Source: a virus
Virus record (IMG/VR): IMGVR_UViG_3300042934_000776
Coordinates: 1 to 63,160 of that record
DNA: 63,160 nucleotides
Strand: one strand, 5' to 3'
This document shows, piece after piece, positions 1 to 63,160 of this stretch. Position 1 is the first letter of the stretch. Each line of letters starts with the position of its first letter. Position numbers and translations under genes: made by a program. The notes under the pieces were generated by a model. It saw nothing but the letters and a program-made list of their open reading frames with translations, had not been told where the DNA came from and made no database searches.

Positions 1-178
1 GACGCGCGAGCGTGACCTCACGGCCGAGGAGATCGCGGCGCTCGAGTGCCCGGTGCCCCCGGTCGACGAGGAGCCGACGCCTGAGCCGACCGAGACGCCG
101 GCGCCCGTGGTTCCCGCCGCGGCCACGCCGGAGGCGCTCGCCGTCACCGGTGGCCCGGACCTGAGTGCCGTCGGCATC
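1..178. repeat. Terminal redundancy, left copy
   Basis: These bases match 62983-63160 with two differences, at base 127 (G here, A at 63109) and base 166 (T here, C at 63148). Both fall in third codon positions and leave the surface protein unchanged. It marks circular assembly or a circularly permuted genome. It is not a true biological repeat within one gene. Confidence 0.95.
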
Positions 179-253
179 ACCGCCGCGGCCCTCCTGGCTC
201 TCGGACTGGCGCTCGCCGCCACGGCGGCCGCGCGTCGTCGCCACCAGCAGTAA
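1..253 (+). CDS. C-terminal part of LAXTG-anchored surface protein
   Basis: This is the end of the gene that starts at 62105; the reading frame enters at base 2 and stops with TAA at 251-253. The 83 residues seen here contain a Pro/Glu/Thr-rich wall-spanning stretch, then LAVTG (bases 137-151), a hydrophobic segment of about 19 residues and a RRRHQQ tail. That is the layout of a sortase sorting signal, and LAXTG is the form known for class E sortases of actinobacteria. The whole protein would be 376 residues. It is probably exported and linked to the host wall during infection. Whether it blocks superinfecting phages or does something else is not visible from the sequence. Confidence 0.85.
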   Translation, partial: TRERDLTAEEIAALECPVPPVDEEPTPEPTETPAPVVPAAATPEALAVTGGPDLSAVGITAAALLALGLALAATAAARRRHQQ

Positions 254-305
254 CCCACCTGGGGGCCGGGTTCCGGCCCGGCCCCCACTCTCGCGAAGGA
301 GAACC

Positions 306-908
306 ATGAACAAGCTTCAGCTAGATGTCGGCCAGTTCCACAAGGCGTTCGGACACCCGGCGCCGGAATTCCCCGTGGAGGCGATGACGCCTGCGGTCGC
401 CGACCTGCTGCGCAAGCGAGCGGCGTGGCTGCACGAGGAGGCCACCGAGCTCGAGGAGGCGTGCGACGAAGGCGACCTGGTCAAGGCGGTCGACGCGCTG
501 GGCGACAGCATCTACTTCGGGGTCGGCGGCTTCGTCGTTCTCGGCCACGACATGATGCCGTTCTGGGGCAACATCCAGGGCGCCAACATGGCGAAGCTGG
601 GGGCCGACGGGAAGCCGATCATCCGCGAGTCGGACGGCAAGGTGATGAAGCCGGAGGGCTGGGTTCCGCCCGAGCCGCTGCACAAGGCGTACATCGACGA
701 GGTGCGCCGGCGAACGGCGATCGAGAGCATGGCCCGCCAGTTGGCATACGCCGCCCACACCAACCCGGGGCACCCCGTCACGCTGTCACCGGTGGGCATG
801 ACGCCCAGTGACCTGCTGGCTGTCGCGGACCGCTGCCAGATGATCCTCGGAGGTCGCCAGGCCGAGGCCCTCTACCAGCAGATGGTCGACGAGATCGGGG
901 AGTTCTGA
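306..908 (+). CDS. MazG-like nucleotide pyrophosphohydrolase
   Basis: The 200-residue product looks like an all-alpha NTP pyrophosphohydrolase of the MazG/HisE group. The metal-binding EExxE motif is at residues 44-48 (EEATE), followed by D63 and D67 in the second helix. A later stretch, NIQGANMAKLGADGKPI (about 90-106), is typical of phage members of this group. These enzymes cleave nucleoside triphosphates to monophosphate and pyrophosphate; phage versions are thought to clean up nucleotide pools or lower alarmone levels, which is not shown here. The start is chosen for the AAGGAG box eight bases upstream. It leads the small plus-strand operon that follows the surface-protein gene. Confidence 0.75.
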   Translation: MNKLQLDVGQFHKAFGHPAPEFPVEAMTPAVADLLRKRAAWLHEEATELEEACDEGDLVKAVDALGDSIYFGVGGFVVLGHDMMPFWGNIQGANMAKLGADGKPIIRESDGKVMKPEGWVPPEPLHKAYIDEVRRRTAIESMARQLAYAAHTNPGHPVTLSPVGMTPSDLLAVADRCQMILGGRQAEALYQQMVDEIGEF

Positions 909-1093
909 TGAAGGTCCCCTGGACCCTGCGCTGGGCGCTCGCCTGGGCGGCGCTCACCGGCAGGTACATCACGATCAGCATGGACTCGAACCCGCAGTGG
1001 GGGACCACCTTCCGCTTCGACGTCGAGAAGACCAGGGTGAAACGGTGGCTGAAACGCCGTGACCGCCTACGCGCCAAGAGAGGAGCCAGCTGA
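908..1093 (+). CDS. Hypothetical small basic protein
   Basis: A 61-residue protein whose start overlaps the previous stop (TGATG), so it is probably translationally coupled. The N-terminal 18 residues are hydrophobic with two tryptophans, and the C-terminus is strongly basic (KRWLKRRDRLRAKR), which could suit a membrane-peripheral or nucleic-acid-binding role. I do not recognise a family. Confidence 0.6.
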   Translation: MKVPWTLRWALAWAALTGRYITISMDSNPQWGTTFRFDVEKTRVKRWLKRRDRLRAKRGAS

Positions 1094-1530
1094 TGCCGAT
1101 CGCCGGCTACACCACAACCGTGCAGGTCTCGGGCACGCTCGACAAGATCACGAAGATGCTCACGAAGGCGAAGGTCCGGGGCATCCAGACCGAGTACGGG
1201 GACCACGGTGACCCCACCGCCCTCGTCTTCCGCCTGGACACGCCGTGGGGCGAGCGCCAGTACGCGCTGCCGATCAACGCGGAGGGCGTGCGCCAGACCC
1301 TGATCCGCGACCGGGTCGAGAAGCGCTACCAGACCATCGAGCAGGCGAACCGCGTGGCATGGCGGATCGCCCACGACTGGCTGCGCGCGCAGCTGGCGAT
1401 CATCGACGCCGGCATGGTCACCTTGCCCGAGGTCATGTTCCCCTACCTGATCCTCGGCGCCGACGACAAGAATCGCCCGGTGACCGCGTTCCAGCGGTAC
1501 GCCGACACTCAGAAGGAGATCTCCGCATGA
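1093..1530 (+). CDS. Hypothetical protein
   Basis: A 145-residue soluble protein, coupled to its upstream neighbour by a TGATG overlap. It opens with a beta-like segment (GYTTTVQVSG), has an alpha-beta middle and a helical end. No catalytic motif or cysteine pattern is evident and I do not recognise the family. It sits in a run of head-to-tail overlapping genes between the MazG-like and 2H-phosphoesterase-like genes, so it belongs to the same transcript. Confidence 0.65.
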   Translation: MPIAGYTTTVQVSGTLDKITKMLTKAKVRGIQTEYGDHGDPTALVFRLDTPWGERQYALPINAEGVRQTLIRDRVEKRYQTIEQANRVAWRIAHDWLRAQLAIIDAGMVTLPEVMFPYLILGADDKNRPVTAFQRYADTQKEISA

Positions 1531-2102
1531 CCGCACACAACCACGCCGAGCTCCTCCGGGAGTTCGGCTTCAACCTCAGCGACCTCGGCGTCGTCATGCT
1601 CAAGGTCGACCCGCTGCCCGTGAGAGAGTGGGTCGGCTTCGGCGACACCGAGGACGTCTGGGTCTACGCCCCCGAGGGGCATCGGTGGCCCTGGGTGAAG
1701 GGCCCGGTCGCTGAGACCGGCGCCCACGTCACGGTGAAGTACGGCCTGCTCGAGAAGGCGTACACGCCTCGCAGCATCAACGCCATCGGTCAGCTGATGG
1801 TGGACTACGAGCCTGGTACGGTACTGCGGACCGACATCGTGGAGATTTTCGAGGAGCCGGCGGTGTCCGAGCTCGGCTATGCCTGCATCGTCGCGCGCAT
1901 CGATGACGAGCCGCTGCGCAACTGGAACGCGGCACTGTCGGTCCTGCCGCACGTCGACACCTACGCCGAGTACAAGCCGCACCTCACCCTCGGCTACGTG
2001 AAGAAGGAGCTCGCGACCGTCATGGCAAAGCAGATGGCTCACCACCTCCCGAAGTACGTCACCACCACCGGACTCTCGTTCGGAGATCGGACACTCGCAT
2101 GA
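1527..2102 (+). CDS. 2H phosphoesterase-like protein, possible anti-CBASS (Acb1-like)
   Basis: The 191-residue product has two H-x-T motifs 85 residues apart: HVT at 67-69 in AHVTVKYG and HLT at 152-154 in KPHLTLGYV. Paired HxT/S motifs define the 2H phosphoesterase fold (LigT, cyclic phosphodiesterases). Phage Acb1, which destroys cyclic oligonucleotide signals of CBASS defence, belongs to this fold; RNA-end repair enzymes do too, so the substrate cannot be named here. The start at 1527 has AAGGAG eight bases upstream and overlaps the previous stop; an upstream extension of the frame is rejected because it overlaps the preceding gene heavily. Its place among small accessory genes fits counter-defence. 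Confidence 0.6.
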   Translation: MTAHNHAELLREFGFNLSDLGVVMLKVDPLPVREWVGFGDTEDVWVYAPEGHRWPWVKGPVAETGAHVTVKYGLLEKAYTPRSINAIGQLMVDYEPGTVLRTDIVEIFEEPAVSELGYACIVARIDDEPLRNWNAALSVLPHVDTYAEYKPHLTLGYVKKELATVMAKQMAHHLPKYVTTTGLSFGDRTLA

Positions 2103-2260
2103 ACGACCCGAAGCCCATCCGCCCCGGCCAGGAGCCGGAGGAACCGAAGCCCGAGCGGGTGCCGATGAACGCAGGGTCGTGGGTCCTGCTCATCGGCGCG
2201 CTCGTCATCTTCGGCGGCCCACTCGCCGTCTGGCTCTACCGGCTGGCGTTCGGGCTGTGA
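2099..2260 (+). CDS. Small single-pass membrane protein
   Basis: A 53-residue protein starting at the ATGA overlap with the previous gene. The first 23 residues are proline- and glutamate-rich and soluble; residues 27-50 form one clear membrane segment (VLLIGALVIFGGPLAVWLY). Its size and topology are common for accessory phage membrane peptides. No function can be assigned. Confidence 0.55.
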   Translation: MNDPKPIRPGQEPEEPKPERVPMNAGSWVLLIGALVIFGGPLAVWLYRLAFGL

Positions 2261-2433
2261 CCAACGAACTACGGTGCGTGACGCACGAGCTCGCCGGGAG
2301 GCCATCGGCTCCCGGCACGTTCGTCGTGTTCGGCATGACCGTCTGCCGGTCATGCCTGCCGAAGGTGCAGAAGCTGCTCGAGGTCGGCTCTGCACGTGAC
2401 GTGCTGCGCGCGGCACGGAAGGGAGAACTGTGA
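2257..2433 (+). CDS. Hypothetical cysteine-containing small protein
   Basis: A 58-residue protein starting with GTG in a GTGA overlap with the preceding stop. Three cysteines (one near the N-terminus and a CRSC pair in the middle) could hold a metal ion. A helical C-terminus ends RAARKGEL. No known family is evident; the start rests on the coupling overlap. Confidence 0.5.
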   Translation: MTNELRCVTHELAGRPSAPGTFVVFGMTVCRSCLPKVQKLLEVGSARDVLRAARKGEL

Positions 2434-2729
2434 TGTGGGGACGGAAGGCGAAGCGCATCCGCGAGCTCGAGGAGCAGCTGGTCGACGCGCGCGAGAACGT
2501 GGCTCGGGTGAACGTGCAGATCCCGCGAGGGATGGTCATGGTCGCCGAGGTCCGTCGCGGAGTGTGGCATACGGTCAGCTACCGATTCATGGTCGACCAG
2601 ACGCTCAAGAACGTGGACTTCGGGGACGTCTCCGTGGTGGCCAACGAGCTCACGCCCTACTTCGACGGCAGCACGCCACCACCCGACGGCTACGACTATC
2701 GGTGGGTCGGCGATGTCACACCCGGATGA
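2433..2729 (+). CDS. Hypothetical protein carrying the tail-type YFDG module
   Basis: A 98-residue product with a coiled-coil N-terminus (RIRELEEQLVDARENVARVN), a small beta-rich middle and a C-terminal segment PYFDGSTPPPDGYDYRWVG. The last segment matches a module repeated in the minor tail proteins encoded at 9231-11354 and 11369-13879. It may therefore be a virion-associated or tail-like adhesion protein encoded away from the tail block. The start is the ATG in the TGATG overlap. Confidence 0.6.
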   Translation: MWGRKAKRIRELEEQLVDARENVARVNVQIPRGMVMVAEVRRGVWHTVSYRFMVDQTLKNVDFGDVSVVANELTPYFDGSTPPPDGYDYRWVGDVTPG

Positions 2730-2982
2730 CGTGCCCGTCCCGACCGTCGCCGAGCTCGCTGCTCGGAACGACGGGTCCGCCGTCGTCACCCACTGGGTGA
2801 ACGAGGGCACGGAGAAGAACCCGAAGATGGTCCCGTCCCGGTGGCGACTGCTCGACAAGGGCTACGCCATCCTCGGCGAGGCCATGCGCACGAACGCCCT
2901 GGCGGCGATCGCGCGCGGGGAGGGAAACTGGCAGCAGCCGCCCTCCAGTCTGATCCTCGGAAGGAGTTCCAATGCACCCTGA
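2713..2982 (+). CDS. Hypothetical protein
   Basis: An 89-residue soluble protein overlapping its upstream neighbour by 17 bases. The sequence is mixed alpha-beta with no cysteines and no recognisable motif. It is retained because it continues the unbroken chain of overlapping plus-strand genes. Confidence 0.55.
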   Translation: MSHPDDVPVPTVAELAARNDGSAVVTHWVNEGTEKNPKMVPSRWRLLDKGYAILGEAMRTNALAAIARGEGNWQQPPSSLILGRSSNAP

Positions 2983-3334
2983 CCGTCGGCGCGCAGGTCG
3001 CGCCATCCGCAAGCAGCGTCGCCTCGAACAGGAGCAGGCGCTGGATATGCTGCCCGCCATGGCGGCTTTCTTCGCACACCTCAGCGAGCTCTTCGGGTCC
3101 GCGTTCGAGGCCATGGGAAGGGCGTTCCTGGAGATCGGCCGCAGTATGCAGACCCCCCCAGAACGGAATCGGCTCGCGCTGACGCCCAGTCCAGGCGCCC
3201 TGCGCCTATCTGAGGCTTCGACGGGTCGCCCTACCCAAACGGGGGGTCAGGCGCTTAGATCGCATTCTGGCGTCTCGGCCTCGTCGGGGTGGATCGACGA
3301 GGCAGTCGACTTCGGGGGGTGGGAGGACCGATGA
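2972..3334 (+). CDS. Hypothetical protein, helical then low-complexity
   Basis: A 120-residue protein with a basic N-terminus (RRRAGRAIRKQRRLEQEQ), a helical region rich in Phe and Leu (about 30-58), and a Ser/Thr/Gly-rich tail. The start has AAGGAG upstream. The tail region is less GC-rich and looks less constrained than the N-terminus. Function unknown. Confidence 0.5.
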   Translation: MHPDRRRAGRAIRKQRRLEQEQALDMLPAMAAFFAHLSELFGSAFEAMGRAFLEIGRSMQTPPERNRLALTPSPGALRLSEASTGRPTQTGGQALRSHSGVSASSGWIDEAVDFGGWEDR

Positions 3335-3507
3335 GGGCCGGCTTCGCGATCTCGCTCCTCATTGCCATCGGCATCGGAGTCGTCGGCATCGTCGGCGTTG
3401 TCGAGGAGTGGCGGACCGGCGAGCAGGTACTCGGCATGCCGGGCTGGCCGCTGCTGTTCATCGGCGGCCTCCAGATCCGAGTCCTGCTGCTCGAGGACCA
3501 CACATAG
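3331..3507 (+). CDS. Small membrane protein
   Basis: A 58-residue protein starting in the ATGA overlap, with GGGAGG upstream. Residues 5-24 form a strong hydrophobic helix (FAISLLIAIGIGVVGIVGVV), followed by a second, weaker hydrophobic stretch. It is the last gene of the plus-strand unit and is followed directly by the bidirectional terminator. Confidence 0.55.
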   Translation: MRAGFAISLLIAIGIGVVGIVGVVEEWRTGEQVLGMPGWPLLFIGGLQIRVLLLEDHT

Positions 3508-3517
3508 CAGGCAGCAG

Positions 3518-3548
3518 AAAGCCCCCAGCCGATCTGGCTGGGGGCTTT
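3518..3548. terminator. Bidirectional terminator between convergent units
   Basis: A perfect 13-bp stem, AAAGCCCCCAGCC / GGCTGGGGGCTTT, with a GATCT loop. The A and T runs at the stem ends give a short U tail on both strands. It sits between the last plus-strand gene (stop 3507) and the last minus-strand gene (stop 3556), so it can end both transcripts. Confidence 0.9.
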
Positions 3549-3555
3549 CGTGCGT

Positions 3556-4011
3556 TCAGCCGACGGCGCTGCCGACGTCGCCGTGCGCCAGGACCACCTT
3601 CACGGCCTGCTTGTCCACGTAGACCGGCACCCGGTCGGAGACATCCGGCGCCGCCAGAGCCTCCTTCACGGAGTCCGTGCGCATCGACACGCCCAGCTGG
3701 GTGAGCAGGGCGTTCACGCCGGCGAAGATGATCGCCATCGTGGTCGACGTCTGCCACTCGCCGCCGGCCACGATCACACCGACGATCGCACCAGCGACCG
3801 CGACGATGACGTTACCGCCGACCTTGAGCAGGGCAGCCCATCCGGTCTTCAGCAGCGGGACGAAGATCGCCACCGCCGAGCCCGCGGCCAGGCCGCCGAA
3901 CTCCCACTGCTCCTGCGGGGTGAAGACGTTGTCGGCCAGCGCCAGCTGCAGCGCGTAGACCAGCGTGCCCACGAGCGTGAGCAGGCCCGCGGCGTACTTG
4001 TTCAGGACCAT
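3556..4011 (-). CDS. Holin-like membrane protein
   Basis: A 151-residue protein with at least three hydrophobic segments (about residues 8-26, 38-56 and 65-83, with a weaker one near 90-108) and a soluble C-terminus. It lies downstream of the endolysin gene and last in the late transcript, the usual place for a holin. Holins form the membrane lesions that release the lysin; the assignment rests on topology and position. The neighbouring gene 4023-4400 is also a membrane protein, so the division of labour between them is open. Confidence 0.65.
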   Translation of the reverse strand: MVLNKYAAGLLTLVGTLVYALQLALADNVFTPQEQWEFGGLAAGSAVAIFVPLLKTGWAALLKVGGNVIVAVAGAIVGVIVAGGEWQTSTTMAIIFAGVNALLTQLGVSMRTDSVKEALAAPDVSDRVPVYVDKQAVKVVLAHGDVGSAVG

Positions 4012-4022
4012 GTTGTTCCCCT

Positions 4023-4400
4023 TCAGTAGATCGTGCCAGTGAACGTGTCGCCACTGAGCGACCGTTCCTTCTTGCGAGCCATCCGCTGCGCCTTGCCGCG
4101 GTGGCGTTCACGGTGGAGGACGACATCCTTGCCCAGCCATGAGATCAGGATCAGCCCGTACAGCACGATGCGCACCGGCTCGACGATCCGGTTGCCCGTG
4201 AAGACGGAGAAGATGATGCTGGCGAGCACGAGCAGAAGCCCGAGCGCGCCGCTGAGAATGATCCAGCCGAACGGGTCTTCCCACCACTTCGTGAAGAAGC
4301 CGTAGACGAGCACGAACCACGCGATCGGCAACGCGCACGAGAAGAGAAGCCAGTCCGAAGGGGCTAGGCCGAGGCTCGCAATGTACTGCCAGATGGTCAC
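4023..4400 (-). CDS. Membrane protein, second lysis-cassette candidate
   Basis: A 125-residue protein with three hydrophobic segments (about 14-34, 44-66 and 75-92) and a very basic C-terminal tail (HRERHRGKAQRMARKKER). I place the start at the GTG at 4400, which has TAGGAG five bases upstream; a longer frame would run into the upstream gene. Position next to the holin-like gene suggests a role in lysis, perhaps as a second holin or an antiholin. That is inference from context. Confidence 0.6.
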   Translation of the reverse strand: MTIWQYIASLGLAPSDWLLFSCALPIAWFVLVYGFFTKWWEDPFGWIILSGALGLLLVLASIIFSVFTGNRIVEPVRIVLYGLILISWLGKDVVLHRERHRGKAQRMARKKERSLSGDTFTGTIY

Positions 4401-4401
4401 T

Positions 4402-4626
4402 TCAACTCCTAAAGATGGCTCGCAGTTTCGGAGCATAACCATTCTCGACGTGCAGTTCGTTCACGGCGCGCACGGACGCCAGCAGCATATCGACAACCAT
4501 GTTGGTGCGCTCCACCCCGATCTCCGCAGTGCGCAGCCTGTTCTCCGCCACCTCGCGCTCGTGCACGGCTGTATCAGCCACCCCGGCGGGCAGTTCGTAC
4601 TCTGGCCCTTCCTGCTTTTCGCTCAT
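4402..4626 (-). CDS. Hypothetical coiled-coil protein
   Basis: A 74-residue acidic-to-neutral helical protein with a probable coiled coil over residues 20-60. It overlaps the upstream gene by four bases and ends two bases before the next start, so the lysis genes are read as one unit. No family recognised. Confidence 0.55.
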   Translation of the reverse strand: MSEKQEGPEYELPAGVADTAVHEREVAENRLRTAEIGVERTNMVVDMLLASVRAVNELHVENGYAPKLRAIFRS

Positions 4627-5084
4627 GCCTCCGACGCCTCTCGGGCGATCTCGTTAAGAGATTGGATGACGTGCGTGTTCGCCCGCACGACCTCTGTCAT
4701 GGCGAATGCGGCATCCGTTACCTTCTCGGCCCGGGACCGATGGCCCTCGGCGGCCTCAGCGTTCGCCTCGTTGGACTTGTAGAGCTCAGCGTAACGCGCA
4801 CGCTCGAGGGTGAGTAGGGCCTCGTAATGACGGGCCTGCTCCTCCATGGCCGCCTTGTGCCGCGCGGCCGCTGGGGCGACGAACTCGATCCGGTTCATCG
4901 CCAGGCCCAGGATCCACGGCGCCGGCGAGAGTCCGAGTCCTGCCAGGATCACGAGCAGGGTCTGCCACCACTGCAAGTCCAGGAGGTCGATGATGATCGA
5001 CCCGCCGTTCGGGCTGGCTTCGCCCTTCAGAGCGTCGATGCTGACGACGAGGGCTTGCACGACCATCGCCAGCATCGGGTTCAC
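4623..5084 (-). CDS. Membrane-anchored coiled-coil protein of the lysis cassette
   Basis: A 153-residue protein with a hydrophobic N-terminus, a clear membrane segment at about 38-60 (WWQTLLVILAGLGLSPAP) and a long alanine/glutamate-rich helix to the end. Its start overlaps the endolysin stop (ATGA). One membrane span plus a coiled coil recalls spanin-like or holin-accessory proteins, but there is no specific motif. Function is inferred only from location. Confidence 0.6.
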   Translation of the reverse strand: MNPMLAMVVQALVVSIDALKGEASPNGGSIIIDLLDLQWWQTLLVILAGLGLSPAPWILGLAMNRIEFVAPAAARHKAAMEEQARHYEALLTLERARYAELYKSNEANAEAAEGHRSRAEKVTDAAFAMTEVVRANTHVIQSLNEIAREASEA

Positions 5085-6943
5085 GTCTGGTCCCCGAGTG
5101 CCTCAGTGAGTACCTCGGAGAGATACGCCGACGCAGCCAGCATCTCCTCAGCGTCAGCGACCGGGATCTGGACGAACTCCACGGGCGGCCCCACGGGAGG
5201 CTCGCCCGTGGCGGGGTCGAGCGCACCGGAGTGGAACATGTCGGCGAATGCGCGCACCTTGGCCGTGTCGATCCTCGAGCAGGTCGTCTCGTAGAACTCC
5301 TTGTGGAGGCGGATCGGCTGCGCTCGCAGGTAGGGGTTCTTCACCTCGACGATGTAGTGCAGGAAGCCGAGCGTCTTGTAGCCGAGGTCGGAGTCCGACG
5401 TGGTGATGAGCGGGTCATTCTCGCTCTTCCAGGCGTACGGGTTGCGCTGGCCAGTCGTCGCCGCGATCAGGTGCAGCGGGACCATGAGCGTGATCCGGCC
5501 GGCCGAGAGCACGTAGTTCACCGACAGCCCGGCCTTGCCCTGGATGTAGTTGACGTTTCCGTCATGCGAGCCACCCTCGCCGGGCTCGTTCCACCAGTGC
5601 GTGTGCGACTCGATCGGGTAGTACTTGGTGCCGTAATACTCGTACGCCGCCTTGTTCAGGTCGGGCTTGAGACACTCCGGGTCGATCCGCTCGTCGTAGC
5701 GGATCCACGCCGGGTAGTCGGCGGCCGTCGGCGTGACCATGTCGGGCGTGTACTCGTCGTCGTCCGGGTCCGTGCCATCCGGCGGCGCCTCCACCTCGAC
5801 CAGGCCCGTCGTGGACTGATCGGTGAAGCCGCCCGCCCACTGCCACAGTCCGTCGGCGGCGCGCTGGAACCAGACGTCCTGGCCCTCCACCTCCTGACTG
5901 TGCGCGAACGCCTTCATCTCGATGACGGCGCCGGCTGCCTCGACGGCGACGGATGCAACGCTCGTATACGGCTTGCCGCGCACGTTCGAGGGGTTCTCGC
6001 CCACCGTGCGCGTGATCTTCTCCGGCGGCTTCGGCGGGTTCAGGTCCGCGAGGTCATGCGTGCCTTTGTCCTCGAACCCACCCGACCAGAAGTAGTCGCC
6101 GGAGATCGAGCCACGGAACCAGACGCCGTTGCCCTCCACAACCTCGCCGTTGATCCAGCCGTTGAAGTCGCCGACGGCCCCGGGGTTGAGCGTCTGGGTG
6201 ACGCCGCCCGCGGTCGACGGCTGCAGCCTTCCGTTCGCGCCGTTCGGCCCTACCTTGCGCTGGTACGGCTGGATGACCGGCGGTGCCGGCGGGTTCAGAT
6301 CGGTCAGGTCATGCGTGCCAGTGTCGGTGAAGCCGCCCGACCAGAACCAGTTGCCCGAGATGCCACGGAACCACACCGGGTTCCCGCTGACGTTCTCGCC
6401 GTTCTTCCATCCGTTGAACGTGCCAACCACGCCCGCCTTCAGGAAGTCGACCTCGGGGGATGCCGTCGTGGGCTCCGGGGCCCGGCCCTTGACACCGTTG
6501 GGGCCCACGATGCGCTGGTTGCCGTCGATGGGGCCGCCGCCGACGTAGTGCTCGAAGTCGAGCGTCGGCGCCGCCCACGCCGCGCCAGGCCAGAGGGTCT
6601 GGTGTACGTGCGCGCCGTAGCCCCAGTCCGAGCCGTTGCCGGAGGCGCCGGTCTTGCCGATCTGCTGACCGCGAGCGACGCGATCACCGGGCTTCACCCA
6701 CACCTCAGCCAGGTGCAGTGAGCGCGTGGTGCGCCCGTCGTCGAGCACGTACTCGACGTACCGGCCGGTCGGCCCGTGGTTGCCGGTGCGCGTGTAGGTG
6801 ACGCGGCCGGCCTCGACGGCGAACAGCGGCGAGCCGTACGCGACGCCATAGTCGGTGCCCGGCTCGGAGCTCGGGGTTTCCCGATCGAGGTGGCACTGCC
6901 TCGAGCACGAGACATAGTCGGTGGTGGTTGGCAGTGCGTACAT
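5081..6943 (-). CDS. Endolysin: M23-type peptidase, SH3-like repeats, amidase-like domain
   Basis: A 620-residue, three-part lysin. Residues 1-120 resemble an M23 metallopeptidase, with D31, H77 and the HVH pair at 112-114. The usual first ligand of HxGxD is a glutamate here (E27-P-G-T-D31). About 140-390 hold three repeats with VWFRG and FWSGGF signatures, likely SH3-type wall-binding domains. About 430-560 resembles an amidase-2 domain (HTHWWNE, then FLHYIVEV). It would cut both stem peptides and the glycan-peptide link of the host wall. The start at 6943 has AGAGGGG upstream; longer frames cross into the neighbouring gene. It is the lysis gene of the late operon. Confidence 0.85.
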   Translation of the reverse strand: MYALPTTTDYVSCSRQCHLDRETPSSEPGTDYGVAYGSPLFAVEAGRVTYTRTGNHGPTGRYVEYVLDDGRTTRSLHLAEVWVKPGDRVARGQQIGKTGASGNGSDWGYGAHVHQTLWPGAAWAAPTLDFEHYVGGGPIDGNQRIVGPNGVKGRAPEPTTASPEVDFLKAGVVGTFNGWKNGENVSGNPVWFRGISGNWFWSGGFTDTGTHDLTDLNPPAPPVIQPYQRKVGPNGANGRLQPSTAGGVTQTLNPGAVGDFNGWINGEVVEGNGVWFRGSISGDYFWSGGFEDKGTHDLADLNPPKPPEKITRTVGENPSNVRGKPYTSVASVAVEAAGAVIEMKAFAHSQEVEGQDVWFQRAADGLWQWAGGFTDQSTTGLVEVEAPPDGTDPDDDEYTPDMVTPTAADYPAWIRYDERIDPECLKPDLNKAAYEYYGTKYYPIESHTHWWNEPGEGGSHDGNVNYIQGKAGLSVNYVLSAGRITLMVPLHLIAATTGQRNPYAWKSENDPLITTSDSDLGYKTLGFLHYIVEVKNPYLRAQPIRLHKEFYETTCSRIDTAKVRAFADMFHSGALDPATGEPPVGPPVEFVQIPVADAEEMLAASAYLSEVLTEALGDQT

Positions 6944-6963
6944 GGTCGCCCCTCTGGTCGGGC

Positions 6964-7176
6964 CTATTCTGCCATGGGCTCCTGCTCGGCGACATGTTGG
7001 CCCGTGATGGTGTTGGCGAAGCATTCCTCGTCGTACGGGCCGACCTCGGACATGTCCTGCACGTTCGAGTCGAAGTCGGGGTTGAGAACGTCGTAGCGCG
7101 GCGGGGCGCCGGGGTCCACCGTGTGGAGGCCGCAGTCCTTACAGACCGGCCACCACGGGTATTCGGGGAGTGTCAT
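6964..7176 (-). CDS. Hypothetical protein with CxxC
   Basis: A 70-residue protein lying between the last minor tail gene and the endolysin. A CKDCG pair near the N-terminus, with H and a later C, could bind metal. The rest is acidic. The start at 7176 has AAGGAA upstream. No family recognised. Confidence 0.55.
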   Translation of the reverse strand: MTLPEYPWWPVCKDCGLHTVDPGAPPRYDVLNPDFDSNVQDMSEVGPYDEECFANTITGQHVAEQEPMAE

Positions 7177-7185
7177 TGCTGTTCC

Positions 7186-7983
7186 TTACGGGATGGGAAC
7201 GACCGGAGGCCGCACATACCTGACCAGCATCTGGCCGCGCGTGGCGGGACGGGGTGTGCCGGCGGTCACCTGGTGAACCACCAGAGTCCCGGTCTGGCAC
7301 ACCACTCGGAAGCGCTCTGTCGCGGCGACGAAGATCGATGAATACTCGGCGCCGACGCTGGTGAAGATCGTGCTGAGCGGCTGGCCCCCGACGTTGGACC
7401 GCCATTCGATGGTGGCGTCGGTCGAATTCCTGATCTGCGTGTGATAGTCCGCGGCGCCCGTTCCGGTGCTCTGCAGAGTCCACCACGACAGGTCGTAGTA
7501 GCCGTATCGGAGGAACCGCACCCCATTGGTGTCGGAGGTGAACCAGTCGGCCCCGCCGCGCTCGCGGATCACGGCGTTCCAGCCACCGATGAGCGCGCCG
7601 CTCGAGGCGTTGAAGGTGGTCGACGGTTCGAGAACGATCTCAGGACCGAGTCCGGTGGGATACCACCCGGAAGTCGCACCGCCGGTCAGGCCCGGCACGA
7701 CGAGACCCTGGCTCGCCCAGCCGACAGGCGCGTAGAACGACTCTTCCCAGTCCTTGTCGATGTTGAACCAGACGATCCTTCTGTTCGCCAACGCGATCTT
7801 CTCGGGGGTCGTGAACAGAGCCGAGTCGCCGAACAGTGCGTCCCGCTCGGCTGTGGTGCCGCGCCCGACATCCTTCAGCTGTGGCGGCGTGATGCCACGC
7901 GCGAGCCGTGTCTCGAGGCCGCCGATCCGCTGCAGGATCCGATCGAACATGCCCTCGGGAGTGCGTGAGTACGGGTCGGTCAT
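7186..7983 (-). CDS. Minor tail protein
   Basis: A 265-residue protein. The N-terminal 50 residues are helical (MFDRILQRIGGLETRLARG), a common trimerisation-type start for tail appendage proteins. The rest is beta-rich, with many Gly, Trp and Ser residues and no enzymatic motif. Its start shares one base with the stop of the tail gene upstream. Function in host contact is inferred from position in the tail-tip cluster. Confidence 0.65.
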   Translation of the reverse strand: MTDPYSRTPEGMFDRILQRIGGLETRLARGITPPQLKDVGRGTTAERDALFGDSALFTTPEKIALANRRIVWFNIDKDWEESFYAPVGWASQGLVVPGLTGGATSGWYPTGLGPEIVLEPSTTFNASSGALIGGWNAVIRERGGADWFTSDTNGVRFLRYGYYDLSWWTLQSTGTGAADYHTQIRNSTDATIEWRSNVGGQPLSTIFTSVGAEYSSIFVAATERFRVVCQTGTLVVHQVTAGTPRPATRGQMLVRYVRPPVVPIP

Positions 7984-9227
7984 CACTCCTCCTCGGGGGC
8001 GTCGGAGTCGGCGCGGGTTGCCGGCGTCAGGGTGACCTGGATCTTCTCGCCCTCCGCGGTCTCGATCACCTTCACGATGTCGATCTTCTGCTGCTGCGCG
8101 AGCGGCCGGTAGTTCAGCGTCGCGCGCAGCGGAACCTGCACGCCAGGCACCAGCGAGTTCAGCTGGATGTCCGGGTTCAGCAGGATCGACGAGCCGTCGG
8201 GGACGCGCACCTCGATCGGCGCCGGCGAGCGACCACTGAGGTTGCGGCTCGCCTGCGAGTCGAGCTCCGGCTGCGAGGGGGCCTCGTTGCCCTCCTCGTG
8301 GTAGATCGTGTACATCGTGGTCCACGGCCCGTAGAAGTCCAGGTTGCGCAGCTGCAGCGCCTGGCCGTACATGCCGTTCTGGCCGACCGAGTACGCCGCC
8401 TGCGTGTGATCGGCGCCGTACTCGGTGACGATCACGTCGCTCTCGAAGTCGTTCGCGGTCATCGTGCCGAGCACGCCAAGGTGCCGGGAGACATCCCAGA
8501 TCAGGAGCTTGCGACCGAGCACTGTGAAGTCGATGCCATTCTGCCGGGCGAGCGACTGCAGGTGCGCCCCCACGGTGGTCTCGTACGCCTCCGTGACCAT
8601 GGCGGTCTCGGCCTCGTTCGGGAAGTGGCGGACATCCAGGAACGGCAGCACGTTGATGGGTGGATCGAGCGCCTCGAATGCCTTCAGGGTGACCAGCCAG
8701 TGGTCACCGGCATCGACGATGGTCCAGCCCTCGTCGATCAGGCCCGGCACCTCGGCGTCGTTCTGCGGGTTCTTCGACACCTGCATGGTGCGGCCGTTGG
8801 CGAGCTCGTACTGGATGATCTTCTCGATGCGTCCAGTCACCGTGTCGACGTGCTCGACGCCGCCCTCGGTGGCGTTCGAGTAGCGCTGCGTCAGCGGCTG
8901 GTAGTTCAGGTAGGTCGAGACGTCCTTCGCGTGGATCTCGGCGTAGGTCGAGTGCGACGCGATCCGGTGGATCGGCCCTTCCCAGACGCGCTCGCGGCCG
9001 CGGAACAGAACGAGCTCGTGCCGGTGAGTCCGGGCCTGGTTGATGATGCTGGCGTTCTCGCTGCAGGACTCGCCCTCGAGCCGGATCATCCCCTCCGACG
9101 TGTTGTCTCGGACTCGTGACCAGACCACCTGCGAGAGGCTGGTGAGTTCGTCGATCCGACGCGCGCCACCGCGCTCATAGATGAACGCGGTGTGGTGTTC
9201 GACACAGGTGGCCTTGGCTTCCGCCAT
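7983..9227 (-). CDS. Minor tail protein (baseplate hub/Tal-like)
   Basis: A 414-residue protein with the pattern of siphovirus tail-tip hub proteins: an early beta domain (FIYERGGARRIDELTSL...VVWSRVRD), a region with YLNYQ and QYELANG signatures, and a C-terminal beta segment ending in TLTP. Such proteins form the distal ring that leads to the tail fibres. The start at 9227 follows AAAGGATG. It sits between the two large minor tail proteins and the smaller one at 7186. Confidence 0.7.
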   Translation of the reverse strand: MAEAKATCVEHHTAFIYERGGARRIDELTSLSQVVWSRVRDNTSEGMIRLEGESCSENASIINQARTHRHELVLFRGRERVWEGPIHRIASHSTYAEIHAKDVSTYLNYQPLTQRYSNATEGGVEHVDTVTGRIEKIIQYELANGRTMQVSKNPQNDAEVPGLIDEGWTIVDAGDHWLVTLKAFEALDPPINVLPFLDVRHFPNEAETAMVTEAYETTVGAHLQSLARQNGIDFTVLGRKLLIWDVSRHLGVLGTMTANDFESDVIVTEYGADHTQAAYSVGQNGMYGQALQLRNLDFYGPWTTMYTIYHEEGNEAPSQPELDSQASRNLSGRSPAPIEVRVPDGSSILLNPDIQLNSLVPGVQVPLRATLNYRPLAQQQKIDIVKVIETAEGEKIQVTLTPATRADSDAPEEE

Positions 9228-9230
9228 AGC

Positions 9231-11354
9231 TCACATCCTTTGGGTGACGAGGATGCGGGTCTCGAGGTTTCCAGCCGGGGCATCCAGGGGCACGTCCAGA
9301 GTAACGACATACCCGATGCCGCAGCGGAGCTCAGGCCATGTCGCCGGCACGCCGCCGGTTCCGTACAGCAGTCGGTTCGCAGAGATCGGCGCGTTGCCGG
9401 CGACGGCCGCCGTGACGCGCTGCGTGACGCCGTCGAGCCGCATCTCGGTCAGTGGCGGGATGTAGGTCAGGATCTGCTCCGACTCCCAGCCATCCTCCAC
9501 GACCTCTTCCGGCGGCAGGCCGTTCGGGTTGCCGTAGTAGCGGATGCGCACCTGGCGTTCCGCTTCCACGCCCGTGCGCAGCACCAGGGTCGGCAGGGTC
9601 GAGGACCACTCCCGCACCTCGACCGACGGGATCGTCAGCACGTAACGGCGCCACGTTCCCGTCTCCTCGATGCAGTCGGAGAGGATCGTGGGCAGCGTCG
9701 GCGGGGTGGGCAGCGGCGGGCAGTCCGGGTCGGCCAGCAGGTCCACGAACTGCGGCGGGAGCTCGTTGCGCGCCGAGACCGACTCGTTCGGCAGACCCAG
9801 CCACTGGTAGTCAAACTCGTTGGTGTCGGGGGTGTTGCCGTCGAAGTAGGGGAACAGGGCGGCGAGCGACACCATGGCATCGTCGATGTCGAGTGTGTCG
9901 CCCGAGAGCCACTCGGACCACCCATCACCCTCGGTGTCGTAGACGCGGAAGCTCATCTTCGTCGCCAAGGACGGCGTGCGATCGGAGACCCAGACTCGAG
10001 TCCACCCCGTCGTGTCGTCCACGACGACCGGAACGCCGGTCGAGAGGCCCACGAAGACATCCGCATCATCCCACCACAGGATGTCCATCACCAGGCGCTG
10101 GGGGCGTGACGGGCGCACATGCACGCTGGCGACATAGGTGGCGTTCTCCTCCACGGGAACGAAGACCCCGACGTCGAGGGAGAGGTAGGCGTCAGGCCCG
10201 CTGCGATCTGCCAGGAACGTGTAGCGGCCGTAGAATCCGCCGGAGCGACCGCCGGTGACGCGCTGGATCGGAGCCTCGGCGCCGTACCACCCGCGAACCG
10301 GCACGCCTATGGCTCGTGATGCGGAGAGGTTCGCCGTGCCGAGCCATCCGAACGTGATGTCCGTGCGAGCCGGCGAGGCGCCGTCGAAGTAGTCGCCGGG
10401 GTTCGTGTTCGGGTTCGGCTGCTGAACCGGCGTCCAGTCCGACATCGGGCTCTGGTATGAGCCGAAGAACGCGCTCGCGCGCCACTGATAGATAGTGCCG
10501 GGGGAGAGGCCGGGGATGACGATGGGTGAGTTTGCCTGCTCGACTGCTGTGACCGAGCCGGACCCGACGCGCCGCTCGACGCGATACTTGGTGACGCCTG
10601 TCGCGCCGCCAGGCGGCGACAGGGCGATCGTCGCCGACGTCCCCGAGAGGGATGGCGTGATGGTCACGCCTGGAGGTGTGGCCGGGAGTGTTGCCTGCGA
10701 GGTCACTGCCGACCATGGGCCCCACCCCATCATGTTGCGGCCGCGTGAGCGAGCGAACTGATTGGTGCCCGGGGTTCGTCCCGTGTAGTTGTGGGATCCC
10801 GAGGTGGCATGGAAGCGCTCGGCCACGTTCTGCGTGAACGCGGAGTCCGTCGCCATCTGCGACTGCCACTCGAGGACCGGCGCGCCGCCGTCGCCCTGGT
10901 TCTGGAAGAGGTACGTCAGCGAGGTGGTGGTGATGCTGGTGAACCCGACAGGCGCCGGGGCGGGCGGGACCGTGGCGACCGCAGCCAGGCTGAGGGTCGC
11001 CGTGTGGGACTCGTTGACGTTTCCGTACGTCGTCCGCATCCGCACGGTGACGTTGATCGCCCCGGCGTGATACACGTGGATGTCGCCGTGGTGCTCCCAG
11101 CGCAGCTGCCCGTTCTGGTAGCCGCCAGGCAGGAAGGGGTTGCTGGATCGGACAACAGCCCCGGCGACGCCGTCGATCGTACCGACGTGCTCACCGGCGC
11201 CGTTGTACTGCGACCCGGTGGTGCCGCCCGGGCCGTTGTAAGCGCGCAGCACGATGTGGACGTTGGTGCCGCTGCTGTTGGATGCCGTCGCGTAGGCATC
11301 CATCCAGAACTGGGTGGCCGGCTGGGTCTTGTTCAGGGGGCCGATCGTTACCAT
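9231..11354 (-). CDS. Large minor tail protein with fibronectin-III and carbohydrate-binding-like modules
   Basis: A 707-residue adhesion protein. Two fibronectin-III-like stretches lie at about 130-330 (PPAPAPVGF..., PPGVTITPS...). They are followed by two copies of the YFDG-type module (DYFDGASP...FGWLG and PYFDGNTPD...YQWLG) around jelly-roll-like domains, and a C-terminal tail domain. This architecture suits binding to host surface sugars. The start follows GGGAGGG. A matching module occurs in the next gene and in the small gene at 2433. Confidence 0.75.
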   Translation of the reverse strand: MVTIGPLNKTQPATQFWMDAYATASNSSGTNVHIVLRAYNGPGGTTGSQYNGAGEHVGTIDGVAGAVVRSSNPFLPGGYQNGQLRWEHHGDIHVYHAGAINVTVRMRTTYGNVNESHTATLSLAAVATVPPAPAPVGFTSITTTSLTYLFQNQGDGGAPVLEWQSQMATDSAFTQNVAERFHATSGSHNYTGRTPGTNQFARSRGRNMMGWGPWSAVTSQATLPATPPGVTITPSLSGTSATIALSPPGGATGVTKYRVERRVGSGSVTAVEQANSPIVIPGLSPGTIYQWRASAFFGSYQSPMSDWTPVQQPNPNTNPGDYFDGASPARTDITFGWLGTANLSASRAIGVPVRGWYGAEAPIQRVTGGRSGGFYGRYTFLADRSGPDAYLSLDVGVFVPVEENATYVASVHVRPSRPQRLVMDILWWDDADVFVGLSTGVPVVVDDTTGWTRVWVSDRTPSLATKMSFRVYDTEGDGWSEWLSGDTLDIDDAMVSLAALFPYFDGNTPDTNEFDYQWLGLPNESVSARNELPPQFVDLLADPDCPPLPTPPTLPTILSDCIEETGTWRRYVLTIPSVEVREWSSTLPTLVLRTGVEAERQVRIRYYGNPNGLPPEEVVEDGWESEQILTYIPPLTEMRLDGVTQRVTAAVAGNAPISANRLLYGTGGVPATWPELRCGIGYVVTLDVPLDAPAGNLETRILVTQRM

Positions 11355-11368
11355 GTCAGACCCTCCCC

Positions 11369-13879
11369 TTACGGCACCGTGATGGCGACAGCATCAGCAT
11401 AGAGGCGGATGTCCGAGTTGCTGGCGGGCGTGGCGTTCGAGGACCAATTGACCACCGCGGTGACGTAGATCCGAGCGATCGTCACGCCCGGCGGAATGCT
11501 GGTGGAGGGGGCGGTGAAGGCGTGGCCTGCGACGTCTGCTGCGGCAGTGACGGTCCCCATGTCCAGGACCAGGATGGGGTTCGGCCCCCCGTCGCCGAGT
11601 TCCACCTGTCCCCGCAGGCTGACGATCTGAGCGCCCGTGGCTCCACCCACCGAGACTGCGGCAGCCCAGATGCTGAACGACGGGCGCTCGTCTGGGTCGA
11701 TCGCGGCGACGTCCTGAGTCATGTAGATCTGCATGCGCGCCTGGCCGCTGGCTGACGTCGACCCGTTGCCGAGGATGCGGGCGCGCATCGACGCGACGCC
11801 GGCGGCAGCGAGCTCGCCCGTGACGCGGCCGCTGGTGAAGTAGGCGTCCGGGGCGCTGCCGGAGTTCAGGGCAACGGATGCCGCCCACTGCGTCGAGTTC
11901 GTCTCGAGACTCGGGTTCGTCGCATAGTTGGTCGCGACGGTGAACCCGGCCCCCTCCGTGAGCTCCATGCTGGGGAAGGGGAGCAGGTTGTAGGCGATGT
12001 CCTGCACCACGCCCGGCACGGTCGGCGGCAGGTCGAGCTCACGTGTCGCGCCGAACACCCATGGCACCTCCGCCAGCAGCGTGAACTCGACGAGGCGGCC
12101 GACATGGATGCCGTCCTTCGACTTGGCCTCTCGAATGGCGAACGGGCCGGAGATGCCGCGCACACTGTGCAGGTATCGGCGCCAGTTGTCGACGTGCGGG
12201 TAGTACGTCTCGTCGGGCTCGGGCCCGATGTAGAACGCACGCGACTCGTAGGTCGAGGTGGACGCATCTGCCGCGCCGGTCCAGCCATAGCGGTAGAGCG
12301 GCTCGAGGCCGCCCGTGCCAGGGTCATCCGGGGTATCACCGTCGAAGTAGCCACCCGTGTACACCCCTTCGACGATCAAGAAGTCGTCGAACCAGACGTC
12401 CCCATTGCCCGCCGACGCTCCGTTGTAGAGCGACAGGGTAGTCGCAGTTGTGATGGTGGTGCCGTCGATGGTGAACGTGATCCGCAGCGGGTAGACCCCC
12501 GCGGCGTTCGGGGCTTGGGCCACGACGTCGCCCGCACTGAGGGACAAAGAGCGGGCCCGGGCGTGCAGGGCCCCGGCTTGGGGCGCCACGAGCCGAGCGG
12601 TGGCGAGTGCCGTGTAGGTCTTGCCCGTCTCCAAGCCGAGGGTTGCCAGCGTCGAGAAGTACGTGGAGTTGGTCCCGGATCCCGTGGGGATGACGCGCAC
12701 GGAGGCTGCACGGCTCGCCGCCCACTGGGTGGACGACACCGCAGCGCACTGCTGAGCGCTCGCCGGCTGGCCAGCCACCTTGACGCCCCGGAGTACGCTC
12801 GCGCTGGCGTTCGCAGTGCCCACCCAGACGTAGTCCAGGTCAGAATCGGTCGTCGGGGACGCTCCGCTGAACCAGTCCCCCACGTCACCTCCGGCGGCGA
12901 TGAGAACTCGGTCGATCTCCACCCAGTCGCCGGCGACATGCCCGCCGGCGGTGGTGAGGACGATCCCGGTGTTCGTGACGGCGGACGTCGCAGCGGACTG
13001 GGTGGTCTCAAACCACTGCCACTCGCTCGTGATGGCGATCGGCGGTCCGTTGGTGCTACCCAGGCGGAGGTTGCCGGTGAGGGTCCGGTTCGCCCGGGCC
13101 CGGAGGAGGATCCGATAACTCTGGCCGACGACGAAGGCGGGGGTTCCGATGGTGCGGATGCCGACCGGCTGATCGGTCTCGATCGCCCAGTGGGGCACTC
13201 CTCCCACCTGGCTCAGTGTCGACTGCCCCGCCGTCGCGCTGAAAGCCGTGAGGCCCGTCGCCGCAGGGTCGGTGAACTGGTTCCGTCGCACCTCGGAGAA
13301 CGAGCCAGGAGTGATCGTCTCGAAGGACGGGTTGGTGATGAGGTTGGTCTGCAGGCCCCAGTCGGTGTAGTACGTGTGGTCACGGCGGCGCGGTGGGCAG
13401 TCCACGAAGAACGCCGAGTCCGCCTCGCCGCACGCCCCGCCGTGGATGCCGCAGGCGTTCGGCTCGAGCACGTTGCGCAGCCAGGTCATGCCCGCCTCGA
13501 GCGCGTCGCCACCCTTCGCGGTCAGCCAACCGCGGACCCGGACCTCGCGCGGTCCGTGGCGATACCCGGAGGTCACTGCCCCGTCGCCGGACTTCTGGGT
13601 GACGGTGGCCTGTCTGGTCGAGTCCGACAGGCCCGCGATCTCCACGCCATACAGCCCCAGGAACCGACCGGTCACATCCGGGTCGTCCGGGTCATACCAG
13701 GGGGCCTTCGAGATCTCGTCGTAGGTGTACGCGATCCCGTGCTCCTCGGCGTCCGAGATCGTGTCGCACTCCGGGTCCTCGAGCCACGTCGCCGGGCAGT
13801 CGGAGGTCTGGGCGTAGCCGTATGCCCGCGCGGAGTTGACGACCTCGTTGCCACCGACGGCAAGGTAGTGATCGAGCAC
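11369..13879 (-). CDS. Large minor tail protein (distal tail-like core with inserted binding modules)
   Basis: An 836-residue protein. The N-terminal 190 residues and a later part (HVDNWRRYLHSVRGI...REAKSKDGIHVGRLVEFTLLAEVPWVFG) look like the split core of a distal tail protein. Between and after them lie jelly-roll-like domains, each ending in a YFDG-type module (WFSGASP...YVWVG; YFDGDTPDD...YGWTG). It begins with GTG, with AGGAGG six bases upstream, just after the tape measure gene, the normal place for a distal tail protein. Confidence 0.75.
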   Translation of the reverse strand: MLDHYLAVGGNEVVNSARAYGYAQTSDCPATWLEDPECDTISDAEEHGIAYTYDEISKAPWYDPDDPDVTGRFLGLYGVEIAGLSDSTRQATVTQKSGDGAVTSGYRHGPREVRVRGWLTAKGGDALEAGMTWLRNVLEPNACGIHGGACGEADSAFFVDCPPRRRDHTYYTDWGLQTNLITNPSFETITPGSFSEVRRNQFTDPAATGLTAFSATAGQSTLSQVGGVPHWAIETDQPVGIRTIGTPAFVVGQSYRILLRARANRTLTGNLRLGSTNGPPIAITSEWQWFETTQSAATSAVTNTGIVLTTAGGHVAGDWVEIDRVLIAAGGDVGDWFSGASPTTDSDLDYVWVGTANASASVLRGVKVAGQPASAQQCAAVSSTQWAASRAASVRVIPTGSGTNSTYFSTLATLGLETGKTYTALATARLVAPQAGALHARARSLSLSAGDVVAQAPNAAGVYPLRITFTIDGTTITTATTLSLYNGASAGNGDVWFDDFLIVEGVYTGGYFDGDTPDDPGTGGLEPLYRYGWTGAADASTSTYESRAFYIGPEPDETYYPHVDNWRRYLHSVRGISGPFAIREAKSKDGIHVGRLVEFTLLAEVPWVFGATRELDLPPTVPGVVQDIAYNLLPFPSMELTEGAGFTVATNYATNPSLETNSTQWAASVALNSGSAPDAYFTSGRVTGELAAAGVASMRARILGNGSTSASGQARMQIYMTQDVAAIDPDERPSFSIWAAAVSVGGATGAQIVSLRGQVELGDGGPNPILVLDMGTVTAAADVAGHAFTAPSTSIPPGVTIARIYVTAVVNWSSNATPASNSDIRLYADAVAITVP

Positions 13880-13889
13880 CTAGTGCCTC

Positions 13890-16646
13890 CTATCCGGCAG
13901 CCCGTTCGGCCAGTCGAGTCAGAACCTCGTTGGCAGTCCGGCGTGGGTCGCCCGACCGGTCCTCGACCACGATAGCGCCCGGCGCGATCGTGGTGACGTT
14001 GTCGCCGCCGGTGCGGATCTCGCGAGCGATCTCCCGGACCTCCGGGTTGATCCGACTCAGCGGCCGCCGCAGCGGCACGATGAGCTCCGGGCCGTCCTCA
14101 CCGGCGAGCGTCGGCCCCCGGGTGATCATGCCCGCAGCAGCGCGCGGCAGACCGGGGATGCTGGGGATCTTCAGGTCCACCAGGCCGCCCGTCAGGTCGC
14201 GGATGGCGCGGAGTCCCGCGTTGATCTTGCTGATCAGCGAGTTGACCAGGCTGATGACCGAGTTGACGGCGCCGGCGACGGTGGAGACGATGCCGCTCCA
14301 CACGCTCGAGACGATGCCGCCGAGCCCCGACCAGAAGCCGTTCCACGCGCCGGCGAGGCCGCCGAGTCCCTGGGTGATCGTGGACACGATTCGGTTCCAG
14401 CCGACTGCGACGGTGATGCCGACCATGGTCCAGAAGTTGTTCCAGCCGGCGACGACGCCGCCCCACCAGCCCTCGACGTTGCTCTTGATCGTGGCGAGGT
14501 TCTCGCCCCAGCGGGTGACGATCTGGTCGAGCCAGCCGCCCGTGTCGCCGGTGATCTGCGCCAGGAAGCCGTTCCACCCGGCAATGAAGCCAGCGGTCCA
14601 GGCGGGCAGCGTGGCATCCCGGAAGGTGGTCAGGATCGAACCCCAGCCGTTGACGAGCTCTGTCAGCCACGGGCCGAACTGCTCGTCGAGCCACTGCTTG
14701 AACTGGCCGATCCCGGCGCCGGTGTAGTCGCCGGGAGCGAAGATCTGGTCCCAGCCCTGGTTCCAGACCCCCTCCTGGCTGCTGATCATGTCGGAGATCA
14801 TGGTGGTCAGCAGCGCGCCGATCGCACCGATCGCGGCGCCGACCGGACCACCGAAGACGAAGCCGGCGGTCAGGCCGCCGACGAGCCCGGTGACCACGTC
14901 CTGGCCCGCGACCTCGCCATCCGTGACGCCCGGCAGAGAAGCCAGGACGCCCGCGGCGAGACCCGCGACTGCACCCTTCCAGGTGGGTGCCTTCTTCGTG
15001 ATGTCGTCGAACTTGCCGATGACGTCGGTGAGCACGCCCGATAGTCCGGCGATGCCGTTGACGCCCTTGACGGCCAGGAAGCCGGCGGCGATGGCCACGA
15101 GCCCTGCAGCGATGGCGTCCGGGTTCTGCCGCATGAAGTCGGCGAGACCCTGCACCAGAGGCGCGAGCGCGTCCGCGACGGCCTTGACGACGGGACCCAG
15201 GGTCTCGATCCCGCTGGAGAGGATGTCGCGCACGCCCGCGGCGAGGTCGATCATCGGCTGCCGTAGCGGCTCGAGCGCCTCCCCGAAGGTGCCCAGCGCA
15301 TCCGCGATGACGCCGAAGATGTCGAGCTCGCTCGCGAATTCGAGGATGCCGGCGCCGCCAGTGGCGATGAACCGCTCGATGTTGCCAAAGAAGTCGACGA
15401 GCCGGTCGACGGACTCCGGGGTGACGAGGTCGTTGAGCATCCGGGCCGTGGTGTCGAGCAGGGGGGCGAGTGCCCCGAAGATGCGGATGCCGTTGCCGAT
15501 CCACTCGTCGAACCCGGGTCCGTTGACGAAGGTCTCGAAGCGGTCGATGAGGGTGTCGAGGTAGCCGAGCAGCCCGTCGAGCGCCCGCTGGAAGGTGGGG
15601 TTGTTGAAGGCGGACAGGAGGGCCCGTCCCAGCTGCCCGACGGAGCGGACGACCCGGTCGAAGACGCTCGCCGAGGAGCGCACGAAGCCCGAGAGATCCT
15701 TGAACGCCTTCGTGCCCGGCTTGAGCTCGGTGGCCAGATCCTCGAGCAGCCGGCCGACGACGCGGCCGACCTCCTCGAAGTCGGGGGTGAGCGCGCGCAC
15801 CGTGGAGCCGAGCGAGCGCCACGCGCCCTCCGACCGGGCGAAGGCAGCGATCGACATGGCCCGGCCGAGCTCGCGGAACGAGTCCTTCAGGTCGTCGAGC
15901 CCGGCCCGTGCTGGGCGGAGCTCCGCTGGCAGGCCGTCGATGTCGCCCATGAGGACGGTCAGCGCCGAGATGGTGCCGATCAGGCCGATGCCGAGCGAGG
16001 CGACCGCACCGCCGAGCACCAGCAACCCGGACCCGGCGGCCGAGCTCAGCACCGCCAGCGAGGGGATCAGGTTGATGAACAGGCCGACGTAGAAGATGCC
16101 CTGGCGCAGCCCGTGGGTCATGCCGCGCCAGCGGTCGTTGAGTCCGCTGATCACCGAGCCGAGACCGCGGCCGCCGTCGCTGGCGTCCGCGAAGAACGAA
16201 CGCACCCGGCCCTGGACGCCGCGGAAGCTGTCGCCCAGCCGGTCGGCGGCCGCGCGGAGGCGGCCGGTGCTGTCGGTGGCCCTGTCGGCGGCTTCCCGGG
16301 TCTCGTGCATGACGAAGACGCCGCGCTCCGCAGCTTCTGCGAACTGGCGGGCAGGCCCGGCGTCGAGCGCTCGGCGGATGGATGCCCCGGCGTCGCCGAG
16401 AGCGGCCTGGAAGCGGCCGCGGAAGGCCGCACCCATCCGGTCGGCGAGGCGCCGGCCGAGGAGCTCGCCGAGGTCGTTGATCTGGGAGTCGGAGCCGAGC
16501 CCCTGCGCGAACGAGCGAGAGGCCCGGCGAGCGGCGGCCTGGCCGAGAGCCTGACCGATCCGATCGCCGAGCCTCTTCGCTTCGCTGGGGAGGAGGGTGC
16601 CGTCGATACCCGCGATCCAGTCGACTCGACCGACCGTCGTGCTCAT
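13890..16646 (-). CDS. Tape measure protein
   Basis: A 918-residue, mostly helical protein with long hydrophobic stretches near 170-260 and 490-630 and glycine/tryptophan-rich segments near 640-800. It ends in the ITRGPTLAGEDGPELIVPL signature common in tape measure proteins. It fixes tail length and is ejected during infection; at about 1.5 angstrom per residue it predicts a tail near 140 nm. The start has GAGGAGG upstream. It follows the frameshifted chaperone genes exactly as in other siphoviruses. Confidence 0.92.
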   Translation of the reverse strand: MSTTVGRVDWIAGIDGTLLPSEAKRLGDRIGQALGQAAARRASRSFAQGLGSDSQINDLGELLGRRLADRMGAAFRGRFQAALGDAGASIRRALDAGPARQFAEAAERGVFVMHETREAADRATDSTGRLRAAADRLGDSFRGVQGRVRSFFADASDGGRGLGSVISGLNDRWRGMTHGLRQGIFYVGLFINLIPSLAVLSSAAGSGLLVLGGAVASLGIGLIGTISALTVLMGDIDGLPAELRPARAGLDDLKDSFRELGRAMSIAAFARSEGAWRSLGSTVRALTPDFEEVGRVVGRLLEDLATELKPGTKAFKDLSGFVRSSASVFDRVVRSVGQLGRALLSAFNNPTFQRALDGLLGYLDTLIDRFETFVNGPGFDEWIGNGIRIFGALAPLLDTTARMLNDLVTPESVDRLVDFFGNIERFIATGGAGILEFASELDIFGVIADALGTFGEALEPLRQPMIDLAAGVRDILSSGIETLGPVVKAVADALAPLVQGLADFMRQNPDAIAAGLVAIAAGFLAVKGVNGIAGLSGVLTDVIGKFDDITKKAPTWKGAVAGLAAGVLASLPGVTDGEVAGQDVVTGLVGGLTAGFVFGGPVGAAIGAIGALLTTMISDMISSQEGVWNQGWDQIFAPGDYTGAGIGQFKQWLDEQFGPWLTELVNGWGSILTTFRDATLPAWTAGFIAGWNGFLAQITGDTGGWLDQIVTRWGENLATIKSNVEGWWGGVVAGWNNFWTMVGITVAVGWNRIVSTITQGLGGLAGAWNGFWSGLGGIVSSVWSGIVSTVAGAVNSVISLVNSLISKINAGLRAIRDLTGGLVDLKIPSIPGLPRAAAGMITRGPTLAGEDGPELIVPLRRPLSRINPEVREIAREIRTGGDNVTTIAPGAIVVEDRSGDPRRTANEVLTRLAERAAG

Positions 16647-16671
16647 GGACCCCTCCTCGCGGGCTCAGGGC

Positions 16672-17357
16672 CTACATCGCCGCGCCGAACTCGGCAAGCT
16701 CATCCTCGACGACCCTCGCGGACACTCTATCCGGGTCCGCCCCTGAAAGTGGAGCGATGATCGCCTCGTAGAACTTGGCGTGCTCCTTCGGGTCGTCGAT
16801 GTCCTTCGTGAACCAGGCGTAGACGAGGGTCAGAAAGCGTCCGAGGGGAAGCTCGAGGGGGTTGACACCGGCGAGTGCACACGCCCCGTCGATCTCCCAC
16901 CAGTTGTTGGCTGCTCCGGCGATGAGTCGGACGACGGCTGGGTAGGAAAATCTGACCAGTACCCCACCATCTGACCCAGGAAGTCCATCAGGAACTCAAG
17001 CGGGATGCGCTGCTCCAGCGGGCCGGTGAGGCGATTGCGCAGCTTCAGGTACTCGCCAGTGCCGAGCTCCTGTTCGTGCGACTGGGCGCCTGGCTTCGGT
17101 GGGTTGTGCAGCAGTATGTCGCGGAGGCAGGCATCCACCTCAGATGCGGCATTCTCGGGGCGCGAGCTCGCGCCGAATGCGGTCGCCATCAGGAACAGGC
17201 GCTCTTCGGTGGGGCGAGTAAACGTGTACGCCTCCGAAAAGGTGACCTCGCCAGTGTCGTCGTCTCTTGTATCGAGGTTGATGCGCGCCTGCTGATTGAG
17301 GCGCTCCTTCTCTGCTCTGCGGCTCACGTGTGCGGTGAACGTCTGGGGCATGCTCAT
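16672..17357 (-). CDS. Tail assembly chaperone, -1 frameshift fusion product
   Basis: Two overlapping frames replace the usual pair of chaperone genes. The zero frame (17357-16830) gives a 175-residue protein. A -1 slip at the TTTT run (16950-16947, after F137) joins 91 residues of the second frame, ending at TAG 16674-16672, for a 228-residue fusion. The post-slip sequence (YPAVVRLIAGAANNWWEID...) is typical of the second part. These proteins coat the tape measure protein during tail assembly. The start at 17357 has AAGGAG five bases upstream. The tape measure gene follows after 25 bases. Confidence 0.85.
16947..16951 (-). other. Putative -1 ribosomal slippery site
   Basis: On the minus strand the codons GAT-TTT-CCT present a T-TTT run, so tRNA-Phe can re-pair one base back. 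Only a -1 slip enters the long downstream frame, which stays open to 16672. The two frames and their position before the tape measure gene are what is known for tail chaperones. Confidence 0.75.
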
Positions 17358-17400
17358 GCCGACTCCTTCCGTATAACGGCAGGATCAGGCTAGCACCGGC

Positions 17401-17814
17401 TCAGTAGCGACGCGCCACCAGTTCGCCCGCGCGGCGCAGCCATGGGTTGGGCTTCTGACCACGGACCCGCTTGCGGATCAGTGTCGGATAGCCGCCGCCG
17501 GCGGGCAGTCGCATCGCCCTCTTCGTCCGCGGGCGGATCCAGCCGCGGCCCTCGTTCGCCGTGCCGTCATGCACCCAGCGGGCGTGGCGCGCGTCGGCGA
17601 GGATGTTGAAGCCCTTGCGGAAGCGGCCGGTGAAGATGTCTCGGTTCTGGAAGACTTTGTGGCTGCGCTTCAGTCGGCCGGTGGTCCCTTGCGGGGCGTA
17701 GATCACGGCATAGCGGCGGATCTCCCACGCCCGGTCGCGGGTCCAGGTGGCGCCGTCGCCGATCTGGATCATGCGAACGATGTTCGACTCGTAGACGATC
17801 GCGATGTACGCCAT
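17401..17814 (-). CDS. Head-tail/tail completion protein (HK97 gp10-like)
   Basis: A 137-residue basic protein with RNRDIFTGRFRKGFNI... and HARWVHDGTANEGR, features of the gp10-like neck or tail-completion proteins. It starts at 17814 in a TGATG overlap with the gene upstream and precedes the tail chaperone. It probably caps the tail or neck interface. The exact ring in the connector is not certain. Confidence 0.65.
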   Translation of the reverse strand: MAYIAIVYESNIVRMIQIGDGATWTRDRAWEIRRYAVIYAPQGTTGRLKRSHKVFQNRDIFTGRFRKGFNILADARHARWVHDGTANEGRGWIRPRTKRAMRLPAGGGYPTLIRKRVRGQKPNPWLRRAGELVARRY

Positions 17815-18290
17815 CAGAACGCTTCCTGGATCGTGAGGAGCCACTCACCGCCAGCGACCGAGTCCTCCTCGATGGGCGTGTACTCGCCCATCAGGTACTG
17901 GACATCCTCGAACTTCTCGCGGAAGCAGCAGCGGATCGCCTTGCGGATCGCGGCGATGTCGTCGAGCACCTGCTCGCTGATCCGGGCCACATCCGCCGGG
18001 TCGATATTGCCGTCGTTGTCCATCTGCGGCGCTGGGCGCAGTACGCCGACGGCCACCTGGTAGGCGAGCAGGCTCACGCACCCCTCGGTGATGTCCGGCG
18101 TCGGGAAGTTGACCGACGGGTAGGCGGTGATCAGCCGGACGTAGCCGACGCCCTCGCAGTCGCCGACGTAGTCGATGGGGATTCCCATGCCTGCGATCAA
18201 GCCGCAGAAGCAGAGCTCGGTCTGGTCGAGCTCTGCGCACAGACAGGCGGCGAGCTCGCCCATGACGGGCTTGATGACCGTGTCGGCCAT
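17814..18290 (-). CDS. Head-tail connector component (stopper or tail terminator type)
   Basis: A 158-residue protein from the ATG at 18290, sharing a base with the preceding stop. The N-terminal part has several cysteines (CLCAELDQTELCFC); the rest is helix-rich with VARISEQVLDDIAAIRKAI. Its order, after the adaptor and before the gp10-like gene, is that of a stopper or tail terminator. A few additional upstream residues are possible but would overlap the adaptor gene. Confidence 0.6.
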   Translation of the reverse strand: MADTVIKPVMGELAACLCAELDQTELCFCGLIAGMGIPIDYVGDCEGVGYVRLITAYPSVNFPTPDITEGCVSLLAYQVAVGVLRPAPQMDNDGNIDPADVARISEQVLDDIAAIRKAIRCCFREKFEDVQYLMGEYTPIEEDSVAGGEWLLTIQEAF

Positions 18291-19138
18291 CAGACGACAC
18301 TCCACGTCGAGCGGCGCGGATTGCGGGTCCCCGGCGACAGCACGCGGGGCGCCTGCTTCAGGCCGTTCGGGTTGAAGATGCGGATGACCTGGTCGACCTC
18401 ACGGATGCCGGTGTAGCCGTCCTTGTAGAGGCCGGTGTCGACCTCCATCGTGGTGCCGCCGCGAGTGATCGTGGTGACACCGGCGGGCAGCCGGCACTTC
18501 TTGTCGCCGGTGCACGCCTTGAAGTATTCGGCGGCCAGCACGCCGGCTGCGAACCGGGTGATCTCGGTGGGCGCCGAGCCCCGGTAGTAGGTGACCTCGA
18601 AGGCCCCGATCTCGTCAGGGTCGAGGGCCATGTCCTGGCAGAGCGGCCACGGCCGGTCGGGGTCGAGCGAGACGAGCCGGTTGCCGTTGTCGACGCGGTA
18701 CGTGGCCCGCGGCTGCTCGACGCCGTCGATCTTGACCGACTCGATGGACCCGACCGGGCCCGGCAGGATGACCTCGCTGACGCGCGAGCAGCTGCAGTCG
18801 TCGGCGCGGCGGCATCCGCAGCCGTTGTACCAGTTGCCCCCGGAGAGGTAGGGCGTGAAGATGCCGCCGATGGTGCGCACCGGCAGGCCGCCGGTGCTGG
18901 TGGTGTCGACGACGGCCTCCATCCAGGTGCCCAGCCCCGCGCAGCGCGCCGCGCACGGACGGACGGTGTCGGGGCAGACGCCGATCTGGTAGGCCGTGAG
19001 CGAGGCGAGCGTGTACCAGGCCAGCGCCTCGGACCGGTGCATCACCGCCAGGGTCTCGGGATTGCCCCGCATCGCCTCGAGCTCGGCGACGGTGTAGGCG
19101 CACGTCCAGTCGGTGTCGGCCGGGTAGCACATGGTCAT
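18290..19138 (-). CDS. Head-to-tail adaptor
   Basis: A 282-residue protein with a helical N-terminus (residues 15-60) and a conserved-looking cysteine cluster (GCGCRRADDCSCSRVSEVILPGPV) followed by a beta region with the DGVEQPRATYRVDNG pattern. This is the usual look of actinophage adaptor proteins that dock on the portal ring. The start at 19138 has GAGGAGG upstream. The connector genes follow in fixed order. Confidence 0.75.
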   Translation of the reverse strand: MTMCYPADTDWTCAYTVAELEAMRGNPETLAVMHRSEALAWYTLASLTAYQIGVCPDTVRPCAARCAGLGTWMEAVVDTTSTGGLPVRTIGGIFTPYLSGGNWYNGCGCRRADDCSCSRVSEVILPGPVGSIESVKIDGVEQPRATYRVDNGNRLVSLDPDRPWPLCQDMALDPDEIGAFEVTYYRGSAPTEITRFAAGVLAAEYFKACTGDKKCRLPAGVTTITRGGTTMEVDTGLYKDGYTGIREVDQVIRIFNPNGLKQAPRVLSPGTRNPRRSTWSVV

Positions 19139-19171
19139 GGCGACCTCCTCGGGCTCAGGATACCCGCCCGG

Positions 19172-20503
19172 TCACAGCAGCAGCCATTCCCAGTCCGGCG
19201 TCCCCGCCGAGGCGACCTCGATGCTCGAGCCACTGGGCACCAGATACTGGCCGGGGGCCGCGCCCATCGAGACGCCGCCGATCGTGACACCCGTCACGGC
19301 GCCGGTGATTCCGACCAGCGCGTCGCGGTAGTACGGGTTCTCCACCACCACGCCGGGGGTGAGGGCGGGCTGGTCGGCGCGCGCGCCCGGGGCGATCTGG
19401 TCGTTGATGATCCGCATGCCGGCAGCCCCGTTGATGGTCAGGAACTGCTGGTAGATGTCGAGCAGGTTGATCCGGCCGACGAGCCGATTGTCGGGGTCGT
19501 AGACGTGCTCGGTGAACGCCGTGACGCCCTCGCCGCCCATCAGGTCGATGATGACCTGGGCGTTGGCTCCGTTGTTGTAGAGCCAGACGTAGGTCGCCTC
19601 GACCAGCAGGTGGTCGATCTGGAAGCCGTGCGTGGTGTAGCGCTGCGTGCCGTCCGGCCACTGCGGGCCGCCGGTGCCCTGGATGACGACGCCGCGGTTG
19701 CAGTAGACCAGGCCGATGAACGCCGCCTGCGTGTGCTCGCCGAGCGCGATCCCGATCCCGAGCCCCTCGGAGGTGTACGCCCCGATGGTGTTGCGGACGT
19801 TGTTCCCGGTGCGCGGCATGTAGACACCCGCGGTGGTGATCTCGGTCGGGGCGCCGATGGCCGGCACGGTGTTCAGCGAGCGATCCGCGAAGACGGACGC
19901 CGTGACGAGGCTGGCGTTCGCGACGAGCCGGAGGTCGATGCCGATGAGCGCGGTGGCGGCGTAGGGCACCTGGATCTGAATGCCGTCGAAGACCACGAGC
20001 ATGTTGGAGAGCGTCGCGTAGGTGTCCTGCGGGGCGTCCGCCAGGTTCGTCGGGCCGCCGATGACGGAGGGGGTGCCGAACTCGGCGTCGTCCACACCGT
20101 CCGCGAGCGTCGACTTGAGGACGGTGCCCATCGACTGCGGCGCGTTCTGGTTCCAGTACAGGAACGCCCCGGCGTCGGCCGCACCCCGGATGGTGAGGAC
20201 GATCTTGCGGTTCGTGCCGATGTTGTGCGGGATGGGGATCTGCGCGTTGCCGTACTCGTGGCCAGGCACCGGGTCGCCCGCGATGAGGTACTCGGCGGGC
20301 TGCGCCTGCACGGTGACGGCGTAGTTGTGGTCCGGCGCGGCCGCGATCGCTGCGGCGATGCATGCCTTCCATGCCGCCGTGTCGTCGGTCACGCCGTCGC
20401 CGACCGCGCCATAGTCCTCCGGGTAGAAGGTGCCAGCCACCGAGCCTCCGGGGATCGCGGAGGGTGGGAACGTGCCGTCAGGTCGCAGGGAGAGCAGTCT
20501 CAT
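19172..20503 (-). CDS. Right-handed beta-helix virion protein (pectate-lyase fold)
   Basis: A 443-residue protein. It opens with FYPEDYGAVGDGVTDDTAAW, the hallmark entry to a pectate-lyase/tailspike-type beta-helix, and continues with repeated short beta strands (TTAGVYMPRTGNNVRNTIGAY and similar). Such proteins bind or cut surface polysaccharides. The start at 20503 is in a one-base stop-start overlap; longer frames cover the upstream gene. It is odd to find it between the major tail gene and the connector genes. Confidence 0.75.
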   Translation of the reverse strand: MRLLSLRPDGTFPPSAIPGGSVAGTFYPEDYGAVGDGVTDDTAAWKACIAAAIAAAPDHNYAVTVQAQPAEYLIAGDPVPGHEYGNAQIPIPHNIGTNRKIVLTIRGAADAGAFLYWNQNAPQSMGTVLKSTLADGVDDAEFGTPSVIGGPTNLADAPQDTYATLSNMLVVFDGIQIQVPYAATALIGIDLRLVANASLVTASVFADRSLNTVPAIGAPTEITTAGVYMPRTGNNVRNTIGAYTSEGLGIGIALGEHTQAAFIGLVYCNRGVVIQGTGGPQWPDGTQRYTTHGFQIDHLLVEATYVWLYNNGANAQVIIDLMGGEGVTAFTEHVYDPDNRLVGRINLLDIYQQFLTINGAAGMRIINDQIAPGARADQPALTPGVVVENPYYRDALVGITGAVTGVTIGGVSMGAAPGQYLVPSGSSIEVASAGTPDWEWLLL

Positions 20504-21885
20504 CAGGGCACCTCGAAGATGATGTCGATGGCGTAGTAGGCAGTCGTGGTGCCGGTGATGAGCGTGTTCACGCCACGACCGGGGTCGCTCGCCTGCGAAA
20601 GCGACACATGCCCCGCGGCCGAGAAGATCGGATCGGCCAGCAGGCCCGGGACGATGATGTAGTACTGGCCGCCCGCGTACTGCACCGCGAGGGTGAGTAC
20701 GTCGTTCTCGCCCGGAGTGGTGGTCAGCGCGGGCAGCGTGATCGGCTCGTCGAACAGGATCTCCGTCCACTCCCCGGCCACGCGCGTCGCGGTGTGCACC
20801 TTCGTCGCCACCGGAGTTGAGCCCCAGGTGATGGAGCCGGCCAACTGCGCGCCCTGGTAGTCGTTCAGGTAGGCGTACGCCGTGACGTCGGTGCCGAGCA
20901 GCGTCGGGTCCGCCGCCGGTGGGTTCCACAACTTGAGGCCCGTGACGACCACGGCCAGGTCAGTCTGGAACCGGTTGCCCTGTCGCAGCGATCCACCACC
21001 GTCGGTGTAGATGTCGGCAGCCCCAGGGCTCGCCGAGCCGAAGACAGAGGCGGATCCGGTCGGTGGGGCCGCCACGATCGTGCCGGTGTACAGCTGGTCG
21101 TCGGATCCGGCGGCGTTCGTCGCGCGCACGGTGAACGAGTAGGCTCCCGACCCAGTGGGGGTGCCGGCCACGACAGGCAGCCCGCCGTTGAGCGACACCG
21201 AGAGCCCTGCAGGGACGGTGCCGAGGGTGCTCACCGACGCGATGGGACCGCCCGTGTTGGTCAGCGTCTGCGTGAACGCCTGGTTCTGGGTCATCTCGTT
21301 GAGCGTGGGCGGCCCGATGACGGGCGGCGACAGCGAGGCGGCCACCGTCCAGGGGATGACCTGCTCGTCGCTGCCCGCCACGTTCTCGACGGTCACCGAT
21401 GCACTGCCCGAACCAGCGGCGGTCGGCGTGCCGGAGACGATGCCGGTGGCGCCCATCGTCAGGCCCGCGGGCAGTCCCGTCGCGCCGAAGGTGAGCGGCG
21501 GATCGCCGACGACGACGATCTGCTGCGTGAAGGGAGAGTTCATCACCATCGAGTTGAACGCGGTCGTGATGATCGTCGGCGGCTCGGGCGCCGGTGCCGG
21601 TGCCCCGCCGATGATGATGTCCTGCGACCCCATGGCAGGCGGGTCCGTGCTCTGGGTGGTTCGGGTGTCGATCCAGAGCACGAGCCCACCCGGCGGACCC
21701 GGTCGTGCCGGGCTCGGGTTGCCGTCGGTGACGAAGACGAACCGGGTGTAGATCGACAGGTCGGGAGGGAGTGCGATGTCGCTCTCGAGCCCGTCGACGA
21801 ACTCCCTGAGCGCCTCCCACGACGCGACCATCCCCGCATACCACGGGTCGGTGTTCTCCGCGGGAATGTCAGCCGTGAAGGGCAT
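20503..21885 (-). CDS. Ig-like-domain virion protein with DUF4082-like C-terminus
   Basis: A 460-residue protein. After a 100-residue head come two or three putative Ig (He_PIG-type) repeats with LPAGLTMGATGIVSGTPTAAG and VPAGLSVSLNGGLPVVAGTP signatures. A C-terminal jelly-roll-like domain follows (FGSASPGAADIYTDGGGSLR). These are decoration or adhesion domains on phage heads or tails. I prefer the ATG at 21885; a GTG three bases earlier is also possible. Confidence 0.7.
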   Translation of the reverse strand: MPFTADIPAENTDPWYAGMVASWEALREFVDGLESDIALPPDLSIYTRFVFVTDGNPSPARPGPPGGLVLWIDTRTTQSTDPPAMGSQDIIIGGAPAPAPEPPTIITTAFNSMVMNSPFTQQIVVVGDPPLTFGATGLPAGLTMGATGIVSGTPTAAGSGSASVTVENVAGSDEQVIPWTVAASLSPPVIGPPTLNEMTQNQAFTQTLTNTGGPIASVSTLGTVPAGLSVSLNGGLPVVAGTPTGSGAYSFTVRATNAAGSDDQLYTGTIVAAPPTGSASVFGSASPGAADIYTDGGGSLRQGNRFQTDLAVVVTGLKLWNPPAADPTLLGTDVTAYAYLNDYQGAQLAGSITWGSTPVATKVHTATRVAGEWTEILFDEPITLPALTTTPGENDVLTLAVQYAGGQYYIIVPGLLADPIFSAAGHVSLSQASDPGRGVNTLITGTTTAYYAIDIIFEVP

Positions 21886-21911
21886 CACTCATCTCCTCTG
21901 AATTGGGGAAC

Positions 21912-21945
21912 GGCCCCGCCTGAACCGCTGAGTTCAGGCGGGGCC
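21912..21945 (-). terminator. Hairpin after the major tail protein gene
   Basis: A perfect 13-bp stem, GGCCCCGCCTGAA / TTCAGGCGGGGCC, with an 8-base loop, located between the major tail gene (stop 21999) and the Ig-protein gene. There is no U run, so it may act as a partial terminator or an RNA stabiliser. That would let the tail tube gene be expressed more than the genes after it. Confidence 0.7.
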
Positions 21946-21998
21946 GTGGCCGAATGCTCCATGACCGAACGGGCCGTGCCCGAACCCAGTGGTGGGGC

Positions 21999-22934
21999 CT
22001 ACGGGAAAGGGATGACCACGTCGGTCGTGACGACCGTGCCGTTCGAGGTGGCGCGGATCGTGTACGTGCCGTTGGCGGCATAGACGTGAGTCACCGCCGC
22101 CGTGCCCGGCTCGACGTAGTCCCATGTCCCGTCACCGAACTCGACGTAGACCGGTGCCGTGCTGGCGCCGGTGAACGTGATGGCCGCCTCGGTCGGACCT
22201 GCGCCTTCCGCTGCCACGACCGCCGTGATCGGGGTCGCGTCCGGGTCCATGACCGGCCGGGTGCCGTAGAACGGCTCCGGCGGGGCCACCGTGACCCAGA
22301 TGAGCAGCTTGTGGTCGTCCGGGTCCAGCGGCGTGAGCAGCGGGGCAGCGACGCCGCCCACCGACATCACGTTGTACGGACCCGAGCCCCACTGGTTGCC
22401 GTCGCGCGTGCGCGCTCCGGCGATCGTGAAGTTGATCGCGCCGTTCTCGACGGTGTAGCCGTCGATGTAGCCGCCCTTGAGGTAGGGCGCCAGGAAGTAC
22501 CCGTATCGACCGGTTGCCGTGGGGTCCGTGCAGGCGTCCGCGGCCGGCGAGCCGGCCCAGACCTCGAGCGCGTAGCCACGGTCGCCGAGGCTGATCTTCG
22601 AGTTGATCGTGAAGCCGATCGCGTCCCCGTTCTCGTCGAGGTAGACGCGCTGGCCGGTGATCAGCGAGAAGAGCTCCGGGTCAACCTCACAGAAGACCGC
22701 GGTCATCGTGTACCCGACGAACTCGGTCTCGGCCGGCTCGTAGATGCAGCGCTCGCCCGCGGCGTTGGTCTGGTTGATCTCGTCGGTGTCGAGAGTGTTG
22801 GCCTCCCAGGCGACGGAGACGAACCCCTTCGACACCGCCTGCGAAGCATCCCCGTAGACGACGCGACCACAGCCATCGAGCCGCGTCGCGCGCATGCGAC
22901 GGCCCTTGACGGAGCCGTATCCCTTGGAAGCCAT
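21999..22934 (-). CDS. Major tail protein with C-terminal PKD/Ig-like domain
   Basis: A 311-residue protein. The first 220 residues match the actinophage tail-tube type: RATRLDGCGRVVYG at the start, FVGYTMTAVFCEVDPELFSLITGQ in the middle, then LEVWAG, YGYFLAPYLKGG and DGNQWGSGPYNV. Residues 235-311 add a PKD-like domain (VYVEFGDGTWDYVEPG...VTHVYAANGTYTI), often exposed on the tail surface. The start has AAGGAG upstream. It lies unusually far from the tail chaperone genes. Confidence 0.85.
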   Translation of the reverse strand: MASKGYGSVKGRRMRATRLDGCGRVVYGDASQAVSKGFVSVAWEANTLDTDEINQTNAAGERCIYEPAETEFVGYTMTAVFCEVDPELFSLITGQRVYLDENGDAIGFTINSKISLGDRGYALEVWAGSPAADACTDPTATGRYGYFLAPYLKGGYIDGYTVENGAINFTIAGARTRDGNQWGSGPYNVMSVGGVAAPLLTPLDPDDHKLLIWVTVAPPEPFYGTRPVMDPDATPITAVVAAEGAGPTEAAITFTGASTAPVYVEFGDGTWDYVEPGTAAVTHVYAANGTYTIRATSNGTVVTTDVVIPFP

Positions 22935-22960
22935 CTGCTACTCCTTCGTGTGTCTGTCGA

Positions 22961-23431
22961 TCAGCCGGCGGCGGGCTTCGTCGCGATCTCGAGCTTCTGC
23001 TTGAGGTTCGCGCCGCTGGGGAACTCGACCTTGGGGTCCTGGTTCTCGGCCCACTCGTCGAACTGGGCGTGCGACCAGCCATCCCGCGGGGTGGCGGTCT
23101 TCGGGTCGTCGTCCTTCGGCTCGCCTGCCTCCTGCGTGCTGGCCGCCTGGGCGCCGGTGTCGCCAGCGTCGCCGGTTGCAGCGTCGCCGGTGGCGGCCGC
23201 GGTCGATGCGGCCGCGTCAGTGTTCGCATCGTCTGCAGCGTCCTCGCCGGACTCCACGCGGGTCGTCTCGTACTCGGCCGCGATATCCTCGGCGACGTGG
23301 TAGCCGCCGCTGACGGTGCGGATGCCAGCCTGACGGTCGGCCTTGATCTTGTCGGCCGCCTCGAGCAGCGCGAGCGCAACGCCGGGGGCACGCTTCACGA
23401 AGACGAAGCCTTCGGGAACTCGGATTGCCAT
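22961..23431 (-). CDS. Hypothetical virion-region protein with acidic Ala/Asp linker
   Basis: A 156-residue protein. An N-terminal ordered part (about 1-60) is followed by a low-complexity Ala/Thr/Asp/Gly stretch and a short C-terminal region with WSHAQFDEWAENQ. Position between capsid and tail-tube genes suggests a head or neck part. No family recognised. The start has GAGGAG upstream. Confidence 0.6.
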   Translation of the reverse strand: MAIRVPEGFVFVKRAPGVALALLEAADKIKADRQAGIRTVSGGYHVAEDIAAEYETTRVESGEDAADDANTDAAASTAAATGDAATGDAGDTGAQAASTQEAGEPKDDDPKTATPRDGWSHAQFDEWAENQDPKVEFPSGANLKQKLEIATKPAAG

Positions 23432-23446
23432 GATGATCTCCTCAGA

Positions 23447-24190
23447 TCAGGGGGTTGTGATGGTGGACGTGACTCGAAACTCGCAGTCCACGGCGAGCAC
23501 GAAGACCTGCTCCGAGAGCGCGTAGTTGCGGTTCATGCGGGGGTCGAGCACCTCGCGGTCCGTGGAGCTCGAGTGCTCGACGAGCACTGCGCCGACGCCG
23601 CGGACGGAGCCGGGTGCGATGCCCCCCGAGGCGATGACCGGCGTGCCGTTCACCGTCGTCGGGAAGTCGTCGAGGCCCTTGATGCTGATCGCGCCGGCGG
23701 CATCCGCGAGCACGGCGTCATACCGGCTCATCAGGATCACGCCGCGGCCGATGTAGCCGCCGTCCAGCGCCTGGTCGACGCGACCGATCGCCTCGGCCAC
23801 GTTGGCGCCGGCGGTGAGCACCGTGCCCCCGTCAGCCCAGGCGGCAAGCAGCGTCTCGAGCTCGCGATCCTGGCCGCGGGCGAGGATGTCGCGCGCGCGC
23901 TGCTTCTCGTCCGGGTCGGGGTTCGCGTAGCACATGACGCCCGCGTACATCGTGAACGGGGCGCCGATGGCGTCGTCGACCTCGATGCCGTCGAACGTCT
24001 TGTCCGGGACCGGAGCCTCCGCGTAGCAGCGGTTCTCCTCGATGGTCGGGAAGGTGCAGGCGTCCGACTGGAAGACGACCGCCTCGGCGACACCGAGTCG
24101 ATCGTTCTGGCGGAACGTGGCGACGGGGCGGATGCCACCCTCGCGGTCCTCGCGAACCGGGGCGATGATCTGGATCGTAGGTCCGGGCAT
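23447..24190 (-). CDS. Capsid-associated structural protein
   Basis: A 247-residue protein next to the major capsid gene. Segments GYIGRGVILMSRYDAVLADA and TTVNGTPVIASGG look like strands of an HK97-type P domain, so it may be a second capsid component (vertex or pentamer protein); a decoration role is equally possible. The start at 24190 follows GAGGAGG. The assignment is by position and weak sequence resemblance only. Confidence 0.5.
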   Translation of the reverse strand: MPGPTIQIIAPVREDREGGIRPVATFRQNDRLGVAEAVVFQSDACTFPTIEENRCYAEAPVPDKTFDGIEVDDAIGAPFTMYAGVMCYANPDPDEKQRARDILARGQDRELETLLAAWADGGTVLTAGANVAEAIGRVDQALDGGYIGRGVILMSRYDAVLADAAGAISIKGLDDFPTTVNGTPVIASGGIAPGSVRGVGAVLVEHSSSTDREVLDPRMNRNYALSEQVFVLAVDCEFRVTSTITTP

Positions 24191-24214
24191 GTGGCCACCT
24201 CCTCTCGGAGTTAG

Positions 24215-24248
24215 AGCCCGGGGCCGCTGGCCTGGCGGCCCCCGGGCT
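24215..24248 (-). terminator. Hairpin after the major capsid gene
   Basis: AGCCCGGGGCCGC and GCGGCCCCCGGGCT pair with a single bulge around a TGGCCTG loop. It sits seven bases beyond the capsid gene stop on the minus strand. No U run follows; it likely gives partial termination or protects the capsid mRNA end. Confidence 0.7.
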
Positions 24249-24254
24249 ACTTAC

Positions 24255-26024
24255 TCAGGGAGCGGCGGGTGCGCCGATGGCCGGGTAGCCGGTGGCGCCG
24301 TTGAGGTTGTCGAGGCCGACCGAGACCTTGACGCCGGAGCCGCCGGTGTTGGCGATGCCGAAGCCCTCCTCGAAGAACGCCGCCATGAACTGGTTCATGG
24401 TGAGGTCGTCGGTGTCGTACACCGTGTCGAGGTCGATGACGTCGGTCGCCAGACGGACGAACGCGCCGGCCGGGTACAGCATGTACTCGACCTTGTCGGG
24501 CCAGCGGGTCCAGGCCGCCGTGCCACCCGGGGTCGTGGCCGCGCCGGCGTTGATGCCCTGGTAGTCGCGCACGAACTGGGGGCTGATCTTCCGCTGGGCG
24601 AACCAGGCGTTGATCTGCTGGTCGGTGACCGAGATCAGCGAGCCGTCGGGACGGCGCGAGAGCTCGGAGCGGACCACGCCCTGCACCCACAGCGGGAAGA
24701 TGCCTTCCACGGTGGCGTTGAGCGGCATCGAGTACTGCTCGCGGAGTCGGGTCGCGTTGAGCTCGATGCTCGAGAGCAGGTCGCTCGTGGCCGAGTACGC
24801 CGTGGCCGTGACCGGGGCGAACGTGGTGGCCGCGCCGATGAGCGTCGAGATCCGCTGGATCGTCAGCGCGTTCATGCGGCGAGCGTGGACGATCAGGCCC
24901 AGGCCGAGGTAGCGGCGCAGGAGCTCCGGGTACGTCGCGTTGGTCAGCAGACCGGCGCGGATGGCGTACCCGACGGCGTCCATGCGGACCTCGTCCCAGT
25001 CGGGGCACTCGATGTCGAAGACCGGCTTCGGGGTGACCTGCGCCTCGACCTCCGCCTCCGTCATGACCCAGCCGAGGTTCGCCTCGATCAGCAGTTCGCC
25101 GAGGGTGGGACCCTTGGTGAACTGGATGCCGCCGCGGCGAGCGGTGAGCTCGGCGATGGAGAGCAGGCCGTCGGCCGACTCGAGCTCCAGGAAGCCGTAG
25201 ATCTGCTCCGAGGGGGAGCACCAGCCGCCAGCGGCGACGAGGGAGCCACCGCCGAGGCGCGACTCCTTCGCGGCGGCCATGATCAGGTCGTACTGATCCT
25301 CGGCCGACATCCGCTCGGTGATGGTGAACTCGTTCTCCGGCTTCTCGAGCTTCGCGACGCCGTAGCGCTGCGCGCTGTCGTGCAGGAAGCCGCCCTTGAA
25401 CGCGACATCCGCGACGGGGCCCTTGGCTCCGCGGCGGCCGGCGCGCTTGCCGGACGCGAACATCTTGCTGCGCGCGGCGTACGCCTGGGCGAGCTCCGAG
25501 AAGCCCTTGATCTCCTGCTGCGACTCGAAGCCGGGGATGTTGGCGGCCGCGACGATCGACAGTGCGCCGGAGCGCTCGACCACCTTGTCGACCTCGGCCT
25601 CGGTGATCTTGCCGGAGTCGGCGACCTTCGAGGAGAACGTGCGGGGCACGCGGGGCGTGGTCGTGGCGACGGCGGATGCCGACACTCCGACGAGCTCCTT
25701 GGCCTCTTCGACGACCTCTTCAGCGGCGGGCTCCTCGACCACCTCGGCGGCGGGCTCCTCAACCACCTCCGCGGGCTGAAGGGCAGCACGGGCCGCGGCG
25801 AGTGCCTCGGCGTCGGGCTTGTCGGCTTCGGCGATCTCTGCCTGGCGGTCCGCGATGGAACCGAGGTGGCCGTGCAGTGCGATGAGGTCGCGACCCTGCT
25901 CGGCGGTGATCGTGTCGTCCGGGATGGCGTTGAGCTCCTGAGCTTCCGCGAGGGCGGCTTCGTAGAGCTTCGAGATCTCCTCGGCGGAGAGGGCCGAGAG
26001 ATCCTCGGGCATCTGGAACTTCAT
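24255..26024 (-). CDS. Major capsid protein (HK97 fold) with long N-terminal region
   Basis: A 589-residue protein. About 1-190 is helical and acidic, with a VVEEPAAE repeat, like a built-in scaffold or delta domain removed on maturation. The remainder carries the capsid fold, with WCSPSEQIYGFLELESADGLL, GGIQFTKGPTLGELL and YMLYPAGAFVRLATDVIDLDT near the end. I choose the ATG at 26024, eight bases after AGGGAG, rather than the GTG three codons earlier. It follows protease and portal genes as expected. Confidence 0.9.
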   Translation of the reverse strand: MKFQMPEDLSALSAEEISKLYEAALAEAQELNAIPDDTITAEQGRDLIALHGHLGSIADRQAEIAEADKPDAEALAAARAALQPAEVVEEPAAEVVEEPAAEEVVEEAKELVGVSASAVATTTPRVPRTFSSKVADSGKITEAEVDKVVERSGALSIVAAANIPGFESQQEIKGFSELAQAYAARSKMFASGKRAGRRGAKGPVADVAFKGGFLHDSAQRYGVAKLEKPENEFTITERMSAEDQYDLIMAAAKESRLGGGSLVAAGGWCSPSEQIYGFLELESADGLLSIAELTARRGGIQFTKGPTLGELLIEANLGWVMTEAEVEAQVTPKPVFDIECPDWDEVRMDAVGYAIRAGLLTNATYPELLRRYLGLGLIVHARRMNALTIQRISTLIGAATTFAPVTATAYSATSDLLSSIELNATRLREQYSMPLNATVEGIFPLWVQGVVRSELSRRPDGSLISVTDQQINAWFAQRKISPQFVRDYQGINAGAATTPGGTAAWTRWPDKVEYMLYPAGAFVRLATDVIDLDTVYDTDDLTMNQFMAAFFEEGFGIANTGGSGVKVSVGLDNLNGATGYPAIGAPAAP

Positions 26025-26118
26025 GGGGGTCACTCCCTGGTAGAAGAAACGGGGATGGTTCGACTGGGCCTTTTGGCCTGGATCATCACCCGACTACGTC
26101 GGAAGTGAGCTACTGCTT

Positions 26119-26149
26119 CTGGCGGAGAGCTTGGCACGCTCTCCGCCAG
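26119..26149 (-). terminator. Hairpin ahead of the major capsid gene
   Basis: A perfect 12-bp stem, CTGGCGGAGAGC / GCTCTCCGCCAG, around a 7-base loop, between the 58-residue gene (stop 26162) and the capsid gene start (26024). No U run follows on the minus strand. It may be an attenuator, a processing site or a 5' stabiliser of capsid mRNA. A smaller GGCC-TTTT-GGCC dyad lies at 26067-26078. Confidence 0.65.
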
Positions 26150-26161
26150 AATGTCAACTCG

Positions 26162-26338
26162 TCACGCGGCGAGTTCGATGGTCTGCCCGTCGCTGCGGGT
26201 CTTCAGAGTCGAGCCGGCGTACATCCGCAGCGCCGCCTCGGCGCCCGGCTTCGTCGCGTACGACTTCGTCCGGCCGCTCGGCAGGGCCACCACCCAGGGC
26301 TCGGACGCCCCACCGTTGCTGCTGCCACATCCGCACAT
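26162..26338 (-). CDS. Small cysteine-containing protein between protease and capsid genes
   Basis: A 58-residue protein beginning MCGCGSSNGG, with two cysteines at positions 2 and 4, then a compact domain with SYATKPGAEAALRMYAGSTL. Its start is seven bases from the protease stop. It is conserved-looking in composition and codon use and sits in the head operon, so it may be a minor head or assembly factor. No function is known to me. Confidence 0.65.
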   Translation of the reverse strand: MCGCGSSNGGASEPWVVALPSGRTKSYATKPGAEAALRMYAGSTLKTRSDGQTIELAA

Positions 26339-26345
26339 GATTCCC

Positions 26346-28595
26346 CTACTTGGTCAGCTGGGCCAGGCCACGCCGGGCCCGGTCCAGAGCGTACTTCTGA
26401 ACGTCCGCGCGCGCGGACGAGAGCTCCTGCAGCAGATCCTGCCGGGCCTCCTGCGTGCGGTACTCCTCGATCGCGAGCTTCACCGTGTCGGCGATCAGCG
26501 CCGGGGTGATGACGATCGGCTCCGGCTCGGCGGACGCCGTGATCGTCTCCTGCCCGTCGGGCACGTAGATGCCCTCGCCGATGATCGTGCCGACGCCCGC
26601 GGCGGATGCCACCAGGGCGGGGTTCGGCATCGGGAAGCCGGCCACGTTGACGACCAGACCTGCGACGAGCTCGCGGTTGCCGCCCAGCTGGCGCCAGTCG
26701 CCGGAGATCCGGCCGGACGCCATGACGGCGTACAGCTTGTCGTCGGGCACGCCGGGACGCACTCGCCCGGAGAACCAGATGCCGTGCGCGTCCTCGCCAC
26801 AGGTCACGTCGGCGATGACGGTGCCGGTGTGGTCGTAGTGCGAGACGGCGTCGGCGGCCGACAGGAACCCGCCCGCGTGGCCGGTGTCCATGGTGAGCGA
26901 GCCGACGGCGACGGGGCCCTCGGTGGTGATCACGGTGCCGGTGCGGAACCAGGCATAGTCGGTGGCCGAACGCGGCGCGAGCGTGCAGCGGCCGGGACCC
27001 TCCGGGTTGCCGATGTGGCAGACGTTCCAGACGGCGATGTAGCCGGTGATCCGCTCCCCGTCGATCTGGATCCCGGTGGGGCCGTCGAAGCGGGGGTTGT
27101 CGAACAGGCGCGCGTCGACCGGGGCAGCCGCGGCGACGATCGTGAACAGCGGGGCCGGGGTCACAGCGCCGGACGCGACCAGCGAGTGCCCACGGCCGCC
27201 GCCCTCCTGGCCGGGCCAGACGCCGATGGCCTCCTTGTGCATGTTCGAGCAGAGGCCGGCGAGCCAGTCCGGGTTCTGGACGTACTTGGCCAGCTGCATC
27301 CGGCAGCGGTTGAAGTCGCCGGGGACGCCCCACTTGATCTTCGCCGCGCCCGCGCCGCGCACCCAGTATCGACGGATGCGTGCCGTCGCCGTCGGGTGGG
27401 TGATCCAGCCGGGGCCGTCCTTCGTGCCGGGCGCGAAGCCGGACGCGATGACCGCCTCGCGGTGCTCGGTGAGCATCCACAGCCGCTGCTCGTCGTCGTC
27501 CGTGAACGACTCGTACTGCTCGAGCTCGTCAGCGGTGAGCTCGCTGAGGTCGAAGATCCAGGTCTCAGCGGCCCAGTCCTCCGGGACCAGGTCTTCGCGC
27601 CCGAGCGCCTTCGCCCGCTTCTTGATGTGGGCGCGCGCGGCTTCCGGGTCGGAAGCGCGGCCGATGGCCTGGATGGCGTTGCGGAGGTCGCTGACGTTGG
27701 CGATCGGGAACGACCCGTCGGGCAGTGCGTCGCCCTTGTCGGCCAGACGCTTGCGCTCCTCGGTCGACACCTGCCGGAACGACTCCGCCCACATGGCCGA
27801 CGCGATGAGACCCTCGGCGATGGCCTGGGTTTCGACGCATCCGCAGTCCTCGAGCGCCGCCGCGGATGCCGCGATGGCCTCCTCGGTCATCTCGTCGGGG
27901 AACTCGTGGCCGAGCGCGATCCAGCCCTCCTGGAAGGCGCCGGTGGGGACCATGTCGAAGCGCCGGATGCGCGCGGCGTTGTACCAGCGCACCTCCTGCT
28001 TGCCGTCACCGACCATGAGGTCGAGGATCTGTTCGATCCCGACCTCGTCGAGTTCGACCTCTCCCTCGAGCGCCGATGCCTCGACGGGCTTGCCGCCGTT
28101 CTCGGCGTTGTCGCGCATGATGCGCTCGCGGAGGGCTTCCCGCTCCTCGGAGACGTCGACTTCGACCGAGTCGATGATGACCGAGAGCCCGTCGTAGGAG
28201 CCATCGACGATGGACTCGATCGCCTGGGCCGCATAGTCCTTCGTGGTCATGATGACGCCGCGCCAGCGCGTCTCGAACACGCCGTCGCCCTCGGTGGGGC
28301 TCGGAACGGTCCAGAATTCGTCGATCCGGCCGACCACGGCGACCCGGGAGTTGTCGCTGCCGTGCCCGTGCTCGAATTCGTAGCCGAGCGGCGCCGGCAG
28401 GCGGCCGAAGGAGAGCGCACCGGGCCGGAAACCGCGTCCGTCGCCGGTCGCCTTGCCTTCGAGCGTCGCCACGCCGTGGACGGGGATCTCAGTGATGAGC
28501 TCCTCGCCCTCTTCGAGCTCGTCGAAGGGCATTTCGTCGTCGAGATCGTCCTCGACGGACTCCGGGGCCTCCGCGACGGTCACCTTGTCGGCCAT
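26346..28595 (-). CDS. Capsid maturation protease
   Basis: A 749-residue protein. Residues 25-210 resemble a prohead-protease module (SYDGLSVIIDSVEVDVSEE...ARIRRFDMVPTGAFQEGWIALG). The middle has the ALPDGSFPIANVSDLRNAIQ and AHIKKRAKALG region common in these proteins. The C-terminal third has a second module with LTMDTGHAGG and ASGRISGDWR, typical of actinophage maturation proteases. It would cut scaffold segments from the capsid protein. The start follows GAGGAG. The active-site residues cannot be fixed by eye. Confidence 0.75.
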   Translation of the reverse strand: MADKVTVAEAPESVEDDLDDEMPFDELEEGEELITEIPVHGVATLEGKATGDGRGFRPGALSFGRLPAPLGYEFEHGHGSDNSRVAVVGRIDEFWTVPSPTEGDGVFETRWRGVIMTTKDYAAQAIESIVDGSYDGLSVIIDSVEVDVSEEREALRERIMRDNAENGGKPVEASALEGEVELDEVGIEQILDLMVGDGKQEVRWYNAARIRRFDMVPTGAFQEGWIALGHEFPDEMTEEAIAASAAALEDCGCVETQAIAEGLIASAMWAESFRQVSTEERKRLADKGDALPDGSFPIANVSDLRNAIQAIGRASDPEAARAHIKKRAKALGREDLVPEDWAAETWIFDLSELTADELEQYESFTDDDEQRLWMLTEHREAVIASGFAPGTKDGPGWITHPTATARIRRYWVRGAGAAKIKWGVPGDFNRCRMQLAKYVQNPDWLAGLCSNMHKEAIGVWPGQEGGGRGHSLVASGAVTPAPLFTIVAAAAPVDARLFDNPRFDGPTGIQIDGERITGYIAVWNVCHIGNPEGPGRCTLAPRSATDYAWFRTGTVITTEGPVAVGSLTMDTGHAGGFLSAADAVSHYDHTGTVIADVTCGEDAHGIWFSGRVRPGVPDDKLYAVMASGRISGDWRQLGGNRELVAGLVVNVAGFPMPNPALVASAAGVGTIIGEGIYVPDGQETITASAEPEPIVITPALIADTVKLAIEEYRTQEARQDLLQELSSARADVQKYALDRARRGLAQLTK

Positions 28596-28635
28596 TTCGG
28601 TCTCCTCAGTCGTTGACAGGGCCAGAGTAGCCCGT

Positions 28636-30441
28636 TCAGGCCGCCCGGCTCGAGGGCAGCAGCTGGAGAGCGGCCCTCAGAGACGCTCTGGACGGCTCGC
28701 GACGGCTCAGAATGACCGCGCGAGTGTACATGTCGAGCACGCGCTCGAGTTGCATGGCGTCGACACCGTAATCGTCGAGCCTGACGCACTCCCAGGCGTC
28801 CGCCAGAAGGTGATCGAGGTCCCCGCGCTCCACCTGGGCGTGCAGATACAGCCGGTTCGCGCTCGTGGGCGGCTCCTTGATCGAGAACTTCGTCTTGATC
28901 CGGTTGCCGGCACGCTGCAGCGCGCGGTCCACCATCTGCTCGCAGGCCATCACAAGCCCGTTGAGCTCGGCGGCGTTCGAGTTGGGGCGCTGCGGGAGCT
29001 CTCGGACGGGATGCTGGCGGATCGACGGCAGCGGACGGGCCTCCACGGGCGGTCGGCTATCGGTGATCTGCACGTCGAGGTCGACGCCGGACTCCTCGAG
29101 CGCCGCCTCGACAATCTCCGGCGTGGTCGAACCGCTGGCCGCGCGCAGTCGGAGGATCTCGGCGCGCTCCTCATCGGTCATCAGGTCGGACGGCTCGAAG
29201 CCGTTCTCGCGCGCGACCGCCTCGCGACCCAGGATGAGCTCGCGGTGGAGCTCGAGGGCTTCCTTCGAGCGGTTCGGACGCATCCGCATCGCCGACGTGT
29301 CGGCCATGATGGCGAATCGGTTCGGATCGTCGATGCCGGGCTCGCCGTCGAGGGCCACGCGGTAGTAGCCGGTAGTGATCGAGCTCGTGACGATGTGCAG
29401 CAGGGGCTCGGCGTGGATCTTGACGTTGTTCTCGTCGGACAGCCAGGCGTTCCAGTGGTTCGACCCGGCGTTGCCGAGCAGCACCTCGGGGGGCATGTCC
29501 ATGCCGGTCGCAACACCGGTGACGAGCTCGCGGCGCAGTGCGGGCGCCGCCTTGTCGAGCTCCGACCAGAAGTTGATGACCTTGACCTTGTCGACGAACT
29601 CTCCGGGCGTCTCGCCGATCAGCGGCATCATCGCCTCGGCCGACGACGGGTCCTCGATGGCGATCTGCATCCGCTCGAACAGCAGGTCGGCCAGGCCCTG
29701 GGCGTTGCCAGGCTGGATACTGTCGCGGACGATCGCGGGGTCGCCGGCATTCAGCTGGCGGACGGGTGCGGAGGGGAAAGATGTCTCCGACGGGACCAGC
29801 ATCATGCCGGCACCGGTCAGGCGGGAGTCGATCTGCGCCGCGATGCGCTTGCGCAGCTGCAGAAGTTCGCTCAGCGTGCCGAGCAGCGCGCGCGAGGGAG
29901 CATCGGCCTTTTTCTTGTTGCGGGGGTGGGGCTTCCAGATGTAGATGACCATCGGCTTGCCCTTGAGGGGCTTCCCGTTGACGCGCCAGGTGCCGCCGGA
30001 GCGGGTCACCTCGGTCGTCGCGGCCACCTGCCAGTCGTCAGGGTCCGTGGCCCCCTCGGTCATCGACGGGCCGATGAGATAGCCGCCGCCGGCGACACTG
30101 AGGTGGATGCCGAACTGGCGCAGCATCTCCGAGTGGCCCTCTTCGCCGCCGTAGAGCTCGTCGAGCGCGGCCAAGGCGACCGGATTCTGGGTCGGGGCCC
30201 ACTTCCCGTCGGCCCCCTTCTCCATGGCGACCAGCTTGGCCCGCGAGAGCAGCGCGCCGACGATGGCGCAGCCCTGGTGGTACTCCTGGATGAGGTCGAA
30301 GAAGTCCCACGCGGTGCGCATCCACTCTTCGCCGCCGCGCGCCTTCGAGTCCGTGTCGGTCTTGCCGGATCGGCGGGTCGAGTAGTTCTTCGCAGCCCCC
30401 AGAATGGCTGAGGCGCGAGGCGCGCGTTCCTTCCGCGGCAT
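28636..30441 (-). CDS. Portal protein
   Basis: A 601-residue protein with the usual portal plan: TAWDFFDLIQEYHQGCAIVGALLSRAK near the N-terminus, a wing region with GGTWRVNGKPL, VIYIWKPHPRNKKKADAPSR in mid-protein, and WSELDKAAPALRRELVTGVA with GNAGSNHWNAWLSDENN before the stem and clip. It forms the dodecameric DNA gate at one capsid vertex. The start at 30441 follows GAGGGG. It heads the head-gene transcript after two terminator hairpins. Confidence 0.88.
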   Translation of the reverse strand: MPRKERAPRASAILGAAKNYSTRRSGKTDTDSKARGGEEWMRTAWDFFDLIQEYHQGCAIVGALLSRAKLVAMEKGADGKWAPTQNPVALAALDELYGGEEGHSEMLRQFGIHLSVAGGGYLIGPSMTEGATDPDDWQVAATTEVTRSGGTWRVNGKPLKGKPMVIYIWKPHPRNKKKADAPSRALLGTLSELLQLRKRIAAQIDSRLTGAGMMLVPSETSFPSAPVRQLNAGDPAIVRDSIQPGNAQGLADLLFERMQIAIEDPSSAEAMMPLIGETPGEFVDKVKVINFWSELDKAAPALRRELVTGVATGMDMPPEVLLGNAGSNHWNAWLSDENNVKIHAEPLLHIVTSSITTGYYRVALDGEPGIDDPNRFAIMADTSAMRMRPNRSKEALELHRELILGREAVARENGFEPSDLMTDEERAEILRLRAASGSTTPEIVEAALEESGVDLDVQITDSRPPVEARPLPSIRQHPVRELPQRPNSNAAELNGLVMACEQMVDRALQRAGNRIKTKFSIKEPPTSANRLYLHAQVERGDLDHLLADAWECVRLDDYGVDAMQLERVLDMYTRAVILSRREPSRASLRAALQLLPSSRAA

Positions 30442-30515
30442 TCCGACCCCTCACATCGCGTCTCTGGCGCGAGAGCGCCCTGGCGGCATCATAGCTGGGC
30501 GGACCGCCGGACGCA

Positions 30516-30547
30516 CGAACACCCCGCCCTTCGGGTCGGGGTGTTCG
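30516..30547 (-). terminator. Terminator hairpin, portal-proximal
   Basis: CGAACACCCCG and CGGGGTGTTCG pair over 11 bp, with an inner CCC/GGG extension around TTC. It is the second of two hairpins between the DUF1360-like gene and the portal gene. Confidence 0.8.
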
Positions 30548-30621
30548 GCTTCAGAAGCGAGCGATGTGCAAGCCTCGTCCCAGTCGAGATGAGCGTATCA
30601 GTCTCCGCCGGGGAAAGCAGT

Positions 30622-30652
30622 GAGCCCCCGAGACTGGGGGACTCGGGGGCTC
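30622..30652 (-). terminator. Terminator hairpin, downstream of DUF1360-like gene
   Basis: GAGCCCCCGAG and CTCGGGGGCTC form an 11-bp perfect stem (12 with the flanking T-A) around a 9-base loop, 40 bases after the stop of the membrane protein gene on the minus strand. Confidence 0.8.
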
Positions 30653-30691
30653 AAGGTGCTGGGAACACCATGCCTGGGTGGTGACGACAGG

Positions 30692-31033
30692 CTACTCCTG
30701 CTGGCCGTCCCTGACAATGACCATCGGGGCGAGATAGCCGATAGCGAGGCCGCCCCAGAAGATCCACCACGCCCATGCGACCCACTCGACATGCTGGCCG
30801 CCGATCCACCAGCCGATGCACGCGAGCGCGACCCAGAACGCCAGGCACCACCAGCAGAACAGCAGCATCATCCACTCGCCCTCACGGGTCATCCGGCGCC
30901 ACAGGTCCCGGACCCAGACGCTCGGCGGGAAGTCGTCGTAGACGATCGCGCGCGTCAGCCGTGCCACGCCGAGCACGGCGACAGCCACGTGCAACAGGAT
31001 GTACGGCAGCGTGTCCCAGGTGATCTCGATCAT
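30692..31033 (-). CDS. DUF1360-like membrane protein
   Basis: A 113-residue protein with a short N-terminal hydrophobic stretch containing LGVARLTRAIVYDDFP, and two tryptophan-rich membrane spans (about 53-73 and 84-104). The RLTRxxxxDD pattern and size fit the DUF1360 family, often found beside terminase genes in actinophages. Its role is not known. It overlaps the large terminase stop by four bases. Confidence 0.65.
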   Translation of the reverse strand: MIEITWDTLPYILLHVAVAVLGVARLTRAIVYDDFPPSVWVRDLWRRMTREGEWMMLLFCWWCLAFWVALACIGWWIGGQHVEWVAWAWWIFWGGLAIGYLAPMVIVRDGQQE

Positions 31034-32565
31034 CGGGCTAGTCCCTTTCGCCAGTTCTTCATTGCGTGCCTCGAGCCGGGTGCGTGGCTGCTCGGCGTTC
31101 GTGTGGAGCCCTTCGGCACGCCCCAGCTGGTCTCACCCTGCTGCTTGCCGGACAGCTGGGTGAGGCCCCAGACCAGCGCGTCGATGCGGTCAGGTGAGCC
31201 GGGAGTGACGTCGGGCACCCAGGTGAGCATCTGATCTTCAAGGTCGGCGAGCTCCGCCATCTCCTGGTGGGTGACGAGCTTCTGCTCGTAGATGCCGGCG
31301 ATCGGGTCGGCGCGGACCGCCTTGCCCCGCTTCGCCTTGACCTGGTCGATCTTGCCCTTGAAGCCGGACAGCCGCAGCACGGTCGTGGCGGTGTCGCCGC
31401 CGTACCGCTCGAGCACGATCGCATCGGCCTCGTACTTCGCGTAGAGCCGCTGCGCTTCCTTCGCCCAGCCCTCCGGGGTGTACGCGCCGGTCGCGTCCTC
31501 GAAGACGTGGTAGCGGTCGCCGCGCTTGCCGCAGACCACGATGCCGGTGAGGTCGGAGGTCTTGTCCTTCGAGCCGGCCGGGTCGACGGCGACCACGATC
31601 CGGTCCATGTCGGACGGGACGTACCGCTCGCGGCGCAGCCAGTCGGCCTCCCACAGCGCGCCCTCGACATCCTCGAGCAGCATGGCGTCGAGCTCCTGCT
31701 TGCCCTTGCGGGTGCCGCGGAGCGGGTTGATGACGCGGCGCTTGTACCCCTCGTCCAGGTTCTTGATGTTCACCGACGTGGGCACCTGCACCAGGATGGT
31801 CCGCGGCGCGACCATCAGGTCACCCTCCTCGTCGTACTGCGGATTGCCGTCGCCGTCGAGCAGTTCCTGCCCCTTCTCGGCGATCCGCTCCTTCGTCCAC
31901 GGCACCGGCAGTGGGCTCGAGGTGAGCAACGTCTTCGCTCCACCGGGGACGCCCATCGACCGCAGCCCCAGGGTGTAGTTCGACCACACCTCGTCGATCA
32001 GGTCGATGTGGCACGGCTCGTCGATCCAGCCGGCGCCGTGCTCCGGGCCACGCAGCGACTCCGGCTCCTCGCCGGAGTAGCCGAACGCCTTCGCGCCGTT
32101 CTCGAAGGTGAACTCCTTCAGGGCGGGCTTCCAGTCCCAGGCTTCGCCGGCCTCTTCGCAGGCGACGATGAGACCGGCGGGCCCTTCGACCATGGTGGCG
32201 CGCACGTCGACACCACGGCGGCCGATCAGAGCGATGCGACCAGTGACCAGCGCCATCTGCCGGGTCCAGTGGCCACCGGCTTTCGTCTTGCCGGCACCAC
32301 GGCCCGACATGTAGAACCAGGTGTCCCAGTCGACGCCGCGCGGCGGCCACTGGTCGCCGCGCGCGTGCCGGTCGGGAGCACCTTCGTGCGGCTCGCCGTC
32401 GCAGCGGCGGCCGCGGTGGCAGAACCAGACCTTCGTGTCGTCGGACTTCTTCTTGCGGTAGCGCGCCATCACCTCGGCGCGCTGCTTCTCCGGCAGCCGG
32501 TCGATCTTCTTCAGGAGCTCGAGCGCGTCAGCGTTCGGAAGTCTCTGCGGCATTACCAGGGTCAC
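31030..32565 (-). CDS. Terminase large subunit
   Basis: A 511-residue packaging motor. The ATPase Walker A is SGRGAGKT (87-94) and Walker B is GWIDE (179-183). The nuclease domain has VVAVDPAG (D328), an acidic residue in DAIVLERYGGD and D in RIDALVWGL near the C-terminus. It pumps DNA into the prohead through the portal and cuts it. The start is GTG at 32565, seven bases after GGGAGG; an internal ATG at 32553 is less likely. It overlaps the upstream gene by 38 bases. Confidence 0.93.
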   Translation of the reverse strand: MTLVMPQRLPNADALELLKKIDRLPEKQRAEVMARYRKKKSDDTKVWFCHRGRRCDGEPHEGAPDRHARGDQWPPRGVDWDTWFYMSGRGAGKTKAGGHWTRQMALVTGRIALIGRRGVDVRATMVEGPAGLIVACEEAGEAWDWKPALKEFTFENGAKAFGYSGEEPESLRGPEHGAGWIDEPCHIDLIDEVWSNYTLGLRSMGVPGGAKTLLTSSPLPVPWTKERIAEKGQELLDGDGNPQYDEEGDLMVAPRTILVQVPTSVNIKNLDEGYKRRVINPLRGTRKGKQELDAMLLEDVEGALWEADWLRRERYVPSDMDRIVVAVDPAGSKDKTSDLTGIVVCGKRGDRYHVFEDATGAYTPEGWAKEAQRLYAKYEADAIVLERYGGDTATTVLRLSGFKGKIDQVKAKRGKAVRADPIAGIYEQKLVTHQEMAELADLEDQMLTWVPDVTPGSPDRIDALVWGLTQLSGKQQGETSWGVPKGSTRTPSSHAPGSRHAMKNWRKGLAR

Positions 32566-32902
32566 GCGGCTGCACCTCCCAGCGCCCGTAGAGCGCCCCG
32601 TCCAGATCCTTCGTCGGCTTCGAGCCGACCCGGCCGATCGGGGTGATCCCCGCGTCGAGCTCGAACAGGTCGACGGCCTCGAGCCCGAGGTCCATCGCCA
32701 CGACGGCCAGCGTAGCGCGCCGGATGTACCCGGAGATCGAGATGCCGCGCTTGCGGGCGGCGATCACCAGGAACCGGTGCGCGGCGATCAGGAAGCCGAC
32801 ACGGGAGATGTGCGCGGAGTCGCTGGCGCCGCGGGTGCGTGTCTTCGTGTCGTGCGATCGCGCCGCAGCCTGATCGCGGACTAGGTCGCGCCAGCTAGTC
32901 AT
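32528..32902 (-). CDS. Hypothetical protein, possible ribbon-helix-helix type
   Basis: A 124-residue protein. The central part (SRVGFLIAAHRFLVIAARKRGISISGYIRRATLAVVAMDLG) has the spacing of a small DNA-binding helix pair, followed by a C-terminal ELDAGITPIGRVGS region. It starts in an ATGA overlap and ends inside the large terminase gene. A regulatory or packaging-accessory role is possible but unproven. Confidence 0.55.
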   Translation of the reverse strand: MTSWRDLVRDQAAARSHDTKTRTRGASDSAHISRVGFLIAAHRFLVIAARKRGISISGYIRRATLAVVAMDLGLEAVDLFELDAGITPIGRVGSKPTKDLDGALYGRWEVQPRDPGNAAETSER

Positions 32903-33051
32903 GTTCCCGACACCGTCACCATCGTCGCGCAGTCTCGGCACTCGATCTCTTCGCCACTCGGCTCGACATCAGGAGGCTGAGTCTCCTGCACCTCACCGCA
33001 AACCGGGCAGGTCCACACGTACCAGGCGACGGCCTGGGCCTCCTCGGTCAT
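32899..33051 (-). CDS. Small zinc-ribbon protein
   Basis: A 50-residue protein with two cysteine pairs (TCPVCG and ECRDC) 26 residues apart, the signature of a zinc ribbon. It starts and ends in four-base overlaps with its neighbours. Function unknown; such ribbons often bind nucleic acid or partner proteins. Confidence 0.6.
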   Translation of the reverse strand: MTEEAQAVAWYVWTCPVCGEVQETQPPDVEPSGEEIECRDCATMVTVSGT

Positions 33052-33254
33052 CGGCCCGTGCGGGGGAACGTGCGCCGGGTCCGAGGATTCCCGGCACGGC
33101 GCAGCTTCGCGGCCGGCGTGTCCTTCAACAGCACGCGCCACATCCCCGCGATCCGCGCGTCACGCGCAGCCACGGGGATCGGCTCGAGCGCCAGGGAGGC
33201 GCGGCCGCTCTTGTGGAAGCGCCGCGTGAACCAGACCTTGTTACGCCTCGTCAT
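33048..33254 (-). CDS. Hypothetical basic protein
   Basis: A 68-residue strongly basic protein (about one quarter Arg/Lys) running from an overlap with the small terminase end into the zinc-ribbon gene. No motif beyond basic helices is visible. It may bind DNA or RNA near the packaging machinery; that is only inference. Confidence 0.5.
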   Translation of the reverse strand: MTRRNKVWFTRRFHKSGRASLALEPIPVAARDARIAGMWRVLLKDTPAAKLRRAGNPRTRRTFPRTGR

Positions 33255-33879
33255 CGTCGACCACCTCCGCGTCCTCGACATCCTCGACGTCCCAGATCGA
33301 CGCCTCCTGAGTGATCTCGCCCTGGTGCTGCTGCATGAGCACCTGCACCATCGCGTTGAGCTCGGCGGTGTCGGCGGTGACCTCCATGCGGGTCGGTGCC
33401 TTCGCGCCAGTGATGGTGGCGTGCGTCTGCAGCGCCTTCAGCGCCTGGTCGTGCCAGCGGATCTTGTCGGTGTTGGCGATCTTGTTGCCCTTGTCGTCGA
33501 CCAGGTAGTCGGCGGACGCCATCCGCATCGCCTGGCCGAGCAGGTTCTCGGCGCGCATCGCCTCGACCTGGCGGAGCGTCTCCCAGTTCTCCACCGGGTG
33601 CAGGTTGGCCAGCGCCGAGTAGTACGCGGTCTGTGCGGACTGGACGCTGGCGTAGCCGAGCTCCTTGACCACCTCGGGCCACGGCGTGCCCACCATGCGG
33701 AGGTTCACGACCGCGGCCGCGCGCGTGTCAGGGGTGGTGAGCGCGTCCGGTTCGACGGCGAGCGGCGGCAGCTGCGGGATCCGCTCCTTCAGCGGCTTCC
33801 GCTTCTTGCCTGCCTTGCCGGCGGCCGCGCGCTGCTCCGACTTGCGCTTCGGCTTCGGAGCGTCGAAGTGCTGGGTCAT
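33241..33879 (-). CDS. Terminase small subunit (probable)
   Basis: A 212-residue protein with a basic N-terminal tail (PKPKRKSEQRAAAGKAGKKRK), then a helix-turn-helix-like segment (GTPWPEVVKELGYASVQSAQTAYYSAL), a helical core and an acidic C-terminus (VEDVEDAEVVDDDEA). That plan and its place before the large terminase fit the DNA-recognition subunit. The start follows GAGG. Sequence identity with a known family cannot be checked here. Confidence 0.7.
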   Translation of the reverse strand: MTQHFDAPKPKRKSEQRAAAGKAGKKRKPLKERIPQLPPLAVEPDALTTPDTRAAAVVNLRMVGTPWPEVVKELGYASVQSAQTAYYSALANLHPVENWETLRQVEAMRAENLLGQAMRMASADYLVDDKGNKIANTDKIRWHDQALKALQTHATITGAKAPTRMEVTADTAELNAMVQVLMQQHQGEITQEASIWDVEDVEDAEVVDDDEA

Positions 33880-34094
33880 CCGATCCTCACCGTGACGTCG
33901 AGCCCGCGGAGGTGCACCCGGCCGAACGCGCCCAGCTTGGCCATCTCCGGCGCCGACAGCAGCGCGTACCGCTTGGCGCGGCCGGGCTCGAGGATCTCGC
34001 CGGACTCGGTGACGACGTCGGGCTCACGGTCGATGACCCACCACGACGACTTGAAGCACTGGCTCTTGCGCTTGGCCTCGACTCCAGAGATCAT
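33876..34094 (-). CDS. Hypothetical protein
   Basis: A 72-residue mixed alpha-beta protein between the small terminase and a ribbon-helix-helix-like gene, with four-base overlaps on both sides. No motif recognised. Confidence 0.55.
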   Translation of the reverse strand: MISGVEAKRKSQCFKSSWWVIDREPDVVTESGEILEPGRAKRYALLSAPEMAKLGAFGRVHLRGLDVTVRIG

Positions 34095-34249
34095 CCCCGG
34101 TCCTCCTTCTGCAGCTGACGGTAGTAGGCGGAGGTGTCGGAGAGGCCGCGGCGAGCTTTCTTGCGCTCGAGGTCCGCGGTTTCTTCGTCGTTCAGACGGA
34201 ATGCGACCAGCTTGTTGCGGACGCTCGTCCCGTCTGTCTTCCGACCCAT
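34091..34249 (-). CDS. Ribbon-helix-helix-like small DNA-binding protein
   Basis: A 52-residue protein, MGRKTDG..., with NKLVAFRLNDEETADLERKKARRG: a beta strand then two helices, as in Arc/CopG repressors. It could be a phage regulator. A TATAAC hexamer lies just upstream of its start (GTATAACGC then ATG), the only gap in this run of overlapped genes, so it may have its own promoter with a very short leader. Confidence 0.6.
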   Translation of the reverse strand: MGRKTDGTSVRNKLVAFRLNDEETADLERKKARRGLSDTSAYYRQLQKEDRG

Positions 34250-34259
34250 GCGTTATACG

Positions 34260-34574
34260 CTACCTCGGGCAGCCCAGATCGCGCCATCGCTCGACGGCAT
34301 CCTGCGACGGGAACTCGAAGATGTGCCCGAACGGGACGCCGGGGTCCAGCCGGTAGGTGCGGGTGCCGGCTTCGCTGTCGAGAACCACCATGATGCCGCG
34401 CCCGGCCGGGTCGACCAGCATCCGTTCCGCCATCGTCTCGAGCGCCTGATGCTGCATCGCGATCTGCGTCATCGTCAGTTGGCGGATGATGTCCTGCGTC
34501 TGCCGGATGTACTCGTCCAGGTCGAACGCGCGGTGGCCGCCGACGATCTCCCAGAAGTCCTCGTCTGTAGTCAT
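34260..34574 (-). CDS. Hypothetical protein
   Basis: A 104-residue protein with a helical first half (DLDEYIRQTQDIIRQLTMTQIAMQHQALETMAER) and a beta-like second half (GIMVVLDSEAGTRTYRLDPG). It overlaps the upstream gene by four bases. No family recognised. Confidence 0.55.
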   Translation of the reverse strand: MTTDEDFWEIVGGHRAFDLDEYIRQTQDIIRQLTMTQIAMQHQALETMAERMLVDPAGRGIMVVLDSEAGTRTYRLDPGVPFGHIFEFPSQDAVERWRDLGCPR

Positions 34575-34798
34575 GTGAACCTCACCCCTTTCCGCTGGAA
34601 GACTTCGGCGCCGCGCTGCTCAGCCTCCTCGAAGCGCTGATGCACCGATGCCGCTGACTCCATGATGCCCATTGCCGCGTCGTCGCCGACCAGTGCGGCG
34701 ATCATGCTGAAGGTGACCAGCATCCCGTTACGGTCCGCTTTCTCCCGGTACGCCTGCAGTGCGACCCGCTCGCACCACTGCGGCAGCGAGATGTTCAT
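34571..34798 (-). CDS. Hypothetical helical protein
   Basis: A 75-residue helical protein (LPQWCERVALQAYREKADRNGM...). The start at 34798 overlaps the SLOG-like gene stop by four bases; a longer frame is rejected because it would cover that gene. Function unknown. Confidence 0.55.
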   Translation of the reverse strand: MNISLPQWCERVALQAYREKADRNGMLVTFSMIAALVGDDAAMGIMESAASVHQRFEEAEQRGAEVFQRKGVRFT

Positions 34799-35295
34799 GC
34801 GGCCCTCTTCATCACGGTGACCTGACGGCTGACGTCCACGTGCACGATCGGCAGACCGCGGCCGAGCGCCTTCTGGACGCAGGACGCGGTGCCGCCGGTC
34901 TGGTGGAACGGGTCCCACACGGCGATGACCAGGTCGGCGGCGTCCAGCATCCGGTCGTTGCGGGCGTGGAGGGCCTGCACGCTGTAGCGCGGCGCGATCT
35001 CCCACACCCGGGCCGAACGCCCCTGCAGGTACTGCCAGGTCGCCTGGTCCGTCCTCGACCACTTGTCGGCCTGCTGCGGGAACGGCACGAACGACCATAG
35101 CGGGACGCCGGCGGCCAGGACCGCCGACGCCCACCAGGTGTCGGCGCCGAGCGCGAGCCCGGAGATGCCGACCTCCATGCCGTCGTCGGCCAGCTTGAAC
35201 GCGAGCCGCTCGAGCTCACCGGCCGCCCACACCTGTGCGCCTTCGGACAAGTGCTGCGGCCGGTGGCCCGTGACCATGACCCGGGTGAAGCTCAT
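34795..35295 (-). CDS. SLOG-superfamily (DprA/YpsA-like) protein
   Basis: A 166-residue protein with a Rossmann-like start, VMVTGHRP, followed by VGISGLALGADTWWASAVL and IAVWDPFHQTGGTASCVQKAL. These are the nucleotide-binding elements of the SLOG fold shared by DprA, YpsA and lysine-decarboxylase-like proteins. Phage members are common and mostly unstudied. It may bind a nucleotide or ADP-ribose derivative; a tie to host nucleotide-signal defences is possible but speculative. The start at 35295 is in an ATGA overlap. Confidence 0.65.
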   Translation of the reverse strand: MSFTRVMVTGHRPQHLSEGAQVWAAGELERLAFKLADDGMEVGISGLALGADTWWASAVLAAGVPLWSFVPFPQQADKWSRTDQATWQYLQGRSARVWEIAPRYSVQALHARNDRMLDAADLVIAVWDPFHQTGGTASCVQKALGRGLPIVHVDVSRQVTVMKRAA

Positions 35296-35489
35296 CGCTC
35301 GCATCCGCAGGTCGCGGTGTGCAGGTCTCCGTGCGTTCCGTCGGGCCCGAGGGGGCGGTGACGGTCGATCTCGTCGATGAGATGCTGGAGGTGCTTCTCA
35401 CCACGGACTACGCAGGACTCTGCCTGGCAGAGCGTCTCGCGCATCATCTTGAGCTCAGCCGGATCGACCCAGAGCGCTGCGAGCGTCAT
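35292..35489 (-). CDS. Hypothetical protein with C-terminal cysteines
   Basis: A 65-residue protein with helices in the first half and four cysteines (CQAESC, CGC) plus several histidines, which could bind metal. Coupled to both neighbours by four-base overlaps. Not recognised. Confidence 0.5.
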   Translation of the reverse strand: MTLAALWVDPAELKMMRETLCQAESCVVRGEKHLQHLIDEIDRHRPLGPDGTHGDLHTATCGCER

Positions 35490-35938
35490 TGCCACATCAC
35501 CCCGAGGTCGCGATTCCAGTGCGCCCAACCCTGGTGAAGATCGGTCCCGTCGCAGCGGTGCGAGTCACCGCTCATCAGGATGTGCGAGGCGCACCGATGC
35601 CGTGGGTCGGCCGCCCCGCCCCACGCGATCCCGTACTTGAGGTTCGCGGCATGGTGCTCTTCCCACTTCGGGTCGACCGAGGGGGCGTCGGCCATTCCGG
35701 TCGCCAGGTCGCCGTCCTCGGCACTCCCGGTCTTCTCAAGTTCGGACCACTTGATCTGCTCCTCCTCCTGGCGCCGCAGCGTGTCGCCGCGGGCAGCTTC
35801 GAGCATCTCGTCGAACTCCTCCTCCTCGAGCGTCGAGTTGGTCTCAAACCAGGTGCCCAGCCGGGCGATGGTCGCTTCACGCTCCTCGTAGCTGAGGGTG
35901 GCGATCAGGGCGGTGCGGATCTTGTCAGTGCTCGACAC
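35486..35938 (-). CDS. Hypothetical protein
   Basis: A 150-residue acidic protein starting with GTG after AAGGAG. The first 80 residues are helical and glutamate-rich; the C-terminal part has histidines and two cysteines (PRHRCASHILMSGDSHRCDG) that might form a metal site. Function unknown. Confidence 0.6.
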   Translation of the reverse strand: MSSTDKIRTALIATLSYEEREATIARLGTWFETNSTLEEEEFDEMLEAARGDTLRRQEEEQIKWSELEKTGSAEDGDLATGMADAPSVDPKWEEHHAANLKYGIAWGGAADPRHRCASHILMSGDSHRCDGTDLHQGWAHWNRDLGVMWQ

Positions 35939-36176
35939 GGGTTTCTCCTTCTGTTCGGTGGGCGGCCAGGAAGGCTTCGCCCTTGGGTGTGATCCATGAG
36001 TATCTCGGGGTGGTGCCGTAGTCCGAATGACCCTTGTCGGATGCAGACAGGGCTTTGTACAGCACCAGCTTGGGCGGGTAGCCGGCGGCGATCAGCGAGT
36101 CGAAGCCGTGGATGCCGTGCTCGGCGAGCGCGCGCAGCCACACCACCATGGGCAGGTCCGGGCTCGGGGCGGTCAT
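35925..36176 (-). CDS. Hypothetical protein
   Basis: An 83-residue protein with WLRALAEHGIHGFDSLIAAGYP and a C-terminal SWITPKGEAFLAAHR segment that has the look of a small winged-helix end. Start chosen at the ATG in the four-base overlap. No family recognised. Confidence 0.5.
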   Translation of the reverse strand: MTAPSPDLPMVVWLRALAEHGIHGFDSLIAAGYPPKLVLYKALSASDKGHSDYGTTPRYSWITPKGEAFLAAHRTEGETRVEH

Positions 36177-36412
36177 CGGCGATACCACCGGATCTGCAGC
36201 ATGCGCTGGCCGGCGGCAAGTCGGTAGTCGGCGGGCAGTACGAGTGCGGTGAGGTGCTGCCGAATGCCAGCCCACTTCCCGCGAGTCTGCATCCGGGAGG
36301 TGATGACCTCGTAGCTTCGCCCAGTGCCGGTGCGGACGACATCGCCCGCCTCGAGCACCATCACCCGGGTGTCGACGTAAAGCTTCACGATCGCTCCGAC
36401 GGGGGCGGTCAT
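36173..36412 (-). CDS. Hypothetical beta-rich protein
   Basis: A 79-residue protein, mostly beta strands (IVKLYVDTRVMVLEAGDVVRTGTG...), with a basic end. The opening resembles a small barrel such as an SH3-like or S1-like fold, but I cannot name it. Overlaps both neighbours by four bases. Confidence 0.5.
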   Translation of the reverse strand: MTAPVGAIVKLYVDTRVMVLEAGDVVRTGTGRSYEVITSRMQTRGKWAGIRQHLTALVLPADYRLAAGQRMLQIRWYRR

Positions 36413-36798
36413 GCCTCCTCCGGCAGCTTCGGCCACACGCCGGTCTCAGCGGTGGCGACCATGTACGGGATGGGCTCCGGGAAGTCCGGGTCGACGATCG
36501 GCTCGTCATCCTTGTCGAACAGCACGTTGCCGTCCTCGTCGGTGAGATAGATCCAGTGCTCCCGGCGCTCCACGGTGAGGGTGATGTCGCCGTGCTGCTC
36601 GACCCCCTCCCGCTCGATGGTCCGGGTGAGGTTCTCCACCAGCATCCGGTGCGCATGCTCGGCGACCTCCGGGTACTTGTCGGCCAGGGTGGCGCCGTAC
36701 TCGGCGCGCATCATCCGCACCATGGCGCGCTGCTCGTGATAGCTGCCATCGTCCAGCCGCCAGAGTCGGATGCCGCGCCACTCGTTGATCAGCTTCAT
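36409..36798 (-). CDS. Hypothetical protein
   Basis: A 129-residue protein with helical N-terminal half (YHEQRAMVRMMRAEYGATLADKYPEVAEHAHRMLVENL) and a beta-rich acidic second half (HWIYLTDEDGNVLFDKDDEP). Starts in an overlap at 36798. Not recognised. Confidence 0.55.
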   Translation of the reverse strand: MKLINEWRGIRLWRLDDGSYHEQRAMVRMMRAEYGATLADKYPEVAEHAHRMLVENLTRTIEREGVEQHGDITLTVERREHWIYLTDEDGNVLFDKDDEPIVDPDFPEPIPYMVATAETGVWPKLPEEA

Positions 36799-37271
36799 CG
36801 CCGTGCCCCGCAGTCGAAGCATTCCTGGCTGCCGGACGTGCGCCACGCCCAGCGGTGCCGGTGGCCGATGAACGCGGGGTCCGGGTTGTCGTGAGGGGTG
36901 AGGAAGTCGACATTGATGGACCCGATCGTCCCGCCGATCCGACCGGAGGCGATCGCGTCAGTCAAGTCTGGACCGATGATGATCGGCCGACCGCCTGGAC
37001 GTCGTCGCCGCTCGTCGGTGGGACTCAGGGGCTGGCCAGGGCGGGCCGCCGCCTCCCGAACCATGTCGACCCACTGCCGTGCAGCTTCGCGGACCGTGGT
37101 GGGCTCGGGCTCCGGTTCGTCTTCGACCCAATACTCGCCGCTGCTGAACGCAGTGCTGATCGCCCACCGGACCGCGTCGCGGGTGGTGGTGAAGTGGTCG
37201 TGCGAGCCGTGGGTGTCGGGCATCTGGTCGATGATCTCATCCCAGCTGTCCCGTGGCCTGTCCTCGGACAT
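36795..37271 (-). CDS. Hypothetical protein, first gene of the leftward early unit
   Basis: A 158-residue protein with an acidic proline-rich middle (EDEPEPEPTTVREAARQW) and a C-terminal HRHRWAWRTSGSQECFDCGARR, where CFDCG with nearby histidines could bind zinc. The start at 37271 has AAGGAG upstream. A longer frame reaching to 38102 is rejected because it would cover the helix-turn-helix genes on the other strand. It is the promoter-proximal gene of the minus-strand run. Confidence 0.6.
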   Translation of the reverse strand: MSEDRPRDSWDEIIDQMPDTHGSHDHFTTTRDAVRWAISTAFSSGEYWVEDEPEPEPTTVREAARQWVDMVREAAARPGQPLSPTDERRRRPGGRPIIIGPDLTDAIASGRIGGTIGSINVDFLTPHDNPDPAFIGHRHRWAWRTSGSQECFDCGARR

Positions 37272-37312
37272 GTCGCTCCTTCCCAGCGGTTGTGTCATGT
37301 TATAGTAACACC
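37272..37312. promoter_or_regulatory. Divergent promoter/operator region
   Basis: Only 41 bases separate the leftward and rightward early units. They contain a palindrome TGTTA-TAG-TAACA (37298-37310) that includes TATAGT as a -10 for the rightward gene and TACTAT or TATAAC for the leftward one. The rightward -10 ends seven bases before the ATG, so that mRNA would be leaderless. No good -35 is seen on either strand. A repressor at this dyad could switch both directions. Confidence 0.55.
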
Positions 37313-37543
37313 ATGACTGCCACCGCTCGCAATATTGAGCCTCTCCTGGCGCCGCAGGAAGTCGCCGACATCCTGGGCGTGCAGGTGTCGACGCTGGTGC
37401 GATGGCGCCGGCTGAAGCAGGGGCCTCCGTACGTCCGGGTCGGGCACCGCACGGTGCGCTACCAGCCGGAGGCGATCGAAGCGTGGATGAAGGCACGCAC
37501 AGGTCGCCCTCTGGTCGCACTGCCGCAGCCCGATCAGGACTGA
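37313..37543 (+). CDS. Helix-turn-helix DNA-binding protein (excise/AlpA-like)
   Basis: A 76-residue protein with LAPQEVADILGVQVSTLVRWRRLKQGPPYVRVGHRTVRYQPEAIEAWM, the layout of MerR-like/AlpA/excisionase winged helices. It is the first rightward gene at the divergent control site, so it may be a regulator such as a Cro or early activator, or bind near the replication region. No integrase is present, which argues against an excisionase role. Confidence 0.75.
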   Translation: MTATARNIEPLLAPQEVADILGVQVSTLVRWRRLKQGPPYVRVGHRTVRYQPEAIEAWMKARTGRPLVALPQPDQD

Positions 37544-37547
37544 CCCG

Positions 37548-37910
37548 ATGCCCGCGCTTCGGACGCACGGCTTCGTCCCGCACTGGTTCCCGCGGGATGC
37601 CGTGTCGACGTACGGGTTGGCGCTGTCCGATCAGGCCGTCTTCTATGTCATCTGCGATCAGGCCGACGCCCATGGCCGTGCGAAGGCGTCGCAGCGTCTC
37701 ATCGGCGAGCGCACCGGCATGGCCCGGTCCACCGTGCAGGCCGCTCTCGACCGGCTGATCTCGCTCCACCTGCTCGAGGTGTCCTGGCCGAACGGGGTGA
37801 AGTCGGCCACCCAATACCAGGTGCCAGAGGCGATGCCGCTGCCTGCCCCGGCGATCGCCGCCCCCACCCGTCGCGATGAGTCGCAGGTCCGTGCGCGCCG
37901 CGTCGGCTGA
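37548..37910 (+). CDS. Winged-helix protein, replication-initiator-like N-domain
   Basis: A 120-residue protein. Residues 25-80 (LSDQAVFYVICDQADAHGRAKASQRLIGERTGMARSTVQAALDRLISLHLLEV) form a winged helix of the type found at the N-terminus of phage and plasmid replication initiators and DnaD-like proteins. A basic, Ala/Pro-rich tail follows. Its stop codon lies within the first of four direct repeats, as in self-binding initiator genes. Confidence 0.65.
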   Translation: MPALRTHGFVPHWFPRDAVSTYGLALSDQAVFYVICDQADAHGRAKASQRLIGERTGMARSTVQAALDRLISLHLLEVSWPNGVKSATQYQVPEAMPLPAPAIAAPTRRDESQVRARRVG

Positions 37911-38047
37911 GGCCCGATGGTCGGTCCTCAAAGTTACCGGATGAGGCCCGATCATCGTGCCAGTTGTCATAGTATGGCGAACCCTCAAATTAGGTCGTAG
38001 AGGCCCGATGATCGGTCGAGGGGGTGCCTTTGAGGCCCGATGATCGG
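37909..38047. repeat. Four iteron-like direct repeats (GAGGCCCGATGATCGG)
   Basis: Copies begin at 37909 (one mismatch), 37943 (GATCATCG variant), 38000 and 38032 (both exact). All are in the same orientation, with start-to-start spacings of 34, 57 and 32 bases. They follow the winged-helix gene directly. Iterons next to an initiator-like gene suggest an origin or an autoregulatory operator. Confidence 0.75.
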
Positions 38048-38137
38048 GCCCCTTAGGTATAGACGGCCAACTTTCCGTTTCCGATGCCTCCAACTCTCCC
38101 ATTCACGGGACCTGTTCTCGAGCTCGACCGGAGCGTC

Positions 38138-38213
38138 AGCGGAGGGTCGAGCGAAGCCGCTTCAGCCTCTCCTCCCGGGCTTGTTCTCGCATGGCGGTCG
38201 CTCGACCTCCGCT
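38138..38213. repeat. Long imperfect inverted repeat
   Basis: AGCGGAGGGTCGAGCGA at 38138-38154 pairs with TCGCTCGACCTCCGCT at 38198-38213, with one unpaired base in the left arm. The 43-base loop contains TCCTCCCGGG. A cruciform or RNA structure of this size in a gene-free region suggests an origin or attenuation element. Confidence 0.6.
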
Positions 38214-38351
38214 CCGCTGCGGCTCGCTCTTGCGTGGTGGATTCTGGTATTTCGTATAACGCTATTTCTGGGGGAGGCACTTGCATGTCACCTGGCCGAG
38301 CGGGCCACCGCCGAACCGCGCCAGCCGGAACCGTGAGGGTGGGGGGCCCTC

Positions 38352-38368
38352 AATTCACCGGGTGAATC
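38352..38368. repeat. Palindrome site 1, AATTCACC-G-GGTGAATC
   Basis: One mismatch (A for G) at the outer left base of the 17-bp consensus GATTCACC-N-GGTGAATC. It lies 28 bases upstream of the -35 of the first spacer-dyad promoter. Confidence 0.85.
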
Positions 38369-38395
38369 GGTCCGGTCGCCACGGCAGAGAGTCAC

Positions 38396-38423
38396 TTGCA
38401 TTACCGGGGCCATCCGGTAGTGT
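38396..38423 (+). promoter_or_regulatory. Promoter with inverted repeat in the spacer (P1)
   Basis: TTGCAT (38396-38401), a 16-base spacer and TAGTGT (38418-38423). The spacer and first two bases of the -10 hold TACCGG-N6-CCGGTA. The same layout recurs at 42050 and 54848 and all three are preceded by CAC. It would drive the 38512 gene and the small-gene block. A dyad between the boxes implies control by a spacer-binding protein. Confidence 0.7.
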
Positions 38424-38475
38424 TGTCTTTGTGGGCGAGCACTGCCCACAACCGAACCGGCGGCACCGGCACAGC

Positions 38476-38492
38476 GATTCACCCGGTGAATC
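38476..38492. repeat. Palindrome site 2, GATTCACC-C-GGTGAATC
   Basis: Perfect consensus, between promoter P1 and the ATG at 38512, 19 bases ahead of the start codon. Confidence 0.9.
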
Positions 38493-38511
38493 GAGACAGG
38501 AACTGAGAACG

Positions 38512-39258
38512 ATGGACACGAAGAGCACAACCGAAGAGGTCACCCACCTCACTGCCGAACTGATCGGCAAGCTGGCCACGGCCTACGGCGACACCGATAA
38601 GGCGCTGACGGATCGGGCCCTGGCTGTGAATGCCGCCCTGGCCTACGGCGTCGACGTCAAGACGATGGCCGCCGATATGGCCGCCGCGAACCGTGCGAAC
38701 CCCGCCATTCCGGCCGTGGTTCCTGCGACTCTCGGCTACGCGCGGTTCGCCATCACCGTGGCGGAGGCCATCGGCACGGACCTCCGCGCGTGGATCTCGC
38801 GGGACCGTAAGGCGGTCGCCGACACGATCCGCGCGGGCAAGCGCGTGGGCCTCAAGGCGGCGGGGACGGCCGTCCGCGACGCGCTGAAGCCGATCGACAA
38901 GTCCAAGCACTTCGAGCGCGAAGAGATCGCGGTCACCGTGGTGACCGATCTCCTCTCGACGATCCTCCCGGAACCCGCCCCGGCGACGCCGCGTCAGAAG
39001 AAGAGCGACGGACCGGACGAGATCGACGGCGAGACCGGCGGCAAGAAGGAGACCGTCAGCGAGACCATGACGGCCGCCGCCGCGCTGGCCACCGTGCGAG
39101 CGCTCACGGCGTGGCTGACGACGGGTTCCGGCACCTGGTCGCCGGACCTCGAGTCCGCCCTGTCGGAGCTTCGGACCGCGGCCACGGCCAGCCGGAAGCG
39201 CGGCCAGGGCGAGACCGCCAAGCTCAAGGGGGCGCGCGTCGAGACTCCCGCCGCGTGA
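38512..39258 (+). CDS. Hypothetical alpha-helical protein
   Basis: A 248-residue soluble protein, mainly alanine-rich helices, with an acidic linker (KKSDGPDEIDGETGGKKE) near 170-190 and a basic C-terminus. It is the first gene behind promoter P1 and a palindrome site. The ATG at 38512 is preceded by GGAACTGAGAACG, a modest ribosome site. No family recognised; a DNA- or protein-binding early protein is plausible. Confidence 0.65.
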   Translation: MDTKSTTEEVTHLTAELIGKLATAYGDTDKALTDRALAVNAALAYGVDVKTMAADMAAANRANPAIPAVVPATLGYARFAITVAEAIGTDLRAWISRDRKAVADTIRAGKRVGLKAAGTAVRDALKPIDKSKHFEREEIAVTVVTDLLSTILPEPAPATPRQKKSDGPDEIDGETGGKKETVSETMTAAAALATVRALTAWLTTGSGTWSPDLESALSELRTAATASRKRGQGETAKLKGARVETPAA

Positions 39259-39330
39259 CACGACCGGAGCGGCCGTCGGGTGAGGTGTCCCCGGCGGCCG
39301 CTCCCACGCCCGGCAGTAGCTGCGGCCCCC

Positions 39331-39347
39331 GATTCACCCGGTGAATC
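39331..39347. repeat. Palindrome site 3, GATTCACC-C-GGTGAATC
   Basis: Perfect consensus in the 184-base gap after the 38512 gene. It is 95 bases upstream of the chosen start of the next gene, the longest site-to-start distance among the intergenic copies downstream of P1. Confidence 0.9.
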
Positions 39348-39442
39348 GTGGGCGACAGGTGCCACCTGGCCCCGCATCGACAACACGTCGATATCTCAAC
39401 GAAGATGGCCGCACATGGTGCGACCGGGAAGGACAGGCCATC

Positions 39443-39673
39443 ATGGCCAGCATGCGGAAACTCCGGCGGAACGCGGAGCACGCGGCAGCCGCCTACCGGG
39501 CTGCAGCCGCCGACGTCATCACGGCGACACTCAACGAACGGACCGCCGGACGCGAACCGTCCGACAGCCCCGACGTGCAGCGACTCAGGCGCCGGTCCGG
39601 CGCGTACCACGCACAGTGGCTCGCCGCAGAGCGCCGCGTCGAAGAGAACCTGTCACGGGAGGTGGCATCGTGA
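39443..39673 (+). CDS. Hypothetical helical protein
   Basis: A 76-residue helical, basic protein (MRKLRRNAEHAAAAYRAAAADVITATLNER...). The start at 39443 follows GAAGGACAGG; the frame is open upstream as far as the palindrome site at 39331, so an earlier GTG (39341) cannot be excluded. Not recognised. Confidence 0.5.
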   Translation: MASMRKLRRNAEHAAAAYRAAAADVITATLNERTAGREPSDSPDVQRLRRRSGAYHAQWLAAERRVEENLSREVAS

Positions 39674-39933
39674 GCGAGCGCCAGACCCGCGGCGACTGGA
39701 TCGCCGCCATCATCACCGCTGCACTCGTGTTCGCAGTGATGCTGTGGATGCTGCACCTGGCCACCGATCACCCTGCGCACCCGCCGGTCGAGATCATCAA
39801 CGAAGATGGCCTGGCACCGTGCCCCACCGAAGACTCGACCGACTGCTACTGGGATGCCGACACGATGGGCAACGGCCACGGCCGCGACGTCATCGACCTC
39901 GGCAGTGACGGGGTTGTGGAGGTGTCGCCGTGA
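39670..39933 (+). CDS. Small single-pass membrane protein
   Basis: An 87-residue protein with a membrane helix at about 10-30 (WIAAIITAALVFAVMLWML) and an acidic soluble tail with two cysteines (PCPTEDSTDC). GTG start in a GTGA overlap. Probably accessory; function unknown. Confidence 0.55.
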   Translation: MSERQTRGDWIAAIITAALVFAVMLWMLHLATDHPAHPPVEIINEDGLAPCPTEDSTDCYWDADTMGNGHGRDVIDLGSDGVVEVSP

Positions 39934-40316
39934 ACGCTGAGCAGATCCTCGACACCCTCGCCAGGCTGCAAGCCGACGTCATCCAGACCGGCTGGGAACG
40001 GGAACGGGAGCAGCGTCGCGCCGCCAGAATGGCAGCGATCACTGCCGCCGACCTGCACCCGTTGAAGGTGGCGCGTGACCTCAACGAAGCTGCGATCGCC
40101 GCCCGCGACAGGATGCTGGACGCGGTCCGGCATCACCGTCTCACGCAGGCTCACAACAGCCTGACGTGCCCCATCTGCGAGGGCCCGAAGTCCCCGAACC
40201 CGGCGGACTACACCTGCCCTGCCTGCCAGGCGCCAGCCGGCCAGCCGTGCACCCAACCGACCAACACGGGACGCCGGCCGGTGCGCTGGCATCACGCCAT
40301 GCGGGGTGCGCTGTGA
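39930..40316 (+). CDS. Zinc-finger-containing protein
   Basis: A 128-residue protein. The first 85 residues are helical. The C-terminal part holds CPICEG, CPACQAPAGQPC and a late WHH, a treble-clef-like cysteine/histidine set common in small actinophage proteins. It may bind nucleic acid. It overlaps both neighbours. Confidence 0.6.
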   Translation: MNAEQILDTLARLQADVIQTGWEREREQRRAARMAAITAADLHPLKVARDLNEAAIAARDRMLDAVRHHRLTQAHNSLTCPICEGPKSPNPADYTCPACQAPAGQPCTQPTNTGRRPVRWHHAMRGAL

Positions 40317-40444
40317 ACCGCGGCCGCATCAACGCGCCAGCCCTGCTGGCCGCGGTCTGCCTCACCGTCGTCGTGCTCGCCATGGCGGCAGCCTGGGTGA
40401 CGCTCGTTGTCGCCGTCGTCCACTCTGTGAACGGCACCCCGTAA
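40313..40444 (+). CDS. Short membrane peptide
   Basis: A 43-residue protein, GTG start in a GTGA overlap. Residues 9-37 form one hydrophobic span (LLAAVCLTVVVLAMAAAWVTL). No further information can be drawn. Confidence 0.5.
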   Translation: MNRGRINAPALLAAVCLTVVVLAMAAAWVTLVVAVVHSVNGTP

Positions 40445-40499
40445 GTAACCAGATCCCCTGGCCCCTTCGGCGCACGCCTCCGGGGCTCTCAACAAACCT

Positions 40500-40516
40500 G
40501 ATTCACCCGGTGAATC
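40500..40516. repeat. Palindrome site 4, GATTCACC-C-GGTGAATC
   Basis: Perfect consensus in the 99-base gap before the gene at 40544, 27 bases ahead of its ATG and just upstream of its GAAGGAGAAAC ribosome site. Confidence 0.9.
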
Positions 40517-40543
40517 GGACCACCACAACGAAGGAGAAACGAG

Positions 40544-40756
40544 ATGAGCGGACGCAAAGCGAAGCAGGCACGACGCCTCGAGAACGAGGGTCAGCCGTAC
40601 TTCAAGGAGATCAAGCGCCCCACCACGGCGTACGTCCCCCGCAAGGAGCAGCAGGAGCGCCGACGCCGCGAGCGTGCCTCCGCGAAGCGTGCCGCGGAGA
40701 CCAGCGCGAAGATGCTCTCCGCGTTCACCCGCGGCCGCGAGAAGGGCCTCAGCTGA
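40544..40756 (+). CDS. Hypothetical highly basic protein
   Basis: A 70-residue protein, about one third Arg/Lys (KEQQERRRRERASAKRAAET), helical and probably nucleic-acid binding. It has a good AAGGAG site. Behind palindrome site 4 it starts a new overlapping gene run. Confidence 0.6.
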   Translation: MSGRKAKQARRLENEGQPYFKEIKRPTTAYVPRKEQQERRRRERASAKRAAETSAKMLSAFTRGREKGLS

Positions 40757-40941
40757 TGGTCACCGTCTCGCCCGTCGCCGCGAAGGCGATCGTCGGCACC
40801 CGTTACCGCGTGCTCGACCTCAACGCCCGGCGCACCATCGCCCACGGCCTCACCCTGGGGCAGGCGCACGACCTCATCAAACAGGGCAAGGCTGCGAACC
40901 AGCAGGCCCGCTTCGACATCAGGACGGAGACCCGATCATGA
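40756..40941 (+). CDS. Hypothetical protein
   Basis: A 61-residue mixed alpha-beta protein with RYRVLDLNARRTIAHGLTLGQAHDLIKQGK. Start in a TGATG overlap. Not recognised. Confidence 0.55.
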   Translation: MVTVSPVAAKAIVGTRYRVLDLNARRTIAHGLTLGQAHDLIKQGKAANQQARFDIRTETRS

Positions 40942-41336
40942 GACAGCATCCCGGCAAGTACGCCGACATCGTCGACGAGTGGCTGCACCAGACCGCCATC
41001 AAGGAAGACGACGGGTTCGGCGACGTCGAAGCGCCCACCGGCTACGTGTTCAAGTTGGACGTCGACCCGGACGCGGAGGGCCACGAGTCCGCGTGGCTCG
41101 AGCGCAAGATCGCCGAGTGGTACGGCCCGTTCTTCCTGGTCATCGAAGACAGCCAGGGCACGATGCTGTTCCCGTACTACGCCACCGCCGAAGAGCGGGA
41201 CCAGGCGGCCCAGGAGCTCAGCGTGATCTACGACACCTGGGTCGACGCCGACGAGGACGAGGGCTGCGAGGGTCACGAGTCGCTCGCCGGCGCCCACATG
41301 GGCGAGTCGATCTACTGCGACGGGTCGTGCCGCTGA
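40938..41336 (+). CDS. Hypothetical acidic protein
   Basis: A 132-residue acidic protein (many Asp and Glu; VDADEDEGCEGHES near the end) with three cysteines in the C-terminal quarter. Strongly acidic small phage proteins can be DNA mimics or host-protein inhibitors, but nothing specific is seen. Confidence 0.55.
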   Translation: MRQHPGKYADIVDEWLHQTAIKEDDGFGDVEAPTGYVFKLDVDPDAEGHESAWLERKIAEWYGPFFLVIEDSQGTMLFPYYATAEERDQAAQELSVIYDTWVDADEDEGCEGHESLAGAHMGESIYCDGSCR

Positions 41337-41740
41337 TGTTCACCTCACGCAAGCAGATCCGCCACGCGCTCGAGGCGTACATCTCGCAGGTCGAGCGCAC
41401 CGGTCAGTCAACGAACCTGGAGCAGCAGCTGTTCGCCGCCCTGCAGGGACTCGTCGCCGACCTGAAGGACCGGATCGGCGACCTGCCGTCCGGCGATTCA
41501 CCGAGTGAATCGGCAGCAGTCCATCCGGTGGCCGACGCAGCGCGCTGCACGCAGGCCGGCTACCACCTGGGCGGCTCACGCCACGTCCGCGCCGTCTGCC
41601 CGACGGTCACCGCCACCATCCCCTCGACAGGGGGCGTGACCCTCGGCGAACTCGCCGAGGACATGAGCGATTGGCGCCGAGTGGGCGTAACCCGCGGCGC
41701 CGTCGAGTACGTCATCAACCAGGTGTGGTGGGAGCAGTGA
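41336..41740 (+). CDS. Hypothetical protein containing palindrome site 5
   Basis: A 134-residue protein. The N-terminal 50 residues are helical; the palindrome encodes GDSPSES in a linker; the C-terminal part has VTLGELAEDMSDWRRVGVTRGAVEYVI. A cysteine pair is present but spaced widely. Not recognised. Confidence 0.55.
   Translation: MFTSRKQIRHALEAYISQVERTGQSTNLEQQLFAALQGLVADLKDRIGDLPSGDSPSESAAVHPVADAARCTQAGYHLGGSRHVRAVCPTVTATIPSTGGVTLGELAEDMSDWRRVGVTRGAVEYVINQVWWEQ
41495..41511. repeat. Palindrome site 5, GATTCACC-G-AGTGAATC
   Basis: One mismatch in the right arm (A for G). It lies within the coding sequence of the 41336 gene, in a linker-like part of the protein. Confidence 0.85.
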
Positions 41741-42045
41741 GCCTCGAGCGCGTGGTCCTCGGTCTGCTCGAGGCGGTCGAGAAGTCCAACGAACAGGTCG
41801 GTCACTATACCGACGTCGACCTGCTCTGCGCCTGCGGCCGCGAGGCAGACCTCGCGGGTGACGAACAGGATGCGACTCGGGTCTGGGACCTGGTCGAGCA
41901 CGCCCTCTTCGATCACACCACGGCTCACGACATCCTGCTCGAACGGCGGATGCGGCTGATCTCATCCAACGAGATGCGCCTGGTCGCCGGCTATGAACCA
42001 GCAACCGAGGCGGAGCAGAAGTGGCGGGAGCGGCAGTCCCTGTAG
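41737..42045 (+). CDS. Hypothetical protein
   Basis: A 102-residue helical protein starting with GTG in a GTGA overlap (LERVVLGLLEAVEKSNEQVGHYTDVDLLCACG...). Two cysteines occur as CAC. It is the last gene before promoter P2. Confidence 0.55.
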   Translation: MSLERVVLGLLEAVEKSNEQVGHYTDVDLLCACGREADLAGDEQDATRVWDLVEHALFDHTTAHDILLERRMRLISSNEMRLVAGYEPATEAEQKWRERQSL

Positions 42046-42049
42046 CCAC

Positions 42050-42077
42050 TTGCATTACCGGGGATATCCGGTAAGCT
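42050..42077 (+). promoter_or_regulatory. Promoter with inverted repeat in the spacer (P2)
   Basis: TTGCAT (42050-42055), 16-base spacer, TAAGCT (42072-42077), with TACCGG-N6-CCGGTA across the spacer. It is almost identical to P1 from CACTTGC to CCGGTA. It sits in the only gap before the large 42152 gene and is followed by palindrome site 6. Confidence 0.75.
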
Positions 42078-42118
42078 AGACGAAGTCGGGCGGGTCGAGA
42101 AACGCCTGATCAACGAGC

Positions 42119-42135
42119 GATTCACCGAGTGAATC
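42119..42135. repeat. Palindrome site 6, GATTCACC-G-AGTGAATC
   Basis: Same variant as site 5. It lies downstream of P2, 16 bases ahead of the ATG at 42152 and directly before GGGAAGGAGAA. Confidence 0.88.
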
Positions 42136-42151
42136 GGGAAGGAGAACGGTC

Positions 42152-43717
42152 ATGGGCAGCAACTACCACGACCACGACGCCATCGCCATGCGGTGGGTCG
42201 ACCGGGCCTACCACGGCCAGCAGTTCGCCAACGCCCGCAAGGGCGCCAACCTGCACGACGAAGGCGACTCGATCTACAGCTACGGCCACCACTTCGAGGT
42301 CGCCCGCATCCTGCGGGACCACAAGCGCCGCCCCGTCGGGTGGCTGCTCAACGGCAACACGTACAGCAACACCACGAACAAGCACCAGTTCGCGGTGCGC
42401 AACGCCATCGCCCGCAACGGGCGCGGCCTGCCGAGCGTGACCATCCCGCACGACGCGCTCGCCGCCGCTGGCATCGAGCTCGAGTCGGTGCAGATCGTCA
42501 ACGTCCAGCCGGACTGGTGGACCGAGCGTGAAGAGCGCCGCTTCAGCCGACCCGAATCCTGGGTCACCCGCGAGACGCGCACCGAGATCGGCGGCTGGCA
42601 GAACACCCTGACCGGCGAGTACCGCAGCCGCGTCACCTACTGGGGACCGGATGCCGTCAGTCAGCCGAAGGTCGAGTGCGACCACGTGCTGCCCGACCCG
42701 CCGGGACCATGGAAGCCAGGCTTCAACTGGTATCGCGACGCCGCGGCCGACCATGCCCGGGAGATCCACGAGCGCGCGCGCCACGGCGTGTGGGAGGAGG
42801 TGCCGTCGATCACTCGCAGCACCGGACGGGTGCGCATCTTCTCGTCCTCGAACGTCGAGTGGGACATCGAGGACGACCCGGAGTCGCCGATCGGCGTGGC
42901 CTACACACGCATCGTGCGGCGCCACTGGCTCGGTGCGTCGCTGATCAAGGCGGCCACGATTCACCAGGTGAATCGGAAGCACGACGCCTGCAACGGCACC
43001 GGCGTGGGCGAGGAGCGCTGGGTCTACAACGGCATGAGCGGCGAGGGTCCGCTCACCGAGGACGAGATGGCCCGCCACCTGCGCCACGAGCAGTTCGTCA
43101 TGGAGCGCAACGGCGGCATCCGCCAGCCGGTGCAGCACCACGTCGAGACGTACAGGCGTGAGGACTTCTGCTTCGGATGCAGCGGTCGCGGCACGATCCG
43201 GGTGCCCCGGCGCCGGTGGGCGTACTACCTCAGCGGGTTCGATCTCAACGAGACCCGGCCGAGCTACTTCTTCTGCGAGCTCCCGCCGAAGAGCGCCCCG
43301 ACCACGGTGGCGGAGGCGTACGAGGCGTTGAAGCCGGCATCCGTCAAGCTGGCGGAGGCGATGGGCCGCGAGGTGAAGCGTCAGGGTGACATCTTCGCCA
43401 TCCCGGTGCCGTCGGTCGACACGGCGCAGCTGAAGCGCGACGGCGAGTACCGCCGGTACGCATCCGAGATGGTCACCGAGACCATCTGGAACCGACGAGG
43501 TCGACCGCGCGAGGTGCGCATGCGTCGGTCCGAGCACCTGGCGCACGTCCTGGACACCAACCACGAGTGCACCGAGGTCGTCACCATCAACGGACAGACG
43601 TACGGTCGGGGCACCATGGTGCACTCGCCCGGCGACCGCCTGCCCGACCACAAGCGCCTGCAGCTGGGGAAGACCTGGCACCTGTTGGTGAAGAACACCG
43701 TCCCGATTGGAGCCTGA
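42152..43717 (+). CDS. Large conserved-looking protein of unknown function
   Basis: A 521-residue protein, by far the largest in the accessory block and the only one with its own promoter (P2). An N-terminal domain (about 1-120) is rich in His, Arg and Asn (HDHDAIAMRWVDRAYHG). DACNGTG and CFGCSGRG near 280-350 resemble paired zinc-knuckle motifs of DnaJ type. The C-terminal region has VTINGQTYGRGTMVHSPGDRLP. Palindrome site 7 is embedded, encoding IHQVNR. I cannot name a function. The start has AAGGAG. Confidence 0.75.
   Translation: MGSNYHDHDAIAMRWVDRAYHGQQFANARKGANLHDEGDSIYSYGHHFEVARILRDHKRRPVGWLLNGNTYSNTTNKHQFAVRNAIARNGRGLPSVTIPHDALAAAGIELESVQIVNVQPDWWTEREERRFSRPESWVTRETRTEIGGWQNTLTGEYRSRVTYWGPDAVSQPKVECDHVLPDPPGPWKPGFNWYRDAAADHAREIHERARHGVWEEVPSITRSTGRVRIFSSSNVEWDIEDDPESPIGVAYTRIVRRHWLGASLIKAATIHQVNRKHDACNGTGVGEERWVYNGMSGEGPLTEDEMARHLRHEQFVMERNGGIRQPVQHHVETYRREDFCFGCSGRGTIRVPRRRWAYYLSGFDLNETRPSYFFCELPPKSAPTTVAEAYEALKPASVKLAEAMGREVKRQGDIFAIPVPSVDTAQLKRDGEYRRYASEMVTETIWNRRGRPREVRMRRSEHLAHVLDTNHECTEVVTINGQTYGRGTMVHSPGDRLPDHKRLQLGKTWHLLVKNTVPIGA
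42958..42974. repeat. Palindrome site 7, GATTCACC-A-GGTGAATC
   Basis: Perfect arms, inside the 521-residue gene about 800 bases after its start. The codons read IHQVNR here, whereas the same site in other frames codes DSPGES. Confidence 0.88.
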
Positions 43718-43718
43718 C

Positions 43719-44060
43719 ATGCCCCTCTTTCACGATGCCCACCCGAATGCCGAGCACCCGGACCGGCCCGACCACGAGGACTTCCGGCTGCTCGCTGAAC
43801 TCATGCAGGATCTCGACCGGCAGGCCGAGTTCGGGGTGCCGGTCGAGGAGCTCGTGCCCGCCGACCAGAATTCGGTGATCTACGCGGCGGACCAACGGCT
43901 GCTGCGCGCGCTCGGCCCGGGTTGGCTGACTCTGACTCGGGCGATGAAGATGACCCTGCTCGCCGTGTACCTGGACGCCTTCACCCTGGGGACGTCCTTC
44001 GCCAACCGTCGGCATGCCGACAACGAGACCGGCACTGCCGGAGAAGGGAGCTCATCGTGA
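43719..44060 (+). CDS. Hypothetical protein
   Basis: A 113-residue protein. The first 60 residues are acidic and helical (HEDFRLLAELMQDLDRQ); WLTLTRAMKMTLLAVYLDAFTLG suggests an amphipathic or membrane-leaning helix. Start at the ATG one base after the previous stop. Not recognised. Confidence 0.55.
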   Translation: MPLFHDAHPNAEHPDRPDHEDFRLLAELMQDLDRQAEFGVPVEELVPADQNSVIYAADQRLLRALGPGWLTLTRAMKMTLLAVYLDAFTLGTSFANRRHADNETGTAGEGSSS

Positions 44061-44227
44061 GCACCACCACCCTCGAGCGCGCCGAGGTCACCGCACCTCC
44101 CGTCGCGCTCACCAAAGCGCAGGAGGATGCCCTGATCGGGCTCGCTGCGTCCACCGAGAAGCCTGCGCGCGTGCGCAGCCTGCGCCATGAGGTGCGGGCC
44201 TGGTCTCTCGGCGGCAACGTGGACTGA
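44057..44227 (+). CDS. Hypothetical small protein
   Basis: A 56-residue protein, GTG start in a GTGA overlap after GGAG. Helical with a basic second half (ALTKAQEDALIGLAAST...RSLRHEVRAW). Function unknown. Confidence 0.5.
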   Translation: MSTTTLERAEVTAPPVALTKAQEDALIGLAASTEKPARVRSLRHEVRAWSLGGNVD

Positions 44228-44289
44228 TGTCCGCGGGCCGCTGCCGGCATCTTCCCCCGCTGCCGGCGGCGGTTCGGGTATCTCAGCCC

Positions 44290-44306
44290 GATTCACCAGG
44301 TGAATC
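44290..44306. repeat. Palindrome site 8, GATTCACC-A-GGTGAATC
   Basis: Perfect arms, in the 122-base gap between 44227 and 44350, 43 bases ahead of the next ATG. Confidence 0.9.
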
Positions 44307-44349
44307 TCAACGCATATGGCATGCCCGGCATGCCTGGAAAGGAATGGAC

Positions 44350-44628
44350 ATGCCTGAGCGCAACAAGCAGGGCTACCTGCGCGCCGAGCAGCTGCGCGCC
44401 GGTGAGATCGAGCAGTACGCCGTCGCCCGCGGCATCCGCTACGTCGAGATCAGCCTCGGCTGGACGCCCACGTCGCTCGATGACGACCAGCAGGGGTACT
44501 TCTGGGTGCACCTCGTGATCCGCAAGGGCACCCGCTACGGCCGCCTGGTCGAGGATCGCACCCTGACGTACGACGACATCGACGAGGCGCGCGAGCGCTT
44601 CCGCAATCTGATGAAAGCCCACCCGTGA
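44350..44628 (+). CDS. Hypothetical protein
   Basis: A 92-residue protein, mixed alpha-beta (YFWVHLVIRKGTRYGRLVEDRTLTYDDIDEARERFRNLM). A GGAAAGGAATGG stretch gives the ribosome site. Its stop codon TGA lies in the first bases of palindrome site 9. Not recognised. Confidence 0.55.
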   Translation: MPERNKQGYLRAEQLRAGEIEQYAVARGIRYVEISLGWTPTSLDDDQQGYFWVHLVIRKGTRYGRLVEDRTLTYDDIDEARERFRNLMKAHP

Positions 44629-44643
44629 TTCACCTGGTGAATC
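44627..44643. repeat. Palindrome site 9, GATTCACC-T-GGTGAATC
   Basis: Perfect arms and the only copy with T at the centre. It begins within the stop codon of the previous gene and ends 16 bases before the next ATG. Confidence 0.9.
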
Positions 44644-44659
44644 GAGAAAGGACACGACC

Positions 44660-45373
44660 ATGAGCGAGATCATCGAACTGACCGAGACGGCGCGACTGCT
44701 CGTCGAGCAGGATGCCGACGCGGAGAACCCCCGCAAGGACTGGGACATGGCGACCGGCTTCGTGAAGATCGGCGACCGCGGAGACTCACGCCTGGCGCGG
44801 GTGCCCGCCGTGCACCGCTTCGACAGGCTGAGCGAGGCGTACTACCGCCTGCTCGACACCGCGGGCATCTACTTCACCGACGTCCTGTTCCGCGCGTACG
44901 TCCGTGCCGAAGCGCAGACAGCGCGTTGGGCCAGGATCTTCTACGGCCTGCACGTCGAGTACGACCACGAGCACGGCGGCTTCTGGTTCGTCGCCCCCGA
45001 GCAGATCAAGGTCAACAACGAGCACGGTGGTGACTGGTCCTCGCTCGAGAAGCAGGCCGAGGTGATCGCCTCCGAGCAGAAGACGTACCGCCAGTGGGCG
45101 GAGGGTGAGGTGTACACCGTCGTCCTCGAGCGCGTCGCTACGTTCGAGAAGGTCACGCATCATTCAGACGGGACGCTCGAGCAGGTCGCCGGCAGTGAGT
45201 GGGAGGTGGTCGAGTCGATCGGGGGCTGCTACCTCGACGACGACTACACCGCGCAGGTGGTGGCCAGCGAATACTTCAACCTCACGACCGAGGAGACCGA
45301 GGCACTCGGCCTGCCCGAGCGGGTGCGGCCGGAGATCCCGGTCATCGAGGCGACCGTGAGCGGAGAGTACTGA
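44660..45373 (+). CDS. Conserved-looking phage protein of unknown function
   Basis: A 237-residue protein. The opening VEQDADAENPRKDWDMATGFVKIGDRG has the ENPR..DWD pattern I associate with a group of phage proteins of unknown role. Later parts are helical (SEAYYRLLDTAGIYF) and beta-rich (HVEYDHEHGGFWFVAPEQIKV). No enzyme motif is visible. AAAGGA precedes the start, directly after palindrome site 9. Confidence 0.65.
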   Translation: MSEIIELTETARLLVEQDADAENPRKDWDMATGFVKIGDRGDSRLARVPAVHRFDRLSEAYYRLLDTAGIYFTDVLFRAYVRAEAQTARWARIFYGLHVEYDHEHGGFWFVAPEQIKVNNEHGGDWSSLEKQAEVIASEQKTYRQWAEGEVYTVVLERVATFEKVTHHSDGTLEQVAGSEWEVVESIGGCYLDDDYTAQVVASEYFNLTTEETEALGLPERVRPEIPVIEATVSGEY

Positions 45374-45639
45374 TGGCCACCTTCCTGAACATCGGCTACA
45401 ACGTCCGCAACTGGGCCATCTTCAAGATCGCAGACGGCGTCACAACCGAGCAGATCCAGGCCCTGCGCGACGCCATCGACAGCGACGAGAACGACGACGC
45501 GCTGGAACTGGCGAGCAAACTCGAGGCGGAGGGACTCCTCGAGTTCGACAGCAACGAGCGCGACACCAACCCGGGCTACTGGGGCAACACCGAGACCGGC
45601 ATCTGCACCAACATCATCGACGTCTACGAGGAGGACTGA
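45373..45639 (+). CDS. Hypothetical acidic protein
   Basis: An 88-residue acidic protein (TTEQIQALRDAIDSDENDDALELASKLEAEG) starting in a TGATG overlap. Not recognised. Confidence 0.55.
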   Translation: MATFLNIGYNVRNWAIFKIADGVTTEQIQALRDAIDSDENDDALELASKLEAEGLLEFDSNERDTNPGYWGNTETGICTNIIDVYEED

Positions 45640-45641
45640 CC

Positions 45642-45992
45642 GTGCCCCCCGACATCGAGAGCTCTGTCAATCTCGGCATCCACCACGTGCTGAGCAAGCT
45701 GCGCCGACAGCGCCGCACGCACGGCTACGGCACCGTTGACCCGAAGCTGCACGACCGGCTGCTGCAGGAGGAGCTCGACCTCGGGAACATCACCGGCGAC
45801 ACGCTGCGGGAGATGGTGACCGAGGCCGTCAAGGATGCGACGGGCGACATCCTCCGATGGGAGACCGACCAGGCGGAGCGCGTCCTCGAGTCGGTCGACC
45901 AGATCAACCGCAGCAAGATCGACAGCTTCGTGCTGCACACGTTCATCCAGCGCGAGCGACGCGCTCTCGAAGAGAAGAGGGACCAACTGTGA
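45642..45992 (+). CDS. Hypothetical helical protein
   Basis: A 116-residue helical protein with a GTG start two bases after the previous stop. The second half could form a coiled coil (ERVLESVDQINRSKIDSFVL). Not recognised. Confidence 0.55.
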   Translation: MPPDIESSVNLGIHHVLSKLRRQRRTHGYGTVDPKLHDRLLQEELDLGNITGDTLREMVTEAVKDATGDILRWETDQAERVLESVDQINRSKIDSFVLHTFIQRERRALEEKRDQL

Positions 45993-46384
45993 CCACGTAC
46001 ATCACCTTCGGGTACGACCACGCCAACATCCACCCGGCCATCGGCACCGACCTGCACCAAGGCTTCCTGGCGATCGACCTCGGCGACGACCTGCACGAGT
46101 CGGTCGCACGCGACGTGGCCGTCGCCATCATCGGCGAGCAGTGGGCCTTCAGCTACCCGACACCCCCCGGCGCGGACCGACCCGACCGCCCCGACTGGTA
46201 TCGCAAGGGCGAGATCGCTCGTGTCGTGCTGATCAACGAGGGGCGACGCCAGGACATCGTCCGCCAGATCGCACACACCCACGAGATGCACAACAGCGGA
46301 TCGAGCGACGACGAACTCGAGTCGCTGCAGACCGCACGAGACATGCTCGCCGAGCTTATCGGCTACACCCACGAGGAGGACTGA
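45989..46384 (+). CDS. Hypothetical protein
   Basis: A 131-residue mixed alpha-beta protein, GTG start in a GTGA overlap (TYITFGYDHANIHPAIGTDLHQGFLAIDLG). Many histidines but no clear metal motif. Not recognised. Confidence 0.55.
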   Translation: MTTYITFGYDHANIHPAIGTDLHQGFLAIDLGDDLHESVARDVAVAIIGEQWAFSYPTPPGADRPDRPDWYRKGEIARVVLINEGRRQDIVRQIAHTHEMHNSGSSDDELESLQTARDMLAELIGYTHEED

Positions 46385-46385
46385 C

Positions 46386-46832
46386 ATGACCCTGAAACTG
46401 ACCATCGAACGCGAGGTCCAGCCGAGCGAGGTGGCAAGCCTAGTGTTCGGCACCGGCGCCCTCACCTGGGGCTGGTGGGGCCACGTCTCGCTGCGCCGAC
46501 CGACCTACGAAGAGCCCCCCGAGGGCGGCAAGCGCATCGCCGACTACGAGATCATCACGGATCCGCTCGAGGTGCCCCTCTTTGAGGACGACCGATTCTT
46601 CATCACGGTCGACGACCCGCAGGAGGCCGAAGGCAGCGGCAAGGTGCTGCGCAAGACGCTGTCGATGGCGTCGATCGTGCACGCCGCCGGCCGCGCCATC
46701 CGTGGCGACGGTGCCCACATCGACGACGAGTCGAGCCGTGACATGGCCCGCGAGGATCTCGGCTATGCCGACGCGATCGCCGGGGATGCCGTGCTGCAGC
46801 TGGCCGTGTTCGGGAGCGTCGTCTATGGCTGA
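46386..46832 (+). CDS. Hypothetical protein
   Basis: A 148-residue acidic protein: N-terminal beta region (LTWGWWGHVSLRRP) and helical C-terminal half (MASIVHAAGRAIRGDG...). It starts one base after the previous stop. Not recognised. Confidence 0.58.
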   Translation: MTLKLTIEREVQPSEVASLVFGTGALTWGWWGHVSLRRPTYEEPPEGGKRIADYEIITDPLEVPLFEDDRFFITVDDPQEAEGSGKVLRKTLSMASIVHAAGRAIRGDGAHIDDESSRDMAREDLGYADAIAGDAVLQLAVFGSVVYG

Positions 46833-47193
46833 GCGGGATGTCGAGACGCGCGTCCAGGCTGCGACCGAGTGGGCACTCGACACCTACGGGGTGAAGCCCT
46901 TCAGCATCGTCGGTGGCCAGCGGCTCACCAACATCGTGCAGTCAGCAGTGCGTCACGCCCTGTCCGATTCACCAGGTGAATTGCAGTACCACGATGGCGA
47001 TTGGGCATTCGACATCGACGAGGAGTCCGGCGAGGAGGCGGTGTGGATCGACCTGCAGCTGTTCGACCCGGACGACCCGGACCCCAGCGTGCGGCATGTC
47101 AATGCCGTGCTCACACTGTCAGACGTGGAACTCCGCGGCCTCGTCGAGGCTGGGCAGGAGATCCTCGCGGAATCAAGGAGGCGGTTCGCATGA
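46825..47193 (+). CDS. Hypothetical protein containing palindrome site 10
   Basis: A 122-residue acidic protein from the ATG at 46825, overlapping the previous gene by eight bases. The palindrome encodes SDSPGEL at the junction between a helical N-terminus and a beta-rich DIDEESGEEAVWIDLQLFD region. A longer upstream frame is rejected because it lies on top of the preceding gene. Confidence 0.55.
   Translation: MAERDVETRVQAATEWALDTYGVKPFSIVGGQRLTNIVQSAVRHALSDSPGELQYHDGDWAFDIDEESGEEAVWIDLQLFDPDDPDPSVRHVNAVLTLSDVELRGLVEAGQEILAESRRRFA
46966..46982. repeat. Palindrome site 10, GATTCACC-A-GGTGAATT
   Basis: One mismatch at the last base (T for C). Located inside the 46825 gene. Confidence 0.82.
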
Positions 47194-47561
47194 CCGACAG
47201 CAAGATCGAGATCTTCATCAACACGTTACTCGGCAACAACGCCATCGTCACTGCGTACGCCCGCACCGAGGCGGAGCTCGACGGTGACGGCCAGTTCGTG
47301 CACGTCCTGATCGGCGACACCGTCATGACGCGCGTACTCGACGAGTGGGTGCTGCACGGCAACCGCTCGTGGACTCAACTCGGTGAGGAAGATCAGAGCC
47401 ACATCGCTCTGGCATGGACAGACCCCGAGGGGAACGTCCGGGTGGTCACACTGCGGGTCGACGACACCACCTGGCTGTGGCCACTCGACCGACTGGTCGC
47501 GATCCTCCCGTACAACGACCTGTCGTTCGAGCGCCTCGACCGCCCCTCGCCCGAGGGGTAG
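47190..47561 (+). CDS. Hypothetical protein
   Basis: A 123-residue protein with helix then beta strands (QFVHVLIGDTVMTRVLDEWVL; VRVVTLRVDDTTWLW). The start overlaps the previous stop by four bases, with AAGGAGG upstream. Not recognised. Confidence 0.58.
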   Translation: MTDSKIEIFINTLLGNNAIVTAYARTEAELDGDGQFVHVLIGDTVMTRVLDEWVLHGNRSWTQLGEEDQSHIALAWTDPEGNVRVVTLRVDDTTWLWPLDRLVAILPYNDLSFERLDRPSPEG

Positions 47562-47585
47562 GGTTACCGGGCGGAAGGAGTAACT

Positions 47586-47843
47586 GTGAGCGACCCCTTG
47601 CTCGGGGATCTCGAGTCCATCGAAGTCGAGATCCCCGAGGCGGACGAGATCGACGACTCGCTCGCCATCGACGCTGACGACTACATGCAGGAGCCGCCCG
47701 AGTTCGGGGACTTCGACGTGTGGTGCGAGACCACCAACGACTGGGTCACCGTCTGGCGACCCGGAACCGACGGCCCCTGGTTCTGTCGCAACTGCGGCAA
47801 GACCGACCATCCATTCAGAGACCACGAAGGAGCAGGAGCATGA
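47586..47843 (+). CDS. Small zinc-ribbon-like acidic protein
   Basis: An 85-residue protein, GTG start after GGAAGGAG. The first 45 residues are very acidic; the end has CRNCGKTDHPFRDH, and an earlier cysteine (WCET), a possible zinc site. Not recognised. Confidence 0.55.
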   Translation: MSDPLLGDLESIEVEIPEADEIDDSLAIDADDYMQEPPEFGDFDVWCETTNDWVTVWRPGTDGPWFCRNCGKTDHPFRDHEGAGA

Positions 47844-48154
47844 CCCACACGAGCCTGCGTCTGCGGCATGCAGACGCCCCCCTCCAGAACCACATCATCG
47901 AGCGGATCAGCGAGCTCCTCATGTCCCGCGACGACGAGGTGCCGCCGGACGGCTACGACCGCGTCGACTACCGCCTCGAGATCGTGTTCGCGGCGTACGA
48001 CAACGAGCCGGACGACCCGGGCCAGCCGGTCGCCGACCTGCTCACCGACCTGATCCACCTGTGCAACCAGAAGAACTGGGATCTCTACGCCCTGCTCGAG
48101 CGCGCCGACAAGATGGCGGGGCGGGAGTGGGACGAGTGGGGTGGCGAGCGATGA
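47840..48154 (+). CDS. Hypothetical protein
   Basis: A 104-residue helical protein (HIIERISELLMSRDDEVP...DLLTDLIHLCNQKNWDLYALLERADKM). Four-base overlap upstream. Not recognised. Confidence 0.55.
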   Translation: MTHTSLRLRHADAPLQNHIIERISELLMSRDDEVPPDGYDRVDYRLEIVFAAYDNEPDDPGQPVADLLTDLIHLCNQKNWDLYALLERADKMAGREWDEWGGER

Positions 48155-48444
48155 TGGTCACGCTGCACGCGGCCACCATCGAGTGGAGCGACGACTCCGT
48201 GGACCCCGGTCTGTTCGTCGCAGCCACCCTCGAAGAGGTGCGCACTCAGGTGCGCGCCTGCATCGAGGACTGGTACGACGGCTTCGACGAGGACACCGAC
48301 GTGCACGGCTTCGTGCGCGGGGAGGGCCTCGAGATCGAGGACTGGGAGACCTGGCACACGACGCTGCACGAGATGGATGGCACCCCGTGGGTGACGTTCT
48401 TCGAGCGCAGTGTCACGATCCCGATCACGGTGCGTCGTGACTGA
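48151..48444 (+). CDS. Hypothetical protein
   Basis: A 97-residue acidic protein (WYDGFDEDTDVHGFVRGEGLEIEDWETWHTTL), starting in a four-base overlap. Not recognised. Confidence 0.55.
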   Translation: MMVTLHAATIEWSDDSVDPGLFVAATLEEVRTQVRACIEDWYDGFDEDTDVHGFVRGEGLEIEDWETWHTTLHEMDGTPWVTFFERSVTIPITVRRD

Positions 48445-48664
48445 GGCGACGACCTGGTTCCGCGTCGACCGGAAGACGGCGAAGTGGCACATGACTCGGA
48501 CCGTCGTTCCGGGTGAGTTGAGCATGAACGTCTACCTCGGCGTCTGTGGCGCCGGGGTGGGCGGCTCGCCCGAGCGAGAGCCGGCCATCCTCATCACCGA
48601 GACCGAACCGCCCGCTGCCAACACGTGCAGCCGATGCCGAAAGAGAGGGAGCCACCATGCCTGA
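48437..48664 (+). CDS. Hypothetical protein with C-terminal CxxC
   Basis: A 75-residue protein, GTG start overlapping the previous gene by eight bases. Beta-like N-terminus with a CSRCRKRG end that could be half of a metal site. Not recognised. Confidence 0.48.
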   Translation: MTEATTWFRVDRKTAKWHMTRTVVPGELSMNVYLGVCGAGVGGSPEREPAILITETEPPAANTCSRCRKRGSHHA

Positions 48665-49016
48665 ATTGCGACAGACGATCACCGTCGCGATCGACGGACA
48701 GGAGCTCGCCGGCGCGCACTCGCTCGAGTGGGAGACGAAGCGCAAGGAGATCACCGCTGCCGGCGCGCTCGGCGTCGCCAACCACACCGGCGTGATCGGC
48801 GTCCTGCTCAACGGACATGCCGCCGTCCGGCTGTGGCTGCACGAGGACGAGTCCGGCTACGTCGTGATCGACGTCGTCGATGGGCAGAACGGCGCGCACC
48901 TGGCCCGCATGCACGCAGAGCTCGGCGGCCTGGTGCCGCCGCGCACCGGATCAAAGCAGCGCAGAGAGCGCCGCTTCGGAGACGACTGGAAGGGGAACCA
49001 GGGTGGACATGGATGA
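48657..49016 (+). CDS. Hypothetical protein
   Basis: A 119-residue protein, beta-rich in the first 80 residues (RQTITVAIDGQELAG; AAVRLWLHEDESGYVVIDVV) with a basic tail. GAGGGAGCC precedes the ATG at 48657. Not recognised. Confidence 0.58.
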   Translation: MPELRQTITVAIDGQELAGAHSLEWETKRKEITAAGALGVANHTGVIGVLLNGHAAVRLWLHEDESGYVVIDVVDGQNGAHLARMHAELGGLVPPRTGSKQRRERRFGDDWKGNQGGHG

Positions 49017-49218
49017 CCCGATCGTGTGGAAGCAGCCGGTCCAGCGGATCGAGCGACACGAGGCGGACACCCCGCTGGCTCGCCATGCCGTGGCTGAGAG
49101 GGAGTTCAGCGAGCACGTCAACAACTTCCCGTGCGGCGGCGGGCTCTGCTTGGTCCGCCGGGCGCGCGATGACCTATACCAGGACTACACCGGCAAGCCT
49201 CATGTGAGCGCGCGATGA
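49003..49218 (+). CDS. Hypothetical protein
   Basis: A 71-residue protein; I use the GTG at 49003, seven bases after AAGGGG, though ATG 49009 is possible. Two cysteines are present as CGGGLC. Not recognised. Confidence 0.48.
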   Translation: MDMDDPIVWKQPVQRIERHEADTPLARHAVAEREFSEHVNNFPCGGGLCLVRRARDDLYQDYTGKPHVSAR

Positions 49219-49586
49219 CCCTCGACCCTTCCGGCGTGCGCACTCGCCTGCCGGTCAGCGAGTGGCCGGAGAAGCACGGCCCGCACCTGCGCGGCACCTG
49301 GTACGCCCGGCGTCTGAAGCGTGGCGAGTACACTCGGCGGCCGCACTACTTCGTGTGGCCCGAGTCGCGCTCGCTGTGCGAGAAGTCGACGCGCCGCCCC
49401 GACGACCTGGTGCTCAACCCCGACACCGGCCGGACGATGGAGGTCGACCCGCTGATCAAGGACTTCCAGACACGCACGCTGTGCGGTATCTGCCTGATGC
49501 TGCTCGAGCCAGGCCCAACCACCGCTGACATCGTGAACGCATACGTCCCGGTGTGGGTGTTGCGCGATTCACCGGGTGAATCGTGA
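49215..49586 (+). CDS. Hypothetical protein ending in palindrome site 11
   Basis: A 123-residue protein with basic N-terminal half (TWYARRLKRGEYTRRPHYF) and three cysteines (SLCEK, LCGIC) that may bind metal. The last codons DSPGES come from the palindrome. Start overlaps the preceding stop. Not recognised. Confidence 0.55.
   Translation: MTLDPSGVRTRLPVSEWPEKHGPHLRGTWYARRLKRGEYTRRPHYFVWPESRSLCEKSTRRPDDLVLNPDTGRTMEVDPLIKDFQTRTLCGICLMLLEPGPTTADIVNAYVPVWVLRDSPGES
49566..49582. repeat. Palindrome site 11, GATTCACC-G-GGTGAATC
   Basis: Perfect arms. It covers the last codons of the 49215 gene and abuts the GTG start of the next gene with no spacing, so protein binding here would block that start or its ribosome site. 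Confidence 0.88.
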
Positions 49587-49858
49587 CCCGCGGGCGCCCG
49601 CAGGGGTCGAAGAACATCCCGTGGGATGCGATCGTCGCCCGCCTGCGTCGGCAGCCGAATACGTGGATGCTGTTCGGCGCGCTGTCCGCCGTACCCGACC
49701 GCACCATCGCCACCATCCGCCGCCGCGAGCGCCACGCCCTGCGCCTCGACGACGGTGTCATTCGGGTGCGTCGCAAGGCAACCGTCGTCGTTGACGACCG
49801 AGTGCTGTGCACCCTGTACGTGAAGTTCGAGACCAAGGAGAAGCCCCATGCCGAGTAA
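49583..49858 (+). CDS. Hypothetical basic protein, possible DNA binder
   Basis: A 91-residue basic protein (TRGRPQGSKNIPWDAIVARLRRQPNTWMLFG; TIATIRRRERHALR). The opening recalls AT-hook-like and helix-turn-helix regulators of phages. GTG start in a GTGA overlap. A role as a repressor is possible but there is no direct evidence. Confidence 0.55.
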   Translation: MTRGRPQGSKNIPWDAIVARLRRQPNTWMLFGALSAVPDRTIATIRRRERHALRLDDGVIRVRRKATVVVDDRVLCTLYVKFETKEKPHAE

Positions 49859-50129
49859 CCGCAAGCGATTCTGGGTGAGCACCCGCAAGTTCGACAAGGC
49901 GATGCGATTCGCCAAGCTCTCCGGGCTGCCCAGCGTCTCCGCACTGGTGCGTGGCTGGTACGAGGATTTCCTCGAGAACGGGACGGACTTCCGGCCCGAC
50001 GAGATGAAGGAGATCCAGGCGGTGATCCCGGAAGGGATCGTCGCTCAGGCCGACGAGAAGGCTGCCTCGCTGGGCTTCACGATGCGAGACCTGGTGATGC
50101 ACCAGATCGACCAGATCGAAGAGCTCTAG
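49848..50129 (+). CDS. Hypothetical protein, possible ribbon-helix-helix fold
   Basis: A 93-residue protein: KRFWVSTRKFDKAMRFAKLSGLPSVSALVRGWYEDFL fits strand-helix-helix, and a similar pattern recurs near the end (AQADEKAASLGFTMRDLVMHQID). This might be a tandem RHH-type DNA binder. It is the last gene before the terminator at 50140. Confidence 0.55.
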   Translation: MPSNRKRFWVSTRKFDKAMRFAKLSGLPSVSALVRGWYEDFLENGTDFRPDEMKEIQAVIPEGIVAQADEKAASLGFTMRDLVMHQIDQIEEL

Positions 50130-50139
50130 GCAGGAGAAG

Positions 50140-50170
50140 GGCCCCGCACGTGTCGAGGATGCGGGGCCCA
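50140..50170 (+). terminator. Terminator at the end of the small-gene block
   Basis: GGGCCCCGCA and TGCGGGGCCC form a perfect 10-bp stem around an 11-base loop, 10 bases after the stop at 50129. No strong U run follows. Confidence 0.8.
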
Positions 50171-50263
50171 ATGCCTGTCCCGAGTTGGAAGGAGAACTGG
50201 CGGTGCCAGAGTATCACCGCCTCGGCCTCGACACCCGACACCGAACCACCCCGAAGGAGAACC

Positions 50264-50818
50264 ATGAAGAACACTATCGCCGCGGTCGCCGCGGCCGCCG
50301 CCCTGCTGCTGACCCTGGCCGGATGCGCCAGCGTTCCGCCCGCACCCATCAACGAACCGGCGCCGGAGGCATCCCTCGCCGCACCGCCGGAGAAGCCGGA
50401 GGTGGTGCCGCCGCCGGCACTCGACCTGCTCGCGTTCGGCGAGGCCATGACCTGGGAGGACGGCATCCAGCTGTCTGTCTCGGAGGCCGCGCCCTTCACG
50501 CCCGGCGAGTACGCCGCGGGCGTCATCGCCGGGCAGCCGGCGATCGTCTTCACGCTCGTGATCACGAACAACTCGGACGCTGTGCTCGAGCCGATGGCGT
50601 ACGGCACGCTGTCCTCCGGGGGCCAGGAGGCGTCGGAGATCTTCGACATGGGCAACCCCATCGGGGAGATCGGCGGCAGCCCCTCGACAGCGATCCTGCC
50701 CGGCCAGACGGTGCAGTGGCTCGAGGCGTACAGCGTCGTTGACCCGGCCAACCTCACCTTCCAGGTGTCGCCGACGTTCAGCCACGAGGACGCCATCTTC
50801 ACGAACGTGGCGCCCTGA
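50264..50818 (+). CDS. Phage-encoded lipoprotein
   Basis: A 184-residue protein with a signal peptide and lipobox: a hydrophobic Ala/Leu stretch then LAGC with C21. A Pro/Ala/Glu-rich linker follows, then a beta domain (WEDGIQLSVSEAAPF...AIVFTLVITNNSDAVLEPMAYG) like the DUF4352-type Ig-like domains of actinobacterial lipoproteins. It would sit on the outer face of the host membrane. Phage lipoproteins often cause superinfection exclusion; that role is inferred. AAGGAG precedes the start. Confidence 0.75.
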   Translation: MKNTIAAVAAAAALLLTLAGCASVPPAPINEPAPEASLAAPPEKPEVVPPPALDLLAFGEAMTWEDGIQLSVSEAAPFTPGEYAAGVIAGQPAIVFTLVITNNSDAVLEPMAYGTLSSGGQEASEIFDMGNPIGEIGGSPSTAILPGQTVQWLEAYSVVDPANLTFQVSPTFSHEDAIFTNVAP

Positions 50819-51036
50819 TGCCCGGGCCGATCAAGCTCACCACCGAGGAGCTCGCCGCGACCCTGCGTTGGATGGCGACGCTCATCGACGGCGACGACAG
50901 CGCGGGCGGCAGCCTGCAGTACGAGTGGAGTGAGCAGCCCGGCGTGTACAACGTCGAGGGTGCCATCCGGTACGGCAACTCGATGGGGCAGGGGAGCATC
51001 CGCCTGTTCCAGCACATGGACACGGGGGAGATGTGA
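50818..51036 (+). CDS. Hypothetical protein
   Basis: A 72-residue protein starting in a TGATG overlap with the lipoprotein. An early helix (TEELAATLRWMATLIDGDD) is followed by beta strands. Not recognised. Confidence 0.55.
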   Translation: MPGPIKLTTEELAATLRWMATLIDGDDSAGGSLQYEWSEQPGVYNVEGAIRYGNSMGQGSIRLFQHMDTGEM

Positions 51037-51263
51037 GCTCCTTCATCCAGGTCAAGGTCGTCGGGCGCGATATGCCGACCTTCCTCCGCATCGACTCGAT
51101 CACGCAGATCGAGTGGTTCATGCGGGGAGAGGGGCAACCCTCCTGGTCGTATCTGACCATCGACGGCAGGGCAGCCGACGAAGGTGTCACCATCGAAGAA
51201 GCGCCGCCCGTCTTTGTCGCGCGGCTCAACCGAGTGGGAGGAGGTGATACACATGGCAGCTGA
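51033..51263 (+). CDS. Hypothetical beta-rich protein
   Basis: A 76-residue protein, GTG start in a GTGA overlap (SFIQVKVVGRDMPTFLRIDS...). Mostly beta strands. Not recognised. Confidence 0.52.
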   Translation: MSSFIQVKVVGRDMPTFLRIDSITQIEWFMRGEGQPSWSYLTIDGRAADEGVTIEEAPPVFVARLNRVGGGDTHGS

Positions 51264-51516
51264 GAAGCCCCCGATCCGCATCACGAAGCAGCGCGCACAG
51301 GCGTTCCTGAAGGCAGCCGACCGCGGCATCGACGAGTGGAAGGCCGAGCTCAAAGAGAACTACGGCGTCGTCTTCACTCGCGATGGCATGATCGAACTCG
51401 ACGAAGAATCGTTCGCTCTGCTCACCGCGGAAGAGCAGGGGATCGTGCTCGAGATCCTCGACGATCTCGAGCGTGCGATCGACACGCTGGCGATCTTCCG
51501 ACGCCGGTACGGCTGA
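51253..51516 (+). CDS. Hypothetical helical protein
   Basis: An 87-residue helical protein (QRAQAFLKAADRGIDEWKAELKENYG; LLTAEEQGIVLEILDDLERAIDTLAIF). GGGAGGAGG provides the ribosome site. It is followed by a strong terminator. Not recognised. Confidence 0.58.
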   Translation: MAAEKPPIRITKQRAQAFLKAADRGIDEWKAELKENYGVVFTRDGMIELDEESFALLTAEEQGIVLEILDDLERAIDTLAIFRRRYG

Positions 51517-51523
51517 CGATGAA

Positions 51524-51563
51524 GGGCCGTCAGATCGGGACTAGCCTCGCGATCTGACGGCCC
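51524..51563 (+). terminator. Terminator before the replication unit
   Basis: GGGCCGTCAGATCG and CGATCTGACGGCCC form a perfect 14-bp stem with a 12-base loop, starting 8 bases after the stop at 51516. It isolates the lipoprotein unit from the primase-helicase unit. Confidence 0.85.
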
Positions 51564-51643
51564 CTATGCTGTGAGCACGCCAATGCCTCGACGCCATTCT
51601 CCGGCTTCGAGGCTTCCTTTAGCAAGCCCAGGAGTTATACGAA

Positions 51644-51658
51644 ATGGTGAACACCTGA
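51644..51658 (+). promoter_or_regulatory. Four-codon leader ORF coupled to the primase-helicase start
   Basis: AGGAG (51631-51635) lies nine bases before an ATG at 51644 that opens a four-codon frame (MVNT). Its TGA overlaps the ATG at 51658 (TGATG). The helicase start itself has no close ribosome site, so ribosomes probably load on this leader and re-initiate. Confidence 0.5.
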
Positions 51659-53610
51659 TGGGAGCCGCGTACGATCGGCTCCTCGAAGCCCTCTCATCAC
51701 ACGGCTACAAGATCAAGACGCTCGGCCGAGACCGAGCGCGCAGCGGATGCCCCGGACATGGTGGCGAAGACCTCAACCTGTCCATCGCCGTCGGCGACCA
51801 GGGCGTGCTGCTGAAGTGCCACAGCTACGACTGCCCGGCCGGCGACATCGCCAACGGAGTCGGCCTCACCGTCGAGGATCTCTTCGACGAGAAGGGTCGC
51901 GCCGTCTACGACTACGGCGGCGGCCACCGTGTCACTCGCAAGCGCACCCGCGACGACAAGCAGGTCTTCCAGCAGAACAAGCCCGAGGTCACGAACCTCT
52001 ACCGTCACCCCGACTCGAAGCCGTTCGACGAGTGGCCCGAGGTGGTGCTGGTCGAGGGGGAAAAGTGCGTCGATGCGGCGCTGCGCCTCGGCGAGCAGTG
52101 TGTGACGACCTGGCCGGGCGGCGCGAACGGCGTCGGCCAGGTGGACCTGGCACCCCTCGGCGGGAAGATGATCCGCATCATCGCTGACAACGACGAGCCG
52201 GGACTGCAAGCTGCAGCCCGGCTCGTCTCACGTCTCAGCGGCCTCGCCACCGTGCAGGGCGTGTGGACGGCGCCCGGTCACAAGGAATCAGTGGATGACC
52301 TGTGGCTCAACGGCGGATCCCTCGCCGATCTGATCCCCGCGCAGCTGCCGCGCGACGAGGAGCTCGAGCCGCCGCGCGAAGAGCCCGCCCGATCCCTGTC
52401 GCTGCGCACCCTCAGCGACATGAAGTCCCGCCGCACCCGGTTCCTGTGGGAGAAGATGATCCCGCTGTCTGCCGTCACCCTCATGGCCGGACGTGGCGGC
52501 GTGGCCAAGTCGACGTTCGCGATCTGGCTCGCCGGCCAGATCAACCAAGGCATCCTGCCCGGCGAGCTCAGTGGCGCTCCCGCGCCCGTGCTCTACGTCT
52601 CTCACGAGGACTCGCCTGAAGAGGTCGTGATCCCCCGCGTGGACGCGAACGGCGCCGACCGCAGCAAGTTCCACCTGCTCGGCATCCAGTCGAAGGAGAT
52701 GGGCGGCGTCGTCGTGCCGAGGCTCCCCGAAGACCTGCCGATCATCCGTCAGGCGATCGCCGAGACCGGCGCCCGAGTGCTGATTATCGACCCGATCACC
52801 TCCACCCTCGGTGGCGGCGACAACGACAAGATGGCTGAGGTCCGCATGGTGATGGACCCGCTCAACCAGATGGCCTCCGAGCTCGGCGTGAGCGTGCTGG
52901 GGATCGCACACTTCCGCAAGGGTGGCGGATCCCAGTCCGACATGATCTCCGGCTCACACGCCTGGCGTGACGCCGCTCGTGCCGTGATGCTGTTCGCTCG
53001 AGACGACGAGGCCGACGTCACGGTCATGACGCTCGACAAGATCAACTCGGGACAGGCAGGCAAGTCGTTCCAGTACCGCCTCGACATCGTGCAGCAGATC
53101 ACCGACGAGGGCACGCTCACCGACGTGGGTCACGTCGTCTGGGAGGGCGATAGCGCGCAGTCTGTCGGCGACATCATCAACCACGAGGCCGAGCGCAACC
53201 GCCAAGGCGACCTGGCCAACGAGCTCCTCGAGTTCCTGCGCTCGTTCGACGGCCGAGCCGTCTCCTCGCAGGACATCACGAAGCACTTCACCACCGATGG
53301 CGTGAAGCCGAACACGGTGACCGCCAATCTGAAGAGGCTGGTGGTCCGGGGCCTGGTCGAGAAGCCCGCCTACGGCCAGTACCAGGCGGTGATGCCGAAG
53401 AATGACACCCCTCGCGCGCGTGGGGGGGTCAGACCTGTCACACCTGTCATAGCTGCTTCTGGAATGACAACTATGACAACAATGATCCCCCCACACGCGC
53501 GCGCGCACGAGGCGTCAGAGTCCGAGGACTCCGACCTCTGCCGCGGATGCGGGTATCCCCTGTCCCCTGCGCTGATCGCAGCGGGCGAAGCGAAGCACGC
53601 GACGTGCTGA
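51658..53610 (+). CDS. Primase-helicase (TOPRIM plus RepA/DnaB-like ATPase)
   Basis: A 650-residue replication protein. A zinc-binding segment has C31, H34, C54 and C59. The TOPRIM region has VEGEK (E133) and ADNDEPG (D177, D179). The RecA-like ATPase has Walker A AGRGGVAKST (K284), Walker B VLIIDP near 378, and QSDMISGSHAWRDAAR for DNA contacts. A winged-helix-like region lies near 530-590 and the tail has a CRGCG...HATC zinc-like motif. It would lay primers and unwind DNA at the phage fork. An upstream GTG frame is less likely than ATG 51658. A structured repeat lies in its 3' end. Confidence 0.85.
   Translation: MGAAYDRLLEALSSHGYKIKTLGRDRARSGCPGHGGEDLNLSIAVGDQGVLLKCHSYDCPAGDIANGVGLTVEDLFDEKGRAVYDYGGGHRVTRKRTRDDKQVFQQNKPEVTNLYRHPDSKPFDEWPEVVLVEGEKCVDAALRLGEQCVTTWPGGANGVGQVDLAPLGGKMIRIIADNDEPGLQAAARLVSRLSGLATVQGVWTAPGHKESVDDLWLNGGSLADLIPAQLPRDEELEPPREEPARSLSLRTLSDMKSRRTRFLWEKMIPLSAVTLMAGRGGVAKSTFAIWLAGQINQGILPGELSGAPAPVLYVSHEDSPEEVVIPRVDANGADRSKFHLLGIQSKEMGGVVVPRLPEDLPIIRQAIAETGARVLIIDPITSTLGGGDNDKMAEVRMVMDPLNQMASELGVSVLGIAHFRKGGGSQSDMISGSHAWRDAARAVMLFARDDEADVTVMTLDKINSGQAGKSFQYRLDIVQQITDEGTLTDVGHVVWEGDSAQSVGDIINHEAERNRQGDLANELLEFLRSFDGRAVSSQDITKHFTTDGVKPNTVTANLKRLVVRGLVEKPAYGQYQAVMPKNDTPRARGGVRPVTPVIAASGMTTMTTMIPPHARAHEASESEDSDLCRGCGYPLSPALIAAGEAKHATC
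53403..53504. repeat. Structured repeat cluster in the 3' part of the primase-helicase gene
   Basis: An imperfect GC-rich inverted repeat (53413-53430 and 53484-53504: G7 arm and C6 arm flanked by CGCG runs) encloses two TGTCA copies (53436, 53445) and two TGACA copies (53465, 53474) arranged as a nested dyad. Another TGACA is at 53403. The encoded peptide is low-complexity Thr/Met/Pro, so the DNA may matter more than the protein. Confidence 0.65.
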
Positions 53611-53623
53611 TGGAAGGAGCACC

Positions 53624-53947
53624 ATGAACACCCCGTACCCGGATCGCTACATGCAGCAGGTGCTGCGCGAGGCGGATGAAAGACGTCGCGAGGCCGAGCA
53701 GCTTCAGGCTGACTTCGATGAGCGCGTGCGCGTCGCGCTCGACCGCTACACCCACGACCCCGTCTTCCACGCCGAGGTCTACCAGGTCGCCCGGGTCATC
53801 GACAACGATGACGACTTCGCCCGGCTGTTCGACGAGGAGGGGCCTGACTCGGCGTGGGAGATGGCGCTCGGGCTCGCACTGAAGGCTGTCGTCGCAGTGC
53901 ATGAGCAGCGCCCGGGCGGCCTCCTGCACATAGAGGGAATGCAATGA
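53624..53947 (+). CDS. Hypothetical helical protein
   Basis: A 107-residue helical protein with a coiled-coil-like N-terminal half (YMQQVLREADERRREAEQLQADFDERVR) and acidic middle. AAGGAG precedes the start. It follows the helicase gene by 13 bases and may assist replication. Not recognised. Confidence 0.58.
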   Translation: MNTPYPDRYMQQVLREADERRREAEQLQADFDERVRVALDRYTHDPVFHAEVYQVARVIDNDDDFARLFDEEGPDSAWEMALGLALKAVVAVHEQRPGGLLHIEGMQ

Positions 53948-54129
53948 CCTGGCCAACCGCGGAGCGACAGACGCTCGACTGCCAGGCGTGCGGCAACGTC
54001 GTCAAGGTGCTCACCCCTGCAGAGGTCCAGATGGTTGCCGCCAACCCGTACAACTTCATCGTCTACTGCAGAGACGCCATCTGCCAGGAGGCGGCGAGAG
54101 CCGATGCCCGACGAGAGGGGCTGCTGTGA
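53944..54129 (+). CDS. Small zinc-ribbon-like protein
   Basis: A 61-residue protein with CQACG and, 29 residues on, C-x5-C (YCRDAIC), a possible zinc site. Starts in a four-base overlap. Not recognised. Confidence 0.55.
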   Translation: MTWPTAERQTLDCQACGNVVKVLTPAEVQMVAANPYNFIVYCRDAICQEAARADARREGLL

Positions 54130-54266
54130 ACGACGACGAACTGCCCGAAGACCTGGGAACCCCGGCGCCTGACCGCTGGTGGCTGCGGCCGATGTTCCTG
54201 ATCGCCACCGCCTGCACACTCGGCTGCGCCGGTGTGCTGGTCCACGGGATCGGGGCGATCTCATGA
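54126..54266 (+). CDS. Short membrane protein
   Basis: A 46-residue protein, GTG start in a GTGA overlap, with one hydrophobic segment (MFLIATACTLGCAGVLVHGIG). Nothing further is visible. Confidence 0.5.
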   Translation: MNDDELPEDLGTPAPDRWWLRPMFLIATACTLGCAGVLVHGIGAIS

Positions 54267-54592
54267 GGGTCTACACGCTGCGCGAGGCAGCCGTCGAGCT
54301 CGACCGGATCATCGACGAGCGGACCGACTTCGACAGCGAACGCTGGCTGCCGGGCCTGGCTGGCATCGAGATGACGATGAGCCTGGTGGAGATCGTCGAG
54401 GCCGAGCCGCCGGCGCCGACACGCGAGTACCGGCAGGGCGGCCGCCAGGTCGGGAAGACGGCGGAGATGGCAAGGCTGATCGCGGCCATGACCGGGCTGC
54501 ATTTCGAGACGGTGATGGACCTGCTCGCCGCGGGCTGGTCGTACACCGAGGAGGAGGGGAAGGCACCGAGATGGACACGCGACTCACACTGA
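54263..54592 (+). CDS. Hypothetical protein
   Basis: A 109-residue helical protein starting in an ATGA overlap. It has TLREAAVELDRIID at the N-terminus and LIAAMTGLHFETVMDLLAAG later, a pattern of small helical DNA- or protein-binding domains. Not recognised. Confidence 0.55.
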   Translation: MRVYTLREAAVELDRIIDERTDFDSERWLPGLAGIEMTMSLVEIVEAEPPAPTREYRQGGRQVGKTAEMARLIAAMTGLHFETVMDLLAAGWSYTEEEGKAPRWTRDSH

Positions 54593-54861
54593 AGGTGGGG
54601 TTGCTGTACCGCATCCACGAAGGGTGGGTGTCGACGGAGGTCATAGCCGCCCGGCTGGGCGTGCCGATCGGCCAGGTCGTGCGGGTGCGCGACTGGCTGA
54701 ACGCACGCGGCTACCTCGAGCGCGCGATCGACGCGCCGGTCAGTCGATGGGTAGCGACGCTCGAGTTCGAGACGCTGTGGAACGAGCTTCTGCCGGGACG
54801 GGCGTGCCCGTTGTCGTTCTGCTCGACAGCCCGGGCGCGTGGGTCACTTGCGCAAGGTTAG
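54571..54861 (+). CDS. Winged-helix-like protein
   Basis: A 96-residue protein. Residues 7-55 (LKVGLLYRIHEGWVSTEVIAARLGVPIGQVVRVRDWLNARGYLER) fit a MarR/GntR-like winged helix. It overlaps the previous gene by 22 bases and its TAG stop is the first arm of the dyad in promoter P3, so it is well placed to regulate the next unit. That regulation is inferred. Confidence 0.6.
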   Translation: MDTRLTLKVGLLYRIHEGWVSTEVIAARLGVPIGQVVRVRDWLNARGYLERAIDAPVSRWVATLEFETLWNELLPGRACPLSFCSTARARGSLAQG

Positions 54862-54875
54862 TGGACCACTAGACT
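54848..54875 (+). promoter_or_regulatory. Promoter with inverted repeat in the spacer (P3)
   Basis: TTGCGC (54848-54853), 16-base spacer, TAGACT (54870-54875). The dyad TAGTGG-A-CCACTA (54859-54871) spans the spacer and enters the -10, as in P1 and P2, and CAC precedes the -35. It would drive the SSB-recombination unit. A TATAAC hexamer at 54880-54885 is an alternative -10. Confidence 0.65.
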
Positions 54876-54902
54876 GTGTATAACGAAATGGAAGGGGGCC
54901 GC

Positions 54903-55157
54903 ATGGCCGACAGGCGATACGACCGCAACGTGGGATACCTCGAACTCCCGCTCATCCCCGACGACAAGTTCATCGCCGGGGCGATCGTCATCCTCAGCGA
55001 TGAGGAGGGCGAGCTCAGCACCCAGTTCGTGGCCGAGAGCCTCGACATGGTGCCAGATGTGAAGCAGCAGGAGGAGATCACCGCGACCGTCACCGAGGCG
55101 TGGCGCGAGGCGAATCTCCACCCCGTCAGCTGGGATTGGGGACGTCATGCAGATTGA
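54903..55157 (+). CDS. Hypothetical protein
   Basis: An 84-residue acidic protein (DDKFIAGAIVILSDEEGELSTQFVAESLDMVPDV). The start is the ATG at 54903 with GGAAGGGGG upstream. First gene of the P3 unit. Not recognised. Confidence 0.58.
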   Translation: MADRRYDRNVGYLELPLIPDDKFIAGAIVILSDEEGELSTQFVAESLDMVPDVKQQEEITATVTEAWREANLHPVSWDWGRHAD

Positions 55158-55335
55158 GATCACCATCGACACGGATGGTGCCCGCACCACCGTCATGCAC
55201 GAGTTCGGCCTCGAAGTCCACAACGTGCAGCAGGCAGACGGACAGGTCGCAGCCCGCTTTGAGACGCCCGACCTCAACACCGTCGCCACCAGCGTCGCCC
55301 GCCACGCGGCGGACGTCCACCGGCTCACCCTCTGA
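55147..55335 (+). CDS. Hypothetical protein
   Basis: A 62-residue protein with beta strands then helix (IEITIDTDGARTTVMHEFG...TVATSVARHAADVHRL), overlapping the previous gene by 11 bases. Not recognised. Confidence 0.52.
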   Translation: MQIEITIDTDGARTTVMHEFGLEVHNVQQADGQVAARFETPDLNTVATSVARHAADVHRLTL

Positions 55336-55367
55336 GCCACAACCCTCCCGGAAGGAGAACCACTGCA

Positions 55368-55544
55368 ATGAGCCTGTTTGAAGCCCAGCGGACCGAGGAA
55401 GAGGTCGACGAACTCGCGAACCTCGCGTTCGAGATCAAGGACGAGATCGGCAGTCGCTACCCCGGCATGTCCTATGAGGACGGCATCACCAACACCATCG
55501 ACTGGCTTCGCGGCCACTCGGACAACCCGCTCGAGGAGAACTGA
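55368..55544 (+). CDS. Hypothetical acidic helical protein
   Basis: A 58-residue acidic helical protein (EAQRTEEEVDELANLAFEIKDEIG) just before the SSB gene, with GAAGGAGAA upstream and a TGATG overlap with SSB. It may be an SSB partner by position only. Confidence 0.58.
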   Translation: MSLFEAQRTEEEVDELANLAFEIKDEIGSRYPGMSYEDGITNTIDWLRGHSDNPLEEN

Positions 55545-56227
55545 TGTCCTACGGAATGCCCACCCTCGTCGTCGGGAACCTGACCGCCGACCCCGAACTG
55601 AAGTTCTCGCAGAACGGCAAGCCGTACGTCCGGCTCACCATCGCGAACACCCCCCGGGTGAAGGACCGTGACACGAACCAGTGGTCCGACGGTCCCGCCT
55701 CGTTCATCGGAGTCACCCTCTACGACGACTACGCCACCAATGCCGCGGCATCCGTGACCAAGGGCACCCGCGTCGTCGCGTACGGCGAGCTCGAGAAGCG
55801 GGTCTGGCAGGACTCGAACGGCCTCGACCGCGAGTCGCTGCAGCTGGAGAACGTCACCACGTTCGCCGTCGACCTCCGGTTCGCACAGGCCAACGTGCAG
55901 CGCGCCGCGAAGGGCGGCCAGCAGCAGGCGCCCGCGCAGCAGCAGGGCGGCCAGCAGTACGGCCCGCCCCAGGGTGGCCAGTACGGTCCCCCGCAGGGCC
56001 AGCAGTACGCCCCCCCGCAGGGTCCGCCGCAGCAGTATGGGCCGCCACAAGGGGCTCCGTCGGCGCAGGGGCAGTGGCCGTCGCAGGGCGGCCCTGGCCC
56101 GCAGCAGTTCGCGCCGCCGCAGCAGCCACAGCAGGGCTACCCGGCACCTGCCGGCCAGCCGCAGCAGCCGCCTGCACAGCAGGGTGCCGCGCCCGGCTAC
56201 CAGTACCCCGACGAGACCCCGTTCTGA
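55544..56227 (+). CDS. ssb: Single-stranded DNA-binding protein
   Basis: A 227-residue protein. Residues 1-110 form an OB fold of the SSB type (VVGNLTADPELKFSQNGKPYVRLTIANTPR; GTRVVAYGELEKRVWQD). Residues 115-220 are a low-complexity Gln/Pro/Gly/Tyr linker. It ends in an acidic tip, DETPF, like the DDIPF tip that recruits partner proteins. It protects single strands in replication and recombination, beside the Rad52-like and RuvC-like genes. Confidence 0.93.
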   Translation: MSYGMPTLVVGNLTADPELKFSQNGKPYVRLTIANTPRVKDRDTNQWSDGPASFIGVTLYDDYATNAAASVTKGTRVVAYGELEKRVWQDSNGLDRESLQLENVTTFAVDLRFAQANVQRAAKGGQQQAPAQQQGGQQYGPPQGGQYGPPQGQQYAPPQGPPQQYGPPQGAPSAQGQWPSQGGPGPQQFAPPQQPQQGYPAPAGQPQQPPAQQGAAPGYQYPDETPF

Positions 56228-56237
56228 GGAGCAGACC

Positions 56238-56462
56238 ATGGACCACGAGAGCATCGCGAGCCTGAAGACGCGCATTGCGACCGAGCCGGAGGGTAACGGC
56301 TTCGTTCACTCGTCCCTGATGGAGGGTGAGGACCCGACCGCCCTGGTTCGGTCCCTCCTTGCCGCCGGTGGCACCACCACCGCTGTCACTGCCGGTGGCG
56401 GCCCCGACGGGGTCATGGTGCACTGGCGGCCGCGCACCCCCGAGGAGATGGTGGAGTCATGA
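56238..56462 (+). CDS. Hypothetical protein
   Basis: A 74-residue protein (ESIASLKTRIATEPEGNGFVHSSLMEGEDPTALVRSLLAAGG...). Follows SSB by ten bases. Not recognised. Confidence 0.55.
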   Translation: MDHESIASLKTRIATEPEGNGFVHSSLMEGEDPTALVRSLLAAGGTTTAVTAGGGPDGVMVHWRPRTPEEMVES

Positions 56463-56653
56463 CCATCGAGGAGTTGATCGAGTTCCTGGAGAGGCGCCTG
56501 AAGGCGGGCAAGATCCACGGTCTCGGCTCGGTGAAGATCCGCGACTTCCGCGTCTCTGACGAGGCGATGGAAGCAGGGTCGAGTGGCTACGCCGACCTCG
56601 AAGAGGTGCTGGTCGTCGGCGACGACGTCTACCTCCTGCCGTCGGAGGACTGA
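56459..56653 (+). CDS. Hypothetical protein
   Basis: A 64-residue protein (IEELIEFLERRLKAGKIHGLGSVKIRDFRV...YADLEEVLVVGDDVYLLPSED) with a helix then beta strands, coupled to both neighbours by overlaps. Not recognised. Confidence 0.55.
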   Translation: MTIEELIEFLERRLKAGKIHGLGSVKIRDFRVSDEAMEAGSSGYADLEEVLVVGDDVYLLPSED

Positions 56654-57219
56654 TGGACTCCCCGATCGCCATGGGGATCGACGTCAGCCTGACCCGTACG
56701 GCCGTCGCCTTCGTCGGAACCAACGACGAAGGCGACGGCCCGGTGGTCGACACCTACTCGATGGGTCGCAGAGGGTCTCGCGACGAGTCCCTGATGCAGC
56801 GCCGCGAGCGGATCACCACCCTGCGCGAGCTGGTGATCCGCACGCTCACCGAGAACATGGAGCGGCCGCGTGTCGCCATGATCGAGGACGTCCCGTTCGG
56901 CACGCCCGGTGGCTCCACCACGGACCGGGCCGCCCTCTGGTGGTTCATCGTCGAGGGCCTCCACCAGGAGGGCATCCCGACCGTGGCGGTGAACGTCTCG
57001 AAGCTGAAGATCTACGCCACAGGCAGGGGCAACAAGCACGAGAAGGACGAGGTCACCGTCGCCCTGATCCGCCGCTATGTCGACGCGCCGATCCAGAACA
57101 ACGACGAGGCCGACGCCACGGGGCTCGCCATGATGGGCGCTCGCCTGCTGGGTGAGCCGTACGAGAAGTCACTGCCGCAGACGCACCTGCGGGCGATGGA
57201 AGGACTGGCGCTGCCGTGA
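56653..57219 (+). CDS. RuvC-like Holliday junction resolvase
   Basis: A 188-residue protein of the RuvC/RNase-H fold. Acidic residues fit the catalytic set: D10 in MGIDVS, E78 in AMIEDVP, and D151/D154 in NNDEADATGLA, with K131 nearby. It would cut four-way junctions or branched DNA before packaging. The start is in a TGATG overlap. Confidence 0.85.
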   Translation: MDSPIAMGIDVSLTRTAVAFVGTNDEGDGPVVDTYSMGRRGSRDESLMQRRERITTLRELVIRTLTENMERPRVAMIEDVPFGTPGGSTTDRAALWWFIVEGLHQEGIPTVAVNVSKLKIYATGRGNKHEKDEVTVALIRRYVDAPIQNNDEADATGLAMMGARLLGEPYEKSLPQTHLRAMEGLALP

Positions 57220-57752
57220 TCCTGACGCCTGAGCTCGAGCAGCAGATCATCGCGATCATCGAGATGCACCCTCGAGAATCGCTGGTGCTGCCCGACTGGG
57301 CGTATGGCACGGATGGGCGGGTGGTGGTGCTGGTCGACGGGATCCCGATCGACCTGCACCGCCACCTGCACAACAAGCTGATCCGCCCACTCGGTTACCA
57401 CGAGAGGATGTGGCAGCGCGGCGAGAACGGCAACGTCAACCCGCACCTGTTCGACGTCGTCGCCGGCACGAAGTCGGCGCGCACCGAATGCGCCAAGGGT
57501 CACGCCTACGAGGGGAACGAGGCCCCTCCGAACAGCCGTGGCTACCGATGTCTGACCTGCTACCGAGACTCGTATCGGAAGCCGGGCGTGATCCCGAACG
57601 GCGAGAAGACGCGCTGCCCCCAGGATCACGAGTACACCCCGGAGAACACCTACATCGGCCGTGACGGGAAGCGTCGCTGCCTGACCTGCAAGAGAGACCG
57701 CAACCGCCGCTACATGCGGCGGCGGCGGTCACCCCGGAAGGAGAACCCATGA
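57216..57752 (+). CDS. Protein with two zinc-knuckle repeats (HNH-associated type)
   Basis: A 178-residue protein. The N-terminal half has DLHRHLHNKLIRPLGYHERM. The C-terminal half has two repeats, CAKGHAYEGNEAPPNSRGYRCLTC and CPQDHEYTPENTYIGRDGKRRCLTC (C-x4-H ... C-x2-C), and a very basic end. Such repeats are common on phage HNH endonucleases and DNA binders. No full HNH motif is clear. GTG start in a GTGA overlap. Confidence 0.65.
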   Translation: MILTPELEQQIIAIIEMHPRESLVLPDWAYGTDGRVVVLVDGIPIDLHRHLHNKLIRPLGYHERMWQRGENGNVNPHLFDVVAGTKSARTECAKGHAYEGNEAPPNSRGYRCLTCYRDSYRKPGVIPNGEKTRCPQDHEYTPENTYIGRDGKRRCLTCKRDRNRRYMRRRRSPRKENP

Positions 57753-58849
57753 ACGACCAGACCCCCTGGATCCGCCAGCCGCGCCAGCCCGCACCTCACA
57801 TCAAGTACGCCCACTCGCTCGGCCGCGGCATGCTCACGTTCGAGCAGATCACCGAGCTCGTGAAGGCGATCAACCAGCTGTACGTCGCCCAGAAGAACAA
57901 GATGTCGTACCTGTCCCAGCACCAGGCGCGCGCCGAGATGAACCGCATCTTCGGCTACGGAAACTGGGACTCGAAGGTCGCCTCGATGCGCTGCGACTAT
58001 GAGGAGCGCATCGGTGACAACACCGACCCTCGCTGGCCGAAGGACTTCCGCACGAAGCAGCCGAAGGTCTCCGGCTCTGGCGCCTACTGGGTCGTCGGCT
58101 ACGAGGGCTCTGTCCATGTGGCGATCCGCGACCTGTGGGGGATGCCGGTCGCCGAGTACCTCGAGTTCCACTTCGAGGAGTCGGCGCCGCAGCCCAACCG
58201 TGGCGAGGCCCGCGCCCTCGCGCTCACCTCGGTCGAGTCGTACGCACTGCGCCGGTCGCTGATCAACCTCGGCGACCGCTTCGGGCTCGGTCTCTACAAC
58301 GGCGGATCGGTCGCCCCGCATGGGCAGTACACGATCCAGCTGGAGCCGGGCATCCTGTTCGACTGGAAGCCTGTCGACGCTCAGGGTCAGCAGCCGGCCA
58401 CAGCCCCTGTGCCCCGGCAGCCCTCCCACGAGACGATCGCCGCGGAGCCCGCCGTGCCCGAGGGCTGGGCGGAGCAGGCTGCGGTGGGCGCACTCGAGGC
58501 CCCGGAGCCGACACCCGGCACGGCGGATGCCGCGGTCGCGCAGATGGGCCTGCAGTCGCCGCCGGTGACGCGGCCGCCGGTGGCGCAGCGGTTCCCGCAG
58601 GCCCGCGAGCAGGTTCAGCAGATGAACCAGGAGGCGCGCGCACAGGCCGGGGGTGGCTACCCGGCCCCGCCGCAGCAGCAGGGTGGGCCTGCACCGAGCA
58701 TCGCCCCCGGCGCGACTGACGCGCTGCGCGCCCGGATGCAGGGCGCCTTCAAGGTGGATGCGGAGGACGAGCGCGAGCGGTATGAGCGCGAGAACGACTA
58801 CGCGAATGAGCAGGCGATGCAGCAGCACCGTGGGGGCGTGGTCGAGTAA
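57749..58849 (+). CDS. Rad52-like single-strand annealing protein
   Basis: A 366-residue protein. The N-terminal half matches Rad52/Rad22-type recombinases: YLSQHQARAEMNRIFGYGNWD, YWVVGYEGSVHVAIRDLWG and EARALALTSVESYALRRSLINLGDRFGLGLYNGG. The C-terminal half is Pro/Gln/Ala-rich. It would anneal complementary strands together with the adjacent SSB and nuclease. AAGGAG precedes the start. Confidence 0.88.
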   Translation: MNDQTPWIRQPRQPAPHIKYAHSLGRGMLTFEQITELVKAINQLYVAQKNKMSYLSQHQARAEMNRIFGYGNWDSKVASMRCDYEERIGDNTDPRWPKDFRTKQPKVSGSGAYWVVGYEGSVHVAIRDLWGMPVAEYLEFHFEESAPQPNRGEARALALTSVESYALRRSLINLGDRFGLGLYNGGSVAPHGQYTIQLEPGILFDWKPVDAQGQQPATAPVPRQPSHETIAAEPAVPEGWAEQAAVGALEAPEPTPGTADAAVAQMGLQSPPVTRPPVAQRFPQAREQVQQMNQEARAQAGGGYPAPPQQQGGPAPSIAPGATDALRARMQGAFKVDAEDERERYERENDYANEQAMQQHRGGVVE

Positions 58850-60321
58850 TGGCCGAGCTCATCCGGGACAAGGCGCTCGAGGACGCCCTGCTCGCCGCGG
58901 TGATCGCCGACCAGAACGAGCGGCCGCGGACCAAGCAGATGCTCATCGGCCCGTCGGAGATCGGCGGATGCCGCGAGCTCGTGCGCGCGAAGATTTTCGA
59001 GGACCGCTCCACCTTCCTGCCCGACACGCACTGGCACACCGCCGCGCACGTCGGCACGGTGATGGGCGAGGATCTCGAGCGGATCTTCGGCGAGCGTCTC
59101 GGTGCGGCCACGCAGCAGCGCGTCACCATCGAGCTCGAGCGGCTCGGCCTCAGCGTGTCCGGCGCGATCGACCTGATCTTCATCCGCAACCAGGTCGTCT
59201 GCGACCTGAAGGGCACCGGCGCGTTCGGGTCTGTGCAGTACGAGGGCGGCGTGAAGCTCGACTACTACATCCAGATCTCGCTCTACGTGTGGGGCCTGGT
59301 CAAGGCTGGCATCCTGCAGCCTGGTGCCGAGGGTCGGATCGTCTACTACGACCGGGTCGGTGGCGAGCAGACGTTCATCGCCGTCGTGGTCACCTGGGAA
59401 GCGATCCTCAACTACGTCGACCTGGCGCAGCGCCGCCTGCAGGAGGTGCTGAACGCACAGGCCGGGATCGAGGCGGGCCAGCTGAGCATGGCCCACCACC
59501 TCCGCGACCACGTGCCGTCGTTCTGCTTCTCCGAGAAGGTGCAGTGCCCGCGCCGCATGCACTGCTGGGGCGGGTCTGACTGGGCGCCTCTCCAGGTGCA
59601 CGACGACGCCGACCTGCAGCGCGCGACCGTCGAGTACATCGCCGGTCGCAAGCTGGAGAACCGCGGCAAGGCGATGAAGGAGCAGGCGCGTGGCCTGCTC
59701 AAGGGCGTCGAGGGTCACGTCGTCAACGGCGAGGAGATGGGCGGCCTGGTCGGCTGGAAGAGCGGCCGCATCTCCGTGGTGGAGATCGAGGCACTGCCTG
59801 CCGTGCAGGATCTGGTGGACGAGGTCTCGACCGAGTGGGCGAGGGGCGAGACGCGCGAGCCGTTCAAGCCCTCGGACCTGGCCGACCCGGCAAAGGTCGC
59901 GGAGCTCAATGCGCGCGGCGTGGTGAACGTCGCCGACGAGTACCCGCCCGACCCGGAGGCAGAGCAGATCTTCATCGAGGAGGTCACCGGTACTCACATC
60001 AGTTCGATGTCGATCGTCCCGAAGGGCGAGGGCACCGGCTGGATCGAGCCAGTAGAGGCCGATTCACCCGGTGAATCACCCCCGGACGACATGCCGTTCC
60101 AGGGTGGCGGGCTGGTCACTGCGGACGAAGTCCAGGCGTGGCCGACGCCGCCCGAGCAGGTGCTCGAGCAGCACGGCCAGGATCTGACGGCCGATCAGGT
60201 CGCGTACCTCGAGCGCAAGGCGGAGGAGGCGCGACAAGCGCCGACGACCAGCGCCGAGCGTCTCTCGCAGCTGCAGAAGGACGTCGCCGCTGATCGGAAG
60301 CGTCGTGCCGGCAAGGCGTGA
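58849..60321 (+). CDS. Cas4/RecB-like exonuclease with probable Fe-S cluster
   Basis: A 490-residue protein. The PD-(D/E)XK core shows D108 in SGAIDLIF, D119 and K121 in VCDLKGTG and QISLYVWGL. Four cysteines, C41 and C226, C233, C239, are placed like the iron-sulfur cysteines of Cas4/AddB nucleases. Such enzymes resect DNA ends for the neighbouring annealing protein. The last 150 residues are acidic and Pro-rich and contain palindrome site 12, encoding ADSPGES. Confidence 0.82.
   Translation: MAELIRDKALEDALLAAVIADQNERPRTKQMLIGPSEIGGCRELVRAKIFEDRSTFLPDTHWHTAAHVGTVMGEDLERIFGERLGAATQQRVTIELERLGLSVSGAIDLIFIRNQVVCDLKGTGAFGSVQYEGGVKLDYYIQISLYVWGLVKAGILQPGAEGRIVYYDRVGGEQTFIAVVVTWEAILNYVDLAQRRLQEVLNAQAGIEAGQLSMAHHLRDHVPSFCFSEKVQCPRRMHCWGGSDWAPLQVHDDADLQRATVEYIAGRKLENRGKAMKEQARGLLKGVEGHVVNGEEMGGLVGWKSGRISVVEIEALPAVQDLVDEVSTEWARGETREPFKPSDLADPAKVAELNARGVVNVADEYPPDPEAEQIFIEEVTGTHISSMSIVPKGEGTGWIEPVEADSPGESPPDDMPFQGGGLVTADEVQAWPTPPEQVLEQHGQDLTADQVAYLERKAEEARQAPTTSAERLSQLQKDVAADRKRRAGKA
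60061..60077. repeat. Palindrome site 12, GATTCACC-C-GGTGAATC
   Basis: Perfect consensus, 10.5 kb from the nearest other copy, inside the disordered C-terminal part of the Cas4-like gene. Confidence 0.9.
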
Positions 60322-60652
60322 CGCGGAGGGGCGGATGCTCCGCGGGACGTCGAACACCAACAGCCGTGGCTCGGCGACCGAGAGGCGGAAGCGGAAGTGC
60401 TGGATGCTGTCCTGGTATGGGGACGGCATCTCGTGCCTCTGCTTCGCTTGCGGGAAGGTGCTGCTGTACACCACGCTCGAGGCGGACCGGATCATCCCCG
60501 GCGTGTTCGGCGGAGGCTACGGTCGTGGCAACATCCGCCCATCCTGCGGCCCGTGCAACCGGCACGGCGGCAACCTCGTGAAGCGGTGGATCCGCGAGCG
60601 AGTCCCTAAACGCGAGATCCTCCGGCGCTGTCGCGTCGGGGACTTCGTCTGA
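60305..60652 (+). CDS. HNH-family endonuclease-like protein
   Basis: A 115-residue protein with CLCFACGKVLL, then LEADRIIPGVFGGGYGRGNIRPSCGPCN: two cysteine pairs and the later N of an HNH/treble-clef site. The usual first catalytic H (DHI) is R here (ADRI), a form seen in many phage HNH-like proteins, so activity is uncertain. GTG start, overlapping the nuclease gene by 17 bases. Confidence 0.7.
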   Translation: MPARRDAEGRMLRGTSNTNSRGSATERRKRKCWMLSWYGDGISCLCFACGKVLLYTTLEADRIIPGVFGGGYGRGNIRPSCGPCNRHGGNLVKRWIRERVPKREILRRCRVGDFV

Positions 60653-60672
60653 ATCTCTTGGAAGGAGAACGC

Positions 60673-61149
60673 ATGACCGACATCTATCTGGCATCCTCGT
60701 GGCGAAACGAACTGCAGCCTGGAGTGCTGGCAAAGCTCCGCGAGAAGGGGCACGCCGTCTACGACTTCCGCAACCCGGAGGATTCCTGGACGCGACCCGA
60801 TCGTGGGGATGACAGCGGCGGGTTCCGTTGGTCCGAGATCGACCCGCAGTGGGAATCCTGGACGCCGTGGGCATATCGCCAGGCGCTCGAGACGGAGACC
60901 GCCCGCTTCGGCTACATGAACGACCACCACGCGATGCTGCGCGCCGAGGTCGGGGTGCTCCTGCTGCCCTCTGGGCGCAGCGCGCACATCGAGGCCGGCT
61001 ACTTCGTCGGGCACCCCGACAAGCGGCTGTACGTGATCGTCCCCGACGAGCTCAAGCCGCTCGATGGCTGGGAACCGGAGCTCATGTACAAGCTGGCTGA
61101 CGGGATCTTCGGGTCCGTCGACGAGATGCTGAACGAGGTGAACCCCTGA
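60673..61149 (+). CDS. Nucleoside 2-deoxyribosyltransferase-like protein
   Basis: A 158-residue protein with DIYLASSWRNEL, AVYDFRNP and LLPSGRSAHIEAGYFVG, the pattern of nucleoside deoxyribosyltransferases with a catalytic glutamate in HIEAG. Members swap bases on deoxyribose or act as hydrolases. Its job may be nucleotide salvage or supply for modified DNA. The start at 60673 has AAGGAG. Confidence 0.72.
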   Translation: MTDIYLASSWRNELQPGVLAKLREKGHAVYDFRNPEDSWTRPDRGDDSGGFRWSEIDPQWESWTPWAYRQALETETARFGYMNDHHAMLRAEVGVLLLPSGRSAHIEAGYFVGHPDKRLYVIVPDELKPLDGWEPELMYKLADGIFGSVDEMLNEVNP

Positions 61150-62078
61150 TGCCGTATATCGCCTACGTCGAGCCGAAGAACTTCCGGCCGAGCTCGCTCG
61201 CCATCATCGAGCTCGCTGACGAGATTGCGACCAGCTACAAGCAGCGCGGCTTCAACCTGACGCTGCGCCAGCTGTACTACCAGTTCATCTCGCGGGACTT
61301 CTTCCCGAACAGCGAGCAGTCATACAACCGGCTCGGGTCGATCATCAACGACGCGCGCCTGTCGGGCCTGATCAACTGGGACCACATCGAGGACCGCGGC
61401 CGCGAAGCGCACCAGGTCGACTGGCTCGGCCACGTGCCGCCGGACCTCACCACGCAGATCAGCTACCTGCAGTACAGCCACTCCCTCGACCTGTGGGAGG
61501 GGCAGGACCGCCGCATCGAGATCTGGGTGGAGAAGCAGGCGCTCGAGGAGGTGGCGCAGCGCGCCGCGGGCAGCTACCGTGTCGGCTACTTCGCCTGCAA
61601 GGGCTACGTCTCGCAGTCGGAGATGTGGCGTGCCGGCAATCGACTGCGCGAGGCGATCGACGAGGGCCAGGAACCGCTGATCCTGCACCTGGGTGACCAC
61701 GACCCTTCGGGCATCGACATGACGCGCGACATCGAGGATCGGCTGTCGATGTTCGCCGGCGAGGAGATCGAGGTGAGGCGGCTGGCGTTGAACATGCCGC
61801 AGATCCGCGAGCTCAACCCGCCCCCGAACCCGGCGAAGATCACCGACTCCCGGGCTGGCAGCTACATCGCGAAGTACGGCACAAAGTCGTGGGAGCTTGA
61901 CGCCGTCTCGCCCGAGCGGCTCGTGCAGATCATCCAGGACGAGATCGCCGTCGAGCTCGACCTGCCGCTGTTCGACGAGAAGCGCCAGGAAGAGCGCGAA
62001 GGTCGCCAGATCTACATCAACCTCTCCGCCAACTGGGCGGAGGCGGAGCAGCTGCTCCGCGACAACGGGCTCATCTGA
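61149..62078 (+). CDS. Spo11/topoisomerase VI A-like TOPRIM protein
   Basis: A 309-residue protein. An N-terminal winged-helix domain contains TLRQLYYQF (R40, Y43, Y44), matching the catalytic-tyrosine motif of Spo11 and TopoVI-A. A TOPRIM domain follows, with E128 in IWVEKQ and D183/D185 in HLGDHDPSGID. These proteins cut both DNA strands with a 5' tyrosyl link. No B subunit is visible here, so its reaction is unknown. It is the last gene before the surface protein. Confidence 0.75.
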   Translation: MPYIAYVEPKNFRPSSLAIIELADEIATSYKQRGFNLTLRQLYYQFISRDFFPNSEQSYNRLGSIINDARLSGLINWDHIEDRGREAHQVDWLGHVPPDLTTQISYLQYSHSLDLWEGQDRRIEIWVEKQALEEVAQRAAGSYRVGYFACKGYVSQSEMWRAGNRLREAIDEGQEPLILHLGDHDPSGIDMTRDIEDRLSMFAGEEIEVRRLALNMPQIRELNPPPNPAKITDSRAGSYIAKYGTKSWELDAVSPERLVQIIQDEIAVELDLPLFDEKRQEEREGRQIYINLSANWAEAEQLLRDNGLI

Positions 62079-62104
62079 GTCCCCCGATGGAAGGAAACGA
62101 ACGC

Positions 62105-63160
62105 ATGAAGAAACTCATCAGCGGCGGGGTCGCCTCGCTGCTCGTTGCCGGCGGGCTCGTGCTCGCCAGCGCCAGCGGCGCGAGCGCGCATACGCCCAGC
62201 GTCATCGCGGAGTGTGACCACCTTCTGGTCACCGCCGAGAACTACCAGACGAAGCCGGGCGCGGATGCCGTGACCGAGCAGCGTCTCGTCAGCGAGGCGG
62301 TGCCCTACCAGCCCGCCGTGTATGGCGAGCCGCCGCTCATCACCCCCGCGGTGGAGTACCAGCCGGCGGTCTACGAGACGGAGTACGAGTTCCGTCACAA
62401 GATCCTCGTCTGGAAGACGAAGTGGTCGACAGACCCGAACTGGAACGCCGAGGAGAATGACCACTCGCTGGGCTGGTACGCCACCGGCGAGACCCGCCAG
62501 GGTGCGCTCATCTCCGCCGAGGTCCCGGCGCAGGACGCGGTCTACGGTCCCGCCCCGCTGATCACCCCGGAGGTCCCGGCACAGGATGCGGTGTACGAGA
62601 CGGTCGAGGTGACGCCGGCGATCCCCGCTGACGACACACCGAACACCGTCGAGGTCATCATCGACGGCACCTCGCTGGGGGTCGCCGAGTTCGGCACCTC
62701 GGGTGAGTGGTTCGTGCCGCTGGCTGGGACCGGCCACACCTACACGGTGATCTTCACCGCGTGGAACGACCCGGAGGGCCAGCACGGCTGGACGAAGACG
62801 ATCGAGGGCGTGACCGAGCACTGTGCCGGACCGCAGCCCGAGGATGAGGTCGTCGTCGGCGAGTGGGTGACCGGCTCGTACGAGTGCGGCGACACCACCG
62901 TCACCGAGACCCGCGTGACCACGACCACCACCTACGTGCTGGTCGACGGTGAGTGGGTGGGCGACACGACTCAGACCGAGGAGACGCGCGAGCGTGACCT
63001 CACGGCCGAGGAGATCGCGGCGCTCGAGTGCCCGGTGCCCCCGGTCGACGAGGAGCCGACGCCTGAGCCGACCGAGACGCCGGCGCCCGTGGTTCCCGCC
63101 GCGGCCACACCGGAGGCGCTCGCCGTCACCGGTGGCCCGGACCTGAGCGCCGTCGGCATC
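62105..63160 (+). CDS. N-terminal part of LAXTG-anchored surface protein
   Basis: The first 352 codons of a 376-residue protein that ends at base 253 of the window. The signal peptide has MKK, a hydrophobic core and ASA before H29. Two related segments (YQPAVYGEPPLITPAVEYQ and AQDAVYGPAPLITPEVPAQ) form an internal repeat of about 29 residues. A beta-rich domain (TVEVIIDGTSLGVAEFG) and a Thr-rich ETRVTTTTTYVLVDGEWVG segment follow. The wall-anchor signal is in the left-end fragment. AAGGAAACG precedes the ATG. Confidence 0.85.
   Translation, partial: MKKLISGGVASLLVAGGLVLASASGASAHTPSVIAECDHLLVTAENYQTKPGADAVTEQRLVSEAVPYQPAVYGEPPLITPAVEYQPAVYETEYEFRHKILVWKTKWSTDPNWNAEENDHSLGWYATGETRQGALISAEVPAQDAVYGPAPLITPEVPAQDAVYETVEVTPAIPADDTPNTVEVIIDGTSLGVAEFGTSGEWFVPLAGTGHTYTVIFTAWNDPEGQHGWTKTIEGVTEHCAGPQPEDEVVVGEWVTGSYECGDTTVTETRVTTTTTYVLVDGEWVGDTTQTEETRERDLTAEEIAALECPVPPVDEEPTPEPTETPAPVVPAAATPEALAVTGGPDLSAVGI
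62983..63160. repeat. Terminal redundancy, right copy
   Basis: Matches bases 1-178 apart from 63109 (A for G) and 63148 (C for T). It overlaps the surface-protein gene and shows the genome closes into a circle of about 62,982 bp. Confidence 0.95.

Follow-up and report, generated by a model that had tools for sequence, protein, structure and literature searches.

The window, a viral record of 63,160 bp (IMG/VR IMGVR_UViG_3300042934_000776) analyzed over its whole length, carries an array of 12 palindromes, GATTCACC-N-GGTGAATC, in its early-gene half. Judged by its sequence, the window is a relative of the Microbacterium cluster EG phages, and its array is a variant, with other arms and a 1-bp spacer, of a kind of repeat already known from that cluster. 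New here are four spellings of the repeat, concerted respelling at orthologous places, and paired palindromes in the predicted early promoters. As to proteins and mechanism we infer, with roughly even confidence, that the array comprises sites for a phage-encoded dimeric binder that would control the early operon after initiation, and that a second regulator would act at the two early promoters.

A sharply bounded array in the early-gene half

Scanning the full record returned 12 copies with at most one mismatch (eight perfect and four with a single change), all exactly where a first-pass annotation had placed them (Table 1). No further copies appeared at up to three mismatches, and allowing four added just two matches (7263 and 58612), which gives the set a sharp boundary. 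Dinucleotide shuffles, a comparison with random sequence that the annotation had called for, gave a mean of 0.18 copies and a maximum of 2; a chance origin of the array is excluded. As claimed, every copy lies within 38352-60077 and the structural half has none. All four bases occur at the center, depending on the copy. Five copies (38476, 40500, 42119, 44290, and 44627) are followed after 16 to 43 bp by a start preceded by a Shine-Dalgarno sequence (SD), those at 39331 and 49566 directly abut a GTG, and the intragenic copies do lie in different reading frames.

Table 1. Inverted-repeat (IR) sites, predicted promoters, and associated genes in the window
Feature	Position	Strand	Remarks
IR site 1, AATTCACC-G-GGTGAATC	38352..38368	.	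Upstream of P1; orthologous sites in G001, Fransoyer, and OneinaGillian lineages
Predicted early promoter P1, TTGCAT-N16-TAGTGT	38396..38423	+	
Promoter operator O1 (predicted), TACCGG-N6-CCGGTA	38402..38419	.	In P1 -35/-10 spacer
IR site 2	38476..38492	.	19 bp 5' of first early gene's ATG
First early gene, 248 aa	38512..39258	+	Homologues throughout cluster
IR site 3	39331..39347	.	Abuts GTG
IR site 4	40500..40516	.	27 bp 5' of small basic protein gene; ortholog in all four spelling classes
IR site 5	41495..41511	.	One inner mismatch
Predicted early promoter P2, TTGCAT-N16-TAAGCT	42050..42077	+	
Promoter operator O2 (predicted), TACCGG-N6-CCGGTA	42056..42073	.	In P2 spacer
IR site 6	42119..42135	.	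One inner mismatch; 16 bp 5' of ~520-aa gene's ATG
~520-aa early gene	42152..43717	+	Holds an IR site in each of four lineages, positions non-homologous
IR site 7	42958..42974	.	Intragenic
IR site 8	44290..44306	.	
IR site 9	44627..44643	.	16 bp 5' of an ATG
IR site 10	46966..46982	.	One outer mismatch
IR site 11	49566..49582	.	Abuts GTG of candidate regulator; G001 arranged alike
Candidate array-binding protein, 91 aa	49583..49858	+	Basic GRPxG N-arm and predicted winged-helix-like fold; homologue in 27/27 genomes
Tandem ribbon-helix-helix (RHH)-like protein, 93 aa, candidate promoter-operator binder	49848..50129	+	Fransoyer, Lonelysoil orthologue annotated RHH
IR site 12	60061..60077	.	Within gene of Cas4-family exonuclease, which holds one in G001 too

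Concerted respelling among relatives

The early block of the window is homologous to that of cluster EG, with homologues of the primase, SSB, RuvC, recombinase, and exonuclease in the same order and patches of 71 to 80% nucleotide identity. We compared sites across 27 genomes, window and G001 included, each of which holds 11 to 15. Four spellings were found: GATCAACC-NN in 23 genomes (class A), GATCTACC-NN in Fizzles, GATTYMCC-NN in Phinky, and GATTCACC-N in the window and G001. The scan of relatives proposed in the first-pass annotation found arrays of this kind in corresponding places, with a different spelling in most. The window and the EG phages share orthologous sites at the first gene, at the place of the 40500 copy, and at the ~520-aa gene. 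At several orthologous places the sites have been respelled in concert and the flanks are still recognizable; one such place, with conserved flanks, reads GATCAACCCGGGTTGATTagacaggagaacaccatgcg / GATCTACC...agacaaggagaacaccatgcg / GATTTCCC...agacaggagagcaccatgcg. Single exact copies also occurred in five short IMG/VR contigs, by a rough estimate about the chance level for such a collection.

Phages of one host strain, M. foliorum NRRL B-24224, carry three of the spellings, and we therefore rejected a host protein as an unlikely binder. Together with the joint respelling, this points to a phage-encoded, sequence-specific, and probably dimeric DNA binder. The earlier proposal of sites for a dimeric, phage-specific protein is likewise supported by arms that are nearly invariant within a genome, by the differing frames, and by the empty late half.

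Site placement and early promoters

Among 105 sites, 60 lie 12 to 32 bp before an annotated start, compared with 5.6 expected, an association that may partly mirror the location of noncoding space. Many are at a fixed distance of 15 to 22 bp from the start, and many stand directly 5' of an SD. About 40% have no start association, and some of these are deep within genes. In the ~520-aa gene the intragenic site occupies four non-homologous columns in three frames; by this alignment it has been placed independently among lineages. The early block of Phinky, the Fransoyer group, and G001 has, at its 3' end, a terminator with a site beside or within it; G001 also has two sites in its structural half (6403 and 22410).

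Two early promoters were predicted in each of the 27 genomes, and array sites are concentrated near them. In all 27, a second, lineage-specific palindrome lies in the -35/-10 spacer of both. Its arms are the same at P1 and P2 within one phage and different between lineages. Over seven lineage representatives, 78 of 84 outer pairs were formed; none of 20,000 shuffles did as well.

Candidate binding proteins

Two adjacent genes encode our candidates: the 91-aa GRPxG protein with its winged-helix-like fold (49583-49858) may bind the array, and the tandem RHH protein (49848-50129) may bind the promoter operators. At residue 24 of the GRPxG protein (window numbering), the 23 class A genomes all have H and Fizzles has Y; Q is found in Phinky, the window, and G001. 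The assignment to the array rests mainly on this one tracking residue, which came from a post hoc scan and is placed where helix 1 ends, outside the predicted recognition helix of a moderately confident structure model (pLDDT 72.6). Columns tracking the spelling were also seen in the Cas4-like exonuclease. Residues 27, 51, and 62 of the GRPxG protein are linked to the spacer. The GRPxG protein had no match in Pfam, PHROG, or PDB and no deep homologues in 84,980 genomes; its homologues in IMG/VR were confined to four loci, namely, G001 and three already known phages. Sequence and fold searches of the PDB gave nothing significant for either protein, the RHH protein having weak RHH-like matches to VapB, AvtR, and single-chain Arc. 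The helix-turn-helix (HTH) genes elsewhere that the annotation had suggested were dropped as general binders: neither the gene at about 37253 nor that at 37548 has a homologue in the early arms of the relatives that were compared, and the one at 54232-54861 was found in some lineages only.

Alternative explanations

The roles of the two candidates could be different, with the RHH protein on the array, which we regard as rather unlikely. Short palindromes are typical RHH targets, the RHH gene is just downstream of the GRPxG gene, and, of the proteins shared between classes, its product is one of the most diverged (rank 1 of 43 for Nike-Fizzles and 2 of 55 for Nike-Phinky), whereas the GRPxG protein shows ordinary overall divergence at class changes. 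However, the predicted DNA-facing strand residues of the RHH protein differ among three lineages with identical array spelling, and they track the promoter palindrome instead; in lineages with a common array spelling the promoter palindromes differ and the GRPxG protein is conserved. The window and G001 have the same promoter palindrome, and their RHH proteins, 41% identical, both carry RKRFW in strand 1.

Three further readings concern the sites themselves. That they serve replication, segregation, DNA organization, or packaging, as partition-like or nucleoid-type elements, is unlikely: some sites do lie within genes and beside terminators, away from promoters, and the authors of the Cluster O work thought control of transcription initiation unlikely for similar repeats (PMC4351075), but the strong start association, the concentration by early promoters, and a late half nearly empty, unexpected for whole-genome organization, speak against it. 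The partition-type system named in the first-pass annotation found no support, with no ParB match by Pfam among ten window proteins scanned. RNA hairpins just 5' of ribosome-binding sites, tuning mRNA stability, processing, or translation, seem very unlikely to us. The annotation was mistaken in holding the loop too short, since a 7-bp stem closed by a 3-nt loop is possible in RNA of the window palindrome (-5.7 kcal/mol, with values to -6.9 kcal/mol among sites); many sites are immediately upstream of an SD, and changes at the outermost position are often symmetric, which keeps the pairing. Yet Phinky mixes two half-sites unable to pair (-0.1 kcal/mol) in several of its sites, single changes that break pairing outnumber G-U changes by 20 to 9, compensated changes inside the arms are absent, and the sites without start association do not fit. 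A role as phage-specific promoters or as activator sites of middle genes is, in our view, highly improbable. The fixed distance to many starts would suit it, but the gap between site and SD is too small for a -10 element and a start site, no sigma-like -10 follows the sites, two clear promoters lie elsewhere, and intragenic and terminator-linked sites are out of place.

Comparison with known systems

An 18-bp start-associated inverted repeat of cluster EG, GATCAACC-NN-GGTTGATC, was published in 2020 (PMC7302621, PMC9224216). The window array resembles it in phage group, early-region location, start association, similar number, the half-site GAT..ACC, and orthologous sites, and the placement of its copies agrees. 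The consensus GATCAACCNNGGTTGATC is not matched in the window, whose 17-bp sites have GATTCACC arms and a 1-bp spacer rather than GATCAACC and 2 bp. The published work has one consensus, no promoter palindrome, and no Fizzles or Phinky spellings (PMC7302621, PMC9224216). Cluster O mycobacteriophages have 17-bp dyads, TGTTCGG-NNN-CCGAACA, that are likewise numerous (34 copies across the Corndog genome), intergenic and intragenic, with dimer binding proposed; they differ in their unrelated sequence, genome-wide spread, 7-bp arms, and 3-bp center (PMC4351075).

The operators and stoperators of Cluster A (L5, TipsytheTRex) are also many short sites in short intergenic stretches plus promoter sites, and motif and repressor covary among relatives (PMC9283540, PMC6550527). 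Unlike the perfect dyads of the window, they are asymmetric 13-mers that follow the direction of transcription and are bound by a monomer, and one repressor serves both site types in temperate phages (PMC9283540, PMC6550527). Pfam gave no L5-type repressor annotation (HTH plus stoperator domain) among the ten window proteins scanned. The SAS/ESAS of clusters K and EF and the 18-bp motifs of cluster EC are repeated start-associated sequences of actinobacteriophages as well, but their sequences are asymmetric, with an overlap between the SAS and the ribosome-binding site itself (PMC7302621), whereas the window palindrome stands 5' of the SD.

Proposed function and significance

Our best functional guess for the array is an operator or stoperator. 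A phage-encoded, probably dimeric, sequence-specific protein would bind the 12 palindromes, and the bound array would act on early-operon transcription as a roadblock or by stoperator-like shut-off. The second regulator would probably work through the spacer palindromes, and the presumed outcome is repression of early genes. No repressor or integrase has been identified in cluster EG phages, so this would be a stoperator without an obvious lysogeny role. It is possible, if doubtful, that a lytic phage group closes its early operon by two proteins and two motifs, the promoter-spacer palindromes and the operon-wide array, and that independent respelling has changed both motif sets several times and genome-wide among close relatives.

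Multicopy start-associated palindromes of several lytic actinobacteriophages have so far been listed without a binder or function, and two neighboring candidate genes can now be named. Close relatives on one host strain, in which the site sequence differs and the positions stay, amount to natural swap experiments, and they bear on how specificity may change jointly in one regulator and its dispersed sites, a dozen or more in number.

Array sites and their relatives

The first-pass annotation listed twelve copies of a 17-bp palindrome in the window, and a scan with GATTCACCNGGTGAATC allowing up to 3 mismatches recovered exactly those 12 sites, each with 0 or 1 mismatch. Shuffled sequence gave a mean of 0.18 sites in the same scan; at the level of sequence, a chance origin of the array is excluded and the sites themselves are real. 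Allowing 4 mismatches added only two places, so the set in the window does not trail off into decayed copies. All 12 sites lie in the early block on the plus strand; 5 have a Shine-Dalgarno (SD)-preceded start codon 16 to 43 bp downstream, and 2 adjoin a GTG.

The window is a virus record of 63,160 bp. Its early block shares patches of ~71 to 80% nucleotide identity with Microbacterium cluster EG phages, along with the gene order primase, SSB, RuvC, recombinase, exonuclease. Three cluster EG phages carry 8 to 10 copies of GATCAACCNNGGTTGATC, mostly 14 to 22 bp before start codons (PMC7302621; PMC9224216), which have been likened to Cluster O repeats of 17 bp (PMC7302621; PMC9224216; PMC4351075). 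The words promoter and operator are absent from the main text of PMC7302621. Because these repeats are already in the literature, the window array is a differing version of a published type.

Perfect gapped palindromes were counted without bias in the window, in G001 (IMG/VR contig IMGVR_UViG_3300049575_000109; 63,791 bp), and in the right arms of 25 cluster EG phages; each genome had one overrepresented family, and four spellings are evident. GATCAACC-NN is the spelling of 23 of the 27 genomes (class A) and of two extra phages checked, BirdInFrench and BabyDotz. Fizzles has GATCTACC-NN (13 sites), and the window and G001 (15 sites) have GATTCACC with a single-base spacer. Phinky has half-sites GATTTCCC and GATTCACC, often one of each within a single site, possibly caught in transition between spellings. 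Across classes, every half-site keeps its outer GAT and its inner CC, with change confined to the middle positions and the spacer.

When sites were grouped by the protein encoded directly downstream, orthologous sites were found in different spelling classes. In one group, the sequence reads GATCAACCCGGGTTGATT agacaggagaacaccatgcg in Nike, GATCTACCCGGGTAGATC agacaaggagaacaccatgcg in Fizzles, and GATTTCCCTGGGGAAATC agacaggagagcaccatgcg in Phinky; the flanks are nearly identical and the site is respelled. Each of the four classes has the site preceding a small MGKAS.../MSGRKAK... gene. Squash, Fizzles, and Phinky share an isolation strain, M. foliorum NRRL B-24224. At the level of sequence, respelling is concerted. 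A phage-encoded dimeric DNA binder is strongly suggested; the simplest reading would be that its specificity changed.

The initial proposal that the DNA and not the peptide is conserved is borne out by a ~520-aa gene, in which the intragenic sites of four lineages occupy four nonhomologous alignment columns in three reading frames. An RNA hairpin had been discounted on the grounds of too short a loop, wrongly, as the window site RNA folds as a 7-bp stem. Among 133 distinct site variants, inner arm positions are nearly invariant, single changes include 20 that break pairing versus 9 that give G-U, and paired double changes occur only at the outermost position. The inability of the mixed sites of Phinky to fold (-0.1 kcal/mol) argues against a hairpin.

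One further window gene has a PHROG match, to the "DNA topoisomerase" family, and is 77 to 80% identical to the copies in G001 and Fizzles. It also occurs in Curtobacterium phage Nonagon (59%), and the remaining EG phages compared gave no hit; it is therefore likely mobile between phages.

Coordinates of features in the window and related genomes
Feature	Genome	Position	Description
HTH genes	Window	37253-37910	HTH_17-like; HTH_36/replication-initiator-like
P1 palindrome	Window	38402-38419	Exact
Array site	Window	40500	Precedes MGKAS.../MSGRKAK... gene
P2 palindrome	Window	42056-42073	Exact
~520-aa gene	Window	42152-43717	Intragenic site
GRPxG protein	Window	49583-49858	91 aa, GRPxG arm
Tandem RHH-like protein	Window	49848-50129	Predicted structure, pLDDT 90.8
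Topoisomerase-family gene	Window	61149-62078	
Mixed sites	Phinky (MT639641.1)	53774-61436	Both half-sites
Array site	G001 (L025)	2764-2780	In loop region of a long terminator-like hairpin, GC rich, separating convergent gene blocks
Array site	G001	6403	Outside early block
Array site	G001	22410	Outside early block

Promoter palindromes and candidate binding proteins

Two sigma-70-like early promoters, each with a 16-bp spacer, are predicted in all 27 genomes: P1 precedes the first early gene, and P2 lies ~3 to 5 kb further in. Their spacers hold a palindrome, TACnnn-N6-nnnGTA (arms shorter in some copies), whose nnn is lineage specific: CGG in the window and G001, GG plus A/T in the Fransoyer group, CGA/CCG in the OneinaGillian group, ACC in the Squash group, GTC in Fizzles, and TCA in Phinky. 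Across seven lineage representatives, pairing holds for 78 of 84 outer positions (equaled by 0 of 20,000 shuffles), and P1 and P2 arms agree at 3 to 4 of 4 positions within a phage versus 1.6 of 4 between lineages. The two promoters are the only places in the window with the exact palindrome. These -35/-10 spacer palindromes, clear in the predicted promoters, are apparently a second operator family.

Two overlapping genes with homologues in all 27 genomes encode candidate binders. The GRPxG protein has a winged-helix-like fold in a moderate-confidence model (pLDDT 72.6), had no match in Pfam, PHROG, or PDB, and has homologues in 43 phage records, every one of them Microbacterium; in both the window and G001, an array site adjoins its start codon. 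The other is a tandem ribbon-helix-helix (RHH)-like protein, whose orthologue is annotated as RHH in two phages. The window and G001, whose RHH proteins are 41% identical, have the same promoter palindrome and the same strand, RKRFW, in those proteins. Among lineages with a common array spelling but differing promoter palindromes, the GRPxG protein is conserved and RHH strand residues differ. At GRPxG residue 24, all 23 class A genomes have H, Fizzles has Y, and Phinky, the window, and G001 have Q. The GRPxG protein may bind the array and the RHH protein the promoter palindrome, a hypothetical pairing that is correlational: the residue-tracking scan behind it was post hoc, an exonuclease also has tracking columns in that scan, and overall divergence is unusual for RHH but not for GRPxG. 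Among the relatives examined, none had a homologue of the two window HTH genes in its early arm.

Placement along the genome

Of 105 sites in nine annotated relatives, 60 are followed by a start 12 to 32 bp downstream, versus 5.6 expected. In Fizzles and Hyperion, 15 of the 17 gaps of at least 15 bp in the proximal early block carry a site, and such gaps in the distal early block carry none; in Fransoyer, of the 11 proximal gaps, only 4 have one. At the 3' end of the early block, the Fransoyer group, Phinky, and G001 each have one site next to or within a terminator-like hairpin. Among the matches listed in whole-genome scans (six genomes complete), the structural half of class A phages had no sites except terminal-repeat copies. 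G001 has three sites outside the early block, the one at 2764 within a terminator. Because the sites sit inside the operon, away from promoters, elongation control seems to fit the array better than initiation control. We hypothesize that protein bound at the array would block elongation through the early genes, a stoperator-like shutoff of early transcription.
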